Source of the DNA: Apostichopus japonicus
Taxonomy: Eukaryota; Echinodermata; Holothuroidea; Aspidochirotida; Stichopodidae
Length of the DNA: 64,000 bases
Direction: 5' to 3'
Assembly (NCBI RefSeq): GCF_037975245.1
Contig: NC_092581.1
Location: 18,157,303-18,221,302, forward strand
Shown: positions 1 to 64,000 of the stretch, piece after piece
Layout of the letters: every line of letters starts with the position of its first letter
Numbering within the stretch: position 1 is the stretch's first letter
Notes under the pieces: model-generated
The model's database searches: none
What the model was told of the DNA's origin: nothing
The model's input: only the letters and a program-made list of their open reading frames with translations
Position numbers and translations under genes: made by a program

Positions 1-571
1 GACCGGCAAACAGAGGACAATACAGCGTGGTACACGAGCTCCGAGTAATAAGCTGCAGAAAGGAATAGATATAAGGTGATTCAGATAGTTAACAGGGGTG
101 GTGAAAGTTTGATGGGGAGGATGTACATGTAATTCACATCTGAAGCAGATGGTACCATGAGCTGACAGAACCATCATCTGGCCAAGTGCATCTCTTCTCA
201 TGTTGCGTAAAATATTTCATGAAACCAACCAGACACGATTTCATGAAATGTTTCAACTCATGTAAATAAAAGATCATCAGTACTTCCACATATCTTACTA
301 TTTTATATCAATAAAACTTTTCAAAAAATATAGGGTTCAGATGCTCTAACTCATTCCTGGACTAATAGAAATGTCCAGTTTTAGACAGTACAATGTCATT
401 TCTGAATGTGGGAGGGGAGGGGGAGGGGGAGGGGACAATGGCAGTAAAAGGTTTGTTTAAGTTTGAAAATGAGTAAACCTTACTATACTTTCAAGCACAT
501 TTGACCCTGAATACTTAACAACCTTAATTTCACATTATTAAACCAGCAATCTGCAGATGTTTGTGACTTAC
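1..571 (-). other. Dynein intron after exon 16
   Basis: No exon is recognised in this stretch. It holds a purine-rich GGGAGG run at about 411-436. The next dynein exon is presumably left of the window. Confidence 0.5.
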
Positions 572-719
572 TCAGAAGTTCGGATATGAGCACATTTTCA
601 CCGCTCCTGGGTTCACTGCTGACTGTCTCACCACTCCTGGGGGTGAACAAAGCCACTTTTGGAGTAGACCGTCTGGAGGATGCAGACAGGGTGTGACTCA
701 CATTGGAGACAGGTTTCTT
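572..719 (-). CDS. Dynein heavy chain exon 16 (Ser-rich; last in window)
   Basis: A 148-nt exon encodes KKPVSNVSHTLSASSRRSTP and a repeated PRSGE motif, then ISELL with one base left over. DNAH5 also has a variable, low-complexity stretch here, so the position is plausible. It is the last exon I can find before the left edge. Confidence 0.65.
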
Positions 720-3700
720 CTGCAAATAAAAGATACAACCCTGGGCATAGGCCTAATTAATCACTCTCCTTTAATTGCGTAACAAGAATTCAATCGGTGT
801 AGGCAGGATAGAGTCAAGGAAGAAAAGATGCAGCAGCTGCAAAATCATTTGCAGCAAAGCTGCAGCATTATCAGACAATAATGAGTTTCTCTGCAGATCA
901 GCATGCCTATGCCTATTGTGTAAAATATGTGGAGCATAGAAGATGATGTTCTTTGTGTGGAGACTCGAAGAAAATGATATAAACAAGCAAAATTTATCTT
1001 TTGTCTCTCTATTGTGGTTCCAGAATATCACTTGGTTTATTAGCCAGTGATTAGTGCTTTCAAAGAAATATCAGTATAAGCATACGAATAAGAATAAGGA
1101 CGGTGGAGCACACAGCAACAAAGTGAAACGGTGTTCATTCAAATATCGATGGCTAGTACAGATCAAGACACTAGTTAATTCTTGGTTAAAATAATGACGA
1201 AACAGCGAGGATGTTCGAATAGACCCTTCCTGTCTGCAAGTGGCATGGATTTGTGGAAAAGGCAAGAAAGTTATGCAAGAGGTAGAACACTACCATTAGG
1301 CATGATTCCTAAACGAAGAACACCTTTCATTACCAAGATAGTACCTGCGTGACTTTCGTAGAACAATGGAAATAATTTACATGATCCATCACATTTGCAA
1401 ACTGACTGCCCTGATGCTGTAGTCTCCTCAGCTTCCTACTATTGACCAAACAGCTTTCTGAATTTGAGAGATATTTTTGGCAATACATTCAACATATCTC
1501 CTACTAACATTTGCTCATAACCAACATGATCATCTGAGAATAGATTCCATGGTGATCAACTTTGTGACCGAGGTTTTTGAAATAATGAAAAACATACAGA
1601 ATATGTGTTTTCTATTAATTAGGCAAAGCTATGACTGTGAATGTTGTTGCAACAGTATCTTCAATATGCCTACTAAAACTTCCTTAATCACAAGAAAATG
1701 ATTGCATTTTGATAAATTTGGTAGCTCTTTCAAGAATAATGAAAACCAACGAGAAATTTAATTTATCTTGGTTAGTCAAAGCTGTGAGTATGAAAGGTAT
1801 TGGTACAGTATGCTGAACATACTTACTAAACCTTGTTGATAACCAGCATTACCATATGAGAATGAATTCCATTCTGAAGAATTTGCAACAGACATTTTTT
1901 TTCCTTTTAGAGTAATGTAGGTTAAGGAGAACCTGGGAGAATCTTACCGATCCCAAAAGAATGTTAACGACTTCGTGGACAGCTTCTTGAATCTCTTCCA
2001 CCAGTCTTTTAAGCTGCTCCGATCTAACATTAACTCCTTCCACCAGATTCACAGAGAAATCACTAGGAGGCTACCGAGAAATACAACAAAAAAAGAAGAA
2101 AAAAATATTTGAATGAAACTGGGATTTCTTTGTAACAAAAACAAGATGAAAAAGCAACAGTAATTGCAAAAATTTGTTTTGACTGCTCTCTGCTTGCTAC
2201 AAAAATGATCTTGTAAACTATACCATCGCAGACACTGCCCTCTAGAAATGACGTGAAATGGTATTTTACAACATGACTGTCCCTACAGATAGATATATTT
2301 AAGGGGAGGAGGAGGTGCCGTTATGTAAAGATGGAAGGCGATACTAGCTTTGGATGAAACCCAAAGTTAAAAGGGTGGCAAAAAAAAATATATCTCAGAA
2401 ATCAGAGAAATTCAATTAAATGATGCATGACTGAGAAGGATGCACGAATAAAAAGCAAGTATTTACATCAACTTACCCAAGATCTCTCAAATGCTGCATT
2501 CATGTCAAACAGAAAGAGCTCCCTCAGTGCTTTCAATTTCGACTCTATCTTGGTATCGATGACATGATTGACCAATGAAACGGTTTCTCTCAGTTTGGCA
2601 TTAGCTACGGAAATACAAAATGGCAGTTATTTAAATCTCGTCAATAAGTTCAGATTTATATAAAACATTTTGAAGAAGAAAAATATAGAAAAGAGTGACA
2701 AAATTAATACGAATTGCTATCACTCACAATGAAATAACAAAGTTTAAATCAATACCGTAGACCTCATCAAAATTCCCAAATAAAGTTTGCAATAGATAGA
2801 AAGAGAGACATAAATTTTTACGATACAATGAAATTGGGGTATTTCCTTATTTTATATTGTTGTCACAGTTAATAACAAAATCAACAAAGGCTCTTATATC
2901 AATAATGTACAAATTAAAATATCAATTCAATTCACCTGCATGAGCCTGGTGTAAAAATGCATCAATATTCATAGAATTCCAGGCAATCGAAGTCAAGCCT
3001 GGCTGGAGAGCCTGGTGAACTTGACCGATGTGAGACGCAAAGAGACTTTGGACCGGCGTTCTGATGTCGTCTCGAATTTGACCCAACTCCTGAAGGCAGA
3101 GCTGAAGGTGGTCGTTATACTTCTTAAATCTCTGCTCCTGCAAGAAATTTAAAAAAAATATTGAACATTATGTGCATTTTGGAGGTAGGGGTGGAGGGTG
3201 GGAGGAGGTTTATTATTGATAGATTTACAACTAATTTGAAGACTCAACAAGTTTACTGATTTTTGTTAAAGTATTGGTTAAGTAAAATAACGAAAGTTAC
3301 CTGTTTGGATATTACTATTGCCGCTTGTGGGACCTCAATCTGCAGTCTGTGCATCCACCGACATTCTTGCATAAGCTGAAGAATTCTGCAAAATATAAAA
3401 TTTGATGGGAAGATTAGCTTTTCTGAATATTAAAATTAATATGTAATTCCATTTCTATAAACCGTAAAACTTGCATCTCTGGATGCAATTACTGTAAATC
3501 CTACCTCCCTCCACAGCCCCACCCCTTTCTTCTCAAAACTTCTAAGCCTACCCAGGCCTCTGTCTATAACTGAACTAAATTTCATCTCTGGATGCCATAA
3601 CGATAAATCCTATCACCTTTCTGAGTCCCCACCCTGTCCTTCTCAAAAACTCAAAAAACTCAAAAACTACCTCAGCCTCTCTCTATAAGTGAAGTCAGAG

Positions 3701-6700
3701 CTGGCGGTATTGCCAACAAGCAACTTCAGTGTACTGTCCACTCCATAATGTTGCAGTATGAATTTTGATAGAATATCAATCATATTAAACTATACCAGTA
3801 CACCATCATATCTCACTAAGGAACCTACAATTTTATATTTAAAATATTAAAAATAATAAAAATAATTTAAAAAATATATTTAAAATATAAAAAATATTTA
3901 AAATTTTCTTACCTTTCATCAACATTCACCAGGACCTCACTGGTCTCTGGGTTGACTGCTAATATCGGTGATCTCAGTCCGACTTTAGCCAAGTCAATTT
4001 GTGATTTCCACTGGTTCAACCACAAACTCTCGAAAGTCACCAAGGCAGTCGCGATGCGATTATAGAATTTGACGATGCGCAAGTAATCTCGTAAATGACT
4101 GACGGCTCGATTGTCTCGGAAGACTTTCATCGGTTCTTCGATCTGTTGGAGGAGCTGACGTGACCAGTGCACTGACCCTGCGACCTGAGGAGCGTTCCTA
4201 ACCAACGGAGGGTCACTCTGGGGAGAAAAAAATTTATTTGGACCAATTTTACAAAACATCATTTCTTTAGAATTTTTCTTTTATTAAGTCCATGCAGTGT
4301 AAGGTAAATTAACATGGACAATTTTGTCATTTTAGTGTGTATAAATCATATCAATAATTATTAAAGAAGTTAAAGCATGTCATTGACTGTGCTTACCTTA
4401 TGCTGCTCATACATATCTTTGACAGCTTCTAGATCGCTCTCATATATTATGAAAATATCTACATATTTGTCTGAAACCACTCTCTTCATTCCTTGACGAT
4501 GCATCACAGGGTCAAACCTGAACAAAGAACACACCCAAAGACAAGAAAAGAAAAGAGAGAAAAGGTGATCAGTCAGTAACAAAAACTTGGGGCATTCAAC
4601 GAAAGGATTAAAGGGTTCAGAAATCTTGCTATATTTTTTTGTGAGGTTAGTTTGAACATTTACAGTTGGCATGTACAAATATCAAAGTTAAATAATCAAT
4701 CTGACAATAAATGGTTTTAATGTTGATAAAGTGACTGATGTCATGGGCAACCTCAAAGGTTAGTTTGCTTGTCCATTGAGACATTTTTTTGTTGCTTAAA
4801 GCAGGTGGACATCAAAATTAAGTTCTAACCTTAATACGAGGCTGAATTTAAGAAGTTTGCTGGCTGTACAATGGACTATGTGCACCATCTCTTAAGATTA
4901 TCCATCTTCATTTACTGCAAATACATTTCTTGTCCCTCAAATAACATATAAAGTAGTTGTTGTCCAAGAGTAGACCAATGGGTAACCCTTTAAAATCAGC
5001 CTGTTAGTAACTTAAATAAGCCAGGTAAGAGAATGCTAGGGCATTTGCTTCAAACCTCTGTGATGTATTGCACATTCAAAGGCCCCAAACCTCCCCACCC
5101 ACCCCCCTCAAATTGCTAACTAGCTCCATTCCCCCCCCCCTAAATTCTGAAAGTAAATGTTATCATCAAATGATTATTTCTCAAGGCTAAATGTTTTGTT
5201 AACCAAACCAAGAGCTTGGTTTACCTTGTAAGGACATTAAGTGCTTCATGTGTTTTCATCTTTCTCAGGAAGATTGCATGAATGTAAGCACAGAGATACA
5301 TCTCCAGCTGTTGGACCGTAGTCAGAAACTCCTGATAGACAAAATCAAACTTGTCTTTGTCTGAGCTCTCGACGTCTAACATAATGGCCGTGGTCACATT
5401 CTCCGAGAGCAGCTTCCTGATGGTGTGAATGTGATCGGTGATGATAGAGGTCAAGCTGGGACCTTCTCTGTCACCCTTTAAGTCATTGTAAAGCTTCTCT
5501 GTTGAACAAAAGAAAGAAGAAGAACATTCAAAGAAGACAAGCAAACAGAATTCCTTATAAATATGAATGTTAAGTTATGGCTCAAGGGTCAAAAACAGTT
5601 ATAGGCTACGTATACCTGTGAAATTGGGTCATTTGTTAAGACGGCAAAGAGTTTGTGTTTAGACAATTGTCACCCAGATTTACTGTTGAGAACAATAATG
5701 GGTAACATCGCAAACATTTCCATTAAAGAGAAGTACTCATACCCATCCCAATTCTCAATCCCAATCCTCACTCAACTGACCAGGGTGCTGAGTTGACATA
5801 ACCGATGAAATGTGCTGACATAGTACACAGGTGTTTATGTCATAAATTGTGAAGATTTATAAGTGATGTGATACATGTTGAATTCGAATGCTAACTCTAT
5901 TTTTCTCTCCTCCTCTCTCTCTTCTCTCTCTCTTTCGTCTCTTAAAACTTTACATACCCTGATATGTGTAAACAAGTGATGCTAACCTCAGGAAAAATAG
6001 TGTCTCCTCGTAACTATACTAGAGATATTAAAAAAGTTCACTGTTGCTTGAAATGAACTTTCAACTTACTCAGAAGCAATGCATTCTGGGAAGAAAGTCC
6101 AGTAGTCGTGCTAACCAAGTCATGCACTTCATCAGCATGATAAGTAACATCACTAACGCTCTGATCATCAGCGAGTATGCTGCCCTCTGTTTTATCCTCC
6201 TTTTGGTCCGAGTCAGGGCCCAATTCTTCCTCTTCAGCAATCGGAGGAATACCAGACAAGTGAGAAAATGACGTCTTGACAGGGCTGAGGGGTGGTCTGG
6301 GGTCAAGCGGGGAGCTCACTGGTAAATTGAAAGGAAACTTAATAAGACATGAACAAGTACATTTCATTCCCTTTGAGTGATGTACAGTCCCAAGATGCAA
6401 ACAAGATTAAGTCTAAAAGCTTCAAAACTTAAAGATGGCACTTGAGTATTTTTAAATATTAAAGACAAACAATGGAAGTTCTACCTTGGTCCCCTTCACT
6501 CTGTACCGGCCCAGGAGTCACATTATCCAGGGGCTCATCGATGGACCCCTCATCCACTGCCAAATCATCTTTACGTGGACGAGGAAGGCCCTCTGCATTC
6601 TGGGCCAGTTTACCGTACTGGACCAATGTGTGAATGACTTCCAGTAATTGTCTCAGCCGAGAGCAGAACGTATCCAAATGACCAAAGAGAGACTCTTCGT

Positions 6701-9700
6701 CGGCAAAAGAAATGCCATGTTCTGATTCACCTGATAGATATGAGAAGAGCAGTGATATGTTTTAACCTCATTATAAGGAATGATTTAAAGTGATTTACAA
6801 ATTTATTTTATTTTAAGTTTACATCTTTCTTTCCCAAACAGAAGCCGTAACCACATTAGTTTTGGGTACTTACTAAAGATGGAAACTAACTGAGTTTACA
6901 TCTGCAGTTTTGTTATGTGATGAGAACTAAAACTTAAACCAAAAGTTATGTTTTTAAAGGATTTAATTTATTTTTAAAGAAAAGCGAAATATAAAACAAA
7001 TTTCATGTTCTTCCTGCCAACAGTGTAAATGTTTAACTTATCGATTTGATTGCAGTAATAGGCTATGCTATTGTGTCATTCAAATTTTAAACCTTAATGA
7101 AAATTGAAATGTTTTAATATGTCTAAAACCTCATTTTTTACCTGCGACTGAAGGTGTTTTTGATGCCTTGCCGTGTGAAGCCCCAACCCTAGCGAGTGAT
7201 CTGTTTTGTCTACTTGATGTCGGTGCACCCAGGGAGCTAATAGAAGGGAACGTCGTTAGGGTGTAAACACCTCCAAGGCTGTCTCGGACATTACGAACCA
7301 TATCTTTGTATGCACCCTGTGTGAAACAAAACATGGACAGAGAAGGAAATAAAGAACAAAAAAAGACACTTTTTTTACATTCATGAACAAAGTCAGCTTT
7401 TAATCTTCTTAGGGTAGGGGGAGAGGCATTCTAGGCATGCTAGGAGCATGCTAAGAGTATAGCATGCATCATGAAAAAATAATTAAGACCTTTATTAAAT
7501 CTTTTTGGGATTTGATATAATGCTAGGGAGAGTAAGTTATAACAGTCATGTTGCTATACCATCCAGTTCATAAAAAAAATTCTGGGCTATATTATGTAAA
7601 CTTTTTTTGCTGATGAGGTTATAGGTTTTGTTTTGTTCCCATACATAGTAAGTTGAAAAGAAATGCAAAAGCATATTTAGTTCACCATATAAAGATATAT
7701 ATATATATATATAGATATATACATATCTGCCATTTCTATACAAATGTTTTAGTCTTTAAGAACTTGCCAACTTTTCTTCCAAGCTTCAGCAAAGCAAGAC
7801 GATGAAAGTCTAGAGTTCTAATATGTGATTTTTAGAAAACTATTATTACAAAGTCATGTCTACATATGTAAATGCCAGATGCAGGTTGTGTGTTTTACGA
7901 AACACTGGGCTACAATAAAAAAGCTATCAAACATGTTATGAATCGTAATGAATTTCAAAGCAAAGTTTTATATATCTCAACTGTAAATAATCGAAAACTC
8001 ACATAAAGTTGAACACAAGCTTTCAGTTTTCCAAAGAGGGATTCATCTTCTGAGACGTCTTTGTTATCTTTCCTTCGGCTTGCTCTTGTTTTACTAGGTT
8101 GACCTTCGCTGCTGTTAACTTTAGTTCGAATCTCTTCAAAGAGTACCTTCCAGAGAATATCTTCCTGGTTCAGAGAGAATGTATCTCTCTGAATATATCC
8201 TTTACAGGCGTTTACAATCTGGTTGGTGATCTGAATGCAGAAATAATAAATCAGTAGTGAAAAGTTGAGCTTTAGGATATCCCTTATCGTGAGAACAGTA
8301 GTTTTATGCATTACTAGCCTACTTGGTATATTCTATATTAACAACAACTATGTAACATTCTTGTATATTGCAAACAGCCACCAATCACATGTATCAATGA
8401 AACATGATGGTAATATGTTAATATCCCTAATATGTAGCCTACAAGTTGATCATAGCTTAAGCCTTTTTGTCCTCCTCTTAACAAAAAAGGAAAAAGAAAT
8501 AGAGCACACCTTTACAAACAGTAGTCCCAAATATCCACTGCGAGCATAGAATCGTGAAATGGAGTCCATCTGTTTGACATTATTCATGAGACCAGGGAGG
8601 GCGCTGTTCAACATGGTGGTGGGCGTGGCTCCATTGTACAGCTGTTCAAAGTACCTTCTCAGTGATTCCAGGTACTTAACCTTATCTTTGGTCTCATTGG
8701 CTGCATCAGTTATGCTGTAGAAAGGGGAAGGGGAGGGGGAACACATGGTAATTAATGTTCTCACAGAGAGCCCAATAAAATTATTCTCATTAGTAAGATC
8801 AAGTGACTTATTTCAGGTATACATTGCAGTTAATTTAAGTACCTTAGTTTAACTTGTTTGGAGCAGTTAATTTGTACCGTAGCTTAACTTGCAACATATA
8901 TCTCAAGTAAAAATTGCCTCATTCCATCAATTGTCTTTTAATTTTCAAGAAACAGAGACATCATTGGCAAGAACAGTGCTAGAGCCAAATTAATTATCCT
9001 AAATGAGTTTTTATACCTTCTAAAATTTCTTACAATTTCCTATATTTTGTCTTCTGGTTCCTATTTTGCCATATTTGTCCTTTCTTTACTACTATGCATA
9101 TTCTTGTCATTCCCTCTACTTCTTCAATTCATAAAAACAAACCAATAGAGAGGATGACCATGGAGCAGAAGAAGAAGAAGAGGGCGAGCTAGTTTAAGTA
9201 ATGCAAAGGACAAGGTGTTCATTCCGAATGTGCTTGAAAAGTATCAACAAATTTAGTTTATAAATTTATAAAATCACTGCATACTACAGTTACTGTATGA
9301 TGTGGAGAGCAGTCCAATGCCTAAGAAAGGCTTTTAGTAACAAATGTATCCAAGCTAAATGTTCCTCTGATTAAGATATTCTGGGTGTAGCCAAGAGTTG
9401 ACAGTACGGTACAAATAAATAACAAACGATCAACATTTACCTAGCATCGATGGCTTTCCATTTCTTGAGCACTTTTGACTTGGTAGTGATGAGCACACCA
9501 ATCACCATCTTGCATTCCTTTCCCTTCAGCTGTTCCATGATGCTGGACAACATTCTCTGACGACGACGCCATCGGTCCAACTCGGAGAGTGGTCCAGAGG
9601 TAGGGTCCATGAACCTTGCAAATATAGATCAGAGATTAGTATTCCATCCAAATTTGAATTTAATCTTGTTCTTACCTTAGAAAAAGCCACAGCTATAGCT

Positions 9701-12700
9701 CTTCTTCAAAGGGAAGTTAAAAAGTTATAAATGAGTCATCCTCAAGTTAATCAACACAATATTACTTCTTGGTAATGGAATGTAGATTATACAGCATCAT
9801 GAATGACTGTGCAAGTAGAATTCAGAACTCTCCTCCCACTCCCACCTCCCCTCTCTCTGCCACCTCCCCCTCCCTCTCCCCTGCCACCTCCCCTCCCACC
9901 CGAACCCCACCTGACCATAGGTGCTAGCCCTGCCATTAATCACTAGTAACAGGTGTCTATTTAATATACATCAAGAACAATATTTGTAAAAAAAAAACTG
10001 TTTTACACTTATGCTTTTAACCTGTTCCATTATCAGCAATGGCTGGCTTTAAAGTGTGAAAGTTTTAAGCTAGACAAACTAAAGCTGCAAAAGTAAATGT
10101 TAAAGAATCTACACCAAGCTCCTAGACACTTATATTTAAATACAAAATCAGGACATTTTCCTTTAACGATAGAGAATGATTGCTGATAATTGATTATTGT
10201 TGTTCTCTATGTACCTTTCATCTCCTCCATCTGCAAGGGCATTATCAATGGTGCTGATCCACTCGTTAACCAATGCCTCGTACTCAGTAATAATACCCTG
10301 ATCGTAGGAGGTAGTTCGGTGTTTACTGAATTCATGGCTCACTAAATTATCTGGTCTTCTTAGAACCTGAACAACAAGAGTAACAGAACATGATGGTGTT
10401 TTATTAACAAATTTTATAGACTCGATTTACATGTTATACTTTTCAAATTTTGCATACAAATTTTTTTATTTTGTTAATGCATTTTACAAGTCTGAAAAAC
10501 AACTATTAAATTGATGGAAAAACACTTTATGAGTTTCCAATAGCCAATACCATACATCAAATAGGTCTTGGGCTATTAAATTGCATCACTATTATATACA
10601 TCCGATCTCCAAGATTTTCCAACTTCTAATACTGTCCTTTCAAAATCCTTACTTACATGTCACTTAAAAGTTGAAGTATTAAAGTATGCCCAGAAGATTA
10701 ATGAAAACAAATACTTATATATATAAATTTGTAAATAACATATTATTACTGTGTAAGGTCATTCTTTTTGAAAAGGAAAACTGGAACAAGATATATATAT
10801 CCAATTCTGCCAAGACTGACTTAATTCACTGAATTTCAAACAATATTTCTAAAAAGTAAAAATCTTATTCCAAACAAACTTACCCTTTTGTGTTAAGTGA
10901 CAAATGAAAGTAAAAGTGACCATAATGAATGAACCAATAATGTAAACATTCTTTTATGGTGTGACAAATGACTAGTTTGAAGAACAAATTTTAAGAACAA
11001 CAAGTAATGACAAATTTTATGAAAAACGTTTCACTTGGTCGACGGACCTACTCACTAGTATAAATCATGTGTGCTCATTATCTTAACTCTGCATTCAGTG
11101 TTACTACCAAGTAGGCTATATGAACATTAATATTAAGCAAAATGTTTAGGAGGGAATCTATAAGGAGACACAATTACAGTTTGATACTTTGTATACTACA
11201 TCATGCAAAGCTGTTTAATGGATCTGCACAGACATGTCTCCACATGTTTCCACAACAACAACAAGTCGTTAGATAACACATAAGGACAATTAGAACAAAG
11301 TGGAATAAAAATCAAACAATGTACTGCACAGGTAATAAACTGACAATAGGAGTAGTATACAGTACAGACAGAATGGTGACTATCACCGTGACAAAGGAAA
11401 TAGATTCTACATCTCTGAACCTAATTCAGGGAAGTTTCCAACTAAAGACATGCATGCTTGATTAACAGGACTGGATCAAATTAACAACAATAAAAAAACA
11501 GAAACAAAAAATAACCTACTTTTCTAATTAATTAAGCTATAAATGTAAAAACAAAATACACTTACTTAATGCTATTGTTTCTGATATAAGTAGAAGTTAT
11601 ACCCAAAGCACACTCTTCAGAAAACGTCCAGGACTAGTCTTGAGTTAATTTGGTGTTAAAATCAATTTTACATATAAAAAAATTTTAAAGTGTAAATTCA
11701 AAAAAACTTAGAACTAATTTATATCCTCATTTTAGTACCACATTACATCTAGGAATATGACTGATTAGTATAAATCTCATTCCTACAGCAGTACATCCAC
11801 AAAGAACTGTTTATATAACAGATTCTAGATCTTATAATACCACTGAGATATGCAGAAACAGAGTTCCTGACCTATAAAGTTGTATGTAGTCAAATATCCC
11901 CTTTAACTATCAGTACAGCATGTATTTATAGCAGTTTAGCTTGTACTGTAACACTTGAGCCCCAAGGAATTTCTTACCCTCCTACATTTCAGCACAACAA
12001 AAGGAGAGGAATACTTTCACTGTGGTATATCTGACCATGATATGACAGTCACAGAGAATAATGCTGCTATTGTGTTGAATGGATCACTGTACTGAATCCA
12101 AACAAATTGACTTACAGTACTTAAAGAGGTTGGGAGATCAAACTGAAAGGAGATGACAAATTTCAATAATATCGTTGGAATGCACAGACTTCAAAAAGAA
12201 AAATTATATAATTTTAAACAAGCCTGCAGTGTGATTTCTAGAAATAAAGATAATGGAGTACATGTACAGTATTGATCAGGGTGTATGGAATCAAGAACTG
12301 AAAGTATGGAATATATATGAGAAAAGCAAAATGAAAACTCGAAAGAACAAGAAAAATGGGAAACTACAGTTGCTAACGATTGGGTTATGCAAGATGCAAA
12401 GGAAAAGAACAAATAATATGTACACAGTTTGCTAAATGCTGCAAGATAAAACATTTATACTATTTATACTTTGTAAGAAATATGGTAGTACACTGAGTCA
12501 GCCACTATAGAAGAAACAAATTGAGCTCAGTGAACCAGCAAACAATAGTGGTAAATTGAAACTTGACTGAGGTGAAGGAGGGTAGGGTGTGGATGGGAGG
12601 GGAAGGCACTGAAGATCTTGAGCATGACCACAATGACAAGTAAAATATGTATTTTTGTTTAAATGATTCCTTAACAATTTCTGCAGCAGTATGATACCTT

Positions 12701-15027
12701 AAATTGCCCTTACATGAGATCAATACTATAAGGACTAAGGACCCAAATCTGCATTTTAAATATTTCCCCCCAAAAAATCAACACACTGACTGAAAGTAAG
12801 GGTCACAAACTTTAACTTAGCTTTTGATTATTGATGGGCTCAATACAATTCTGGCTCCACCCCTTCCCCCCCCCCCCATTTTTGGTTTTTGGATCATAGA
12901 CTAGTGACACTTTTTGTTGTTGCTATAATACATTTTTCATGAGTGAACTGACTCAGGGAACCACCAATGCTATATAGTTATCTACATCATGCAGAAGTTA
13001 ATGCAGAGTACACATTGCACATAGGTTTTCTCTTTTTCTCTGGAAAGCTGTACTCACCACAACATGACTAAATGAAACTCTTCCCCAGCACTGATGATAT
13101 AGGTGTACAATTAAAAAAACATGCTTTTACAATCAAACATTCATGCTTTGGTGTGCAAACTTTCACAAAGTGGAATGAAGTCATCTAAGGCATTTTAAAA
13201 TCAGAAATTTTAGGCAAAGAGTTACTGCCAACTTTGCTCTTTGAGAAAGTAATCAAAGGTTATTGGCTCCAGTCATTGATTATAACCCTGTTCAAGTAAC
13301 GAATTTGGAAAGCCAAGATGAATGATATTTCTTAATGTTTTATTTCACAGGTAATGTCATGCATATATATGCAAATAACAGCCATCAAATCAAGTCACCA
13401 AGCTGCAATACTTCACACAAATGGCAGTTAGTGACATTAGTATTCCACTTACTGATTAGGATTATGATAGCTTAAAGGGAGTGAAGACTTGTGTACAAAG
13501 AAACGTCGCATGCCGGTAATCTGAACTAGTTTCGAATGGGGGTGTAACAGAAGTGTAGTCAATACATGCAGCTACCGTCAATACCCACAACACAGTGTAC
13601 ATAGCAGCCATGGACATCTCAGGTCCAGATAAAAGATAACAAGGTATCACATTTCATTACTGTCTGCATTTTGTAGCGCTCGACAAGAAAAAAACTTCAC
13701 TTGCAAGCAACGGAAAGTTAACTTTTAATAGAGGCTGCACGATGTTTGGGGCGAGTCTTCAATGCCTTTAAAGGCCAGATTACCGGCATGAGACGTATCT
13801 TTGTGCCCGAGTCTTCACACCCTTTAAGGATTTGATCAACAATGTCTATCAAGGAAAAATCCAAATCACACAACTGTTTGTGTTTTCCATACATGTGTAG
13901 TTCGTCGTGTCAAGTTCTTTCATACACCTAAATTGACACATTCGTTGATAAGCTAACTCAGTAACTGTAGTGTAGGCCTAAGTATACATCCATTGACTTT
14001 GGATGCTGTTAGCTATGCTCTGAGCCTTTAAGCTCAGATCCCAGAGAGTGGTGGTATCATATTGAGGTAATTTTGCTTAGTTTATGGGAGTAAGATTTCC
14101 AAATGCCAAAAAGTGTGAAAAATGGGGGGAGAATGTCTAATGCCTAGAAAAAAAACAATTTGGTCAGCACATAGCTGAAATGGATTCAAACTTATGAAAT
14201 ATGTAACTTTGCTTGACTGCAAAAAGTTTAGGTTGCCTGCTGTATCGTTGCTAGTAATATTTGAAGGTGCGTCAAGTACGAAGGTGCGTCAATTACGAAG
14301 CCTTTACTATACATCCTCAATAAATGCTTGCCTAAGCTGTGATTGACATTTTATTCACTGTACTAGCTTCAAAGGTAAATTAGCATCCATATAGAGAGAT
14401 TACAAAATTTATTGTTTGAAAAAAGAAAAGGAACCCTGATACTGCATTTTTGCAAATTGTGATTCAAAACAGTAGGCCTACCTGTTGTCTAGCAGATGCT
14501 GGAACATTAACAGTTTCAGCAAGGACACCTGCATATCTCTCTAAGTTTGTTAAACATTGGTTGACATTTTCGTAACTGCATTTGCCCCAATCTTTTTGAG
14601 CTTTCAGTAATGGTAGGAAGATATCGGACAGAACGGTATTCAAATTATCAAGTACACTATGTCTAAGTTCCCCACAGAAAATGTCTTTCTCCATACGGAC
14701 CGGGTCAACTTCAGAAGATACATCATGCCTCAGAAAATAGAGACAAGTTGTTTCTTCAATATTTACACCTTTTAATGTAGCCAAAGAATTGACGACATGT
14801 AATTGTCGAGTGCTTTGAAGTCCGGACGGATTAACGGATGTACTTTGAGGTCTATCAGAGTAAAAGAATAACTTGTTTGTTCCTCCCGCTCCTAGGAACT
14901 GGTTTATTAGCTCGAGGGTCTGCGGCTCACACAGAAAATCCTCCAGTAGCGTAGGATTGTCACCAAACCCGCCGATGTGGAATGATTCTTGGATTTTGGT
15001 CGCTATCCACCAATGTCTTTCATCCAT
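572..15027 (-). CDS. DNAH5/8-like: Axonemal dynein heavy chain, N-terminal part (16 exons; 3' end outside window)
   Basis: This gene encodes the tail of an axonemal dynein heavy chain, the motor subunit of ciliary and flagellar dynein arms. The tail (DHC_N1 region) mediates heavy-chain contacts and binding of intermediate chains. Sixteen exons with GT/AG borders and matching phases chain into 1,120 codons plus one base: 15027-14482, 10366-10215, 9614-9441, 8714-8510, 8230-8003, 7316-7142, 6730-6485, 6318-6070, 5498-5225, 4517-4397, 4217-3913, 3385-3301, 3137-2936, 2604-2477, 2070-1948, 719-572. Motifs such as ANETKDKVKYL, SDPPLVRNAPQVAG and ALQPGLTSIAWNSMNIDAFL resemble the DNAH5/DNAH8 class. 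The linker, AAA+ ring and stalk should lie left of position 1. Unlike DNAH5, exons 6 to 8 and 16 add Ser/Pro/acidic low-complexity stretches. The family is certain; the exact orthologue is not. Confidence 0.9.
1948..2070 (-). CDS. Dynein heavy chain exon 15
   Basis: A 123-nt exon in phase 0 encodes PPSDFSVNLVEGVNVRSEQL and EEIQEAVHEVVNILLGS. The second part matches the outer-arm segment (L-V-E-E-A-V-x-E-x-V-N-x-L-L). Starting the exon at PPSDF avoids an in-frame stop that would follow the alternative acceptor 8 nt later. Confidence 0.82.
2477..2604 (-). CDS. Dynein heavy chain exon 14
   Basis: A 128-nt exon encodes NAKLRETVSLVNHVIDTKIE. It corresponds to the 'v-x-x-l-x-x-LV-x-x-v-x-d-x-i-E' helix after the W-x-S motif. 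It has no internal ATG-led ORF and is inferred from phase and splice borders. Confidence 0.8.
2936..3137 (-). CDS. Dynein heavy chain exon 13
   Basis: The exon encodes ALQPGLTSIAWNSMNIDAFL, the conserved 'l-x-PG-x-x-x-l-x-W-x-S-x-x-I' motif of the DHC_N1 C-terminal half. Flanking borders TTGCAG and GTGAAT are seen on the minus strand. Confidence 0.9.
3301..3385 (-). CDS. Dynein heavy chain exon 12
   Basis: An 85-nt exon with no ATG-led ORF encodes ILQLMQECRWMHRLQIEVPQ. This matches the conserved 'i-L-x-E-x-x-x-m-x-x-l-x-l-x-iP' segment. Phase 2 in and phase 0 out join exons 11 and 13. Confidence 0.88.
3913..4217 (-). CDS. Dynein heavy chain exon 11
   Basis: The exon encodes SDPPLVRNAPQVAGSVHWSR, the most diagnostic tail motif ('PP-x-x-rN-P-x-aG-x-x-W-x-R-x-L'). 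NRIATALVTFESLWLNQW then matches the following conserved helix. Likeness to DNAH5/8 is strongest here. Confidence 0.93.
4397..4517 (-). CDS. Dynein heavy chain exon 10
   Basis: This short 121-nt exon encodes FDPVMHRQGMKRVVSDKY and YESDLEAVKDMYEQHK. The latter is the family's '(Y/E)-x-x-D-x-x-x-v-x-x-(I/L)Y-x-x-(H/Q)K' segment immediately before the DPPL motif of exon 11. Confidence 0.88.
5225..5498 (-). CDS. Dynein heavy chain exon 9
   Basis: The exon encodes KFDFVYQEFLTTVQQLEMYL and ALNVLTR. These correspond to the conserved 'FD-x-D/Y-x-x-F' helix and the 'a-L-x-x-L-x-x-F' end of that segment in DNAH5/8-type tails. Confidence 0.88.
6070..6318 (-). CDS. Dynein heavy chain exon 8 (acidic low-complexity insert)
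   Basis: This 249-nt exon encodes a disordered, acidic stretch (SSPLDPRPPLSPVK, then AEEEELGPDSDQKEDK) with no family counterpart. It is kept as coding because both splice borders and phases fit and it stays open. The donor context TTCTGA/GTAAGT is the same as that of exon 16. Confidence 0.7.
6485..6730 (-). CDS. Dynein heavy chain exon 7
   Basis: This exon reads DEESLFGHLDTFCSRLRQLL, matching the conserved 'F-x-x-R-L-x-x-I/L' helix of DHC_N1. It then passes into an acidic, Pro-rich tail that is not conserved. It is 246 nt long, enters in phase 1 and leaves with one extra base. Confidence 0.85.
7142..7316 (-). CDS. Dynein heavy chain exon 6 (Ser-rich insert)
   Basis: A 175-nt exon in the correct phases encodes GAYKDMVRNVRDSLGGVY, then a Ser/Thr/Arg-rich stretch with no obvious match in the family. 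It lies between two copies of an ESLFG motif in the neighbouring exons. It may be lineage-specific or alternatively spliced. Splice borders CACAG and GTAAAA support it. Confidence 0.7.
8003..8230 (-). CDS. Dynein heavy chain exon 5
   Basis: This 76-codon exon begins ITNQIVNACKGYI, the conserved 'TNQ-I-x-x-C-x-x-YI' segment. A basic and Ser-rich insert (roughly SSEGQPSKTRASRRKDNKD) follows, then DESLFGKLKACVQLY. The insert is longer than in typical outer-arm chains. The final motif is repeated in similar form in exon 7. Confidence 0.88.
8510..8714 (-). CDS. Dynein heavy chain exon 4
   Basis: This 205-nt exon encodes ITDAANETKDKVKYLESL followed by ISRFYARSGYLGLLFVK. These are core DHC_N1 motifs (ANETKDNVKYL and the S-x-x-YN/R segment in relatives). 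Acceptor CTACAG and donor GTGTGC are seen on the minus strand. Confidence 0.92.
9441..9614 (-). CDS. Dynein heavy chain exon 3
   Basis: This 174-nt exon, also without an ATG-led ORF, reads GPLSELDRWRRRQRMLSSI, the hallmark 'GP-x-x-E-x-x-W-x-x-R' start of the DHC_N1 domain. It continues with KSKVLKKWKAIDA. Phases join exons 2 and 4 exactly. Confidence 0.9.
   Translation of the reverse strand, partial: VHGPYLWTTLRVGPMASSSENVVQHHGTAEGKGMQDGDWCAHHYQVKSAQEMESHRC
10215..10366 (-). CDS. Dynein heavy chain exon 2
   Basis: This 152-nt exon has no ATG-led ORF and was found by reading between AG and GT borders. It opens VLRRPDNLVSHEF in phase 0 and ends in DGGDE plus two bases. It contains EYEALVNEWISTIDNAL, matching the conserved position where a Trp sits in a helix (family pattern W-I-x-x-x-x-x-x-L). 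Confidence 0.85.
10367..14481 (-). other. Dynein intron 1
   Basis: The 4.1-kb first intron has no coding exon that I can support; exon 1 and exon 2 join in phase 0 without a missing piece. It contains a TTAA-flanked MITE (13,472-13,827) and a two-copy 19-bp repeat near 14,265-14,300. Its length and position fit a regulatory first intron, but no element is recognisable. Confidence 0.6.
13472..13827. mobile_element. MITE with about 50-bp terminal inverted repeats and TTAA target sites
   Basis: The left end (AGGGAGTGAAGACTTGTG...) and the reverse complement of the right end (AGGGTGTGAAGACTCGGG...) match over about 50 bp, both ending in CATGCCGGTAATCTG. TTAA lies at 13,472-13,475 and 13,824-13,827, the target duplication typical of piggyBac-type elements. 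It carries no transposase and is non-autonomous. Confidence 0.8.
14482..15027 (-). CDS. Dynein heavy chain exon 1 (start codon, 182 codons)
   Basis: The ATG at 15,027 opens MDERHWWIATKIQESF, the usual short N-terminal helix region of outer-arm type heavy chains. The exon runs to a GTAGGC donor in phase 0. It includes LFFYSDRP and SDIFLPLLKAQKDWG, conserved landmarks of the extreme N-terminus. An ATG-proximal stop and the family-typical start make this the likely initiation codon. The next coding exon is 4.1 kb away. Confidence 0.9.
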
Positions 15028-15761
15028 ATTTGCTGCTTTTCGAGAATTGTTACTTTAAATTCACTTTGTGAACAAAGTGATAAATATTAGCAAGTAAACT
15101 ACGATATTTTGGGGCTGCAAATATTCTGCCGGTTGTGTCGCGTAAGGACTATGTGGGCCGCCATTTTGATTACCGTTGTCACTAACAACCGGGGTGAAAA
15201 GTTTATCCACCTGAGCTGTGTACGTACTGGGAGAGCGCGGACACGATTGACTGCGCAGGTCAGTGAGCAATGTACCCCTGGAAACTAATTCCCGACAGCG
15301 TCGTACACACAGTGTTATATGAAGACAACTCCTTTACAAAAACATGCAGAAAATGACTTTAGTTTTTAGAAATCCAGTGCTTTTCAGACTGATTATACCT
15401 AAAGCACGCATGGCCGGAAGGAGTTGCCAAACTGTTCAACAGGTGGTCAGTAGCTTCACAAACTGGGCCCAAGTCAAGCTCTTTAATCTCCGTCTCAGGA
15501 AAACCCAAATGTTGCGTACAAAGACATCCATGGTACACAAAAGTCGATCGAAGGCTTAAAAGTTTATAAAATAACCAGAATGCAAAAATGCAATGTGGTT
15601 TCGATGATGTAACATGAGCAGTTTTCTTCATGAATCTGACGTAATGTATATAGTGAGGGTGTACATGTTTACAAGGCTTTCACGATTTGACCTGCTGTCC
15701 CCATATGACCTTTCACTTCCACCACAATCAATATAGGCTTCTTATTTACTCTTATTACTTT
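15028..15761. promoter_or_regulatory. Dynein upstream region / gap before the tandem array
   Basis: This stretch lies between the dynein ATG and the first array unit and should contain the dynein 5' UTR and promoter. No TATA box stands out. A plus-strand 71-codon ORF begins at 15,344 and a minus-strand 90-codon ORF overlaps it; neither resembles a known family, so neither is called. It is the only unique sequence between the dynein gene and the repeats. Confidence 0.4.
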
Positions 15762-16879
15762 CTAATTCTAATTAACCTTCCGTGAATCCATGGTTGGACG
15801 GGGACATAAATTGCTACCGGTGCTGGGGCTCTTTTTCTTTCTATGGGGGGATTCAAGTATGAACCAATAGTAAAGTAATAGATGAAGGTTAGCTGGGTGT
15901 TTTCGATGGGAAATTGCGTATCGGAGATTAATTATCTTTGGTTTATTCCATTTCCTCGTCATATATTTAGTGATATGATTCCGGGGAATCAAAGGTTTTA
16001 GACATTGAAGAACAATTAAAGAATAAAATGTAAATTATTCCCTTTAAGCTGCGAATAGTCATATATTTCTTTGGTATTTATTTATCATTATATATATGCT
16101 ACATAACAAACTATTAATATTTTAATAAAGAGTAAACAACAATTAGTAAGAAAGAAAGAGAGGAAACAAGAGGGAAATCTCATCGCCAGCAAACCATTTA
16201 GGAGTAGTTTTGTACCCCAAATTGAGCCAAAAATATACATTTGACCTTTAACCACCTGACAAAATTCACAATATTTGACCTTTGGTTCCGGGGGGGGGGT
16301 GGGGGTACCTTCCCACCAAGTTTGAAGACACATGGCCCAATCGTTTAGGAGTTTTTGACACAAAATTGGACACACAGACACACACACAATGACACCCCCG
16401 CCCGCACACACACACGTTTTGACCACCTCCCTCAGTCATGGACTTCCGGTCACCGTGGGGTACCCCACCATTGGTCGTTTGACCAATAAAAGTCAACATC
16501 CAAAAATTTACAAAACTAAGGTCATCAGTTTTGCTTTATATATATGCAATTAGTTGCTCATGATATTTGTTATATTATAATACAGTTTGCTGAAGGATTT
16601 ATACATAACGCTAAACCCCTAACACCGTAACCTCCTGATAACCCACTAGAATATCATAACACTGACTCTAGACGTTAAGACCGTAGGTCAACTTATAATA
16701 TTAGGTAAGGGACATTGCACACTAGCTTCTGCTCGCTAAAATGCCACTGACACTAAACATTTCATGGTCCTTGTACTTATGTTTATTCATTGTTATTGTT
16801 CACATTAACTTGTTTACCATTAAAGTCACATCTGCACGGTAAACAACTTTTAAAATGTTATAGGCTATGCAAATACGCT

Positions 16880-17135
16880 GTGATTGTCGGAAATCAAGTA
16901 CAACGTCGAGTGTCTAGACAAAGTACCAGCATAAAAATACTGCACTTTTAAACTGATTTCATTGAGCCCCTCCAACAATGCGTAGAGATAATCTGGGAAT
17001 GTCGGTAATCAAGTAAAACGAGTGTCGAGACAAAATGCCAGCATAAAATACTGTACTTAAAATTGATTTATTGAACCATTAAATGATGTCTGGAGCATGT
17101 TGTGACTGTCGGCAATCAAGTAAAACGAATGACAG
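16880..17135 (+). repeat. Three-copy tandem repeat, period about 110 bp
   Basis: The phrase GTCGG-x-AATCAAGTA-x-AACG recurs at 16,886, 17,001 and 17,108. Copies 1 and 2 also share a following GCATAAAATACTG block. It is found only in unit 1. Confidence 0.75.
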
Positions 17136-18700
17136 TAATATTACTAAAGACAAATGTTTTCGTCCCGATCGAACACCAATTGCGTTTATTATATGACCTA
17201 TACTTTTACTAGTGTATATAGTTGAGAAGATGCGATCTTATCACTGCCTGTACTTTGTGAATGCTCTACACAATATATATATATATATGGCGGATGCCAT
17301 CCAGTGCCCTAGCTTCGCTGTTTTACAAGGGCGGCCGTCCGACCTTCATTTCGCCCGCCCTGCCACTCTTTCCTCCTCTCCAACTCCGTATATAGTACCT
17401 CGATGCTTTGACCTGCAGCGATTTCACCAGCAACCCCAACTCTTCAAATATCCCCGCAAATGTAGTGTGCATATCTCGCTAAATTCCACGCAATATGTGT
17501 TAGGTCTGTTCGGACTTCGGAGTTTCAACTGCACATGCGCATATCCTGAAAAGTTGTGGAGAAAAGATCATATCACCTTACCTACAACACATAGCCTTAG
17601 TCAAAACTCGAGTGTATCTTGGATGATTCGTTTCTTGCATAACATGTTAGCGGGTTTTTTGGTCTAAAATTCTTAACAATGCTGAGCGAGGTATGTGTAT
17701 ATTCCATTTACAACACAATCCCTTTCGCAAATCGAAACTCTGAACTGGATTGGTGTTACGAATGAACTTGCTTGGCGGGTTTAGTAAACTAGTTCTGTGA
17801 GTGTATTGCCTACGTACTTCAATATTGTGCCCCTCTTGTTACTCACGAAGCGCAGACTACATCCAACCATAGAGCAACTGATCCAACATTTACCCTGGAT
17901 GCTTTTCAGTATTTGGAAACAACCAACTCCACGAAAATTATAGTATTTAAATAACATTTTTACGCAATGTCGAAACTTCAATGACTACTTTTGACGATGT
18001 ATGACTGCAGTATAGTTTATGCACACGAATTAGTGTTGCACCAGAATCATGACTTGAAGCACGTGGTCAAAGGGACCGCGAAAATTTACGCAAGTTTGCA
18101 ACGAAGAAATAACTGTGGTATAAAATCACATTTTACATTATCAACTCTCAAAAGGGAGAGAACAAAACATACTGTGAGATTTAAAGTCCTTTTCAGTATC
18201 AAAGATGTTGTGGTAGCTTCCCGCAAAATTCATAGATTGTCTCAACTCATAACTTTCTGTGATAAAACAATTATTCAAATATGACATTAACAATATCGTA
18301 AATAACGTCCTCGGAGTTGTATCAACTATCATGTAAATATCGTTAACAACGTGATTTTGTTCGACAAATCAGGTTGTTAAGGATATTTACATGGCTGTTG
18401 CTACAAATCAGGACATTAACGATTCCCCCCCCCCCCCCCTTTTCGCGTTACATAGTTAAACCTTCATACTTTGCGTTCATTGAGCACTGAAGATGCAAGC
18501 ATGTTTGCAGACAATGGGTAAGGGACTATTAACCAAACAAATCTCGGGAAATTTGAGAAAACATCATTGGCTGTATTTAGCATGAAAATCTATGTAATAG
18601 ATATGTTGTTAGCACTGCACGGAAGCAACTTGCGGTTGATTGTTATAATTTTTTTGAAAAGAAAGAATGATGTTCGTTCACAATGTGTTCACAAACGAAC
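17136..18700. other. Unit-1-only sequence, no supported gene
   Basis: This block is absent from units 2 and 3. It contains a 151-codon plus-strand ORF (17,212-17,667) with no recognisable domain, a TA repeat near 17,270, a foldback near 18,330-18,393 and a long C run at about 18,425-18,440. It was either inserted in unit 1 or lost from the ancestor of units 2 and 3. Confidence 0.5.
18330..18394. repeat. Foldback (imperfect inverted repeat)
   Basis: CATGTAAATATCGTTAACAA and TTGTTAAGGATATTTACATG form arms of about 28 nt around a short loop. It may be a small MITE end pair or a hairpin; there is no coding context. Confidence 0.65.
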
Positions 18701-18931
18701 TTTAGATAGCAACGAAAGTGTAGACATCAACGTGAGTTTATACATCAACGTGAGTTTAGACATCAACGGGAGTTTAGACATCAACCATAAGTTTTATAGC
18801 AACGAAAGTTTTAGACATCAACGTGAGTTTAGACATTAACCGTAAGTTTAGAAATCAACGTGAGTTTAGACATCAACGCGCGTTTAGTCATCAACGTGAC
18901 TTTAGACATCAACGTAAGTTTAGACATCAAC
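18701..18931 (+). repeat. 18-bp minisatellite, about 13 units
   Basis: The unit is close to TTTAGACATCAACGTGAG, repeated head to tail with point changes and one-base indels. Only unit 1 has it. Each 18-bp copy is six codons, so a short ORF crosses part of the array, but it is not a supported gene. Confidence 0.85.
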
Positions 18932-19180
18932 AAACAACAGCAACATGGTAAACTAGCAGCAACAGCTTTAGTTTAGACAGCAGCAAACTTAGTTTAGACA
19001 ACGAAATACGGTTGCCCTTTCCGCGTTCCATAATACCTAAGGTGTGTGTTATATCAAATTACCCCCCCCCCCCCTCCCCCGCTTACAGCTATTCCTTTGA
19101 CCAGGTCCACCTACATACTCCACTTACCAACATAAAAAATATTCGTCGTGCATTAAAATATATTAATTAGGAAGTACGTA

Positions 19181-19266
19181 AGTATATGACTCGCACGTAC
19201 GCTCGGATATCGCGCACGAGTGTCATGTGGGTATATAGCGGTTGCGCACGGATATGGGTACCACGT
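19181..19266. repeat. Left inverted-repeat arm beside transporter copy 1
   Basis: The block GACTCGCACGTACGCTCGG ... GTATATAGCGGTTGCGCAC ... CCACGT is the reverse complement, with a few changes, of 20,915-20,984 on the other side of the transporter gene. The same pair is present around copies 2 and 3. Confidence 0.8.
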
Positions 19267-19439
19267 AAATTCAGATGACCAGTTCTTATCGATGCCCTCT
19301 CCTTTGTCAGTGATCCGAACATGTCTTATCATCACCAAAGAGATACGAACAAAGTACGTACTTACGCAAACAATTTGACTCTTTATTAATATGGTAATGA
19401 ATAACGGTAAAATGACTGGGTAATTTAGACAATGAAAGA

Positions 19440-19535
19440 GATCAAAGAAATGTACGGCTAGAACGGGATTCGAAGCAGCGACGTCTGGATTACAATGTTG
19501 TACGGTTCTATTGTTTCTGGCTGGCACCCCCAACT
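19440..19535 (-). repeat. tRNA-Thr-like SINE remnant, unit 1
   Basis: On the minus strand the sequence reads TTGTAATCCAGACGTC, then GCTTCGAATCCCGTTCTAGCC. This looks like the anticodon loop (TGT), T arm (B box) and 3' acceptor strand of a threonine tRNA. The 5' half is degenerate. A copy occupies the same place in each unit (also about 35,265-35,362 and 50,763-50,860). Confidence 0.55.
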
Positions 19536-19592
19536 AAGAAATTGCTATATTAGTGGTCATTTCTAAATGCCAAATTAAACTTATTTTACCAA

Positions 19593-20618
19593 TCATTCTG
19601 ACGAAGTTGTACAACAGACAAACCTACTGAGGAGACTCTTTTCCCTGCACCGAGAGTGACTATTCTCTAATAAACTGGAATCCTCGTCTTTATTGCCTTC
19701 ATTTTCCTCACTATGTGTAATTATTATCCCGAGACAAGTCATGATAATTAATAACGAAGCAACACAGATTTGCCAAGACAGTTGTTTTTCTAACAGAAGG
19801 TGTTCTCCAAAATACGTTATTATAACCTCAGATAATAATATCGTTGTCACCACGCTTGGGTTCTCTTTCGTCACAGCGAAAAATTCAAATGCCAGCCCTC
19901 CGGATAAAGAGATTCCCGTTAGTACCATCACAAGAACATCTCGGGTATTCCCAAGAATACCCCAAGATTTGGAGAGCGTTGTTGGTAGCAACGACACGAT
20001 GAGGTACTGTATGGCATAAGATGTTATCATTACGCTGTAGTCGATTTCATTCTCTGACAGTTTGCGAGCAATCACTATGGAGGCAGCGGATGCTAAGGCA
20101 CTGAATAAACCACAGATTACTCCAAAAATAGATTGCGGAATTATTAGTTCTGTATCTCCCTTCTCTTCCTCTTGGCGTCTGTTGAATATATTTGTAGAGA
20201 GAACAAAGACAGCAGCTATCGCAGAACCTACGAATAGTGGATCCGTCCATCTGAACGCATTTTGAAGAAAGATGGCGCTGAAAATGATAACGAAGACAGG
20301 TTCTGTATAAAATATCAAAATACCATCTCCGGGTCCTAAGTTGAAAACAGCAAGTACAAGGAGGGTGTGCCCGATAGCAGCAGTAAACCCGAAAGCTAAG
20401 ACAGGTAAAGTTCTTAGACCTAAATTGAAGGTAGGACGCCTGCATAACGTTAAGATGGAAACGCAAAGAGTTAATGCGAAAGCAGAAACAGTGATGGTGA
20501 AATAACGATGTGGCTGACAACTAAACCTAGCAAGTAAAATATTTTCAGCGGAAAAGCTAAAAGCAGCTGCGATCGCTGAGGAGATTCCAACGATACGGTC
20601 AAGTGCACACTGCTTCAT
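19593..20618 (-). CDS. SLC35G/EamA-type drug/metabolite transporter, copy 1
   Basis: An intronless 341-residue membrane protein of the drug/metabolite transporter superfamily (two EamA repeats), closest in pattern to SLC35G1-like proteins. Ten hydrophobic spans are visible, near residues 11-30, 38-57, 70-91, 98-118, 126-143, 160-184, 195-213, 227-247, 254-270 and 281-299. The GDG-x-LIFYTEPVF segment in repeat 1 matches the family's 'T-x-x-x-P-V-F' helix. The C-terminus is acidic then Cys/Ser-rich and probably cytosolic. The substrate is unknown. The ATG at 20,618 follows closely after an upstream stop. All three copies are full length with mostly conservative changes, which argues for maintained function. 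Lack of introns suggests an old retrocopy or a naturally single-exon family. Confidence 0.85.
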   Translation of the reverse strand: MKQCALDRIVGISSAIAAAFSFSAENILLARFSCQPHRYFTITVSAFALTLCVSILTLCRRPTFNLGLRTLPVLAFGFTAAIGHTLLVLAVFNLGPGDGILIFYTEPVFVIIFSAIFLQNAFRWTDPLFVGSAIAAVFVLSTNIFNRRQEEEKGDTELIIPQSIFGVICGLFSALASAASIVIARKLSENEIDYSVMITSYAIQYLIVSLLPTTLSKSWGILGNTRDVLVMVLTGISLSGGLAFEFFAVTKENPSVVTTILLSEVIITYFGEHLLLEKQLSWQICVASLLIIMTCLGIIITHSEENEGNKDEDSSLLENSHSRCREKSLLSRFVCCTTSSE

Positions 20619-20914
20619 GATGATAGTAAGATATGCTTCTTAGTCGATATATGTGTCAAGACTGAACCATCGGACTATGAAGACGTTAAAATTTATAAAG
20701 TCAGGTAGCAGGTTCATGAGTATAAAGCGCCTTTTACTCCGTACGAGGCGTAAAATCATTAGCTTGCTACAAGCTAACTGCTCTGATCGTAAATGCGGGC
20801 AGCGGGATACATTGAGTTTACATCCACATATACATATACACACCCACACAACTATATATATATATATATATCATAAAAATTATATATATAATTGAAATAA
20901 ATGTAGCCTACATA

Positions 20915-20984
20915 ACGTGGTTTCCATCCGTGCGTAACCGCTATACCCATGCGTGCACTCGTGCGCGTCATCCGAGCGTACGTG
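20915..20984. repeat. Right inverted-repeat arm beside transporter copy 1
   Basis: ACGTGGTTTCCATCCGTGCG ... CATCCGAGCGTACGTG mirrors 19,181-19,266. The outer end is cut off here by a C-run repeat shared with unit 2. In unit 3 the arm continues for about 15 bp more (GCGAGTCATATTTACTT). Confidence 0.8.
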
Positions 20985-21236
20985 AAAAATGTGGGGGCGG
21001 AAGTATCATTCCGCCCCCCCCCCCCGCTTCGCAAGTCAGAAACCCCTTTTTCATTTCCAAATAAGAAAAAATCTCATTTGGAGCACCAAATTGCATCTAA
21101 GGCCAGGTGAAAATGCAAAATTATATACAAAATGGAGTGGGTGGGTTGAAGTGTGCTATATTGCACCAATTTGCAAGGCCGGCCATCAGTCTTCAGCCCC
21201 CCCCCCCCACTCAAAAGTACCTTCCTACGCCACTGA
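20985..21236. repeat. C-run-rich repeat remnant ending in CGCCACTG (unit 1)
   Basis: Unit 3 lacks this stretch and has different sequence instead (52,611-52,770). It holds two long C runs, and its right end (CTACGCCACTG) resembles the terminal repeat of neighbouring hAT-like elements. No matching left end is seen, so it is probably a truncated element. It recurs in unit 2 at about 37,210-37,460. Confidence 0.5.
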
Positions 21237-21618
21237 CTCCAAAAAACTTTGCTTTTGTTATGTTGATTAGTCCAAGGCAGACTAGAGTCCAAGATTTAAG
21301 TTCGGTCCTCATTTGAAAAATAGATACAGCCTTGCAAAATAGTATCATATTAATGTGAAGTTAACTTTGCCCATTTTAAATAATAAAAGAAATACATATC
21401 TCGATTAATGTTGACAATTTTAATCATTCATATCAGAGTGAATCTTGAATAAGTCGTGGCCGGTTAATGTTCGAATCCCACGAGAAACTATGTCACATTT
21501 GTTGCGGCAAACATTGCAGAAAGAAGTGTTCCCGACAGACACGCTTAGAATACAATTAATACAGGTCTTGTTCAACTATATGTGGCAATTTCGAAGGTTG
21601 GTATTCTAATGTACCTGC

Positions 21619-22865
21619 CAGTGGCGGCGGAACCGGGGGGGGGGGCTTGGGGGGGCTCAGCCCCCCAATGAAAAAGTTGAGGGGCAAATGCATGATAAGC
21701 CCCCCCCCCCCCCCCAATATTTACCAAGGCTCCGAAACATGCATCTGCCCATTTTTGAATGCATACTTGTCGATCTGTCCGATGCACACGTATACTATAT
21801 AGGTGTAATAATTAAATATGATAATTGATTGTCTGTATCATGCCTCATCGAATATTAGTGTTTTAAATAAGAGGGTAATAAGCTAAACGCTACACCCATC
21901 AACATTTGCGTTTACACTACGAGTACACGCAAGGCGTGGAACATGGCTTTATGATTAAATTTTATGTTCAATCAAGTATTAAACGAACAAAAACACAATA
22001 TTGGCATTTCAACTGTACTGTATAGGGGACATGCATTCATGACATGATGACAGTGCTAGGTCATAGAAATTTGTTGGCAACTGCACATGGTTTTGGAATT
22101 ACCCATTTGTTGACATTAAGAAATGCTTTCTGTTTTTTCTTATGACATTTATTTAATTCAGGGGCGTCGGAGCCGGTACGGGCAGGTCCGGCGAACACCG
22201 GACCAATATTCACGACGCAAAAAAAAAAGTAGGACTAAAAAATGGAAAAAAAATCTCGGAGGTATATGTTTCAATAATTTTCAATAATGATGACGGCAAT
22301 TAGGCTACTGTGACTACTCTGGTATGGCAGGGGTCTTGTTTTCAAGCTCGGGAAGTGCCGTTTCCTGTTATCTGGGAGGCATATTTTCAAAATTTTCTCA
22401 ATTACACTACGCGCCAATCATGGTGCCGCGTAGCGTAGTTTGACCTACCAAACGTCCCCCCGATAATTATGATAGTTGGCCACACTCTCAACCGCCGTAC
22501 ATATAGCTTCCGACGCCCTTGTAATTATTGCATTTAATTGCAAGTAGTAATTTACTACTCTCAAAAAACGTCTTTGCGAGTACACGTCGAGGAATAGCTG
22601 CTCTCTTAAAACACCATCGAATATACAAATTACAATGTTTTTACAGATTTTTACGTGCAATCTGAGAAATTGCAGGCTTGAGACCCTTGTTTTAGGGCTA
22701 GGTATTCGCAGCATAAAACACTCGGGAAGTGCCGTTTCCGGCCATCTGGGGGGTTTGAAAAACCCAAAATTTTCTTGTACGCTCCGCACCAACCGATGGT
22801 GGCGCTCCGCTTAGATAGTCTCCACATATTAGCCCCCCAATAATTTTCCCGTTCCGCCGCGCTTG
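21619..22865. mobile_element. hAT-like non-autonomous element, unit 1 copy
   Basis: The ends are CAGTGGCGGCGGAACCGGG and, inverted, CAAGCGCGGCGGAACGGGA. Flanking 8-bp repeats are GTACCTGC and GTATCTGC (one difference). Unit 3 shows the empty site (GTATCTGA at about 53,102), and unit 2 carries the same insertion. There is no transposase. A smaller element is nested at 22,159-22,521 and a copy of the recurrent core module at about 22,720-22,820. Confidence 0.8.
22159..22521. mobile_element. Nested 363-bp element with 5-bp target duplication TAATT
   Basis: Ends CAGGGGCGTCGGAGC and, inverted, CAAGGGCGTCGGAAGC lie between direct repeats TAATT. It sits inside the hAT-like element and is copied in unit 2 at 38,387-38,748. 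Confidence 0.7.
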
Positions 22866-23206
22866 GTATCTGCCTCCGTATAACAAACAGTTCATTAAAA
22901 ACAGTTTAACACAACTTGTGCTGTGAATGAATGTTACCAAGAATTTGTGTACTTTCTGTGTTCTATGGAGTTTAAATATTTAGTTAAGATATTGCAAACA
23001 TGTTTTTTTCAAAAGAAGCCAAGCCAACACCCAGGGGCGTAGCGAGCGGGGGGGGTGTGGGGGGTGTCACACCCCCCCCCCCAATAATTTGGTCGCTGTC
23101 GGCAAATTTTGGGTCTGTCGGCAAAAGGAGAAAAGGTGAAGAGAGCGGAAGGGGAAGAAAGAAGGAAAGCTGAATAGAAAAAGGAGAACGGGAGCTTCTT
23201 CCGTGC

Positions 23207-23574
23207 CAAATTTGACTTAAAATATGCACCAGATTGCGTCTAAGGACGTTCAAACTAATTTTTCCAAAGGGGAGGGGTAGACCCCCTACCCTTAGACCCA
23301 TCCCCCATTTCAGTCACCACTTCCAGATCCGTCGGCAAATCAAATTTGACTTAAAATATGCACCAGATTGCATCTAAGGACGTTTCAAAACTAAAAAATT
23401 GCCAAAGGGGAGGGGGACACCACCTCCCCTTAGACCCCTCCCCATTTTAGTCACCACTTCCAGATCCGTCGGCAAATCAAATTTGACTTAAAATATGCAC
23501 CAGATTGCATCTAAGGACGTTTCAAAACTAAAAAATTACCAAAGGGGAGGGGGACACCCCCTCCCCTTAGACCC
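23207..23574 (+). repeat. Three tandem copies of a 135-bp repeat inside the hAT-like element
   Basis: CAAATTTGACTTAAAATATG recurs at 23,207, 23,341 and 23,478, each followed by GCACCAGATTGC, AAGGACGTT and an AAAGGGGAGGGG run. The third copy is split by the retroelement insertion and resumes at 28,148. Confidence 0.85.
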
Positions 23575-23851
23575 TGTAAATCAATAAAGATTTCTTTATT
23601 CCGTATTCCTGTAATCCAAAGATTATTCAACGCAGAAGAAATGTTGAGTCGATTCGTAGTTTATTAGCTTTGATATCTGGTAACTATCTGGTAATCTGTT
23701 AATCTGCTAATCTGTTAATCTGTCAGTCTGTCAGTCTGGTTCTCTACTCTCATGTATCTTTTGGGCGACATTTGCCCACCCAGTTTGAAGATAAACAGGT
23801 AACAAACTGTGAATCTTAAGAAGGTTACTTGTTGAATTTAGGTCATTTACA
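23575..23851. repeat. Left terminal direct repeat of the retroelement
   Basis: 277 bp bounded by TGTAAATC and CATTTACA. It contains a polymorphic run of AATCTG/GTCTGTCA hexamers, and its length differs from the right copy only through that run. Confidence 0.85.
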
Positions 23852-24092
23852 GTTTGTTACCTGTTTATCTTCAAACTGGGTGGGCAAATGTCGCCCAAAA
23901 GATACATGAGAGTAGAGAACCAGACTGACAGACTGACAGATTGACAGATTAGCAGATTAACAGATTAAAAGATTACCAGATAGTTACCAGATATCAAAGC
24001 TAATAAACCACGAATCGACTCAACATTATATCAGCGTTGAATAATCTTTGGATTACAGGAATACGGAATAAAGAAATCTTTATTGATTTACA
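23575..24092. repeat. Large palindrome (two about 235-bp arms)
   Basis: The left arm 23,575-23,808 is matched in reverse complement by 23,852-24,092, around a 43-bp centre. The arms are the terminal-repeat sequence in opposite directions. They differ by a few bases and by the hexamer count. Confidence 0.88.
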
Positions 24093-24237
24093 GTAAATAA
24101 AATCTTTGGTTTAACACTGGAAAATACTTCTTGCTTCAATACGTTCTTGATATCGACTGAACTCAAATTACGGTAAATGACCGTAAAGACAGAACCAACA
24201 AAAACAACAAATTTCAAACACATATGGCTCCCTGGCG

Positions 24238-24604
24238 GAATCATTACAGTTTTCAAGAGTAGCGATGGGAAAGTAAGAAGTGTTGAAGTTAAGGTTCGTA
24301 ATAAAATACTCAAAAGACCGATCACGAAATTGTGTATTGTAAAGAGAATGTCTGATTAGTCTCATTGTTCATTTTTCTTTGAATATATATTGCTTTGTCA
24401 CAGTGTACTAAATTTGTTTGATTGGTTGTAAATGTGTGTAAAATCCATATGATTTAACAGGGGGGAGTGTAAACGCGCTCACACGATGTGTTGTTTGTGT
24501 ATTGTTACGAAGTGTGCGTCATGTAAAGTTGCAGTGCTACTGCGCGTGTGCGTGTTTGTGCGAGTGTGCGTGCGTGCGTGAGTATGTGTTTGAAATTTGT
24601 TGTT
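24238..24604 (+). repeat. Duplicated pol 3' end plus LTR start (left copy)
   Basis: This 367-bp block is nearly identical to 25,943-26,309. Both include the last codons of integrase, the stop, a GGGGGGAG polypurine tract and the following TGTAAACGCGC. Placed upstream of the integrase region, it acts as a direct repeat bracketing that region. Confidence 0.88.
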
Positions 24605-26064
24605 CTTAATGTATCTACTTTAGTTAATGATAATTTTTCTGAGCAGTTAATCTCCAGGTTTTCATCGTGGACAAAGTTAGTCAAGGTGTTAGCTTGGGTC
24701 TTTCGCTTTGTTAATAAGTGTAGAGGTTCATTGGCAGCAAGTGGCATAAATCTGTATCAGAAATCGAAGCGAGTGAAACTACCATAATTTCATGGGTCCA
24801 AAAGTCGGCGTTTAAATCCTGGCAGCGTGACCAGCGATTATTTAAACTCAAACCCATTCTTCTTGGAAATGTACTTAGAGCGGGGGGTCGTCTCGACAAT
24901 GCTGATTTGGGAAATGACGTTAAGCACCCAATTATCTTGCCCCCTAGGGGAGCAGTAGTCACACTCATTATTAGATATTATCATGAGTCGGTAGGTCATG
25001 GTGGTTTGGCCATGACGTTAAGTGCCATTCGGCAAAAGTTTTGGCTACTGAATGGTCGAACAGCAGTGAAGAGTGTAGTAAGTAAGTGCGTTATTTGTCG
25101 TAAGATCCTTGCACGGCCTTCTTGTCAGATAATGGCCGCATTGCCTTCGGAGAGAGTCTCCTCTGACAAACCTCTTTTTAGTTTTGTCGGCGTGGACTAT
25201 TTTGGGCCATTCGAAGCGAAAAGAGGTCGCTCGACCGTAAAGAGGTTCGGTTGCATTTTAACTTGCTTGTCCTCCAGAGCTGTTCATTTGGAAGTTTGTG
25301 AATCCCTTGATGCTGATTCCTTCCTTAATGCTTTCAGACTTTTTGTAGCAAGAAGAGGTCAGCCAGTTAAGATTTTTAGCGACAATGGTTCTAATTTCCA
25401 AGCTGGCGAGAAAGAGCTGAGAAATGCTTTTAAAGCCATGAATAAAGATGATGTAGAAGCCTTTTTTCATAGTAAAGGTTGTGAGTGGCACTTTAACCCT
25501 CCTACAGCCAGCCATTTCGGAGGAGCATGGGAAAGGCTTATCAGGTCGGTTAGAAGGATTCTAAGAGGCGTCCTGAGGCAGCAAACGGTCACTGATGAGG
25601 TTCTTACTACTGTACTAGCTGAGGTTGAATCTATTCTCAACTCAAGACCTCTCACTGACTTCTCCTCAGATCCAAAAGATGAGGAGCCTCTTACTCCAAA
25701 CCACCTGCTTTTGATGAGACACGGGCCTGACACCCCAGTTGACGCAGGAGTCTCTTACGACCGTAAAAGATGGCTTCAAGTACAGTACCTTGCTTCTTTG
25801 TTTTGGAAGAGATGGCGGAAAGAATATCTGCCTCTCCTCCAAAAACGCCATAAGTGGAATGTTCCGAAAGAAAATGTTGTCGTTGGGGACATAGTTCTCC
25901 TCACCGACGAAACAATTCCACGCGGAAAATGGCCTTTAGCTAGAATCATTACAGTTTTCAAGAGTAGCGATGGGAAAGTAAGAAGTGTTGAAGTTAAGGT
26001 TCGTAATAAAATACTCAAAAGACCGATCACGAAATTGTGTATTGTAAAGAGAATGTCTGATTAG
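24603..26064 (+). pseudogene. BEL/Pao pol remnant: integrase region, frameshifted upstream
   Basis: The open frame 24,724-26,064 encodes a BEL/Pao-type integrase, which would insert the DNA copy into the host genome. Counting from the Met at 24,907, a zinc-binding H-H-C-C module is seen (H26, H31, C61, C64). The catalytic triad is present as D97 (GVDYFGPF), D159 (SDNGSNF) and E209 (GGAWERLI). EPLTPNHLLL follows, a BEL/Pao signature. Just upstream, related pol sequence (SSWTKLVKVLAWVFRF) lies in another frame and ends in a stop at about 24,785, so the chain is broken. Reverse transcriptase and protease are absent. The catalytic residues are intact, but a functional product is unlikely. Confidence 0.85.
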
Positions 26065-26161
26065 TCTCATTGTTCATTTTTCTTTGAATATATATTGCTT
26101 TGTCACAGTATACTAAATTTGTTTGATTGGTTGTAAATGTGTGTAAAATCCATATGATTTA

Positions 26162-26424
26162 ACAGGGGGGAGTGTAAACGCGCTCACACGATGTGTTGTT
26201 TGTGTATTGTTACGAAGTGTGCGTCATGTAAAGTTGCAGTGCTACTGCGCGTGTGCGTGTTTGTGCGAGTGTGCGTGCGTGCGTGAGTATGTGTTTGAAA
26301 TTTGTTGTTTTTGTTGGTTCTGTCTTTACGGTCATTTACCGTAATTTGAGTTCAGTCGATATCAAGAACGTATTGAAGCAAGAAGTATTTTCCAGTGTTA
26401 AACCAAAGATTTTATTTACTGTAA
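26162..26424 (+). repeat. Polypurine tract and LTR-like start
   Basis: GGGGGGAG at 26,165-26,172 is followed directly by TGTAAACGCGCTCACACG, as expected at the 5' border of a 3' LTR. A GT-rich stretch and a block that also occurs inverted at about 24,093-24,205 follow. The LTR runs into a CAATAAAG polyadenylation-like signal near 26,430. Confidence 0.75.
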
Positions 26425-26793
26425 ATCAATAAAGATTTCTTTATTCCGTATTCCTGTAATCCAAAGATTATTCAACTCAGATATAATGTTGAGTCGATTC
26501 GTGGTTTATTAGCTTTGATATCTGGTAACTATCTGGTAATCTTTTAATCTGCTAATCTGTCAATCTGTCAGTCTGTCAGTCTGGTTCTCTACTCTCATGT
26601 ATCTTTTGGGCGACATTTGCCTGTAAATCAATAAAGATTTCTTTATTCCGTATTCCTGTAATCCAAAGATTATTCAACGCAGATATAATGTTGAGTCGAT
26701 TCGTGGTTTATTAGCTTTGATATCTGGTAACTATCTGGTAATCTTTTAATCTGTTAATCTGTTAATCTGCTAATCTGTCAATCTGTCAGTCTG

Positions 26794-27861
26794 TCAGTCT
26801 GGTTCTCTACTCTCATGTATCTTTTGGGCGACATTTGCCCACCCAGTTTGAAGATAAACAGGTAACAAACTGTGAATCTTAAGAAGGTTACTTGTTGAAT
26901 TTAGGTCATTTACATACCCCATCTGAGTTAAGGTAACGTAACACCTCTGCATTTCGGATATGAGCTTCCACAAGCTTTCTCCGTCATTAGCCTTAATCGA
27001 TTTGCGACTAACCAATTTACTCATCAAAGAATTCAGAATCAGATGCGGTTGACCAAATTGACGTTTCAAAATTGCCTTCGCGCTTTCGTAACCTTCGTCA
27101 CCTAGAAGCGCGCAACTTTCGATGCAGAAACGCGCTTTACCTTTACATAGCTGCAGCAAATACTGCAAACGCGCGGCATCACCGCTCAATTTACTTGCCA
27201 CGTTAACTTCGAAATTGGTTATGAAGTACCAATAATCTGTGGGGTCTCCATTAAACTCAAATACCTCAGCCTTCGGTAACTCTAATGCCAATTTGAGTTC
27301 GTTAAACCCGAATACATAGTTGGAATCACAACTAGAACTATACCTATTTGAACTTAAATGTGGAAGACCTTCACCATTCTTCATGTCTACGTTACTATTA
27401 TTACCATCGGTAATATCATTAACTTCCTTAGAGCTAACACAATGACTAACGTTACTATTCTTAGTAAAAATACCGTTATCATCATTGTCGGTTAACCTCT
27501 TTTCCTCGTCGCCTTCGGGAGCTTCTGAGGTCCTCTCGGGCCCTTTTCTGCTTAGGTCTACATACCTCTCGACTTCGATCTTTACGGCGATGAACTTGCT
27601 GACTACGTCCGCCATCCATTCTTCTTCCAAAATAAACTTATCTTCTTCCAAAAGCTTTTCAATCACAGCTTGATGGGCCTCTTCTATTGCTTCTAAATTT
27701 GTATTCGCTTTCTCTAAGAGTTCCTTCACAGAGTCTATTCCTGCGTCCTCTCTAATGAGAGTAGAAATATAATTAATTGCTCTAGTCAAGGTCCCCTTCT
27801 TATTCCTGCGCCGTATTAACAGCGTCTTCATCGTAAGGGCCTCGTCTGTTGACATCTTCAA
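26794..27861 (-). pseudogene. BEL/Pao gag-like ORF (opposite strand to integrase)
   Basis: A 355-codon ORF resembles the DUF1759/DUF1758-associated Gag of BEL/Pao elements, the structural protein that packages element RNA. Recognisable segments are LPKAEVFEFNGDPTDYWYFI, FEVNVASKLSGDAARLQYLL and a following LCKGKA. The N-terminal 90 residues are helical and charged; about residues 105-165 are Ser/Asn/Asp-rich. The last 40 codons lie inside an internal copy of the terminal repeat (below 26,914) and end early. No zinc knuckle or protease follows, so the product is truncated. Confidence 0.8.
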
Positions 27862-27878
27862 TTATAGATTTTATTTAC

Positions 27879-28147
27879 TGTAAATCAATAAAGATTTCTT
27901 TATTCCGTATTCCTGTAATCCAAAGATTATTCAACGCAGAAGAAATGTTGAGTCGATTCGTAGTTTATTAGCTTTGATATCTGGTAACTATCTGGTAATC
28001 TGTTAATCTGTCAATCTGTCAGTCTGTCAGTCTGGTTCTCTACTCTCATGTATCTTTTGGGCGACATTTGCCCACCCAGTTTGAAGATAAACAGGTAACA
28101 AACTGTGAATCTTAAGAAGGTTACTTGTTGAATTTAGGTCATTTACA
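27879..28147. repeat. Right terminal direct repeat of the retroelement
   Basis: 269 bp, same borders as the left copy and the same diagnostic bases (AGAAGAAATG, CGTAGTTT). Read on the minus strand it lies 22 bp upstream of the gag start, where a 5' LTR would be. I see no clear tRNA primer site after it. Confidence 0.82.
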
Positions 28148-28249
28148 GACCCCTCCCCCATTTCAGTCACCACTTACAGATCCGTCGGCAAATCAAATTC
28201 TCCACACCCCCCCCAACAAAAACCCCTTCGCTACGCCCCTGCCAACACC

Positions 28250-29390
28250 CTGCATAATCAGTGGTTATTGACAATAGTTATCTTGCTAATACTGCGAAAC
28301 ATGCAACGTGGTATAAATTAGTTAGCAAGATATAAGTAGGTCATAAAAAAAGCATATAACATATTCTCTATGGAAAAATGGTATGAATCTTGCAAGTTGC
28401 AATGCAGAATAATTCCTGTATAAGGAATATTATATATGCATTTGTGTGTTAACAGCATTAAATGAGGCTGAGGAAGTCATGTGACTCTTACCGTACCCTA
28501 ATTGAAAAGGATTTTGGAGTTCCTCATAAAATATTCAATTATGATTTAACTGCAGTGGAAAGCAGTGGTATTTAAGTTATGAATAACCAAATATTAAGGT
28601 GCTAGTTTAGTTTAGTACTATGCGTGAGAATTGCTTCTCGTACAATTGATTGTAAATGTGATTCATGCTAAGAAAAAATACTTGCATATGTAGACCATGA
28701 AAAATTCAAGATTGTTGGGAGAAGTCAAGTTTTAAGGAAACTGCAGATTTCTTTATTACAGTGTACTCGAAACTGGTGAATGTAACCAGAGTGCATCATC
28801 ACCATTGCAGAAAAAAAATCAATATTCTTGATGTGCACTCAATAATATATTTAGAAGGTTATAATGAATGCAGTAAAATGTTTGGAAGGTTATAATGATG
28901 AAATAAATGTTGTCTACAGTTCTGAAAGGGCAAAGAAGACTAGCTGTTTGAGCATGATTGGCAAATGACAAGCCCTGACCGTTTAATTTCTTGACCATTG
29001 TAATGTAAGTTTCTGTCAATAATGGTGTTTACCAGTCTAAACAGAAACATCATTACTTTATCCCTTTAGGACTAAAGGAAACTGAAACTGTCAGGCAAGT
29101 TTATATAATAAAATAAAAATAAAACAAAACTGTTAGCAAACTGCTTATCCACAAAAGAGCCTGTGTAGGAGAAAGTTTAGAAATGAAAGGAAGAGCATCC
29201 GTTCTGGATCATCAGAAGACATCAGACAACCAAAGAAAGACAAACGCTTGCCTTCTCTTTCTAATCCTGGAGAGGACTCAGAATCTATTGCTGCACATAT
29301 AAGGTAATAAAAACCTAATGCTCTTATAAAGTTATATATATATAGAGGGTTAGGGTAACCCTACCCCTTCAATGTATATATATAAGAGGT
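28250..29390. other. Shared non-coding block of units 1 and 2
   Basis: This is nearly identical in unit 2 (39,257-40,370). Only its first third (to about 28,640) is present in unit 3, at 53,268-53,880, where it is interrupted by a 220-bp insertion. No ORF is conserved in frame across copies. Confidence 0.55.
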
Positions 29391-29692
29391 AGGGTGAGGC
29401 GCACGCCCCATCCAAAATCCTTGATCTGTCACTGGCTACACTGTGTATATAATAGGGATCAGGGCTGTAATGATGTCACTGTTCCTCTTCCCAGTGTCTT
29501 GGCATTTTTCTTCTTTTTACTCCTTTTCCACTTTTTCTCTTTCTTCTTCTTTTTCTTTTCCCTTCCTTCCTCTCCTCCTCCTCTTTCCCCCTTTTTTTCC
29601 TATTTTTCTCTTTTTTGCGATCTCCTCTTTTTCTTACTGGGGGGCGCGCTCCAACACCCCCCCCCCCCTGGATACGCGCCTGAATACATACA
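29391..29692 (+). repeat. Polypyrimidine-tract repeat, truncated family member (unit 1)
   Basis: GGGTAGGGTGAGGCGCACGC leads into about 150 nt of almost pure C/T, then a C run and CTGGATACGCGCCTG. It equals the right end of the 2.4-kb elements at 45,083-47,509 and (inverted) 54,213-56,429, without their left part. Long ORFs here are pyrimidine-run artefacts. The unit 2 copy is at 40,372-40,664. Confidence 0.75.
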
Positions 29693-31581
29693 TACACACA
29701 AACGCCATCGTGAATGCAAAGGTTACAGTTTTCATCGAAACCAAGAACCTTCCTTACAATTTCTATTGTCTATAAATGCTGCGGCAATGGCGTGCCCAAA
29801 GCCATTAGATCATCCCCTTCATTGCATTGTCAGTCAGGAGAAATCCATGTTCACGGGCCTGATTGATGTAGTGTTCACAGTCAGGCAGTATAGCACTATT
29901 TTTAGCAAAGTAATGTTGTTTGTGACACATAAGGGTTTCACATATAGCCTATAAACTGAGACGGGATGTCCTCAAAACGGATTGGTTGTCCCCAGAACAT
30001 ATTAGAAACATCATAAAACTAATGAGGTTTACCAGGTGCATTCCCTCCAGGGGGTTGGGGGGGGGGAGGGGATAGACTCTGGTCCAGTTGTACAGTTTGG
30101 TCTTTGCTTGTTAGTTTCGTCCCCGATTTTCAATACCCACACTGGGTATATAGGAGCAGGTTATAAAAAAATACCATAAATTCTGTTGTTATCGGCATTG
30201 TCCTATTTATTGCAAGGAAAATATATTGTCCCTCTGACAAACTCAAATGATTTTCGAAAGGTCTTTGTGAAGTTAATGGAAAGCACTATTTGTACGAAAG
30301 GCATACAAAACTAGAGCATCGATGCTGTAGAATCCCATTACTATACTGATGTGCTGGTACTTTAATGCTTAGTGTATCAGTTAAGACAGGTATTACAAGG
30401 TACTGTTGGTGGAAGTGAACAGACATTTTCATGCACAAAACCTAAGTTACAAAACAGATCACAATCCTACAGAATCACATAAGGTCAAAAATGAGCAAGA
30501 TAAAGCTTTAATTACCTTAAAATCAACCCCCGAGAAACATACCTTTTTATCACATACCACTGGCAGGACAGCTTTGAAACTTACTATTAACTCACAACTG
30601 TATAATATATTGTGTAAGATGCCACTTTCAAGCAACAGTTTTCTTTTCAAGAGTTTACTTCCAAGTTGTTTAGACTAGTGTAGGTCCATTGTCAAATCGA
30701 GGCTTCACTGCCAGATAAGGACTATCTCTATTGGTCTCAGCACAGTATTATAATTGTTCAGTCAAGTGTGTTGGTAGCTCTCTGAACTTGAGATGCACAA
30801 CATCATTTGTTTAACTATTTTACTAGCTGTGCTTAAGAGCATGTTAGAAGGTCTGGAACCATCTAAAGTGGTTTTCTGTGATTTGACATTAAGATGTAAC
30901 AAATGTATATATATGCTTGATGATGATTTCATTACTCTGTGTCAACCAGGGAAGATATCATTTGATGAACCCGATATTTGTAGCAAAACAATATTAATAA
31001 ACACCCCCACACAACTTCTAAAGGCAGACTTCATTCTCCTTTAATATCTACAGCATTGCATGTGTTGTTTTCAGCACACAAAGACATTCCTCTGCCCCTC
31101 CCCTGCCAAGTACTTGAGAACTGCACAGGGTAGAACTAATTCTCCAAGTAAAGATTAATTACACAAACAAAGAAAACAGCTATTTTCATACATGAATTAC
31201 ACAGTTTGTTCTTGCACAATACTGCACAAATACCTCTGATTGTACTGTCAAATGGGCTTGGAAGTACAACTGAAACAGATTTCAGGATATTGTCTATTTT
31301 GATTGGCTATGGTATTTTTCTTGTGATGATCGAATGCATTTGATTTTGCACTGAACCTGCAACAAACTCTATAGCATAATGCTTCAGAGAACCTCAGTAT
31401 TAGCACACTGCTTCAAATGCACAAAGCAAGCTTGAGTCCCTCCCTGTGTTCTTCTCAATCTTTTCAGAACCTTGCTAGTCCTCTTTTACCAGCTTCATCT
31501 GGATGCATCCAACTATGAATCGCTCATAATTTAAGTTGAAACTTGAAATCTGACATTCTTCAGCTATCAAACATTGTAATT
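29693..31581. other. Conserved non-coding block downstream of MRPS6 exon 3
   Basis: This block is present in all three units. Short plus-strand ORFs are disrupted by indels between units (for example 30,793-31,044 is frameshifted in unit 3), so I read none as a gene. On the minus strand it follows the MRPS6 stop and may include a 3' UTR. Confidence 0.5.
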
Positions 31582-31804
31582 TTATAATTTGATGTCTTTA
31601 AGCTGATTCTGAACTGTGTGTAACAATTTTCTCTGCTTTGGTTGGTATATATCTTCAAAGACACCTTCACATGGCTTAGAGGTTGGCATCGCCTCTGTCT
31701 CCTGTCTGATGATGGATGGTCGTATAATGTCTATTTCCCTTTTGAAGTAGTTATGCATGACAGGAAGAATGCTAGTAGGAGCATGGAAGTCAACAACAAA
31801 GTAC
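31582..31804 (-). CDS. MRPS6: MRPS6 terminal exon, unit 1 (apparently orphan)
   Basis: Mitochondrial ribosomal protein bS6m is a small-subunit protein that binds rRNA with its bS18m partner. This exon follows a TTTGTCCTTGCAG acceptor and encodes 73 residues starting YFVVDFHAPTS. It continues with REIDIIRPSII and PCEGVF, close to the human C-terminal half (YFLVDFYAPT, RDIDVIR, ECEG). The split before YF matches the human exon 2/3 border. The frame is open to a TAA stop. I found no exon 1 or 2 between here and the next unit, so this copy probably lacks the N-terminal half of the protein. Confidence 0.82.
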
Positions 31805-31974
31805 CTGCAAGGACAAAGAGATAGCGAGTGTAAAACAATACATGATTAATAGAACAAAACAATCATGACATTTACTCTCGTTTTAAAATTCTTCATTACA
31901 TCATTACACTGGTCTAGCTAGCACTGTATACTTTGTGTTATATAGAGCATATATACATATATGTATGTATGTAT

Positions 31975-32197
31975 TTTAGAATTTTAGATCCTCCTGCAAG
32001 CAGGAACTCGCGAAGAAGCCATCATTGGCTTATGAAAGCCGCAAGCTGACCGAAGTCAGTCTCTTACTTAGATTCATATTTTATTATCAATTGTCAACAA
32101 CTCTGTAACTAAACGACATACATTAATCTTGGAGTGACTCGAACTCGGGACCTTATGATTGAAGGGCACTGGCGTTAACCACTGATCTAACACTCCC
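31975..32197 (-). repeat. tRNA-derived SINE, unit 1
   Basis: On the minus strand the 68-nt head (32,197-32,130) begins GGGAGTG and ends with complementary CACTCC. It has an A-box-like TTAGATCAGTGG and a B-box-like GAGTTCGAGTC. A unique body and an ATACATACATA-rich tail follow. Internal pol III promoter boxes plus a simple-repeat tail are typical of SINEs. Confidence 0.75.
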
Positions 32198-33189
32198 TAA
32201 TATAGGGCAGAGAGTGAAACAGTGTTTCTAGTTTGGCGTTTGAAACTCCAAAATTGAATATCATTGATTTCAAACATTTCATTTTTTCATTACGACCCAA
32301 GGTTGTCTATGTAGCAGTAAAAACATTGGAACTTTTTACCATCCCTAATGTTCAGCTAATAATCCCTAATTGTAAAAAATTGAGAGCCCACACAAGTCCT
32401 ACCCATATACACAGGGTACATTGTCATAAAATAACAGTAAATTCATATTTGACATTTTTTCATCCGATTTGGCCATCAATTCTGGTCGGTTGCATCACAA
32501 AAAACTGGCAACCCTAGAGTGAATCTATATTATAAATGGCCATATTGTTGTGTATATAATTGCAATAGCTGTAGATCAGTGTTTTATAAATGCTTACAAT
32601 ATCAACAAGGACAGAAACTATCATACGAGAGTGTATCATTATGATTGTGTTTTATTTTTCTTATAAGCACAGCATGTGAGACAAAAGAAAGAAAATAGCT
32701 CTTCAAGTTTAAAAAGCATGAACATGAAATGAAGCAATTTACATGATATAAATATTGCCATGAAAATGGTTTCAGATGAACAGAATGCATCTTCCACAGG
32801 TTCATGTACTGTAGTACATATTGAACAGAATGAATTTAAAGTTTAAGCCTTTGTTAAAGCTGATGCCAAGTCTAGGGTTCTGTTCTATTATTATATATAT
32901 ATTACTTTACAAAGATCTTTGCACAATTTTTAAAACAAATAAAAATAACAGAGGATATCTAAAATACGGTTCTTCAATTTTCTTCTTCAATTAATCAATT
33001 CTTTTCTTCACATTTTCTTCAACAGAGTGTGAAGCCCTGCCATGGGGTCCTGATTGTGTTTTCTCCTGAAACGGAGATACCTCTCGTGACCGCTTCACCG
33101 GAGTTTGATATGAATGTCATCTCCTTCTGTCAATAGATGGACAATGAACCGACGAGAGAGACGCTGTACATTTCATTTACAGTACATTT
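32198..33189. other. Shared tail of unit 1
   Basis: AT-rich sequence repeated in unit 2 (47,510-48,475) and begun in unit 3 (63,770 on). A block near 33,020-33,165 has higher GC but does not encode MRPS6 exon 1 or 2 in any frame I read. No gene is supported. Confidence 0.5.
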
Positions 33190-34880
33190 CTAATTAACTC
33201 TCTGCAGTGAATCCAGGGTTGGACGGGGACATAAATTGCTACCGATGCTGGGGCTTTTTTCTTTCCATGGGGGGGGGGGGGTTCAAGTAAGAACCAATAG
33301 CGTGTAATAGATAAAAGGTTAGCAGGGTGTTTTCGATGGGGAAATTTCCTATCGGAGATTAATTATCTTTGGTTTATTCCATTTCCTCGTCATATATTTA
33401 GTGATATGATTCCGGGGAATCAAAGGTTTTAGACATTGAAGAACAATTACAGAATAAAATGTAAATTATTCCATGTAAGCTGCGAATAGCCATATATTTC
33501 TTTGGTATTTATTTATCATTATATATATGCTACATAACAAACTATTAATATTTTAATAAAGAGTAAACAACAATTAGTAAGAAAGAAAGAGAGGAAACAA
33601 GAGAGAAATCTCATCGCCAACAAACCATTTAGGAGTAGTTTTGTACCCCAAATTGAGCCAAAAATATACATTTGACCTTTAACCACGTGACAAAATTCAC
33701 AAATTTGACCTTTGATTCCGGGGGGGGGGGGTACCTTCCCACCAAGTTTGAAGAAACGTGGCCCAGTCGTCTAGGAGTTTTTGACACAAAATTGGACACA
33801 CAACGACACCTCTACCACTCCCCCCCCCCCCCCACCACACACACGTTTTGACCCCTCCCTCAGTCATGGACTTCCGGTCACCGTGGGGTACCCCACCATT
33901 GGTCGTTTCAGCAATAAAAGTCAACATCCAAAAACGTTACAAAACTAAGGTCATCAGTATTGCTCTATTTATATGCAATTAGTTGCTCATGATATTTGTT
34001 ATAAAATAATACATTTTGCTGAAGGATTCATACACTAACGCTAAACCCCTAAGACCCTAACCTTTTGATAACCCACTAGAATGTCATAACATTGACTCTA
34101 GACGTTTAGACCGTAGGTAAACTTAGATATTAGGTAAGGGACATTGCACACTAGTTTCTGCTCGCTAAAATGACACTGACACTAAACATTTCATGTTCCA
34201 TGTACTCATGTTTATTCATTGTTATTGTTCACCATTAGAGTTCACCATTAGAGTCACATCTGCCCCCTTGTCATTATTATTAGTTGTTGCATGCCCAACA
34301 TTTAAATCTAGCGGTCGCACTTTCTTTGTATCATATTTTGTACTTTCCGTTCCACTAACAAGTATTGCTGAAGGAGATCGGTGAGGGACCGAAATTCCAA
34401 TTTATTTTCTAATGCAGTACTCCTTATTTGTCAATTTAGAGTCATATCTCATTTCTGACTTTGTTAAGTTCAATTTCATTTCTTTTGGGGTCGCGTGTAC
34501 CGAGTAACGGCTATAAATGAACATCTAATTTACAAATGGTTTCGAGGTAAACAAACACGTGCTAGCCTTTCAGCATTACACGGTGGCTTACGGGGTCATT
34601 GCAAGAAACATGTACAAGAAAATGTTTGATTTATAACTATCAGGGCTAAAAGTAATCCCTCCCATAAACTCTTGATTGAATAAAACTAACATATACCAAA
34701 CACATATAGAACATTATATTGGCTACAACATATATCTAAGGTGTGTTTTATCAAATCAACCCCCTTACAGCTATCCCTTTGACCACGTCCACCTACATAC
34801 TCCGCTTACCAACATAAAAATATTCGTCGTGCATTAAAATATATTAATTAGGAAGTATGTAAGTATATGTGTATTAACTG
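33190..34880. other. Unit 2 start, non-coding
   Basis: This matches unit 3 (48,691-50,380) nearly base for base. It includes G and C runs near 33,720 and 33,820. A 63-codon ORF at 34,193 is identical in unit 3 but has no counterpart in unit 1 and no recognisable domain, so I leave it uncalled. Confidence 0.5.
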
Positions 34881-35038
34881 TTCCCTTTCAGGGGCAATGG
34901 TGATGCACACCCGACGATGATCACACAGTCACAGTCCCGATGCAAGGGGACTGGGGTTGAGAGCGGATCAGTCGTTCGGTAGTTTGGTTTTCGTGCCCAG
35001 GTTCTTTCCTGGGCGACTTTTTCTTAAAAAGTATATGA
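34871..35038. mobile_element. Short insertion in units 2 and 3 with 9-bp direct repeats
   Basis: Units 2 and 3 have about 165 bp extra between two copies of AAGTATATG where unit 1 has one copy (at about 19,180). The insert ends in a hairpin-forming GCCCAGG...CCTGGGC stretch and CTTAAA. The class is unknown. The unit 3 copy is at about 50,370-50,536. Confidence 0.7.
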
Positions 35039-35111
35039 CTCGCACGTGCGCTCGGATGTCGAGCACGAGTGCACGTGTGGGTATAGCGGTTGCGCACGTA
35101 TGGATACCACG
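35029..35111. repeat. Left inverted-repeat arm beside transporter copy 2
   Basis: AAGTATATGACTCGCACGTG through TGGATACCACGT mirrors 37,025-37,074 plus 37,195-37,209 on the far side of the gene. Confidence 0.78.
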
Positions 35112-35375
35112 TAAATTCAGATGACCAGTTCTTATCGATGCCCTGTCCTTTGTCAGTGATCCGTCTTATCACCACCAAAGAGATACGAACAAAATACGTA
35201 CTTACGCAAACAATTTGACTTTTTATTATTATGATAATGACTGGGAAATTTAGACAATGGAAGAGATCCAAAAAATGTATGGCTTGAACGGGATTCGAAG
35301 CAGCGACGTCTGGATTACAATGTTGTACGGTTCTGTGGTTTCTGGCTGTCACCCCCAACTAAGAAATTGCTATAT

Positions 35376-35661
35376 TGAGATCACCATCAACTAAGGGCTG
35401 GATTGCTTAGAAGAGCGATGGGTTTGTAATCCAGTGGTCAGTGGTTCAAATCACGTTCTAGCCATAAATTCCTTTGTCCTTTCCAAATTTGACGTTTGGT
35501 ATCTTGACATTCTGGCCAGGGACATAGACCTGCAAAATCATGGAAGTAAAATAATGGAATACAATTGTCCTCTGGTCACGTAATCCTAATAACTTTACTG
35601 TCGAAAATAAGCTTTTAACAATGTCGAGAAACGTGTTACACTGGCAACATTTATCATGTTT
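35376..35661 (+). mobile_element. tRNA-like SINE insertion, units 2 and 3 only
   Basis: About 285 bp absent from unit 1 (which reads GCTATATTAGTGGTC straight through). Near 35,395 it holds a plus-strand tRNA-Thr-like stretch: GGGCTGGATTGC, TTTGTAATCCAG, then GTGGTTCAAATC (B box). The unit 3 copy is at about 50,875-51,161. Deletion in unit 1 is an alternative. Confidence 0.6.
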
Positions 35662-35700
35662 AGTGGTCATTTCTATGCCAAATTGAAGTTATTTGACCAA

Positions 35701-36726
35701 TCATTCTGACGAAGTTGAACAACAGACAATTCTACTGAGGAGACTTTTTTCCCTGCACCGAGAGTGACTATTTTCTAATAAACTGGCATCCTCGTCGTTA
35801 TTGCCTTTATTTTCCTCACTATGTGTAATTATAATTCCGAGACAAGATATGAGAATAAAGAACGAAGCAACACAGATTTGCCAAGACAATTGTTTTTCTA
35901 ACAGAAGGTATTCTCCGAAATACGTTATTATAACGTCAGATAATAATATCGTTGTCACCACGCTTGGGTTCTCTTTCGTCACAGCGAAAAATTCAAATGC
36001 CAGCCCTCCGGATAAAGAGATTCCCGTTAGTACCATCACAAGAACATCTCGGGTATTCCCAAGAATACCCCAAGATTTGGAGAGCGTTGTTGGTAGCAAC
36101 GACACGATGAGGTACTGTATGGCATAAGATGTTATCATTATGCTGTAGTCGATTTCGTTCTCTGACAGTTTGCGAGCAATCACTATGGAGGCAGCGGATG
36201 CTAAGGCACTGAATAAACCACAGATTACTCCAAAAATAGATTGCGGAATTATTAGTTCTGTATCTCCCTTCTCTTCCTCTTGGCGTCTGTTGAAAATATT
36301 TGTAGAGAGAACAAAGACAGCAGCTATCGCAAAACCTGCGAATAGTGGATCCGTCCATCTGAACGCATTTTGAAGAAAGATGGCGCTGAAAATGATAACG
36401 AAGATAGGTTCTGTATAAAATATCAAATTTCCATCTCCGGGTCCTAAGTTGAAAACAGCAAGTACAAAGAGGGTGTGCCCGATAGCAGCAGTAAACCCGA
36501 AAGCTAAGACAGGTAAAGTTCTTAGACCTAAATTGAAGGTAGGACGCCTGCATAACGTTAAGATGGAAACGCAAAGAGTTAATGCGAAAGCAGAAACAGT
36601 GATGGTGAAATAACGATGTGGCTGACAACTAAACCTAGCAAGTAAAATATTTTCAGCGGAAAAGCTAAAAGCAGCTGCGATCGCTGAGGAGATTCCAACG
36701 ATACGGTCAAGTGCACACTGCTTCAT
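35701..36726 (-). CDS. SLC35G/EamA-type drug/metabolite transporter, copy 2
   Basis: Full-length 341-residue copy with the same ten-span layout as copy 1. At residues 4, 37, 56 and 69 it agrees with copy 1 (C, H, L, R). From residue 87 onward it agrees with copy 3 at most variable sites (F87, N100, I108, A130, I186 and the KGNNDEDA tail), so a recombination point lies between codons 69 and 87 (about 36,466-36,522). It has private changes such as F132. No stop or frameshift is seen. Confidence 0.85.
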   Translation of the reverse strand: MKQCALDRIVGISSAIAAAFSFSAENILLARFSCQPHRYFTITVSAFALTLCVSILTLCRRPTFNLGLRTLPVLAFGFTAAIGHTLFVLAVFNLGPGDGNLIFYTEPIFVIIFSAIFLQNAFRWTDPLFAGFAIAAVFVLSTNIFNRRQEEEKGDTELIIPQSIFGVICGLFSALASAASIVIARKLSENEIDYSIMITSYAIQYLIVSLLPTTLSKSWGILGNTRDVLVMVLTGISLSGGLAFEFFAVTKENPSVVTTILLSDVIITYFGEYLLLEKQLSWQICVASFFILISCLGIIITHSEENKGNNDEDASLLENSHSRCREKSLLSRIVCCSTSSE

Positions 36727-37024
36727 GATGATAGTAAGATATGCTTCTTAGTCGATATATGTGTCAAGACTGAACCATCGGACTATGAAGACGTTAAAAT
36801 TTATAAAGTCAGGTAGCAGGTTCATGAGTATAAAGCGCCTTTTACTCCGTACGAGGCGTAAAATCATTAGCTTGCTACAAGCTAACTGCTCTGATCGTAA
36901 ATGCGGGCAGCGGGATACATTGAGTTTACATCCACATATACATATACACACCCACACAACTATATATATATATATATATATCATAAAAATTATATATATA
37001 ATTGAAATAAATGTAGCCTACATA

Positions 37025-37209
37025 ACGTGGTTTCCATCCGTGCGTAACCGCTATACCCATGCGTGCACTCGTGCTGATTAGTCCAAGGTGTTGATTAGTC
37101 CAAGATGTTGATGTTGATGAGTCCAAGATGTTGATTAGTCCAAGGCAGACTAGAGTCCAAGATTTAAGTTCGGTCCTCATTTGAAAAATAGATACATCCG
37201 AGCGTACGT
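37025..37209. repeat. Right inverted-repeat arm of copy 2, split by a local duplication
   Basis: The arm (CGTGGTTTCCATCCGTGCG...) is interrupted after CACTCGTG at 37,074 by about 120 bp made of GTTGATTAGTCCAAG repeats. These copy sequence from about 37,492-37,560. The arm resumes at CATCCGAGCGTACGTG (37,194). Confidence 0.75.
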
Positions 37210-37850
37210 GAAAAATGTGGGGGCGGAAGTATCATTCCGCCCCCCCCCCCCCCCCGCTTCGCAAGTCAGAAACCCCCTTTTCATTTCCAAATAAGAAAAA
37301 ATCTCATTTGGACCACCAAATTGCATCTAAGGCCAGGTGAAAATGCAAAATTATATACAAAATGGAGTGGGTGGGTTGAAGTGTGCTATATTGCACCAAA
37401 TTGCAAAGCCGGCCATCAGTCTTTAGCCCCCCCCCCCCCCACTCAAAAGTACCTTCCTACGCCACTGACTCCAAAAAACTTTGCTTTTGTTATGTTGATT
37501 AGTCCAAGGCAGACTAGAGTCCAAGATTTAAGTTCGGTCCTCATTTGAAAAATAGATACAGCCTTGCAAAATAGTATCATATTAATGTGAAGTTAACTTT
37601 GCCCATTTTAAATAATAAAAGAAATACATATCTCGATTAATGTTGACAATTTTAATCATTCATATCAGAGTGAATCTTGAATAAGTCGTGGCCGGTTAAT
37701 GTTCGAATCCCACGAGAAACTATGTCACATTTGTTGCGGCAAACATTGCAGAAAGAAGTGTTCCCGACAGACACGCTTAGAATACAATTAATACAGGTCT
37801 TGTTCAACTATATGTGGCAATTTCGAAGGTTGGTATTCTAATGTACCTGC

Positions 37851-39092
37851 CAGTGGCGGCGGAACCGGGGGGGGGGGCTTGGGGGGCTCAGCCCCCCCAA
37901 TGAAAAAGTTGAGGGGCAAATGCATGATAAGCCCCCCCCCCCCAATATTTACCAAGGCTCCGAAACATGCATCTGCCCATTTTTGAATGCATACTTGTCG
38001 ATCTGTCCGATGCACACGTATACTATATAGGTGTAATAATTAAATATGATAATTGATTGTCTGTATCATGCCTCATCGAATATTAGTGTTTTAAATAAGA
38101 GGGTAATAAGCTAAACGCTACACCCATCAACATTTGCGTTTACACTACGAGTACACGCAAGGCGTGGAACATGGCTTTATGATTAAATTTTATGTTCAAT
38201 CAAGTATTAAACGAACAAAAACACAATATTGGCATTTCAACTGTACTGTATAGGGGACATGCATTCATGACATGATGACAGTGCTAGGTCATAGAAATTT
38301 GTTGGCAACTGCACATGGTTTTGGAATTACCCATTTGTTGACATTAAGAAATGCTTTCTGTTTTTTCTTATGACATTTATTTAATTCAGGGGCGTCGGAG
38401 CCGGTACGGGCAGGTCCGGCGAACACCGGACCAATATTCACGACGCAAAAAAAAAGTAGGACTAAAAAATGGAAAAAAAATCTCGGAGGTATATGTTTCA
38501 ATAATTTTCAATAATGATGACGGCAATTAGGCTACTGTGACTACTCTGGTATGGCAGGGGTCTTGTTTTCAAGCTCGGGAAGTGCCGTTTCCTGTTATCT
38601 GGGAGGCATATTTTCAAAATTTTCTCCATTACACTACGCGCCAATCATGGTGCCGCGTAGCGTAGTTTGACCTACCAAACGTCCCCCCGATAATTATGAT
38701 AGTTGGCCACACTCTCAACCGCCGTACATATAGCTTCCGACGCCCTTGTAATTATTGCATTTAATTGCAAGTAGTAATTTACTACTCTCAAAAAACGTCT
38801 TTGCGAGTACACGTCGAGGAATAGCTGCTCTCTTAAAACACCATCGAATATACAAATTACAATGTTTTTACAGATTTTTACGTGCAATCTGAGAAATTGC
38901 AGGCTTGAGACCCTTGTTTTAGGGCTAGGTATTCGCAGCATAAAACACTCGGGAAGTGCCGTTTCCGGCCATCTGGGGGGTTTGAAAAACCCAAAATTTT
39001 CTTGTACGCTCCGCACCAACCGATGGTGGCGCTCCGCTTAGATAGTCTCCACATATTAGCCCCCCAATAATTTTCCCGTTCCGCCGCGCTTG
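37851..39092. mobile_element. hAT-like non-autonomous element, unit 2 copy
   Basis: Same element and same target site as 21,619-22,865 in unit 1 (flanks GTACCTGC / GTATCTGC), with the nested 5-bp-duplication element at 38,387-38,748. The shared insertion point shows that the unit 1 and unit 2 sequences here descend from one insertion. Confidence 0.8.
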
Positions 39093-41548
39093 GTATCTGC
39101 CTCCGTATAACAAACAGTTCATTAAAAACAGTTTAACATAACTTGTGCTGTGAATGAATGTTACCAAGAATTTGTGTACTTTCTGTGTTCTATGGAGTTC
39201 AAATATTTAGTTAAGATATTGCAAACATGTTTTTTTCAAAAGAAGCCAAGCCAACACCCTGCATAATCAGTGGTTATTGACAATAGTTATCTTGCTAATA
39301 CTGCGAAACATGCAACGTGGTATAAATTAGTTAGCAAGATATAAGTAAAAAAAGCATATAACATATTCTCTATGGAAAAATGGTATGAATCTTGCAAGTT
39401 GCAATGCAGAATAATTCCTGTATAAGGAATATTATATATGCATTTGTGTGTTAACAGCATTAAATGAGGCTGAGGAAGTCATGTGACTCTTACCGTACCC
39501 TAATTGAAAAGGATTTTGGAGTTCCTCATAAAATATTCAATTATGATTTAACTGCAGTGGAAAGCAGTGGTATTTAAGTTATGGATAACCAAATATTAAG
39601 GTGCTAGTTTAGTTTAGTACTATGCGTGAGAATTGCTTCTCGTACAATTGATTGTAAATGTGATTCATGCTAAGAAAAAATACTTGCATATGTAGACCAT
39701 GAAAAATTCAAGATTGTTGGGAGAAGTCAAGTTTTAAGGAAACTGCAGATTTCTTTATTACAGTGTACTCGAAACTGGTGAATGTAACCAGAGTGCATCA
39801 TCACCATTGCAGAAAAAAATCAATATTCTTGATGTGCACTCAATAATATATTTAGAAGGTTATAATGAATGCAGTAAAATGTTTGGAAGGTTATAATGAT
39901 GAAATAAATGTTGTCTACAGTTCTGAAAGGGCAAAGAAGACTAGCTGTTAGAGCATGATTGACCGTTTAATTTCTTGACCATTGTAATGTAAGTTTCTGT
40001 CAATAATAGTGTTTACCAGTCTAAACAGAAACATCATTACTTTATCCCTTTAGGACTAAAGGAAACTGAAACTGTCAGGCAAGTTTATATAATAAAATTA
40101 AAATAAAACAAAACTGTTAGCAAACTGCTTATCCACAAAAGAGCCTGTGTAGGAGAAAGTTTAGAAATGAAAGGAAGAGCATCCGTTCTGGATCATCAGA
40201 AGACATCAGACAACCAAAGAAAGACAAACGCTTGCCTTCTCTTTCTAATCCTGGAGAGGACTCAGAATCTATTGCTGCACATATAAGGTAATAAAAACCT
40301 AATGCTCTTATAAAGTTATATATATATAGAGGGTTAGGGTAACCCTACCCCTTCAATGTATATATATATAAGAGGTAGGGTGAGGCGCACGCCCCATCCA
40401 AAATCCTTGATCTGTCACTGGCTACACTGTGTATATAATAGGGATCAGGGCTGTAATGATTTCACTGTTCCTCTTCCCAGTGTCTTGGCATTTTTCTTCT
40501 TTTTACTCCTTTTCTACTTTTTCTCTTTCTTCTTTTTCTTTTCCCTTCCTTCCTCTCCTCCTCCTCTTTCCCCCTTTTTTTCCTATTTTTCTCTTTTTTG
40601 CTCTCCTCTTTTTTCTTACTGGGGGGCGTGCTCCAACACCCCCCCCCTGGATACGCGCCTGAATACATACATACACACAAACGCCATCGTGAATGCAAAG
40701 GTTACAGTTTTCATCGAAACCAAGAACCTTCCTTACAATTTCTATTGTCTATAAATGCTGCGGCAATGGCGTGTCCAAAGGGGGAAGGGAGCCATTAGAT
40801 CATCCCCTTCATTGCATTGTCAGTCAGGAGAAATCCATGTTCACGGGCCTGATTGATGTAGTGTTCACAGTCAGGCAGTATAGCACTATTTTTAGCAAAG
40901 TAATGTTGTTTGTGACACATAAGGGTTTCACATATAGCCTATAAACTGAGACGGGATGTCCTCAAAACGGATTGGTTGTCCCCAGAACATATTAGAAACA
41001 TCATAAAACTAATGAGGTTTACCAGGTGCATTCCCTCCAGGGGGTTGGGGGGGGGGGAGGGGATAGACTCTTGTCCAGTTGTACAGTTTGGTCTTTGCTT
41101 GTTAGTTTCGTCCCCGATTTTCAATACCCACACTGGGTATATAGGAGCAGGTTATAAAAAAATACCATAAATTCTGTTTTAATCGGCATTGTCCTATTTA
41201 TTGCAAGGAAAATATATTGTCCCTCTGACAAACTCAAATGATTTTCGAAAGGTCTTTGTGAAGTTAATGAAAAGCACTACTTGTACGAAAGGCATACAAA
41301 ACTAGAGCATCGATGCTGTAGAATCCCATTACTATACTGATGTGCTGGTACTTTAATGCTTAGTGTATCAGTTAAGACAGGTATTACAAGGTACTGTTGG
41401 TGGAAGTGAACAGACATTTTCATGCACAAAACCTAAGTTACAAAACAGATCACAATCCTATAGAATCACATAAGGTCAAAAATGAGCAAGATAAAGCTTT
41501 AATTACCTTAAAATCAACCCCCGAGAAACATACCTTTTTATCACATAC
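39093..41548. other. Shared non-coding block of unit 2
   Basis: Counterpart of 22,866-23,031 plus 28,250-30,553 in unit 1, with the polypyrimidine repeat at 40,372-40,664. No conserved coding frame. Confidence 0.5.
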
Positions 41549-41660
41549 CAGGGGCGGATCCAGGGGGGGCCCGGGGGGCCCGGGCCCCCCCTTTTTGAAA
41601 ATCCTGATTTTTTTTTTTTTTTTTTTTACCCCGTTCGAGGGAAAGTGCCCCATGCGTGAT

Positions 41661-42995
41661 CAGTGGCGTAGCTACGGGGGGCCTGAAATTGCAGACATGA
41701 GATCCATATTTTCAGGCTAGGTACATGCTGCTTAGAATACTCGGGAAGTGCCGTTTCCGGCCATCTGGGGGGTTTGTAAAGCCAAAAATTTTCTTGTACG
41801 CTCCGCACCAACCGATGATGGCGCTCCGCTTAGATAGTCTTACGTTCAGGCGCGGCTGGACCAGTCAGACAGCCCCCCCCCCCCCCTGTCACAAATCCTG
41901 CATCCGCCCCTGATATGTCATTGAATATTCCACAAACAACTTTTTATGTCCACGAAACTGTCGAAACATGATTTTCACTACTGGTAGAGATATAAAATAT
42001 TGGGAATTCTGAATTTCCTGCAAACATGCGCCTGTGCCTGTTCAATACTCACTACTGTATCGCCTTAAAAAATGATGAGTGGAAATAGTTTCTCCAGGAC
42101 CGTATCGTATCGTGGGTATCGAGTGCGTCTGATATACGAACGTACGTAATACGTACGTCTATGATGATATGCACTGTACTGTACTGATAAAAACATAGGT
42201 GAATTTCACTCCATGGGAGTGATCACTGAGCACATTCCGGTATAAGAGTGAATTTCCACTCCATTGGAGTAAATCTTAACTCCTAAAGAGTTATATTCAC
42301 TCATATTAGGAGTGAGGGTTAACTCCAATAGAGTTAAATTTTACTCTTAATTTGAAGTGCGCCGAGTGATCACTCCAATGGAATGAAATCCACTCATTTG
42401 TTTTTAGAGTGTTGCTAGGTATATGAAGAAGAAATTTACATACCAATACATGTTATCGGTCATCGATTGGCACAAAAAGCCAGATTCTGATGACAGCTGC
42501 CTCAAGAAACCCAATAAATGGCCTAATAAGCACCGAGCCATCAATGTGGACCATTACCGAAACATCGATGCGTGTTAGTCTTCCACCCCCTTCCTCTAAT
42601 GCTATTTAAGTCCACATGTGGGCATATCCTGCAAATCTACCGGTAGCCCACAGGGGTTTGAGTTGGGAGAAAGGCCTTGACAGCTTGAAACGACAAATGA
42701 TGCCAACTTCCCTCAAGTTAAAAGTCTGGCTGAGTTGGCAAGGCCAGTCAGCATGAAAGTGAAAAAACTTTTTTTGCATTTCTGTCACCAAAGTTGCACA
42801 TCTTTTTGGTTGCTATTTTGCCTCACAGGTGCCATCTCCTGCGATCAGGGGGGTGCTGAAATCTCAAATTTTCTCTGTACGCTCCGCGCCAACCAAGGTG
42901 GCGCTCCGCTTAGATAGTAAACTCCGCCCCCCCCCCCCCACAAGAAAGAACAGCCCCCATGGCCCCCCACTCAAAAAATACTAGCTACGCCACTG
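41661..42995. mobile_element. Nested hAT-like element in unit 2
   Basis: Ends CAGTGGCGTAGCTACG and, inverted, CAGTGGCGTAGCTAG. Flanks TGCGTGAT and TGCGTGTA agree at six of eight positions with the last two swapped. It contains two copies of the recurrent core module (about 41,740-41,840 and 42,840-42,920). Confidence 0.7.
42188..42410. repeat. Palindromic MITE-like repeat (ACTCC-rich)
   Basis: The left end AGGTGAATTTCACTCCATGG...GTGATCACT is matched, inverted, by the right end ...GAGTGATCACTCCAATGGAA. Interior ACTCC/GGAGT pairs repeat on both strands, so most of the 220 bp could fold on itself. Confidence 0.65.
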
Positions 42996-43420
42996 TGCGT
43001 GTAATAAATTTGCAAAAAGAGTACACCATCATTCTGATAAAGTGAAGGTGAGAGGGGCACTCTGACTGCATCAATAGTCTCCATCTGGAAGGGGGCATCC
43101 AAGATGAAATGGCCTGGAGTAGCCTGGTAAAAAGTAGTTTGCATCACCACCTATACTCCCCAAAGACGTAAATCCCAGCTCATTGCTCGAAATTGCAAAT
43201 ATATGCCCGGCAAACCATGAATACATGATTTATTGGAAATAAATTTTACTCCAAACTTTCACGAAAAGTAGCACCAGATTGCACCGAGGACCTCCATATT
43301 TTGTGAAATTTTCCCAAAGGGGAGGGGGGCACCCACTCTCCTTAGACCCCTTCCCCAGGACGACGATTAGGCATTTCCCATCTGGGCCCCCCCTTCGGCG
43401 AAATCCTGGATCCGCCACTG

Positions 43421-44453
43421 CATACCACTGGCAGGACAGCTTTGAAACTTACTATTAACTCACAACTGTATAATATATTGTGTAAGATGCCACTTTCAAG
43501 CAACAGTTTTCTTTTCAAGAGTTTAATTCCAAGCTGTTTAGACTAGTGTAGGTCCATTGTCAAATCGAGGCTTCACTGCCAGATAAGGACTATCTCTATT
43601 GGTCTCAGCACAGTATTATAATTGTTCAGTCAAGTGTGTTGGTAGCTCTCTGAACTTGAGATGCACAACATCATTTGTTTAACTCTTTTACTAGCTGTGC
43701 TTAAGAGCATTTTAGAAGGTCTGGAACCATCTAAAGTGGTTTTCTGTGATTTGACATTAAGATGTAACAAATGTATACGTGATAATGCTTGATGATGATT
43801 TCATTACTCTGTGTCAACCAGGGAAGATATCATTTGATGAACCTGATATTTGTAGCAAAACAATATTAATAAACACCCCCACACAACTTCTAAAGGCAGA
43901 CTTCATTCTCCTTTAATATCTACAGCATTGCATGTGTTGTTTTCAGCACACAAAGACATTCCTCTGCCCCTCCCCTGCCAAGTACTTGAGAACTGCACAG
44001 GGTAGAACTAATTCTCCAAGTAAATATTAATTACACAAACAAAGAAAACAGCTATTTTCATACATGAATTACACAGTTTGTTCTTGCACAATACTGCACA
44101 AATACCTCTGATTGTACTGTCAAATGGGCTTGGAAGTACAACTGAAACAGATTTCAGGATATTGTCTATTTTGATTGGCTATGGTATTTTTCTTGTGATG
44201 ATCGAATGCATTTGATTTTGCACTGAACCTGCAACAAACTCTATAGCATAATGCTTCAGAGAACCTCAGTATTAGCACACTGCTTCAAATGCACAAAGCA
44301 AGCTTGAGTCCCTCCCTGTGTTCTTCTCAATCTTTTCAGAACCTTGCTAGTCCTCTTTTACCAGCTTCATCTGGATGCATCCAACTATGAACCGCTCATG
44401 ATTTAAGTTGAAACTTGAAATCTGACATTCTTCAGCTATCAAACATTGTAATT
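43421..44453. other. Conserved non-coding block downstream of MRPS6 exon 3, unit 2
   Basis: Matches 30,560-31,581 (unit 1) and 62,100-63,123 (unit 3). No gene is supported. Confidence 0.5.
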
Positions 44454-44679
44454 TTATAATTTGATGTCTTTAAGCTGATTCTGAACTGTGTGTAACAATT
44501 TTCTCTGCTTTGGTTGGGAGTATATATCTTCAAAGACACCTACACATGGCTTAGAGGTTGGCATCGCCTCTGTCTCCTGTCTGATGATGGATGGTCGTAT
44601 AATGTCTATTTCCCTTTTGAAGTAGTTATGCATGACAGGAAGAATGCTAGTAGGAGCATGGAAGTCAACAACAAAGTAC
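44454..44679 (-). CDS. MRPS6: MRPS6 terminal exon, unit 2 (apparently orphan)
   Basis: Same exon as in unit 1 with the same acceptor and an open frame. It differs by one extra codon (DIYSQPK versus DIYQPK) and by Val in place of the Glu of PCEG, a residue that human MRPS6 also has. These private changes, and the absence of exons 1 and 2 before unit 3, fit relaxed constraint on a partial gene copy. Confidence 0.8.
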
Positions 44680-44844
44680 CTGCAAGGACAAAGAGATAGC
44701 GAGTGTAAAACATGATTAATAGAACAAAACAATCATGACATTTACTCTCGTTTTAAAATTCTTCATTACATCATTACACTGGTCTAGCTAGCACTGTATA
44801 CTTTGTGTTATATAGAGCATATATATATATGTATGTATGTATTT

Positions 44845-45067
44845 TAGAATTTTAGATCCTCCTGCAAGCAGGAACTCGCGAAGAAGCCATCATTGGCTTA
44901 TGAAAGCCGCACGCTGACCGAAGTCAGTCTCTTACTTAGATTCATATTTTATTATCAATTGTCAACAACTCTGTAACTAAACGACATACATTAATCTTTG
45001 AGTGACTCGAACTCGGGACCTTATGATTGAAGGGCACTGGCGTTAACCACTGATCTAACACTCCCTA
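44845..45067 (-). repeat. tRNA-derived SINE, unit 2
   Basis: Same element and position as 31,975-32,197, with tRNA-like head at 45,067-45,000 on the minus strand. The A-box-like TTAGATCAGTGG is the same as in unit 1. Confidence 0.75.
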
Positions 45068-45082
45068 ATATAGGGCAGAGAG

Positions 45083-47509
45083 CAGGGGCGTATCCAGGAT
45101 TTTCTAACCCGGGGGGCGCGAATTACTATCTAAGCGGAGCGCCACCATCGGTTGGCGCGCAGCGTACAAGAAATTTTCTGGTTTTGATACCACCCAGATC
45201 ACCGGAAATGGCACTTCTCGGGCTTGAAAATGACCAACCAGATGTACACTTTTTGCCTGAGAACCAAGTATTTCCCAATAGTTTTTTTTTCATCCATAAC
45301 CTTTTTGAAGTTTGTCACCAGTCACACATCATGTTCAACCTCATCGCATGTCCTGTGGATCATTGCTTTTGTAGGTGATTCTACGTCGCGGCCCACAATA
45401 TCCGTCAGCCCCACTTTTGAAGGTTTTCAGCCCATTATTTGTTCAGAATTTGAAAATTTACGTTTCTCGTGATTAAACTCAATTCAAAATATACCCATAA
45501 TGTTGCACAAAATTTCATCTATGGACAACCAATATAGAAAAACCCAAGGGCGGCGGAAGCACTTTTAATCTGGGGGGGGGGGGGCACCGACATCAAAGGA
45601 CACTTTGCAGATATTCGATTGGACTGATGCAGCCTTATATTTAGTACCCTTTATAAATCTTTTTGTATTTATCTTATTTGCGTATACACATCATCCCATC
45701 AACGCCCCCCCCCCCCCCTCAAGGAAAATATGCATACTAGCACTGCAATATCCAATGTGCAAATTAGGAAACATGGAACAAGTTTCTTTTGAGACAAAAT
45801 GAGGTGAAATCATGCTAGTTGCTAATGTAGGAATCTTCCGAATTAGAATTTATTTCTTGATAATATCTTATTATTTTTTTCCATTCGAAATAGCTTTGAG
45901 TTTGACCCACAGAAATTCATTAGAAAGTCAGCGGCGTAGCCAGGATTTGCAAAGTTGTATGCACGAGCGGAGCGCCACCATCGGTTGGCGCGGAGCGTGC
46001 AAGAAATTTTTTGGTTTTACAAACCCCTCAGATGGCCGGAAACGGCCCTTCCCGAGTGTTCATTCTGGTTCCCTGGCCTTTTGCTAACTTGAGACACCTA
46101 AATTTTTATGTAGAAAAAGGGCACATTTTTAACCTGAGGAAAAGTGGGGGGCACGTGCCACCTGTGCCCCACGGTTCCGCCGCCCTTGGAAAAACCTCCT
46201 TGAACCCCTAACAGACTGGTCAATATTGCACGAGTAGAGGGACGTGTGATGAAGAATGTGGGTCAGAAATTTTCAAAAATTCAGACACAGTTAATTTCTT
46301 GGTGTAGAAATATTGCAACCTCTTATAACGGCTATTATAAAACTTGGTTGAAGGAAATGAAAAAATAGCAGATATTTCCTTCAACCGAACAATACACACA
46401 TAGGCGTAGGATGCGGGGGGTGGGGGCTGCAGCCCCTAATTCGCCATTACTAATGTAAAAGAGAGTTTTGACATAATTGGACTTCCATGATTTTTCTCCA
46501 TTTACATAAGACATTTTGTTGTTTAAATTAGCATCCCGCGGTATACTGCGCAACTTTCACGGACCGTACGGAACACGATGGCATCTGATGTAATAACCGA
46601 TTCTTGCTTATATGATATTGACATTAACATGTTGGACGCGCGCTTCGCGCGCGAAAATTTTTGGTTATTTTTTTTCGGGCAAGTCGGACAATTTTGAGGG
46701 TGTTCATCCTGGAACGCCATTTTCATGCTCACTGATATGATGTGATATCTGCTGTTTGCTTTACAAATTCGAACAGGCGCGTAGCGAGGAATTTGCCAAG
46801 GAAAGGGCGAAGCCTGTAGGCAAATTATCTAAGCGTAGCGCCCCATTAGTTAGCGCGAAGCGTACAAGCAAATTTTGGCCGAAAATGCCTCCCAGATCGC
46901 TGGAAATGACACTTCCCAGGCCTTGTAAGTTGCATCTAAGCACTTTCTATTTTGAAATTACTAGCGATATCATTAAATAATATGCTGAAGGGGGGGCGGT
47001 CGCCCCCTTCCCGAAATTTGTCATGTTCCCCGACGACACGGTCGAGATCGAGACCAGCCACAGTTGGTTTCATTGCACTGTTCTACAATTGATTAAGGCG
47101 TATATACACACACACGCGTTATGATATACCATATATAGTATATATATAGATCATGAGTAAGAGAAGAAAAATGGAAACGTCAAAAATTGAGTTGTCGGTG
47201 TAAGGGGTAGGGTGAGGCACACGCCTCTTCCGAAATCCTTGATCCGTCACTGGCTACCCTGTGTATGTAATAGGGATCAGCGCTGTAATAATGTCACTGT
47301 TCCTCTTTCTCTTCCCGGTGTCTTGGCGTTTTTCTTTAACTCCCTCCTTTTTTCCTTTTTCTCTCTTTCTTCTTTTTCTTTTCCCTTCCTTCCTCTCCTC
47401 CTCCTCTTTCCCCCCTCTTTTTTCCTTTTTTCTTCTCTTTTTTTTCTCTCCTCTTTTTCTTGCCCGGGGGGCGCGCGCCCCCAACGCCCCCCCCCTGGAT
47501 ACGCACCTG
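45083..47509. mobile_element. 2.4-kb element, ends CAGGNGCGTATCCAGG, target duplication GAGAG (unit 2 only)
   Basis: It starts CAGGGGCGTATCCAGG and ends, inverted, CAGGTGCGTATCCAGG, flanked by GAGAG. Unit 1 has one GAGAG at the empty site (about 32,206). The left part holds a core module (45,126 on). The interior holds a nested hAT-like element (45,545-46,188), a hairpin near 46,347-46,387 and a GC-rich hairpin near 46,637. The right end is the polypyrimidine block. It is related, in reverse orientation, to 54,213-56,429. No transposase is seen. Confidence 0.87.
45545..46188. mobile_element. Nested 644-bp hAT-like element, exact 8-bp duplication GAAAAACC
   Basis: Ends CAAGGGCGGCGGAAGC and, inverted, CAAGGGCGGCGGAACC. 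Both flanks are GAAAAACC. The related element in unit 3 (about 55,975) and the fragment near 59,430 read through without it, giving two empty sites. It contains C and G runs and its own core module (about 45,960-46,055). Confidence 0.88.
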
Positions 47510-48690
47510 GAGAGTGAAACAGTGTTTCTAGTTTGGCGTTTGAAACTCCAAAATTGAATATCATTGATTTCAAACATTTCATTTTTTCATTACGACCCAA
47601 GGTTGTCTATGTAGCAGTAAAAACATTGGAACTTTTTACCATCCCTAATGTTCAGCTAAATAATCCCTAATTGTAAAAAATTGAGAGCCCACACAAGTCC
47701 TACCCATATACACAGGGTACATTGTCATAAAATAACAGCAAATTCATATTTGACATTTTTTCATCCGAATTGGCCATCAATTCTGGTCGGTTGCATCACA
47801 AAACAACTGGCAACCCTAGAGTGAATCTATATTATAAATGGCCATATTGTTGTGTATATAATTGCAATAGCTGTAGATCAGTGTTTTATAAATGCTTACA
47901 ATATCAACAAGGACAGACACTATCATACGAGAGTGTATCATTATGATTGTGTTTTATTTTTCTTATAAGCACTGCATGTGAGACAAAAGAAAGAAAATAG
48001 CTCTTGAAGTTTAAAAAGCATGAATATGAAATGAAGCAATTTACATGATATAAATATTGCCATGAAAATGGTTTCAGATGAACAGAATGCATCTTCCACA
48101 GGTTCATGTACTGTAGTACATATTGAACAGAATGAATTTAAAGTTTAAGCCTTTGTTAAAGCTGATGCCAAGTCTAGGGTTCTGTTCTATTATTATATAT
48201 ATATTACTTTACAAAGATCTTTGCACAATTTTTAAAACAAATAAAAATAACAGAGAATATCTAAAATACGGTTCTTCAATTTTCTTCTTCAATTAATCAA
48301 TTCTTTTCTTCACATTTTCTTCAACAGAGTGTGAAGCCCTGCCATGGGGTCCTGATTGTGTTTTCTCCTGAAACGGAGATACCTCTCGTGACCGCTTCAC
48401 CGGAGTTTGATATGAATGTCATCTCCTTCTGTCAATAGATGGACAATGAACCGACGAGAGAGACGCTGTACATTCATGCTTTCAAATTGATACATAGACG
48501 GATAAGTTTAGTTCACATTCCAGCAGACATATTTACGATCTTAAGATTTCCTATCCAGCAAGTCAAACCTATATGAAGTCAATGATACTCTTAGTCTACA
48601 ATACTATTTCGATATTTCATCACTGTATCTATATTCTTGTGATAATTCGCATATAAAAATCGTCACAGAGTTGTTAATGTTATTAAATTC
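47510..48690. other. Shared tail of unit 2
   Basis: Matches 32,210-33,165 of unit 1, then about 215 bp (48,475-48,690) not found at the end of unit 1. No gene is supported. Confidence 0.5.
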
Positions 48691-50370
48691 TAATTCTAAT
48701 TAACTCTCTGCAGTGAATCCAGGGTTGGACGGGGACATAAATTGCTACCGATGCTGGGGCTTTTTTTCTTTCCATGGGGGGGGGGGGGTTCAAGTAAGAA
48801 CCAATAGCGTGTAATAGATAAAAGGTTAGCAGGGTGTTTTCGATGGGGAAATTTCCTATCGGAGATTAATTATCTTTGGTTTATTCCATTTCCTCGTCAT
48901 ATATTTAGTGATATGATTCCGGGGAATCAAAGGTTTTAGACATTGCAGAACAATTAAAGAATAAAATGTAAATGATTCCATGTAAGCTGCGAATAGTCAT
49001 ATATTTCTTTGGTATTTATTTATCATTATATATATGCTACATAACAAACTATTAATATTTTAATAAAGAGTAAACAACAATTAGGAAGAAAGAAAGAGAG
49101 GAAACAAGAGGTACATCTCATCGCCAACAAACCATTTAGGAGTAGTTTTGTACCCCAAATTGAGCCAAAAATATACATTTGACCTTTAACCACGTGACAA
49201 AATTCACAAATTTGACCTTTGGTTCGGGGGGGGGGGGTACCTTCCCACCAAGTTTGAAGAAACGTGGCCCAGTCGTCTAGGAGTTTTTGACACAAAATTG
49301 GACACACAACGACACCTCTACCACTCCCCCCCACCACACACACGTTTTGACCCCTCCCTCAGTCATGGACTTCCGGTCACCGTGGGGTACCCCACCATTG
49401 GTCGTTTCAGCAATAAAAGTCAACATCCAAAAACGTACAAAACTAAGGTCATCAGTTTTGCTTTATATATATGCAATTAGTTGCTCATGATATTTGTTAT
49501 AAAATAATACATTTTGCTGAAGGATTCATACACTAACGCTAACCCCTAAGACCCTAACCTTTTGATAACCCACTAGAATGTAATAACATTGACTCTAGAC
49601 GTTTAGACAGTAGGTGAACTTAGATATTAGGTAAGGGACATTGCACACTAGTTTCTGCTCGCTAAAATGACACTGACACTAAACATTTCATGTTCCATGT
49701 ACTCATGTTTATTCATTGTTATTGTTCACCATTAGAGTTCACCATTAGAGTCACATCTGCCCCCTTGTCATTATTATTAGTTGTTGCATGCCCAACATTT
49801 AAATCTAGCGGTCGCACTTTCTTTGTATCATATTTTGTACTTTCCGTTCCACTAACAAGTATTGCTGAAGGAGATCGGTGAGGGACCGAAATTCCAATTT
49901 ATTTTCTAATGCAGTACTCCTTATTTGTCAATTTAGAGTCATATCTCATTTCTGACTTTGTTAAGTTCAATTTCACTTCTTTTGGGGTCGCGTGTACCGA
50001 GTAACGGCTATAAATGAACATCTAATTTACAAATGGTTTCGAGGTAAACAAACACGTGCTGGCCTTTCAGCATTACACGGTGGCTTACGGGGTCATTGCA
50101 AGAAAACATGTACAAGAAAATGTTTTATTTATAACTATCAGGGCTAAAAGTAATCCCTCCCATAAACTCTTGATTGAATAAAACTAACATATACCAAACA
50201 CATATAGAACATTATATTGGCTACAACATATATCTAAGGTGTGTTTTATCAAATCAACCCCCTTACAGCTATCCCTTTGACCACGTCCACCTACATACTC
50301 CGCTTACCAACATAAAAATATTCGTCGTGCATTAAAATATATTAATTAGGAAGTACGTAAGTATATGTGT
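48691..50370. other. Unit 3 start, non-coding
   Basis: Near-identical to unit 2 (33,190-34,870), with shorter G and C runs near 49,226 and 49,325. A 63-codon ORF at 49,690 is identical to that of unit 2; no domain is recognised. Confidence 0.5.
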
Positions 50371-50526
50371 ATTAACTGTTCCCTTTCAGGGGCAATGGTG
50401 ATGCACACCCGACGATGATCACACAGTCACAGTCCCGATGCAAGGGGACTGGGGTTGAGAGCGGATCAGTCGTTCGGTAGTTTGGTTTTCGTGCCCAGGT
50501 TCTTTCCTGGGCGACTTTTTCTTAAA

Positions 50527-50610
50527 AAGTATATGACTCGCACGTGCGCTCGGATGTCGAGCACGAGTGCACGTGTGGGTATAGCGGTTGCGCACGTATG
50601 GATACCACGT
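50527..50610. repeat. Left inverted-repeat arm beside transporter copy 3
   Basis: AAGTATATGACTCGCACGTG through GGATACCACGT; mirrored at about 52,544-52,628. Confidence 0.8.
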
Positions 50611-51201
50611 AAATTCAGATGACCAGTTCTTATCGATGCCCTGTCCTTTGTCAGTGATCCGTCTTATCACCACCAAAGAGATACGAACAAAATACGTACT
50701 TACGCAAACAATTTGACTTTTTATTATTATGATAATGACTGGGAAATTTAGACAATGGAAGAGATCCAAAAAATGTATGGCTTGAACGGGATTCGAAGCA
50801 GCGACGTCTGGATTACAATGTTGTACGGTTCTGTGGTTTCTGGCTGTCACCCCCAACTAAGAAATTGCTATATTGAGATCACCATCAACTAAGGGCTGGA
50901 TTGCTTAGAAGAGCGCTGGGTTTGTAATCCAGTGGTTCAAATCACGTTCTAGCCATAAATTCCTTTGTCCTTTCCAAATTTGACGTTTGGTATCTTGACA
51001 TTCTGGCCAGGGACATAGACCTGCAAAATCAAATGAAAACATGGAAGTAAAATAATGGAATACAATTGTCCTCTGGTCACGTAATCCTAATAACTTTACT
51101 GTCGAAAAGAAGCTTTTTACAATGACGAGAAACGTGTTACACTGGCAACATTTATCATGTTTAGTGGTCATTTCTATGCCAAATTGAAGTTATTTGACCA
51201 A

Positions 51202-52227
51202 TCATTCTGACGAAGTTGAACAACAGACAATTCTACTGAGGAGACTTTTTTCCCTGCACCGAGAGTGACTATTTTCTAATAAACTGGCATCCTCGTCGTT
51301 ATTGCCTTTATTTTCCTCACTATGTGTAATTATAATTCCGAGACAAGATATGATAATAAAGAACAAAGCAACACAGATTTGCCAAGACAATTGTTTTTCT
51401 AACAGAAGGTATTCTCCGAAATACGTTATTATAACGTCAGATAATAATATCGTTGTCACCACGCTTGGGTTCTCTTTCGTCACAGCGAAAAATTCAAATG
51501 CCAGCCCTCCGGATAAAGAGATTCCCGTTAGTACCATCACAAGAACATCTCGGTTATCCCCAAGAATACCCCAAGATTTGGAGAGCGTTGTTGGTAGCAA
51601 CGACACGATGAGGTACTGTATGGCATAAGATGTTATCATTATGCTGTAGTCGATTTCATTCTCTGACAGTTTGCGAGCAATCACTATGGAGGCAGCGGAT
51701 GCTAAGGCACTGAATAAACCACAGATTACTCCAAAAATAGATTGCGGAATTATTAGTTCTGTATCTCCCTTCTCTTCCTCTTGGCGTCTGTTGAAAATAT
51801 TTGTAGAGAGAACAAAGACAGCAGCTATCGCAGAACCTGCGAATAGTGGATCCGTCCATCTGAACGCATTTTGAAGAAAGATGGCGCTGAAAATGATAAC
51901 GAAGATAGGTTCTGTATAAAATATCAAATTTCCATCTCCGGGTCCTAAGTTGAAAACAGCAAGTACAAAGAGGGTGTGCCCTATAGCAGCAGTAAACCCG
52001 AAAGCTAAAACAGGTAAAGTTGTTAGACCTAAATTGAAGGTAGGACGCCTGCATAACGTGAAGATGGAAACGCACAGAGTTAATGCGAAAGCAGAAACAG
52101 TGATGGTAAAATACCGATTTGGCTGACAACTAAACCTAGCAAGTAAAATATTTTCAGCGGAAAAGCTAAAAGCAGCTGCGATCGCTGAGGAGATTCCAAC
52201 GATACGGTCTAGTGCGGACTGCTTCAT
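51202..52227 (-). CDS. SLC35G/EamA-type drug/metabolite transporter, copy 3
   Basis: Full-length 341-residue copy of the ten-span transporter. Private differences include S4, N37, F56, T69 and GDNRD in the loop before span 8. From residue 87 on it mostly matches copy 2. As in the other copies, an ATG a few bases downstream of an upstream stop starts the frame and the C-terminus ends in a Cys-Cys-Ser-rich tail. There are no introns or disabling changes. Confidence 0.85.
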   Translation of the reverse strand: MKQSALDRIVGISSAIAAAFSFSAENILLARFSCQPNRYFTITVSAFALTLCVSIFTLCRRPTFNLGLTTLPVLAFGFTAAIGHTLFVLAVFNLGPGDGNLIFYTEPIFVIIFSAIFLQNAFRWTDPLFAGSAIAAVFVLSTNIFNRRQEEEKGDTELIIPQSIFGVICGLFSALASAASIVIARKLSENEIDYSIMITSYAIQYLIVSLLPTTLSKSWGILGDNRDVLVMVLTGISLSGGLAFEFFAVTKENPSVVTTILLSDVIITYFGEYLLLEKQLSWQICVALFFIIISCLGIIITHSEENKGNNDEDASLLENSHSRCREKSLLSRIVCCSTSSE

Positions 52228-52543
52228 GATGATAGTAAGATATGATTCTTAGTCGAAATATGTGTCAAGACTGAACCATCGGACTATGAAGACGTTAAAA
52301 TTTATAAAGTCAGGTAGCAGGTTCATGAGTATAAAGCACGTTTTACTCCGTACCGTACGGACCGTACGAGTCGTAAAATCATTAGATTGCTACAAGCTAA
52401 CTGCCCTGATCGTAAATGCGGGCAGCGGGATACATTGAGTTTACATCTACATAAACATATACACACCCACACAAATATATATTTATATACATATATATGT
52501 CATAAAAATTATATATATAATTGAAATAAATGTATATAACCTT

Positions 52544-52628
52544 GTTTCCATACGTGCGTAACCGCTATACCCATACGTGCACTCGCCGTGCGCGTCATCC
52601 GAGCGTACGTGCGAGTCATATTTACTTA
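52544..52628. repeat. Right inverted-repeat arm beside transporter copy 3
   Basis: The most complete right arm: GTTTCCATACGTGCGTAACC ... CATCCGAGCGTACGTGCGAG, then TCATATTTACTT. It pairs with 50,527-50,610 over about 80 bp, allowing small gaps. Confidence 0.8.
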
Positions 52629-53327
52629 AAAGCACGCATAATGCATAATTTTGTCTATTTGTTGTTATATTGTTGCCTTCCAACAAGGCCATGTAGCACC
52701 TAGTTAATGGACTCTAATTCAAAATAAGATGTAAGACTTACTATATGTAGAGTTTTGTCCTACCACCAAGCACTCCAAACAACTTTGCTTTTGTTATGTT
52801 GAAAGTCCAAGATTGAAGTTCGGTCCTCATTTGACAAAATATTTACAGCCTTGCAAATAGTATCATACTAATGTGAAGTTAACTTTGCCTCTCGATTAAT
52901 GTTGAAAATTTTAATCATTCAAATCAGAGTGAATCTTGCATATGCCGTGGCCGGTTAATGTTCAAATCACACGAGAAACTATGTCACCTTTGTTGCGGCA
53001 AACATTACAGAAAGAAGTGTTCCCGACAGACACGCTTAGAATACAATTAATACAGGTCTTGTTCAACTATATGTGGCAATTTGGAAGGTTGGTATATTAA
53101 TGTATCTGACTCCGTATAACAAACAGTTCATGAAAAGCAGTATAACATAACTTGTGCTGTGAATTGAATGTTACCAAGTATTTGTGTACTTTCTGTGTTC
53201 TATGGAATTTAAATATTTAGTTAAGATATTGCAAACATGTTTTTTTCCAAAGAAGCCAAGCCAACACCCTGCATAATCAGTGGTTATTGACAATAGTTAT
53301 CTTGCTAATACTGCGAAACATGCAACG

Positions 53328-53548
53328 TCAATGACACTCTATAGTTATTTGTCACGTTTTTAACAGCTTATCTTGTGTGACCTGTGTAATAATGATCCAA
53401 TATCAGTGTGTGTTATTTGATGATCATTTTTCCAAATATGTTTTAGTAACATGTGTATTTGAAGCCTAAACAGGCATGGTTCTATGAGGGGTCGGTTAGG
53501 GGTGACCCACCGCCCCCCCCCCAACCTCTCTAAACTACTTTTTTTGTT
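53328..53548. mobile_element. 220-bp insertion in unit 3
   Basis: Units 1 and 2 read GCAACGTGGTATAAATTAG; unit 3 has about 220 bp inserted after GCAACGT, resuming at GTATAAATTAG. It includes a C run and no ORF. No clear terminal repeat or target duplication is seen. Confidence 0.6.
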
Positions 53549-53880
53549 TGTATAAATTAGTTAGCAATATATAAGTAGGTCATAAAAAAAGCATATAACA
53601 TATTCTCTATGGAAAAATGGTATGAATCTTGCAAGTTGCAATGCAGAATAATTCCTGTATAAGGAATATTATATATGCATTTGTGTGTTAACAGCATTAA
53701 ATGAGGCTGAGGAAGTCATGTGACTCTTACCGGACCCTAATTGAAAAGGATTTTGGAGTTCCTCATAAAACATTCAATTATGATTTAACTGCAGTGGAAA
53801 GCAGTGGTATTTAAGTTATGGGTAACCAAATATTAAGGTGCTGGTTTAGTTTAGTACTATGCGTGAGAATTGCTTCTCGC

Positions 53881-56800
53881 GACCGCCGCCCCTTCCCCTT
53901 AAGCATATTTTTTTGTACGTTTTTGTGCTAATAATTTCAAATAGAAAATGCTTAGATGCAACTTGTAAGGCCTGGGAAGTGCCATTTCCAGCGATCCGGG
54001 ATGCATTTTCGGGCCACAATTGTCTTGTACACTTCGCGCCAACTATGGTGGCGCCACGCTTAGATAGTTTCCAATGCCGAATCTACGGCTCTCATAATAT
54101 GCCTACTGGTTCGCCCCTCCCTTGGCAAATTCCTCGCTACGCGCCTGTTCGATGCAACACTGCCATCCAGAGATTAAATGTTATACACTCCGAACTGAAT
54201 GCTAATTGTTACCAGGTGCGTATCCAGGGGGGGGGGAGCGTTGGGGGCGCGCGCCCCCCGGGTAAGAAAAAGAGGAGAGAAAAAAAAGAGAAGAAAAAAG
54301 GAAAAAAGAGGGGGAAAAAGAGGAGGAGGAGAGGAAGGAAGGGAAAAGAAAAAGAAGAAAGAGAGAAAAAGGAGAAAAGGAGGGAGTAAAAGAAAAACGC
54401 GAAGACACCGGGGAGAGAAAGAGGAACAGTGACATCATTACAGCGCTGAAGGGTAGCCAGTGACGGATCAATGATTTCGTAAAAGTGTGACTCACCCTAC
54501 CCCTTACACCGACAACTCCATTTTTTGACGTTTCCATTTTCCTCTCTCACTAATGATCTATATATGTACTATATATGGTCTATCATAACGCGTGTGTAGA
54601 ATTGTGCTATGAAACCAACTGTGACTGGTCTCGAACTCGACCGTGTCGTCGGGGAACATGACGCATTTTGGGATGGGGGCGACCGCCCGCCCGCCCCCTC
54701 CCCATTCAGCATTTTTAAATGATATCGCTAAGTAATTTCAAAATAGAAAGTGCTTAGAGGCAACTTACAAGGCCTGGGAAGTGTCATTTCCAGCGATCTG
54801 CGAGACATTTTTGGCCAAACTTTGCTTGTACGCTTCGCGCTATATAACAAATGGTCCTGGGTAGTGCCATTTCCAGCGATCTGGGAGGCATTTTACGGCC
54901 AAAATTTTCTTGTTCGCTTCGCGCCAACCTATGGTGGCGCTACGCTTAGATAATTTGCCTACAGGCTTCGCTCCTCCCTTGGCAAATTCCTCGCTACGCG
55001 CCTGTTCGAGTTTGTAACGCAAACAGCAGATATCACATCATATCAGTGAGCATGAAAATGGCGTTCCAGGATGAAAAGCCTCAAAACTGTCCGACTTGCC
55101 TGAAAAAATAACCAAAAATTTTCGCGCGCGAAGCGCGCGCTCAACGTGTTCATGCCAATATCATATAAGCAAGCATCGGTTATTACATCGCATGCAATCA
55201 TGTACCGTACGGTCCGTTCAAATTGCGCAGTATTTCGCGGGATGCCCATCTAAACAACGACATGTCTCATGTAGATGTATAAAAAGCATGGAGGTCCAAT
55301 TATGTCAAAACTCTCTTTTACATTAGTAATGGCGAATTAGGGGCTGCACCCCCGCCGCGCAGTGGCGGAGCGTCCATACGGTCGGGGGGGGGGGTGCCCC
55401 CCCCTGACGGACTCAAATGGACTGCTGGCGCCTTTTTCAGCTCTTTACCACTTTTTACTTATTCCTGATTATTGACTTTTTTATTGCGCTCTCATCTACT
55501 TATTGACATTTGTCACATTTTGTTGGTGTAATTTCGCGATGACACCTTATTCTTCGTTTATCTGCAAATTAGCCAGGCCCGGAAAGGGTCATTTCCGGCG
55601 ATCTAGGGAATATCTTTATTCAAAAATTTTCTTTACGCTACGCGCCAACCAGTGGTGGCGCTCCGCTTAGATAGTGTCGAAAGCGCTCCTACAGACCATT
55701 CTCGCCACTCCTGACCAATACCCCTAGCTCCGCCACTGCCGCCGCGCCTCCTACGCCTATGTGTGTAGTGTTCGGTTGAAGGAAATATCTGCTATTTTTT
55801 CATTTCCTTCAACCAAGTTTTATAATAGCCGTTATAAGAGGTTGCAATGTTTGTACACCAATAAATTAACTCTGTCTGAATTTTCCAAAATTTCTGACCA
55901 ACATTCTGCAGCACACATCCCTCTACTCGTGCAATTTTCACCGGTCTGTTAGGGGTTCAAGGAAGTTTTACTATATTGGTTGTCCATAGATGAAATTTTG
56001 TACAACATTATGGGTATGTTTTCAAGTGAGTTTATTTACGAGAAATGTGAATTTTCAAATTCTGAACAAATATGGGGCTTAAAACCTTGAAAAGTGGGGC
56101 TGACGGGTATTGTGGGCCGCGACGTAGAATCACCTAGCTACAAAAGCAAAGACCCACAGGAGATGCCATCAGGTCGAACATGATGTGTGCCGGGTTGACA
56201 AACTTCAAAAAGGTTATGGATGGAAAAAAAACTATTAGGAAATACCTGGTTCTCAGACAAAAAGTGTACATCTGGTTGGTCATTTCAAGCCCGAGAAGTG
56301 CCGTTTCCGGTGATCTGGGGGGTTTCAAAACAAGAAATTTTCTTGTACGCTGCGCGCCAACCGATGGTGGCGCTCCGCTTAGATAGTAATTCGCGCCCCC
56401 CGGGTTTGAAAATCCTGGATACGCGCCTGGTTACCCCAAACTTAGTACAATGAATCTAAAAATAAATTCCGCATGCGATTGGAGAATTCGGCACATCTCC
56501 TGTGAATATCATGTAGTGGATCCAAAGGCGTATCATGGCGGGGGGGGGGGGGGCGGACGCACCCATTACTTCTTGAGATTGTTCCCATCTGCATGAAAAC
56601 GCGCGCCCCACAACCCTACGCCCCACCCTTCTAATGGCTTCCCGATGGGTTACTACGTTCGCCAGTAGTACCAAGACGTTGACAAAATCCGAGAACACAT
56701 GTACCACTTCATCGCTAACAAGTGATCGGGATTTGCATTAGTGACGTCCTGAGGTCGTGGACTGATGACTTACATGGATTGTGACCACACCCGATTTTGC

Positions 56801-57704
56801 AATTTCCCAAGATCAGGACCCGAAAAATCCCAAAGACACTGAACTGTATGGATATCTAGCAATATCTAGCGATATCTATAGGGATGAAAATCCCAAGATC
56901 TTCCCTAAACTGAAGGCAAATAGAGAATCGAAGCCTGCAGTGTGTAATGAACTTGAAACTGTACGTCTTTCGATATGAAAAAGAATGTGAGCATTGCACA
57001 ATAAACAGATAAAGTTATTTATTTCAGTCTCATATCAATTATTCGAATTTGTAAAGCAAACAGCAGATATCACATCATATCAGTTATAGCATGAACATGG
57101 CGTTCCAGGATGAACAGCCTCCAAACTGTCTATGTGTGAAGTCATAGGCGTAGCAGCCCAATTTGATTGGGGGCTGTAACGACTTGCCGGAAAAATATAA
57201 CCAAAATTTTTCGCGCGTTCCACGCTCATTCAACACGTTTAGGTAAATATCATATAGGCAAGTTGGTTATTACATCGCATGCCATCGTGTACCGTACGGT
57301 CCGTGAAAGTTGCGCAGTATACAGTGGGATGCCAATGAGCAGCATGAGAAGTGCCATTTCCGCTGATCTGGGGGGTATGAAAACCAGCAATTTTCTAGTA
57401 CGCTGGGAGCCAACCGAAGGTGGCGCTCCGCTTAGAAAGTAATTCGCACTCCCCGTGTTAGAAAATCCTGGATACGCGCCTGTGTACGACACTCATACAC
57501 GTTTAGACACCCACTTAAATATGGAATAGGCTCACCTCCCCCTCCCCCTCCCCCTCCCCACAAAGCATGTTTGAAATTAAAATGTTTGTATACTAATTTT
57601 TGCTGTGTTGTCTTCTTTGCCACGATGGCTGCTCATAGGATGGTGTATGGAGATTATATAAAGAAGACCAGAGTAGATTGAAAATAAGTTTGTATGATAC
57701 ATAC
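53881..57704. repeat. Nested element mosaic replacing unit sequence in unit 3
   Basis: After GAATTGCTTCTCG unit 3 leaves the shared unit sequence and enters degenerate elements. These include core modules near 53,960-54,068, 55,580-55,675 and 57,345-57,440, an intact element at 54,213-56,429 and a fragment near 57,040-57,485 that ends CTGGATACGCGCCTG. No coding gene is supported. Confidence 0.75.
54213..56429. mobile_element. 2.2-kb element, ends CAGGNGCGTATCCAGG, target duplication GTTAC
   Basis: Starts CAGGTGCGTATCCAGG, ends CTGGATACGCGCCTG, flanked by GTTAC on both sides. It is the reverse-oriented relative of 45,083-47,509: purine-rich tract (54,270-54,400), two core modules (54,775-54,955), GC hairpin (55,124), the TTGAAGGAAAT hairpin (55,775) and a terminal core module (56,290-56,390). 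It lacks the 644-bp nested element of the unit 2 copy. Confidence 0.87.
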
Positions 57705-60700
57705 TAGGGATGCACCGGATCCAAATTTTTGAATCCGGCCGGAACCGGATTTTGCCGGATAGTACAAGAAATCCGGCCGGAACCGGATTTTTTCATTACA
57801 CAAAAGAAAATCATTAATAAGAAGTAGAAGTATGAAACAAGGAGCAAATCTTAGGTGAGGTAAACGCATATTATAAAGAAGGTGAAATTAAGACCCCATT
57901 TATGAGATTAAATATGACTTGAAGTGGTGTAATCTACATTCTTTAATAAAATAACTACAATATAATTGTTGACAAGCTTGATACAGTATGTAAATTTATT
58001 TGCTGGAAAATACTGCATACTACCTATGAAGTTTGTTTTAAAACAGGAAGCTACATTTCACAAATCTCATACTTTATACTGACTAAAAAGATTATTTAAT
58101 TGTTGTAATAACACTACTATCTGGATTTAGAATTGTCTTTTATTATTCATTATTTGGTAACAATTTTTTTACACTGCAATATTATCTGTAAAATAAAATA
58201 AAAAAGCATTGCATCTTTTCAGAAGTGGAAGAAACTTCTTATCTATCTTTTAATTATCCTTTAAAATGGAATTGAATGTTTATTAGAACACTTATTGATT
58301 AGGTTTTTCATGAACTTTTAGGAACTTTCATGGTGACAAGAGATATCTCTTTCTGTGAGAAAATTAGATACTGTTTTTCTGTGACTGGCACCCCATTTGG
58401 TGGAAACTCTTCTAGTCCATTGCTTCATCTATTTATTAAAGTGCCAAGATTACAATTTGCATATTGCCATGACCACAAACAATGAGTAACAATTGACAGC
58501 TTTCTAGACAGGAAATGGACTGTAGTGGTCCACAAAAAGATCCATTGTTTTTGACTTCTTAAGGTCCTAATGCACTTGCTTGGATTTTGGACATTTCATT
58601 TCATGCAAGTGTTTCTCTCTGACAAGTAGTATTGTTAATGAAAGTTATTTCACTATAAGATTTGGAATATGGCTTCCTCATTTATTTGGAAGCATTTCAG
58701 TGTTCAGGATCAGGCTGATGAAATTGCAGAGTGTAATTAAAAAAATTCAGACGTATTTAACCATATAAGAGATTGTTTCACAGTCAGTGGCGGAGATTTC
58801 TTGTCAGAAGTGGGGGGGGGGTTGTAGTGGGGGGGGGTTGTAGGTCATTGATGAAATAAAAAGTCACAACTGCTGGCTCACTATCTAAGTGGAGCGCCAC
58901 CATAAGTTGGCGCGAAGTGCACAAGAATCTTTTGGCAAATATTGCCTCCCAGATTGCAGTAAATGGCACTGCCCAGGCCTTGAAAAGCTGCATTTAATAA
59001 GGGGCGTATGCAGGATTTTCTAACCCGGGGGGGGGCGCATTACTATCTAAGCGGAGCGCCACCATTGGTTGGCGCGCAGCGTACAAGCAAATTTCTGGTT
59101 TTGGTACCCCCAGATCACCGGAAATGGCACTTCTCGGGCTTGAAACTGACCAACCATATGTACACTTTTGCCTGAGAACCAAGTATTTCCAAATACTTTT
59201 TTCTCATCTATAACCTTTTTGAAGATTGTCACCAGTCACACATCATGTTCGACTTCATCACACATCCTGTGGATCATTGCTTTTGTAGGTGATTCTTCAT
59301 CGCGGCCCACAATATCCGTCAGCCCCACTCAGTTCAGAATTTGAAAATTCACAATTCTCGTGAATAAATTCACTTCAAAACATACCCATAATGTTGCCCA
59401 AAATATCATCTATGGACAACCGATATAGTAAAACCTCCTTCAAACCCTAACAGACGGGTCAAAATTGCACGAGTATGATGAAGTATGATGAAGAATGTTG
59501 GTTAGGGAATTTTCGAAAATTCAGACGGCAATTAAAAAATTTCGTTGAAGGAAATAAAAATATACCAGTTATTTCCAAAACCGAACACTACACACATCGA
59601 CAGTTTTGAGCATGGGCGCAGATCAGTCTTGGATAATGGTGGGGATGCGTGTATGCTCTCTGATACTATCTAAGCGGAGCGCGACCATGGGTTCGCGCGT
59701 AGCGTACGATTTTTTTGGGCAAATATACCTCCCAGATCGCCGGAAATAACACTTCCCAGACCTAATGATACTCCTAAACCTCCTTAAGTTTTAGATCTCA
59801 TGCCTTAGAAATTTAGTTTGGAGAAATACTTGGGCGTCTGCAGAAAGAAAATCAGGGGACAAATAATCCAAGCAGACTTTTGTATATACGATGGGTCTGG
59901 GGTCCTCTCCCAGAAAACAAATATAGACTGCCGCAAATGCGATTTCCGTCCTATATTTAACAACTGTGGATAAAATACAATAAAATGAGAACTGCTGCAT
60001 GTCACACACAATGCTGGATCAAACTGCGCAAAAGTTCAATACAGGGGAACTTGAAATGCAGCTATTGGTCAAGACAAATTAGTGGGGACACGGTATATCA
60101 TGTCCCCACTACTGAAAAAAGTTGGTGGGGACGCGTCCCGCTGTCTTCACCAGGATCTGCGCCCATGGTTTGGAGGCTGTTTATCGTGGAACGCCATTTT
60201 CATGCTCACTGATATGATATGATATCTGCTGTTTGCTTTACAAATTCGAATAATTTTGTCACTGTCCCTCTTTCTCTTCCCGTTTTCTTACCGTATTTTC
60301 TACTCCATCCTTTTCTCTCTTTCTTCTTTTTCTTTTCCTTCCTTCACCTCGTTGAGGTTGGCAAGTGTATACAGTTCCAAAGCTATTCAACAGCAACAAA
60401 ACGTTATTTTGTGTATGTCTGTTGTGGGGTGAAGTTAGCGCTATGAAGCTACAAGTTCCAATGCGCAAGGTGGGGGAAAGGGGCTAGAAATAATGTGTGG
60501 GTCAATTCTATCTCGGTTTTCGGTCGTTAATTGTTGATGTAGCCTACCAGGTAAAAAGTTGAAATGACTTTAACAATTTCAAATTCAATAATTTGATTTA
60601 TTATGCCATTTGGAGCGCATAACATAGGCTATAACAGAACATTACTGGCTAAAACTAGGGGGGGGGGGTTGATTGTGTGGGCCAACCCCCCTCTTCAAAA

Positions 60701-61231
60701 AGTGGGGGGTTAAACCCCCCCTGTTTCTCCGCCACTGTTTCACACATAAAAATTCAGAGAAAACATGAATGCCAACAATAATGGGAAAGTAAAGATTCAA
60801 TGGAACAGTATTTTGACTGATAAGTATATGAATGGTCTATTTTAACTGCACAATATTAAACTGATGAAGGCTGCAAGAAATGATTTCACTGCAAACTGTA
60901 TTTGTTGTATATAGCTTCATATTATTACAGTAGTTGTATTATTTTGGTTGATCTTTAGAAACAGTGGGTCAGACCATTGAGAAAATTAAATTAAACATGT
61001 TAAACCTAATTTTTCCTTACTTTGAATGTTTTTATTAATTTTTGGAAATAGTTTACATTGATTTAAGTTAATACCAACACCTTTTTAAGGAATAATTCAG
61101 GCCAGATTTTGAAAAAGATCCGGCCAGATTTTGAAAAAGATCCGGCCGAATTTTGAAAAATATCCGGCCGGAACCGGAACATTGCTCACTATCCGGCCGG
61201 ATAGTCCGGCCGGACATCCGGTGCATCCCTA
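57705..61231. mobile_element. 3.5-kb hAT-like element, ends TAGGGATGCACCGG, exact 8-bp duplication ATACATAC
   Basis: Terminal inverted repeats TAGGGATGCACCGG are flanked by ATACATAC (57,697-57,704; 61,232-61,239). The subterminal regions are packed with CCGGCCGGAACCGGAT repeats on both sides, typical of transposase-binding arrays in hAT elements. The interior is AT-rich without a recognisable transposase and is split by another insertion (58,785-60,737). Confidence 0.88.
58785..60737. mobile_element. Nested CAGTGGCGGAG element within the 3.5-kb hAT-like element
   Basis: Starts CAGTGGCGGAGATTTC and ends TTTCTCCGCCACTG. The flanks are TTTCACAG(T) and TTTCACAC, an imperfect 8-bp duplication. 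It contains three core modules (about 58,880-58,980; 59,043-59,140; 59,664-59,765), a partial member of the CGTATCC family beginning near 59,002, and G runs next to both ends. No transposase is seen. Confidence 0.72.
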
Positions 61232-61239
61232 ATACATAC

Positions 61240-63123
61240 ATGCGCACACGCATACACACACACCCATACATACACATAAGCAATGATGAATGCAAAGGTT
61301 ACGATTATCATCGAACCAAAAACCTACCTTTCAGTATCTATTGTCTATAAATGCGGCGGCAATGTCATTGTCATTCAGGAGAAATCCATGTTCACGGGCC
61401 TGATTGATGTAGTGTTCACAGTCAGGCAGTATAGCACTATTTTTAGCAAAGTAATGTTGTTTGTGACACATAAGGGTTTCACATATAGCCTATAAACTGA
61501 GACGGGATGTCCTCAAAACGGATTGGTTGTCCCCAGAACATATTAGAAACATCATAAAACTAATGAGGTTTACCAGGTGCATTCCCTCCAGGGGGTTGGG
61601 GGGGGGGAGGGGATAGACTCTGGTCCAGTTGTACAGTTTGGTCTTTGCTTGTTAGTTTCGTCCCCGATTTTCAATACCCACACTGGGTATATAGGAGCAG
61701 GTTATAAAAAAATACCATAAATTCTGTTGTTATCGGCATTGTCCTATTTATTGCAAGGAAAATATATTGTCCCTCTGACAAACTCAAATGATTTTCGAAA
61801 GGTCTTTGTGAAGTTAATGGAAAGCACTATTTGTACGAAAGGCATACAAAACTAGAGCATCGATGCTGTAGAATCCCATTACTATACTGATGTGCTGGTA
61901 CTTTAATGCTTAGTGTATCAGTTAAGACAGGTATTACAAGGTACTGTTGGTGGAAGTGAACAGACATTTTCATGCACAAAACCTAAGTTACAAAACAGAT
62001 CACAATCCTACAGAATCACATAAGGTCAAAAATGAGCAAGATAAAGCTTTAATTACCTTAAAATCAACCCCCGAGAAACATACCTTTTTATCACATACCA
62101 CTGGCAGGACAGCTTTGAAACTTACTATTAACTCACAACTGTATAATATATTGTGTAAGATGCCACTTTCAAGCAACAGTTTTCTTTTCAAGAGTTTAAT
62201 TCCAAGCTGTTTAGACTAGTGTAGGTCCATTGTCAAATCGAGGCTTCACTGCCAGATAAGGACTATCTCTATTGGTCTCAGCACAGTATTATAATTGTTC
62301 AGTCAAGTGTGTTGGTAGCTCTCTGAACTTGAGATGCACAACATCATTTGTTTAACTCTTTTACTAGCTGTGCTTAAGAGCATTTTAGAAGGTCTGGAAC
62401 CATCTAAAGTGGTTTTCTGTGATTTGACATTAAGATGTAAAAAATGTATATATATGCTTGATGATGATTCATTACTCTGTGTCAACCAGGGAAGATATCA
62501 TTTGATGAACCCGATATTTGTAGCAAAACAATATTAATAAACACCCCCACACAACTTCTAAAGGCAGACTTCATTCTCCTTTAATATCTACAGCATTGCA
62601 TGTGTTGTTTTCAGCACACATACACATTCCTCTGCCCCTCCCCTGCCAAGTACTTGAGAACTGCACAGGGTAGAACTAATTCTCCAAGTAAAGATTAATT
62701 ACACAAACAAAGAAAACAGCTATTTTCATACATGAATTACACAGTTTGTTCTTGCACAATACTGCACAAATACCTCTGATTGTACTGTCAAATGGGCTTG
62801 GAAGTACAACTGAAACAGATTTCAGGATATTGTCTATTTTGATTGGCTATGGTATTTTTCTTGTGATGATCGAATGCATTTGATTTTGCACTGAACCTGC
62901 AACAAACTCTATAGCATAATGCTTCAGAGAACCTCAGTATTAGCACACTGCTTCAAATGCACAAAGCAAGCTTGAGTCCCTCCCTGTGTTCTTCTCAATG
63001 GCTTTTCAGAACCTTGCTAGTCCTCTTTTACCAGCTTCATCTGGATGCATCCAACTATGAACCGCTCATGATTTAAGTTGAAACTTGAAATCTGACATTC
63101 TTCAGCTATCAAACATTGTAATT
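61240..63123. other. Conserved non-coding block downstream of MRPS6 exon 3, unit 3
   Basis: The sequence returns to unit homology here (matching 29,690-31,581). The 90-codon ORF at 61,947 is kept in unit 1 but broken by a transposon in unit 2 and lacks a recognisable domain. No gene is supported. Confidence 0.5.
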
Positions 63124-63346
63124 TTATAATTTGATGTCTTTAAGCTGATTCTGAACTGTGTGTAACAACTTTCTCTGCTTTGGTTGGTATATATCTTCAA
63201 AGACACCTTCACATGGCTTAGAGGTTGGCATCGCCTCTGTCTCCTGTCTGATGATGGATGGTCGTATAATGTCTATTTCCCTTTTGAAGTAGTTATGCAT
63301 GACAGGAAGAATGCTAGTAGGAGCATGGAAGTCAACAACAAAGTAC
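63124..63346 (-). CDS. MRPS6: MRPS6 terminal exon, unit 3
   Basis: Third copy of the 73-residue C-terminal exon, with the conserved PCEG and without the extra codon of unit 2. A synonymous change is seen in the RKLL region. If the complete gene lies right of the window, this is the copy that can splice to its exons 1 and 2. The acceptor (TTTGTCCTTGCAG) is intact. Confidence 0.83.
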
Positions 63347-63529
63347 CTGCAAGGACAAAGAGATAGCTAGTGTAAAACAATACATGATTAATAGAACAAA
63401 ACAATCATGACATTTACTCTCGTTTTAAAATTCTTCATTACATCATTACACTGGTCTAGCTAGCACTGTATACTTTGTGTTATATAGAGCATATATACAT
63501 ATATGTATGTATGTATTTTAGAATTTTCG

Positions 63530-63750
63530 ATCCTCCTGCAAGCAGGAACTCGCGAAGAAGCCATCATTGGCTTATGAAAGCCGCACGCTGACCGAAGTCA
63601 GTCTCTTACTTAGATTCATATTTTAACGTCCATGGTCATGAATTGTCAACAACTCTGTAACTAAATGACATACATTAATCTTGGGAGTGACTCGAACTCG
63701 GGACCTTATGATTGAAGGGCACCGGCGTTAACCACTGAGCTAACACTCCC
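63530..63750 (-). repeat. tRNA-derived SINE, unit 3
   Basis: Same element as in units 1 and 2. Here the A box is the canonical TTAGCTCAGTGG and the head starts GGGAGTG and ends CACTCCC (63,750-63,683 on minus), so this copy is nearest to the ancestral tRNA-like form. Confidence 0.78.
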
Positions 63751-64000
63751 TAATATAGGGCAGAGAGTGAAACAGTGTTTCTAGTTTGGCATTTGAAAAC
63801 TCCAAAATTGAATATCATTGATTTCAAACATTTCATTTTTTCATTACGACCCAAGGTTGTCTATGTAGCAGTAAACAACATTGGAACTTTTTACCATCCC
63901 TAATGTTCAGCTAATAATCCCTAATTGTAAAAAATTGAGAGCCCACACAAGTCCTACCCATATACACAGGGTACATTGTCATAATATAACAGCAAATTCA

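Follow-up and report, generated by a model that had tools for sequence, protein, structure and literature searches.

A module of 100 bases recurs in thousands of copies across the genome of Apostichopus japonicus, just inside one end of hAT transposons, and a second, P-like transposon has repeatedly inserted at one fixed position in it. The elements that carry the module belong to the hAT superfamily, and the module forms a subterminal block of about 100 bp at one of their ends. The evidence is evenly poised on whether this block serves the hAT end as a cis site for protein binding, probably by a host factor with CTCF-like specificity.

The module was noticed in the window, which is the whole stretch of 64,000 nucleotides of contig NC_092581.1 that was analysed, and each of the roughly 15 positions listed for it in a preliminary description holds a real copy (Table 1). 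Beyond these, two more distant copies lie at 22,443 and 38,670 on the minus strand, along with a partial duplicate at 54,870. The first 19-mer of the module has 14 matches in the window at three or fewer mismatches and its second motif has 15, as against none for either in 100 dinucleotide shuffles. Exact counts in the genome are 8,902 for the 19-mer, 10,318 for the 25-27-bp core and zero for reversed-pattern controls; the shuffles and controls rule out chance as the source of the copies. A viral collection scanned with the module pattern gave no match.

Table 1. Copies of the module, their host elements and a related feature, by position in the window.
Feature	Position	Strand
Family D MITE, tips CAAGCGCGGCGGAAC / CAGTGGCGGCGGAAC, target duplication 7/8	21619..22865	-
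Distant module version Lt, central inverted repeat more fully paired, within D MITE	22343..22443	-
Module copy, family D	22719..22819	-
Segmental duplicate of family D MITE	37851..39092	-
Module copy, family D, in segmental duplicate	38946..39046	-
Composite, 5-bp target duplication CATAC, modules I and K inside	41549..43420	.
Family K element, both ends tipped CAGTGGCGTAGCTA, target duplication only 6/8	41661..42995	-
Module copy, family I	41738..41838	-
Module copy, family K	42818..42918	-
hAT composite with A-family ends, target duplication GAGAG (5 bp), three modules inside	45083..47509	+
Module copy, family A	45125..45225	+
Nested element within A composite, tips CAAGGGCGGCGGAA resembling family D, target duplication GAAAAACC (8 bp, perfect), F module inside	45545..46188	.
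Module copy, family F, lacking the initial 8 bases	45958..46058	+
Module copy, family E	46824..46924	+
Module copy, family E	53968..54068	-
Possible decayed P-like footprint, 5' border of module	54069..54115	-
hAT composite with A-family ends, target duplication GTAAC (5 bp), A, B and E modules inside	54213..56429	-
Module copy, family E, then partial second copy at 54870	54854..54954	-
Family B MITE, 379 bp, nested in A composite, 8-bp target duplication CCGCCGCG	55360..55738	-
Module copy, family B	55575..55675	-
Module copy, family A	56287..56387	-
Module copy, family A, right end not recognised	57340..57440	-
Module copy, family M (E-like), without established target duplication	58880..58980	+
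Module copy, family A, right end not recognised	59042..59142	+
Family J element, tip CATGGGCGCAGATC, target duplication 7/8	59611..60167	+
Module copy, family J, core altered to GCGCG/CGCGC	59665..59765	+

The sample used to characterize the module consisted of 87 matches from 40 loci plus the window. Among representatives of 12 families (66 pairs), mean identity is 0.81 within the module (shuffled 0.58) and is shuffle-like on both sides: 0.55 over the 40 bp that precede the module (shuffled 0.55), 0.58 from +100 to +139 (shuffled 0.56) and 0.54 from +140 to +239 (shuffled 0.55). Conservation thus falls away sharply outside the module, a point that the preliminary description had proposed to check. 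The leaders and tails that flank the module cannot be aligned among the 12 families and both borders are sharp; the 5' border is identical in nearly all families, although they have no leader in common. The ends, which had been called unrelated, are more alike than they seem: the element tips have a CA(G/T)nGGCG-like start in common and an identity of 0.68 (shuffled 0.58). Variation inside the module is uneven, with a nearly invariant core and a variable spacer in 40 copies chosen by family (37 of the 87 matches and three copies from L043-L045). The most constant part is AGCGCCACC (GGTGGCGCT on the opposite strand), and the core has a quasi-palindromic form, GCGCCACC-n-GGTTGGCGC.

Nine families have perfect target duplications, 8 bp long in B, C, D, E, F, G and H and 5 bp long in A and I, confirming that both lengths occur among the host elements. 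The 87 copies include 17 with a perfect 8-bp duplication, representing 13 distinct duplications, and four with one mismatch (families B, C, D, F, H and J); further 8-bp duplications flank L042 and L044 (family G), L053 (family E) and the element at 45545-46188. Family A has a duplication of exactly 5 bp in six of the eight copies with a paired right tip (16 A copies in total), and family I has one in a single copy, L043. A target duplication flanking the whole hAT element was established for 29 of the 87 module copies and for none of the other 58. The scans for tips reached no further than 150 bp upstream of the module, so the module's position and orientation are partly determined by the search. 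Since terminal repeats, leaders and duplication lengths all differ among the families that retain the module, the alternative that all host elements are one family, with the module as its best-preserved end, fails.

The module is seen in one autonomous-looking copy, in deleted copies that retain a transposase fragment and in MITEs. The first is a family D element of 5,519 bp (C17:6832476-6837994) that has both ends, the perfect 8-bp duplication ATCGGATA on both sides and an uninterrupted hAT open reading frame of 793 aa (PF14291, 5e-19; PF05699, 4e-8), and it looks autonomous from its sequence. The deleted copies, L042 and L044 of family G, contain a C-terminal transposase fragment within perfect 8-bp duplications. 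No transposase was seen in module-bearing families other than D and G, hence none in A or I elements. The PF05699 dimerisation domain, the 8-bp duplications and the short tips starting with CA are all shared with hAT transposons such as Hermes and with their MITEs. In D and G the module lies near the tip downstream of the transposase gene, which reads towards the module end; the module is thus 3' of the gene, and a role as transposase promoter is rejected.

Other hATs do without this block. Duplications of 5 bp characterize the hAT5 group (Kapitonov and Jurka 2007, cited in PMC12730594) and are also found in families A and I and in the transposase-bearing L047 and L049. A and I yielded no transposase, and L047 and L049, whose hAT open reading frames lie within 5-bp duplications (one end of L049, the second, is weakly called), lack the module. 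It is absent from L051 and L052 as well. At a place similar to that of the module, L049 and L052 carry TCTAAG and L047 carries TCTAAT, each followed by a GC-rich stretch, and since these three elements carry another block instead, hATs as a whole do not depend on this particular module.

The core resembles a known insulator site. The motif AGRKGGCGC matches at 10 of 11 degenerate positions, at the same place, in 12 of the 15 family consensuses scored (of 17), with lower scores in J, Lt and O. The site of the insulator protein CTCF in flies contains AGAGGGCGCT (PMC7880997), and the module core AG(A/G)(G/T)GGCGCT matches it, but the resemblance is limited to about 10 bp of the core. AGAGGGCGCT is also present in L066, L070 and L098; in family J the core is broken to GGTCGCGC, and in Lt and O it is weaker. 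The longer vertebrate CTCF consensus is unmatched upstream of the core. A putative protein-binding cis role, including the insulator idea raised in the preliminary description, fits a CTCF-like core.

The P-like transposon is the actual predator on the module. It has a perfect terminal inverted repeat (TIR) of about 31 bp, an 8-bp target duplication and palindromic footprints that retain up to 17 nt of the TIR. Strict module flanks were found on 51 footprints, which have ten different leader tails (24 have the tail CAA) and are partly repeats of one event; 36 of the 51 fall among the 323 P-like palindromes. Larger P-like copies number roughly 170; ACTAT stands at one end in 13 of 45 of them on C1-C6, and both larger copies that were read lie inside module leaders. 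Many P-like sites carry the same kind of motif as the most constant part of the module, with 8 bp between it and the target duplication. The offset for GGCGCT was named before counting on the 39 other footprints, where the motif occurs at that offset in eight (three of them modules) and in none or one at each of 23 other offsets; the shorter GGCGC occurs there in 10 of the 39. At the predicted offset, a graded motif written after the GGCGC count is present in 11 of 18 independent sites outside modules and absent from the other seven, as against a total of five over 25 other offsets; this last count used footprints with a duplication of at least 7/8, and the 18 sites were defined by the strict module rule. 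One larger copy outside a module, L123, has no motif on the only flank read.

The Drosophila P element likewise has a perfect 31-bp TIR and 8-bp duplications, and its cut 17 nt inside the TIR could account for palindromic footprints like those seen here (PMC7776569). The same source describes P insertion as not site-specific, whereas the target motif here is strong. A further difference is that the larger P-like copies, mostly of 4.2 kb, have no recognised transposase; six of the 21 listed open reading frames of L082 and L083 were scanned and gave no Pfam match. The genome has 45 matches to the P-type transposase family PF21787; a single match, C3:19630435, falls on C1-C6, for which all TIRs are listed, and it lies 374 kb away from the closest listed TIR end. 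It is possible that the P-like transposase itself reads the motif.

In the explanation proposed here, the module would be bound by a sequence-specific DNA-binding protein that aids the function of the hAT end by marking it, keeping it open or helping the transposase complex to assemble. A host protein of CTCF-like specificity is the likeliest factor, given how little the site varies among families with different terminal repeats and transposases. MITEs would retain the module because copies without it move less, and the P-like element would use the same bound or marked site for landing. A broader proposal is put forward more tentatively: a guild of hATs may have acquired, as part of one end, a CTCF-like insulator site whose core now exists in more than 10,000 copies, and the P-like element may have evolved a fixed 8-bp spacing from CTCF-like sites, with hAT ends serving as landing pads. 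If a host insulator-type protein does mark thousands of transposon ends, the elements could spread ready-made boundary sites and rewire chromosome folding. Mammalian transposable elements carry CTCF sites, a case of repeat families spreading sites for architectural proteins (PMC9902604) for which the module is a candidate counterpart; it differs in being a hAT end block common to many families and in having a second transposon adjoining the motif. Insertion at a set spacing from a motif of this kind would, if true, be unusually precise targeting by an animal DNA transposon, and P-like insertions so targeted would be a natural reporter of protein position. The module also offers a concrete test of why noncoding transposon-end blocks outlast their transposase. 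A published tool paper deals with modules in transposable element families (PMC2955051). A literature text search with pieces of the module gave no title on transposons among the matches listed, and none of the titles listed in related searches concerns this module or a transposon targeting a CTCF motif, which leaves absence from print unproven.

The strongest competing explanation, which we consider somewhat unlikely, is that the module is the transposase's own subterminal binding array, read by a BED or similar domain without a host factor. The left end of Hermes is bound by several BED domains and the right end by none (PMC10368747), and the module resembles that functional left end in being subterminal and one-ended. 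The quasi-palindromic core, the retention of the module in MITEs and the similarly placed TCTAAG and TCTAAT blocks with their GC-rich stretches are also consistent with such an array. The subterminal motifs of Hermes, however, are 4-bp repeats in the account cited, in contrast to a block of about 100 bp. Module identity between G and D is 81%, despite diverged tips and transposase C-termini that are only 36% identical over 81 aa, and the module is common to 5-bp and 8-bp families, yet the tips at which the transposase cuts have diverged. An array read by the transposase also leaves unexplained why the P-like transposon shares the motif.

Lateral spread of the module among hAT families by recombination or nested insertion, so that its uniformity reflects recent common origin more than constraint, is improbable. 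Nesting of hATs is frequent and the distribution is patchy, with the module present in D and G and missing from the four module-free elements named above. The best local matches of the G transposase in the sample are L054 and the module-free L047 (51% over 53 aa), but the transposase tree leaves the placement of G unresolved because its sequence is a fragment of 99 aa. An invariant core with a variable spacer resembles constraint, as does the 5' border that stays constant in nearly all families without a common leader.

A structured RNA with hairpins and compensatory changes is more improbable still. RNAalifold gave -37 and -43 kcal/mol on the two strands versus -24 (sd 3) in 60 column shuffles (87 matches less five truncated or overlapping, three identical ones merged), all 500 shuffles fell below the module in fraction of paired cells and in covariation score, and 499 fell below it in the number of cells changed on both sides. 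Free hairpin tests over 17 consensuses (the K row has a misplaced cut) gave Fisher p values of 0.003 and 0.025, and a C-G pair becomes G-C in family J. Related sequences may, however, beat column shuffles without any structure; helix 3 is paired in only 69% of cells and helix 4 in 79%, the total of five pairs changed on both sides was reached in 101 of the 500 shuffles, three of the five sequences folded singly did no better than their own shuffles and no Rfam family matches the module. RNA is kept only as a weak rival, since the tests point both ways and no one consensus fits every family. Least credible is an independent small element preying on other transposons, as the preliminary description had suggested: both borders are sharp and the usual leader is missing from L007, L023 N and O and L024, but the borders carry a direct repeat of at least 5 bp in none of 86 copies (two control windows gave 2 and 13 of 86) and the duplications found surround whole hAT elements, so that this reading is largely refuted.

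Two of the composites in the window can be compared with empty sites, which lie at 32210-32214, in the duplicate, for the composite at 45083..47509 and near 30553-30559 for the one at 41549..43420. Tandem amplification as the origin of clustered modules is rejected for family B and the element at 45545-46188 only, because they are nested with their own 8-bp duplications in A composites that have 5-bp duplications. The clusters also include E modules within A composites and modules paired as D+B and as C+F, to which this rejection does not extend. Nested hATs were often encountered in the examined loci.

The module is a real block at one end of a group of hATs and looks functional. Its two halves had 14 and 15 matches (up to three mismatches, none in shuffles) at the positions named in the preliminary description. 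In the genome searched (672 Mb, 35 contigs), the first 19-mer of the module has 8,902 exact matches and the module core 10,318, with none for the reversed control of either. Forty stretches drawn consecutively from the exact-seed matches on contig C1, together with the window, hold 87 module copies, a sample in which the exact seed favors copies with an exact start. The module starts with ACTATCTAAG and is preceded 5' by leaders of at least 12 different kinds (approximately 37 to 95 bp), each beginning with a hAT-like tip. The borders are sharp: among 12 family representatives, the module is 81% identical while the leaders reach at most the shuffled level, and likeness is gone again past approximately 100 bp. 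Tip identity is intermediate between that of leaders and module (0.68 vs 0.58 shuffled). The suggestion that the module might carry target duplications at its own borders found no support, as a direct repeat of at least 5 bp occurs there in 0 of 86 copies.

The host elements do carry duplications. Perfect 8-bp duplications flank elements holding 17 of the 87 copies; these represent 13 distinct duplications, since one is common to L006, L018, L033 and the window copy and another to L019 and L035. Four further copies have an 8-bp duplication with one mismatch. In family A the duplication is exactly 5 bp in six of the eight copies with a paired right tip and absent from the other two (L011 and L040); the right end was not found in eight additional copies. 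The copies of Lt, a distant module version (window 22443 and its duplicate), also have a 5-bp duplication, giving 29 of 87 copies in total. The remaining 58 comprise nested, truncated or decayed copies, copies cut off by a stretch edge and copies missed by the tip patterns, which covered up to 150 bp upstream of the module. Outside the 87, perfect 8-bp duplications were found in two family G loci (L042 and L044), a 5-bp duplication in family I (L043), and a 288-bp family E MITE (L053) with GAAATCGC on either side. The 8-bp type (B, C, D, F, H, E and G) and the 5-bp type (A, I and Lt) of the preliminary description are both real; hAT groups with 5-bp duplications are termed hAT5 in the part of PMC12730594 consulted. 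Self-comparison of the window revealed segmental duplications that keep empty sites for two of the insertions described here; for the one at 45083-47509, the empty site carries GAGAG once. Three segmental copies of an ORF, EamA/DMT transporter-like by eye, supply naturally unoccupied versions of insertion sites.

Nesting accounts for at least two of the tandem modules in the window. A family B element with its own 8-bp duplication is nested in a composite that has family A ends and a 5-bp duplication, and the same combination of A, B and E is seen again at L006, L018 and L033. The element at 45545-46188 is nested, holds an F module and has GAAAAACC on either side. L023 has three module versions (I, N and O), all facing the same way inside a 550-bp span, the inner two with no recognized tip. 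One E subfamily carries a partial second module approximately 80 bp further downstream.

The module is associated with transposase genes in families D and G. A 5,519-bp family D element (C17:6832476-6837994) has both D ends, is flanked by ATCGGATA twice and contains an uninterrupted 793-aa ORF with PF14291 and PF05699. The D MITEs look like deletion derivatives of this element because their matches to it take in its left and right ends and part of what lies between. A second open frame of the same hAT kind (796 aa) lies at C17:7012221. Six loci with a G transposase fragment were examined (L041, found via the module, and the next five matches); a G module lies 3' of the gene in opposite orientation in five, and L046 has no such module. 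Identity between the G and D transposases is 36% over 81 aa, whereas between their modules it is 81%.

The module is absent from the ends of four other hATs with both ends found (L047, L049, L051 and L052, the second end of L049 being a weak call at 10 of 14 tip bases); L052 contains a single weak 19-bp match in its interior. The duplications are 5 bp in L047 and L049 and 8 bp in L051 and L052. Both ends were not established in L050, L053 and L054 in this comparison. TCTAAG (L049, L052) or TCTAAT (L047) followed by a GC-rich stretch occupies a place similar to that of the module, and one form of the TCTAAG-type block has 391 genome matches at up to two mismatches. This alternative subterminal block is GGTCTAAGGGGAGGGGGTGCCCCTCCCC-like.

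In some module copies a palindrome, CAGAGCCGT...ACGGCTCTG, lies between two NNNACTAT (NNN, leader bases) and is probably a footprint of a second, P-like transposon. Palindromes with strict module flanks number 51 and have ten different tails; the 24 with tail CAA are probably copies of few events. Genome-wide, 36 of 323 P-like palindromes have strict module flanks. Two larger copies (L082 and L083; approximately 4.2 and 4.6 kb) have a 31-bp perfect TIR and an 8-bp duplication, and no transposase was recognized in either. P elements combine 31-bp TIRs with 8-bp duplications and are cleaved 17 nt within the TIR (PMC7776569, in excerpt), which fits the palindromic footprints. ACTAT is present at one end in 13 of 45 larger P-like copies (C1 to C6).

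The module and the P-like target sites have a motif in common, and this link is the most surprising part of the analysis and is directly testable. Alignment of the non-module sites on the duplication often places a GGCGCT-like motif exactly 8 bp past it, the position that AGCGCCACC has in the module. The offset was observed in a discovery set and set down as a prediction before further footprints were considered. Among 39 test footprints (listed C1 to C4 palindromes outside both the discovery set and the 51-case search), eight have GGCGCT at the predicted offset, three of them modules (L109, L111 and L116), against 0 or 1 at each of 23 other offsets; ten have GGCGC there. A graded motif, devised after the GGCGC count, is at the offset in 11 of 18 distinct non-module sites and missing from seven, with 25 other offsets totaling five; it is present in six of eight discovery sites. 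L123, the sole larger P-like copy viewed outside the module, has no motif in the one flank read.

The consensus at the sites is (A/T)G(A/G)(G/T)GGCGCT(A/G), and the fly CTCF site in the consulted section of PMC7880997 includes AGAGGGCGCT. The best match falls at the same module position in 14 of 15 family consensuses, more weakly in J and Lt, and elsewhere in family O. Echinoderms, one invertebrate example, possess CTCF and show enrichment of CTCF motifs at domain boundaries (PMC13317027, as excerpted). The module is a candidate binding site for a protein, probably of CTCF-like identity, and would benefit the hAT. It is possible that the transposase alone reads the module. In the passages seen of PMC10368747, several BED domains bind the left end of Hermes and none the right, and end asymmetry matters; by analogy, a one-ended block would fit hAT biology whichever protein reads it. 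The P-like transposase could itself read the motif, and end exchange among hAT families may have helped spread the module. Support for a structured RNA is mixed: three measures in a pair-count test surpass at least 499 of 500 shuffles and alignment folding and family hairpin tests are weakly in favor, but conservation of two helices is poor, the number of pairs altered on both sides is unremarkable, and the Rfam scan of the module and single-sequence folds count against it.

Module-bearing families, P-like copies and other features
Feature	Location	Details
Family A leader tip		CAGGCGCGTATCCAGG
Family B leader tip		CAGTGGCGGAGCTAGG
Family C leader tip		CATAGGCGTACGGGACC
Family D leader tip		CAGGCGCGGCGGAACGG
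Family A, 5-bp duplication	L005, L012, L026, L031, window 45083, window 56429	
Family B, perfect 8-bp duplication	L006, L018, L019, L027, L033, L035, window 55675	
Family C, perfect 8-bp duplication	L002, L020, L038, L039	
Family D, perfect 8-bp duplication	L014, L015, L017, L022	
Family F, perfect 8-bp duplication	L030	
Family H, perfect 8-bp duplication	L025	
Versions I, N, O	L023 501-1050	
Partial second module	window 54854-54954, L006, L011	
P-like element in module (L082)	C7:20689350-20694050	then start of inverted second copy after one shared duplication
P-like element in module (L083)	C2:24169900-24174900	then start of inverted second copy after one shared duplication
Adjoining P-like TIR ends, among matches listed	C2 30236350, C3 9800722, C5 20568373	same 8-bp gap
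Motif examples		AGAGGGCGCTA, AGGTGGCGCTA
Segmental ORF copies	window 19593-20639, 35701-36747, 51202-52248	
5.2-kb stretch, hAT-like tips	window 23032-28241	8-bp duplication CCAACACC; ORFs like BEL/Pao gag and integrase (by eye); several ~280-bp repeats
MIR2863 match	window 23763-23896	E 2.4e-12, below gathering score; within a repeat
tRNA matches	window 35396-35464, 50894-50955	exceed the Rfam gathering score; within two segmental copies
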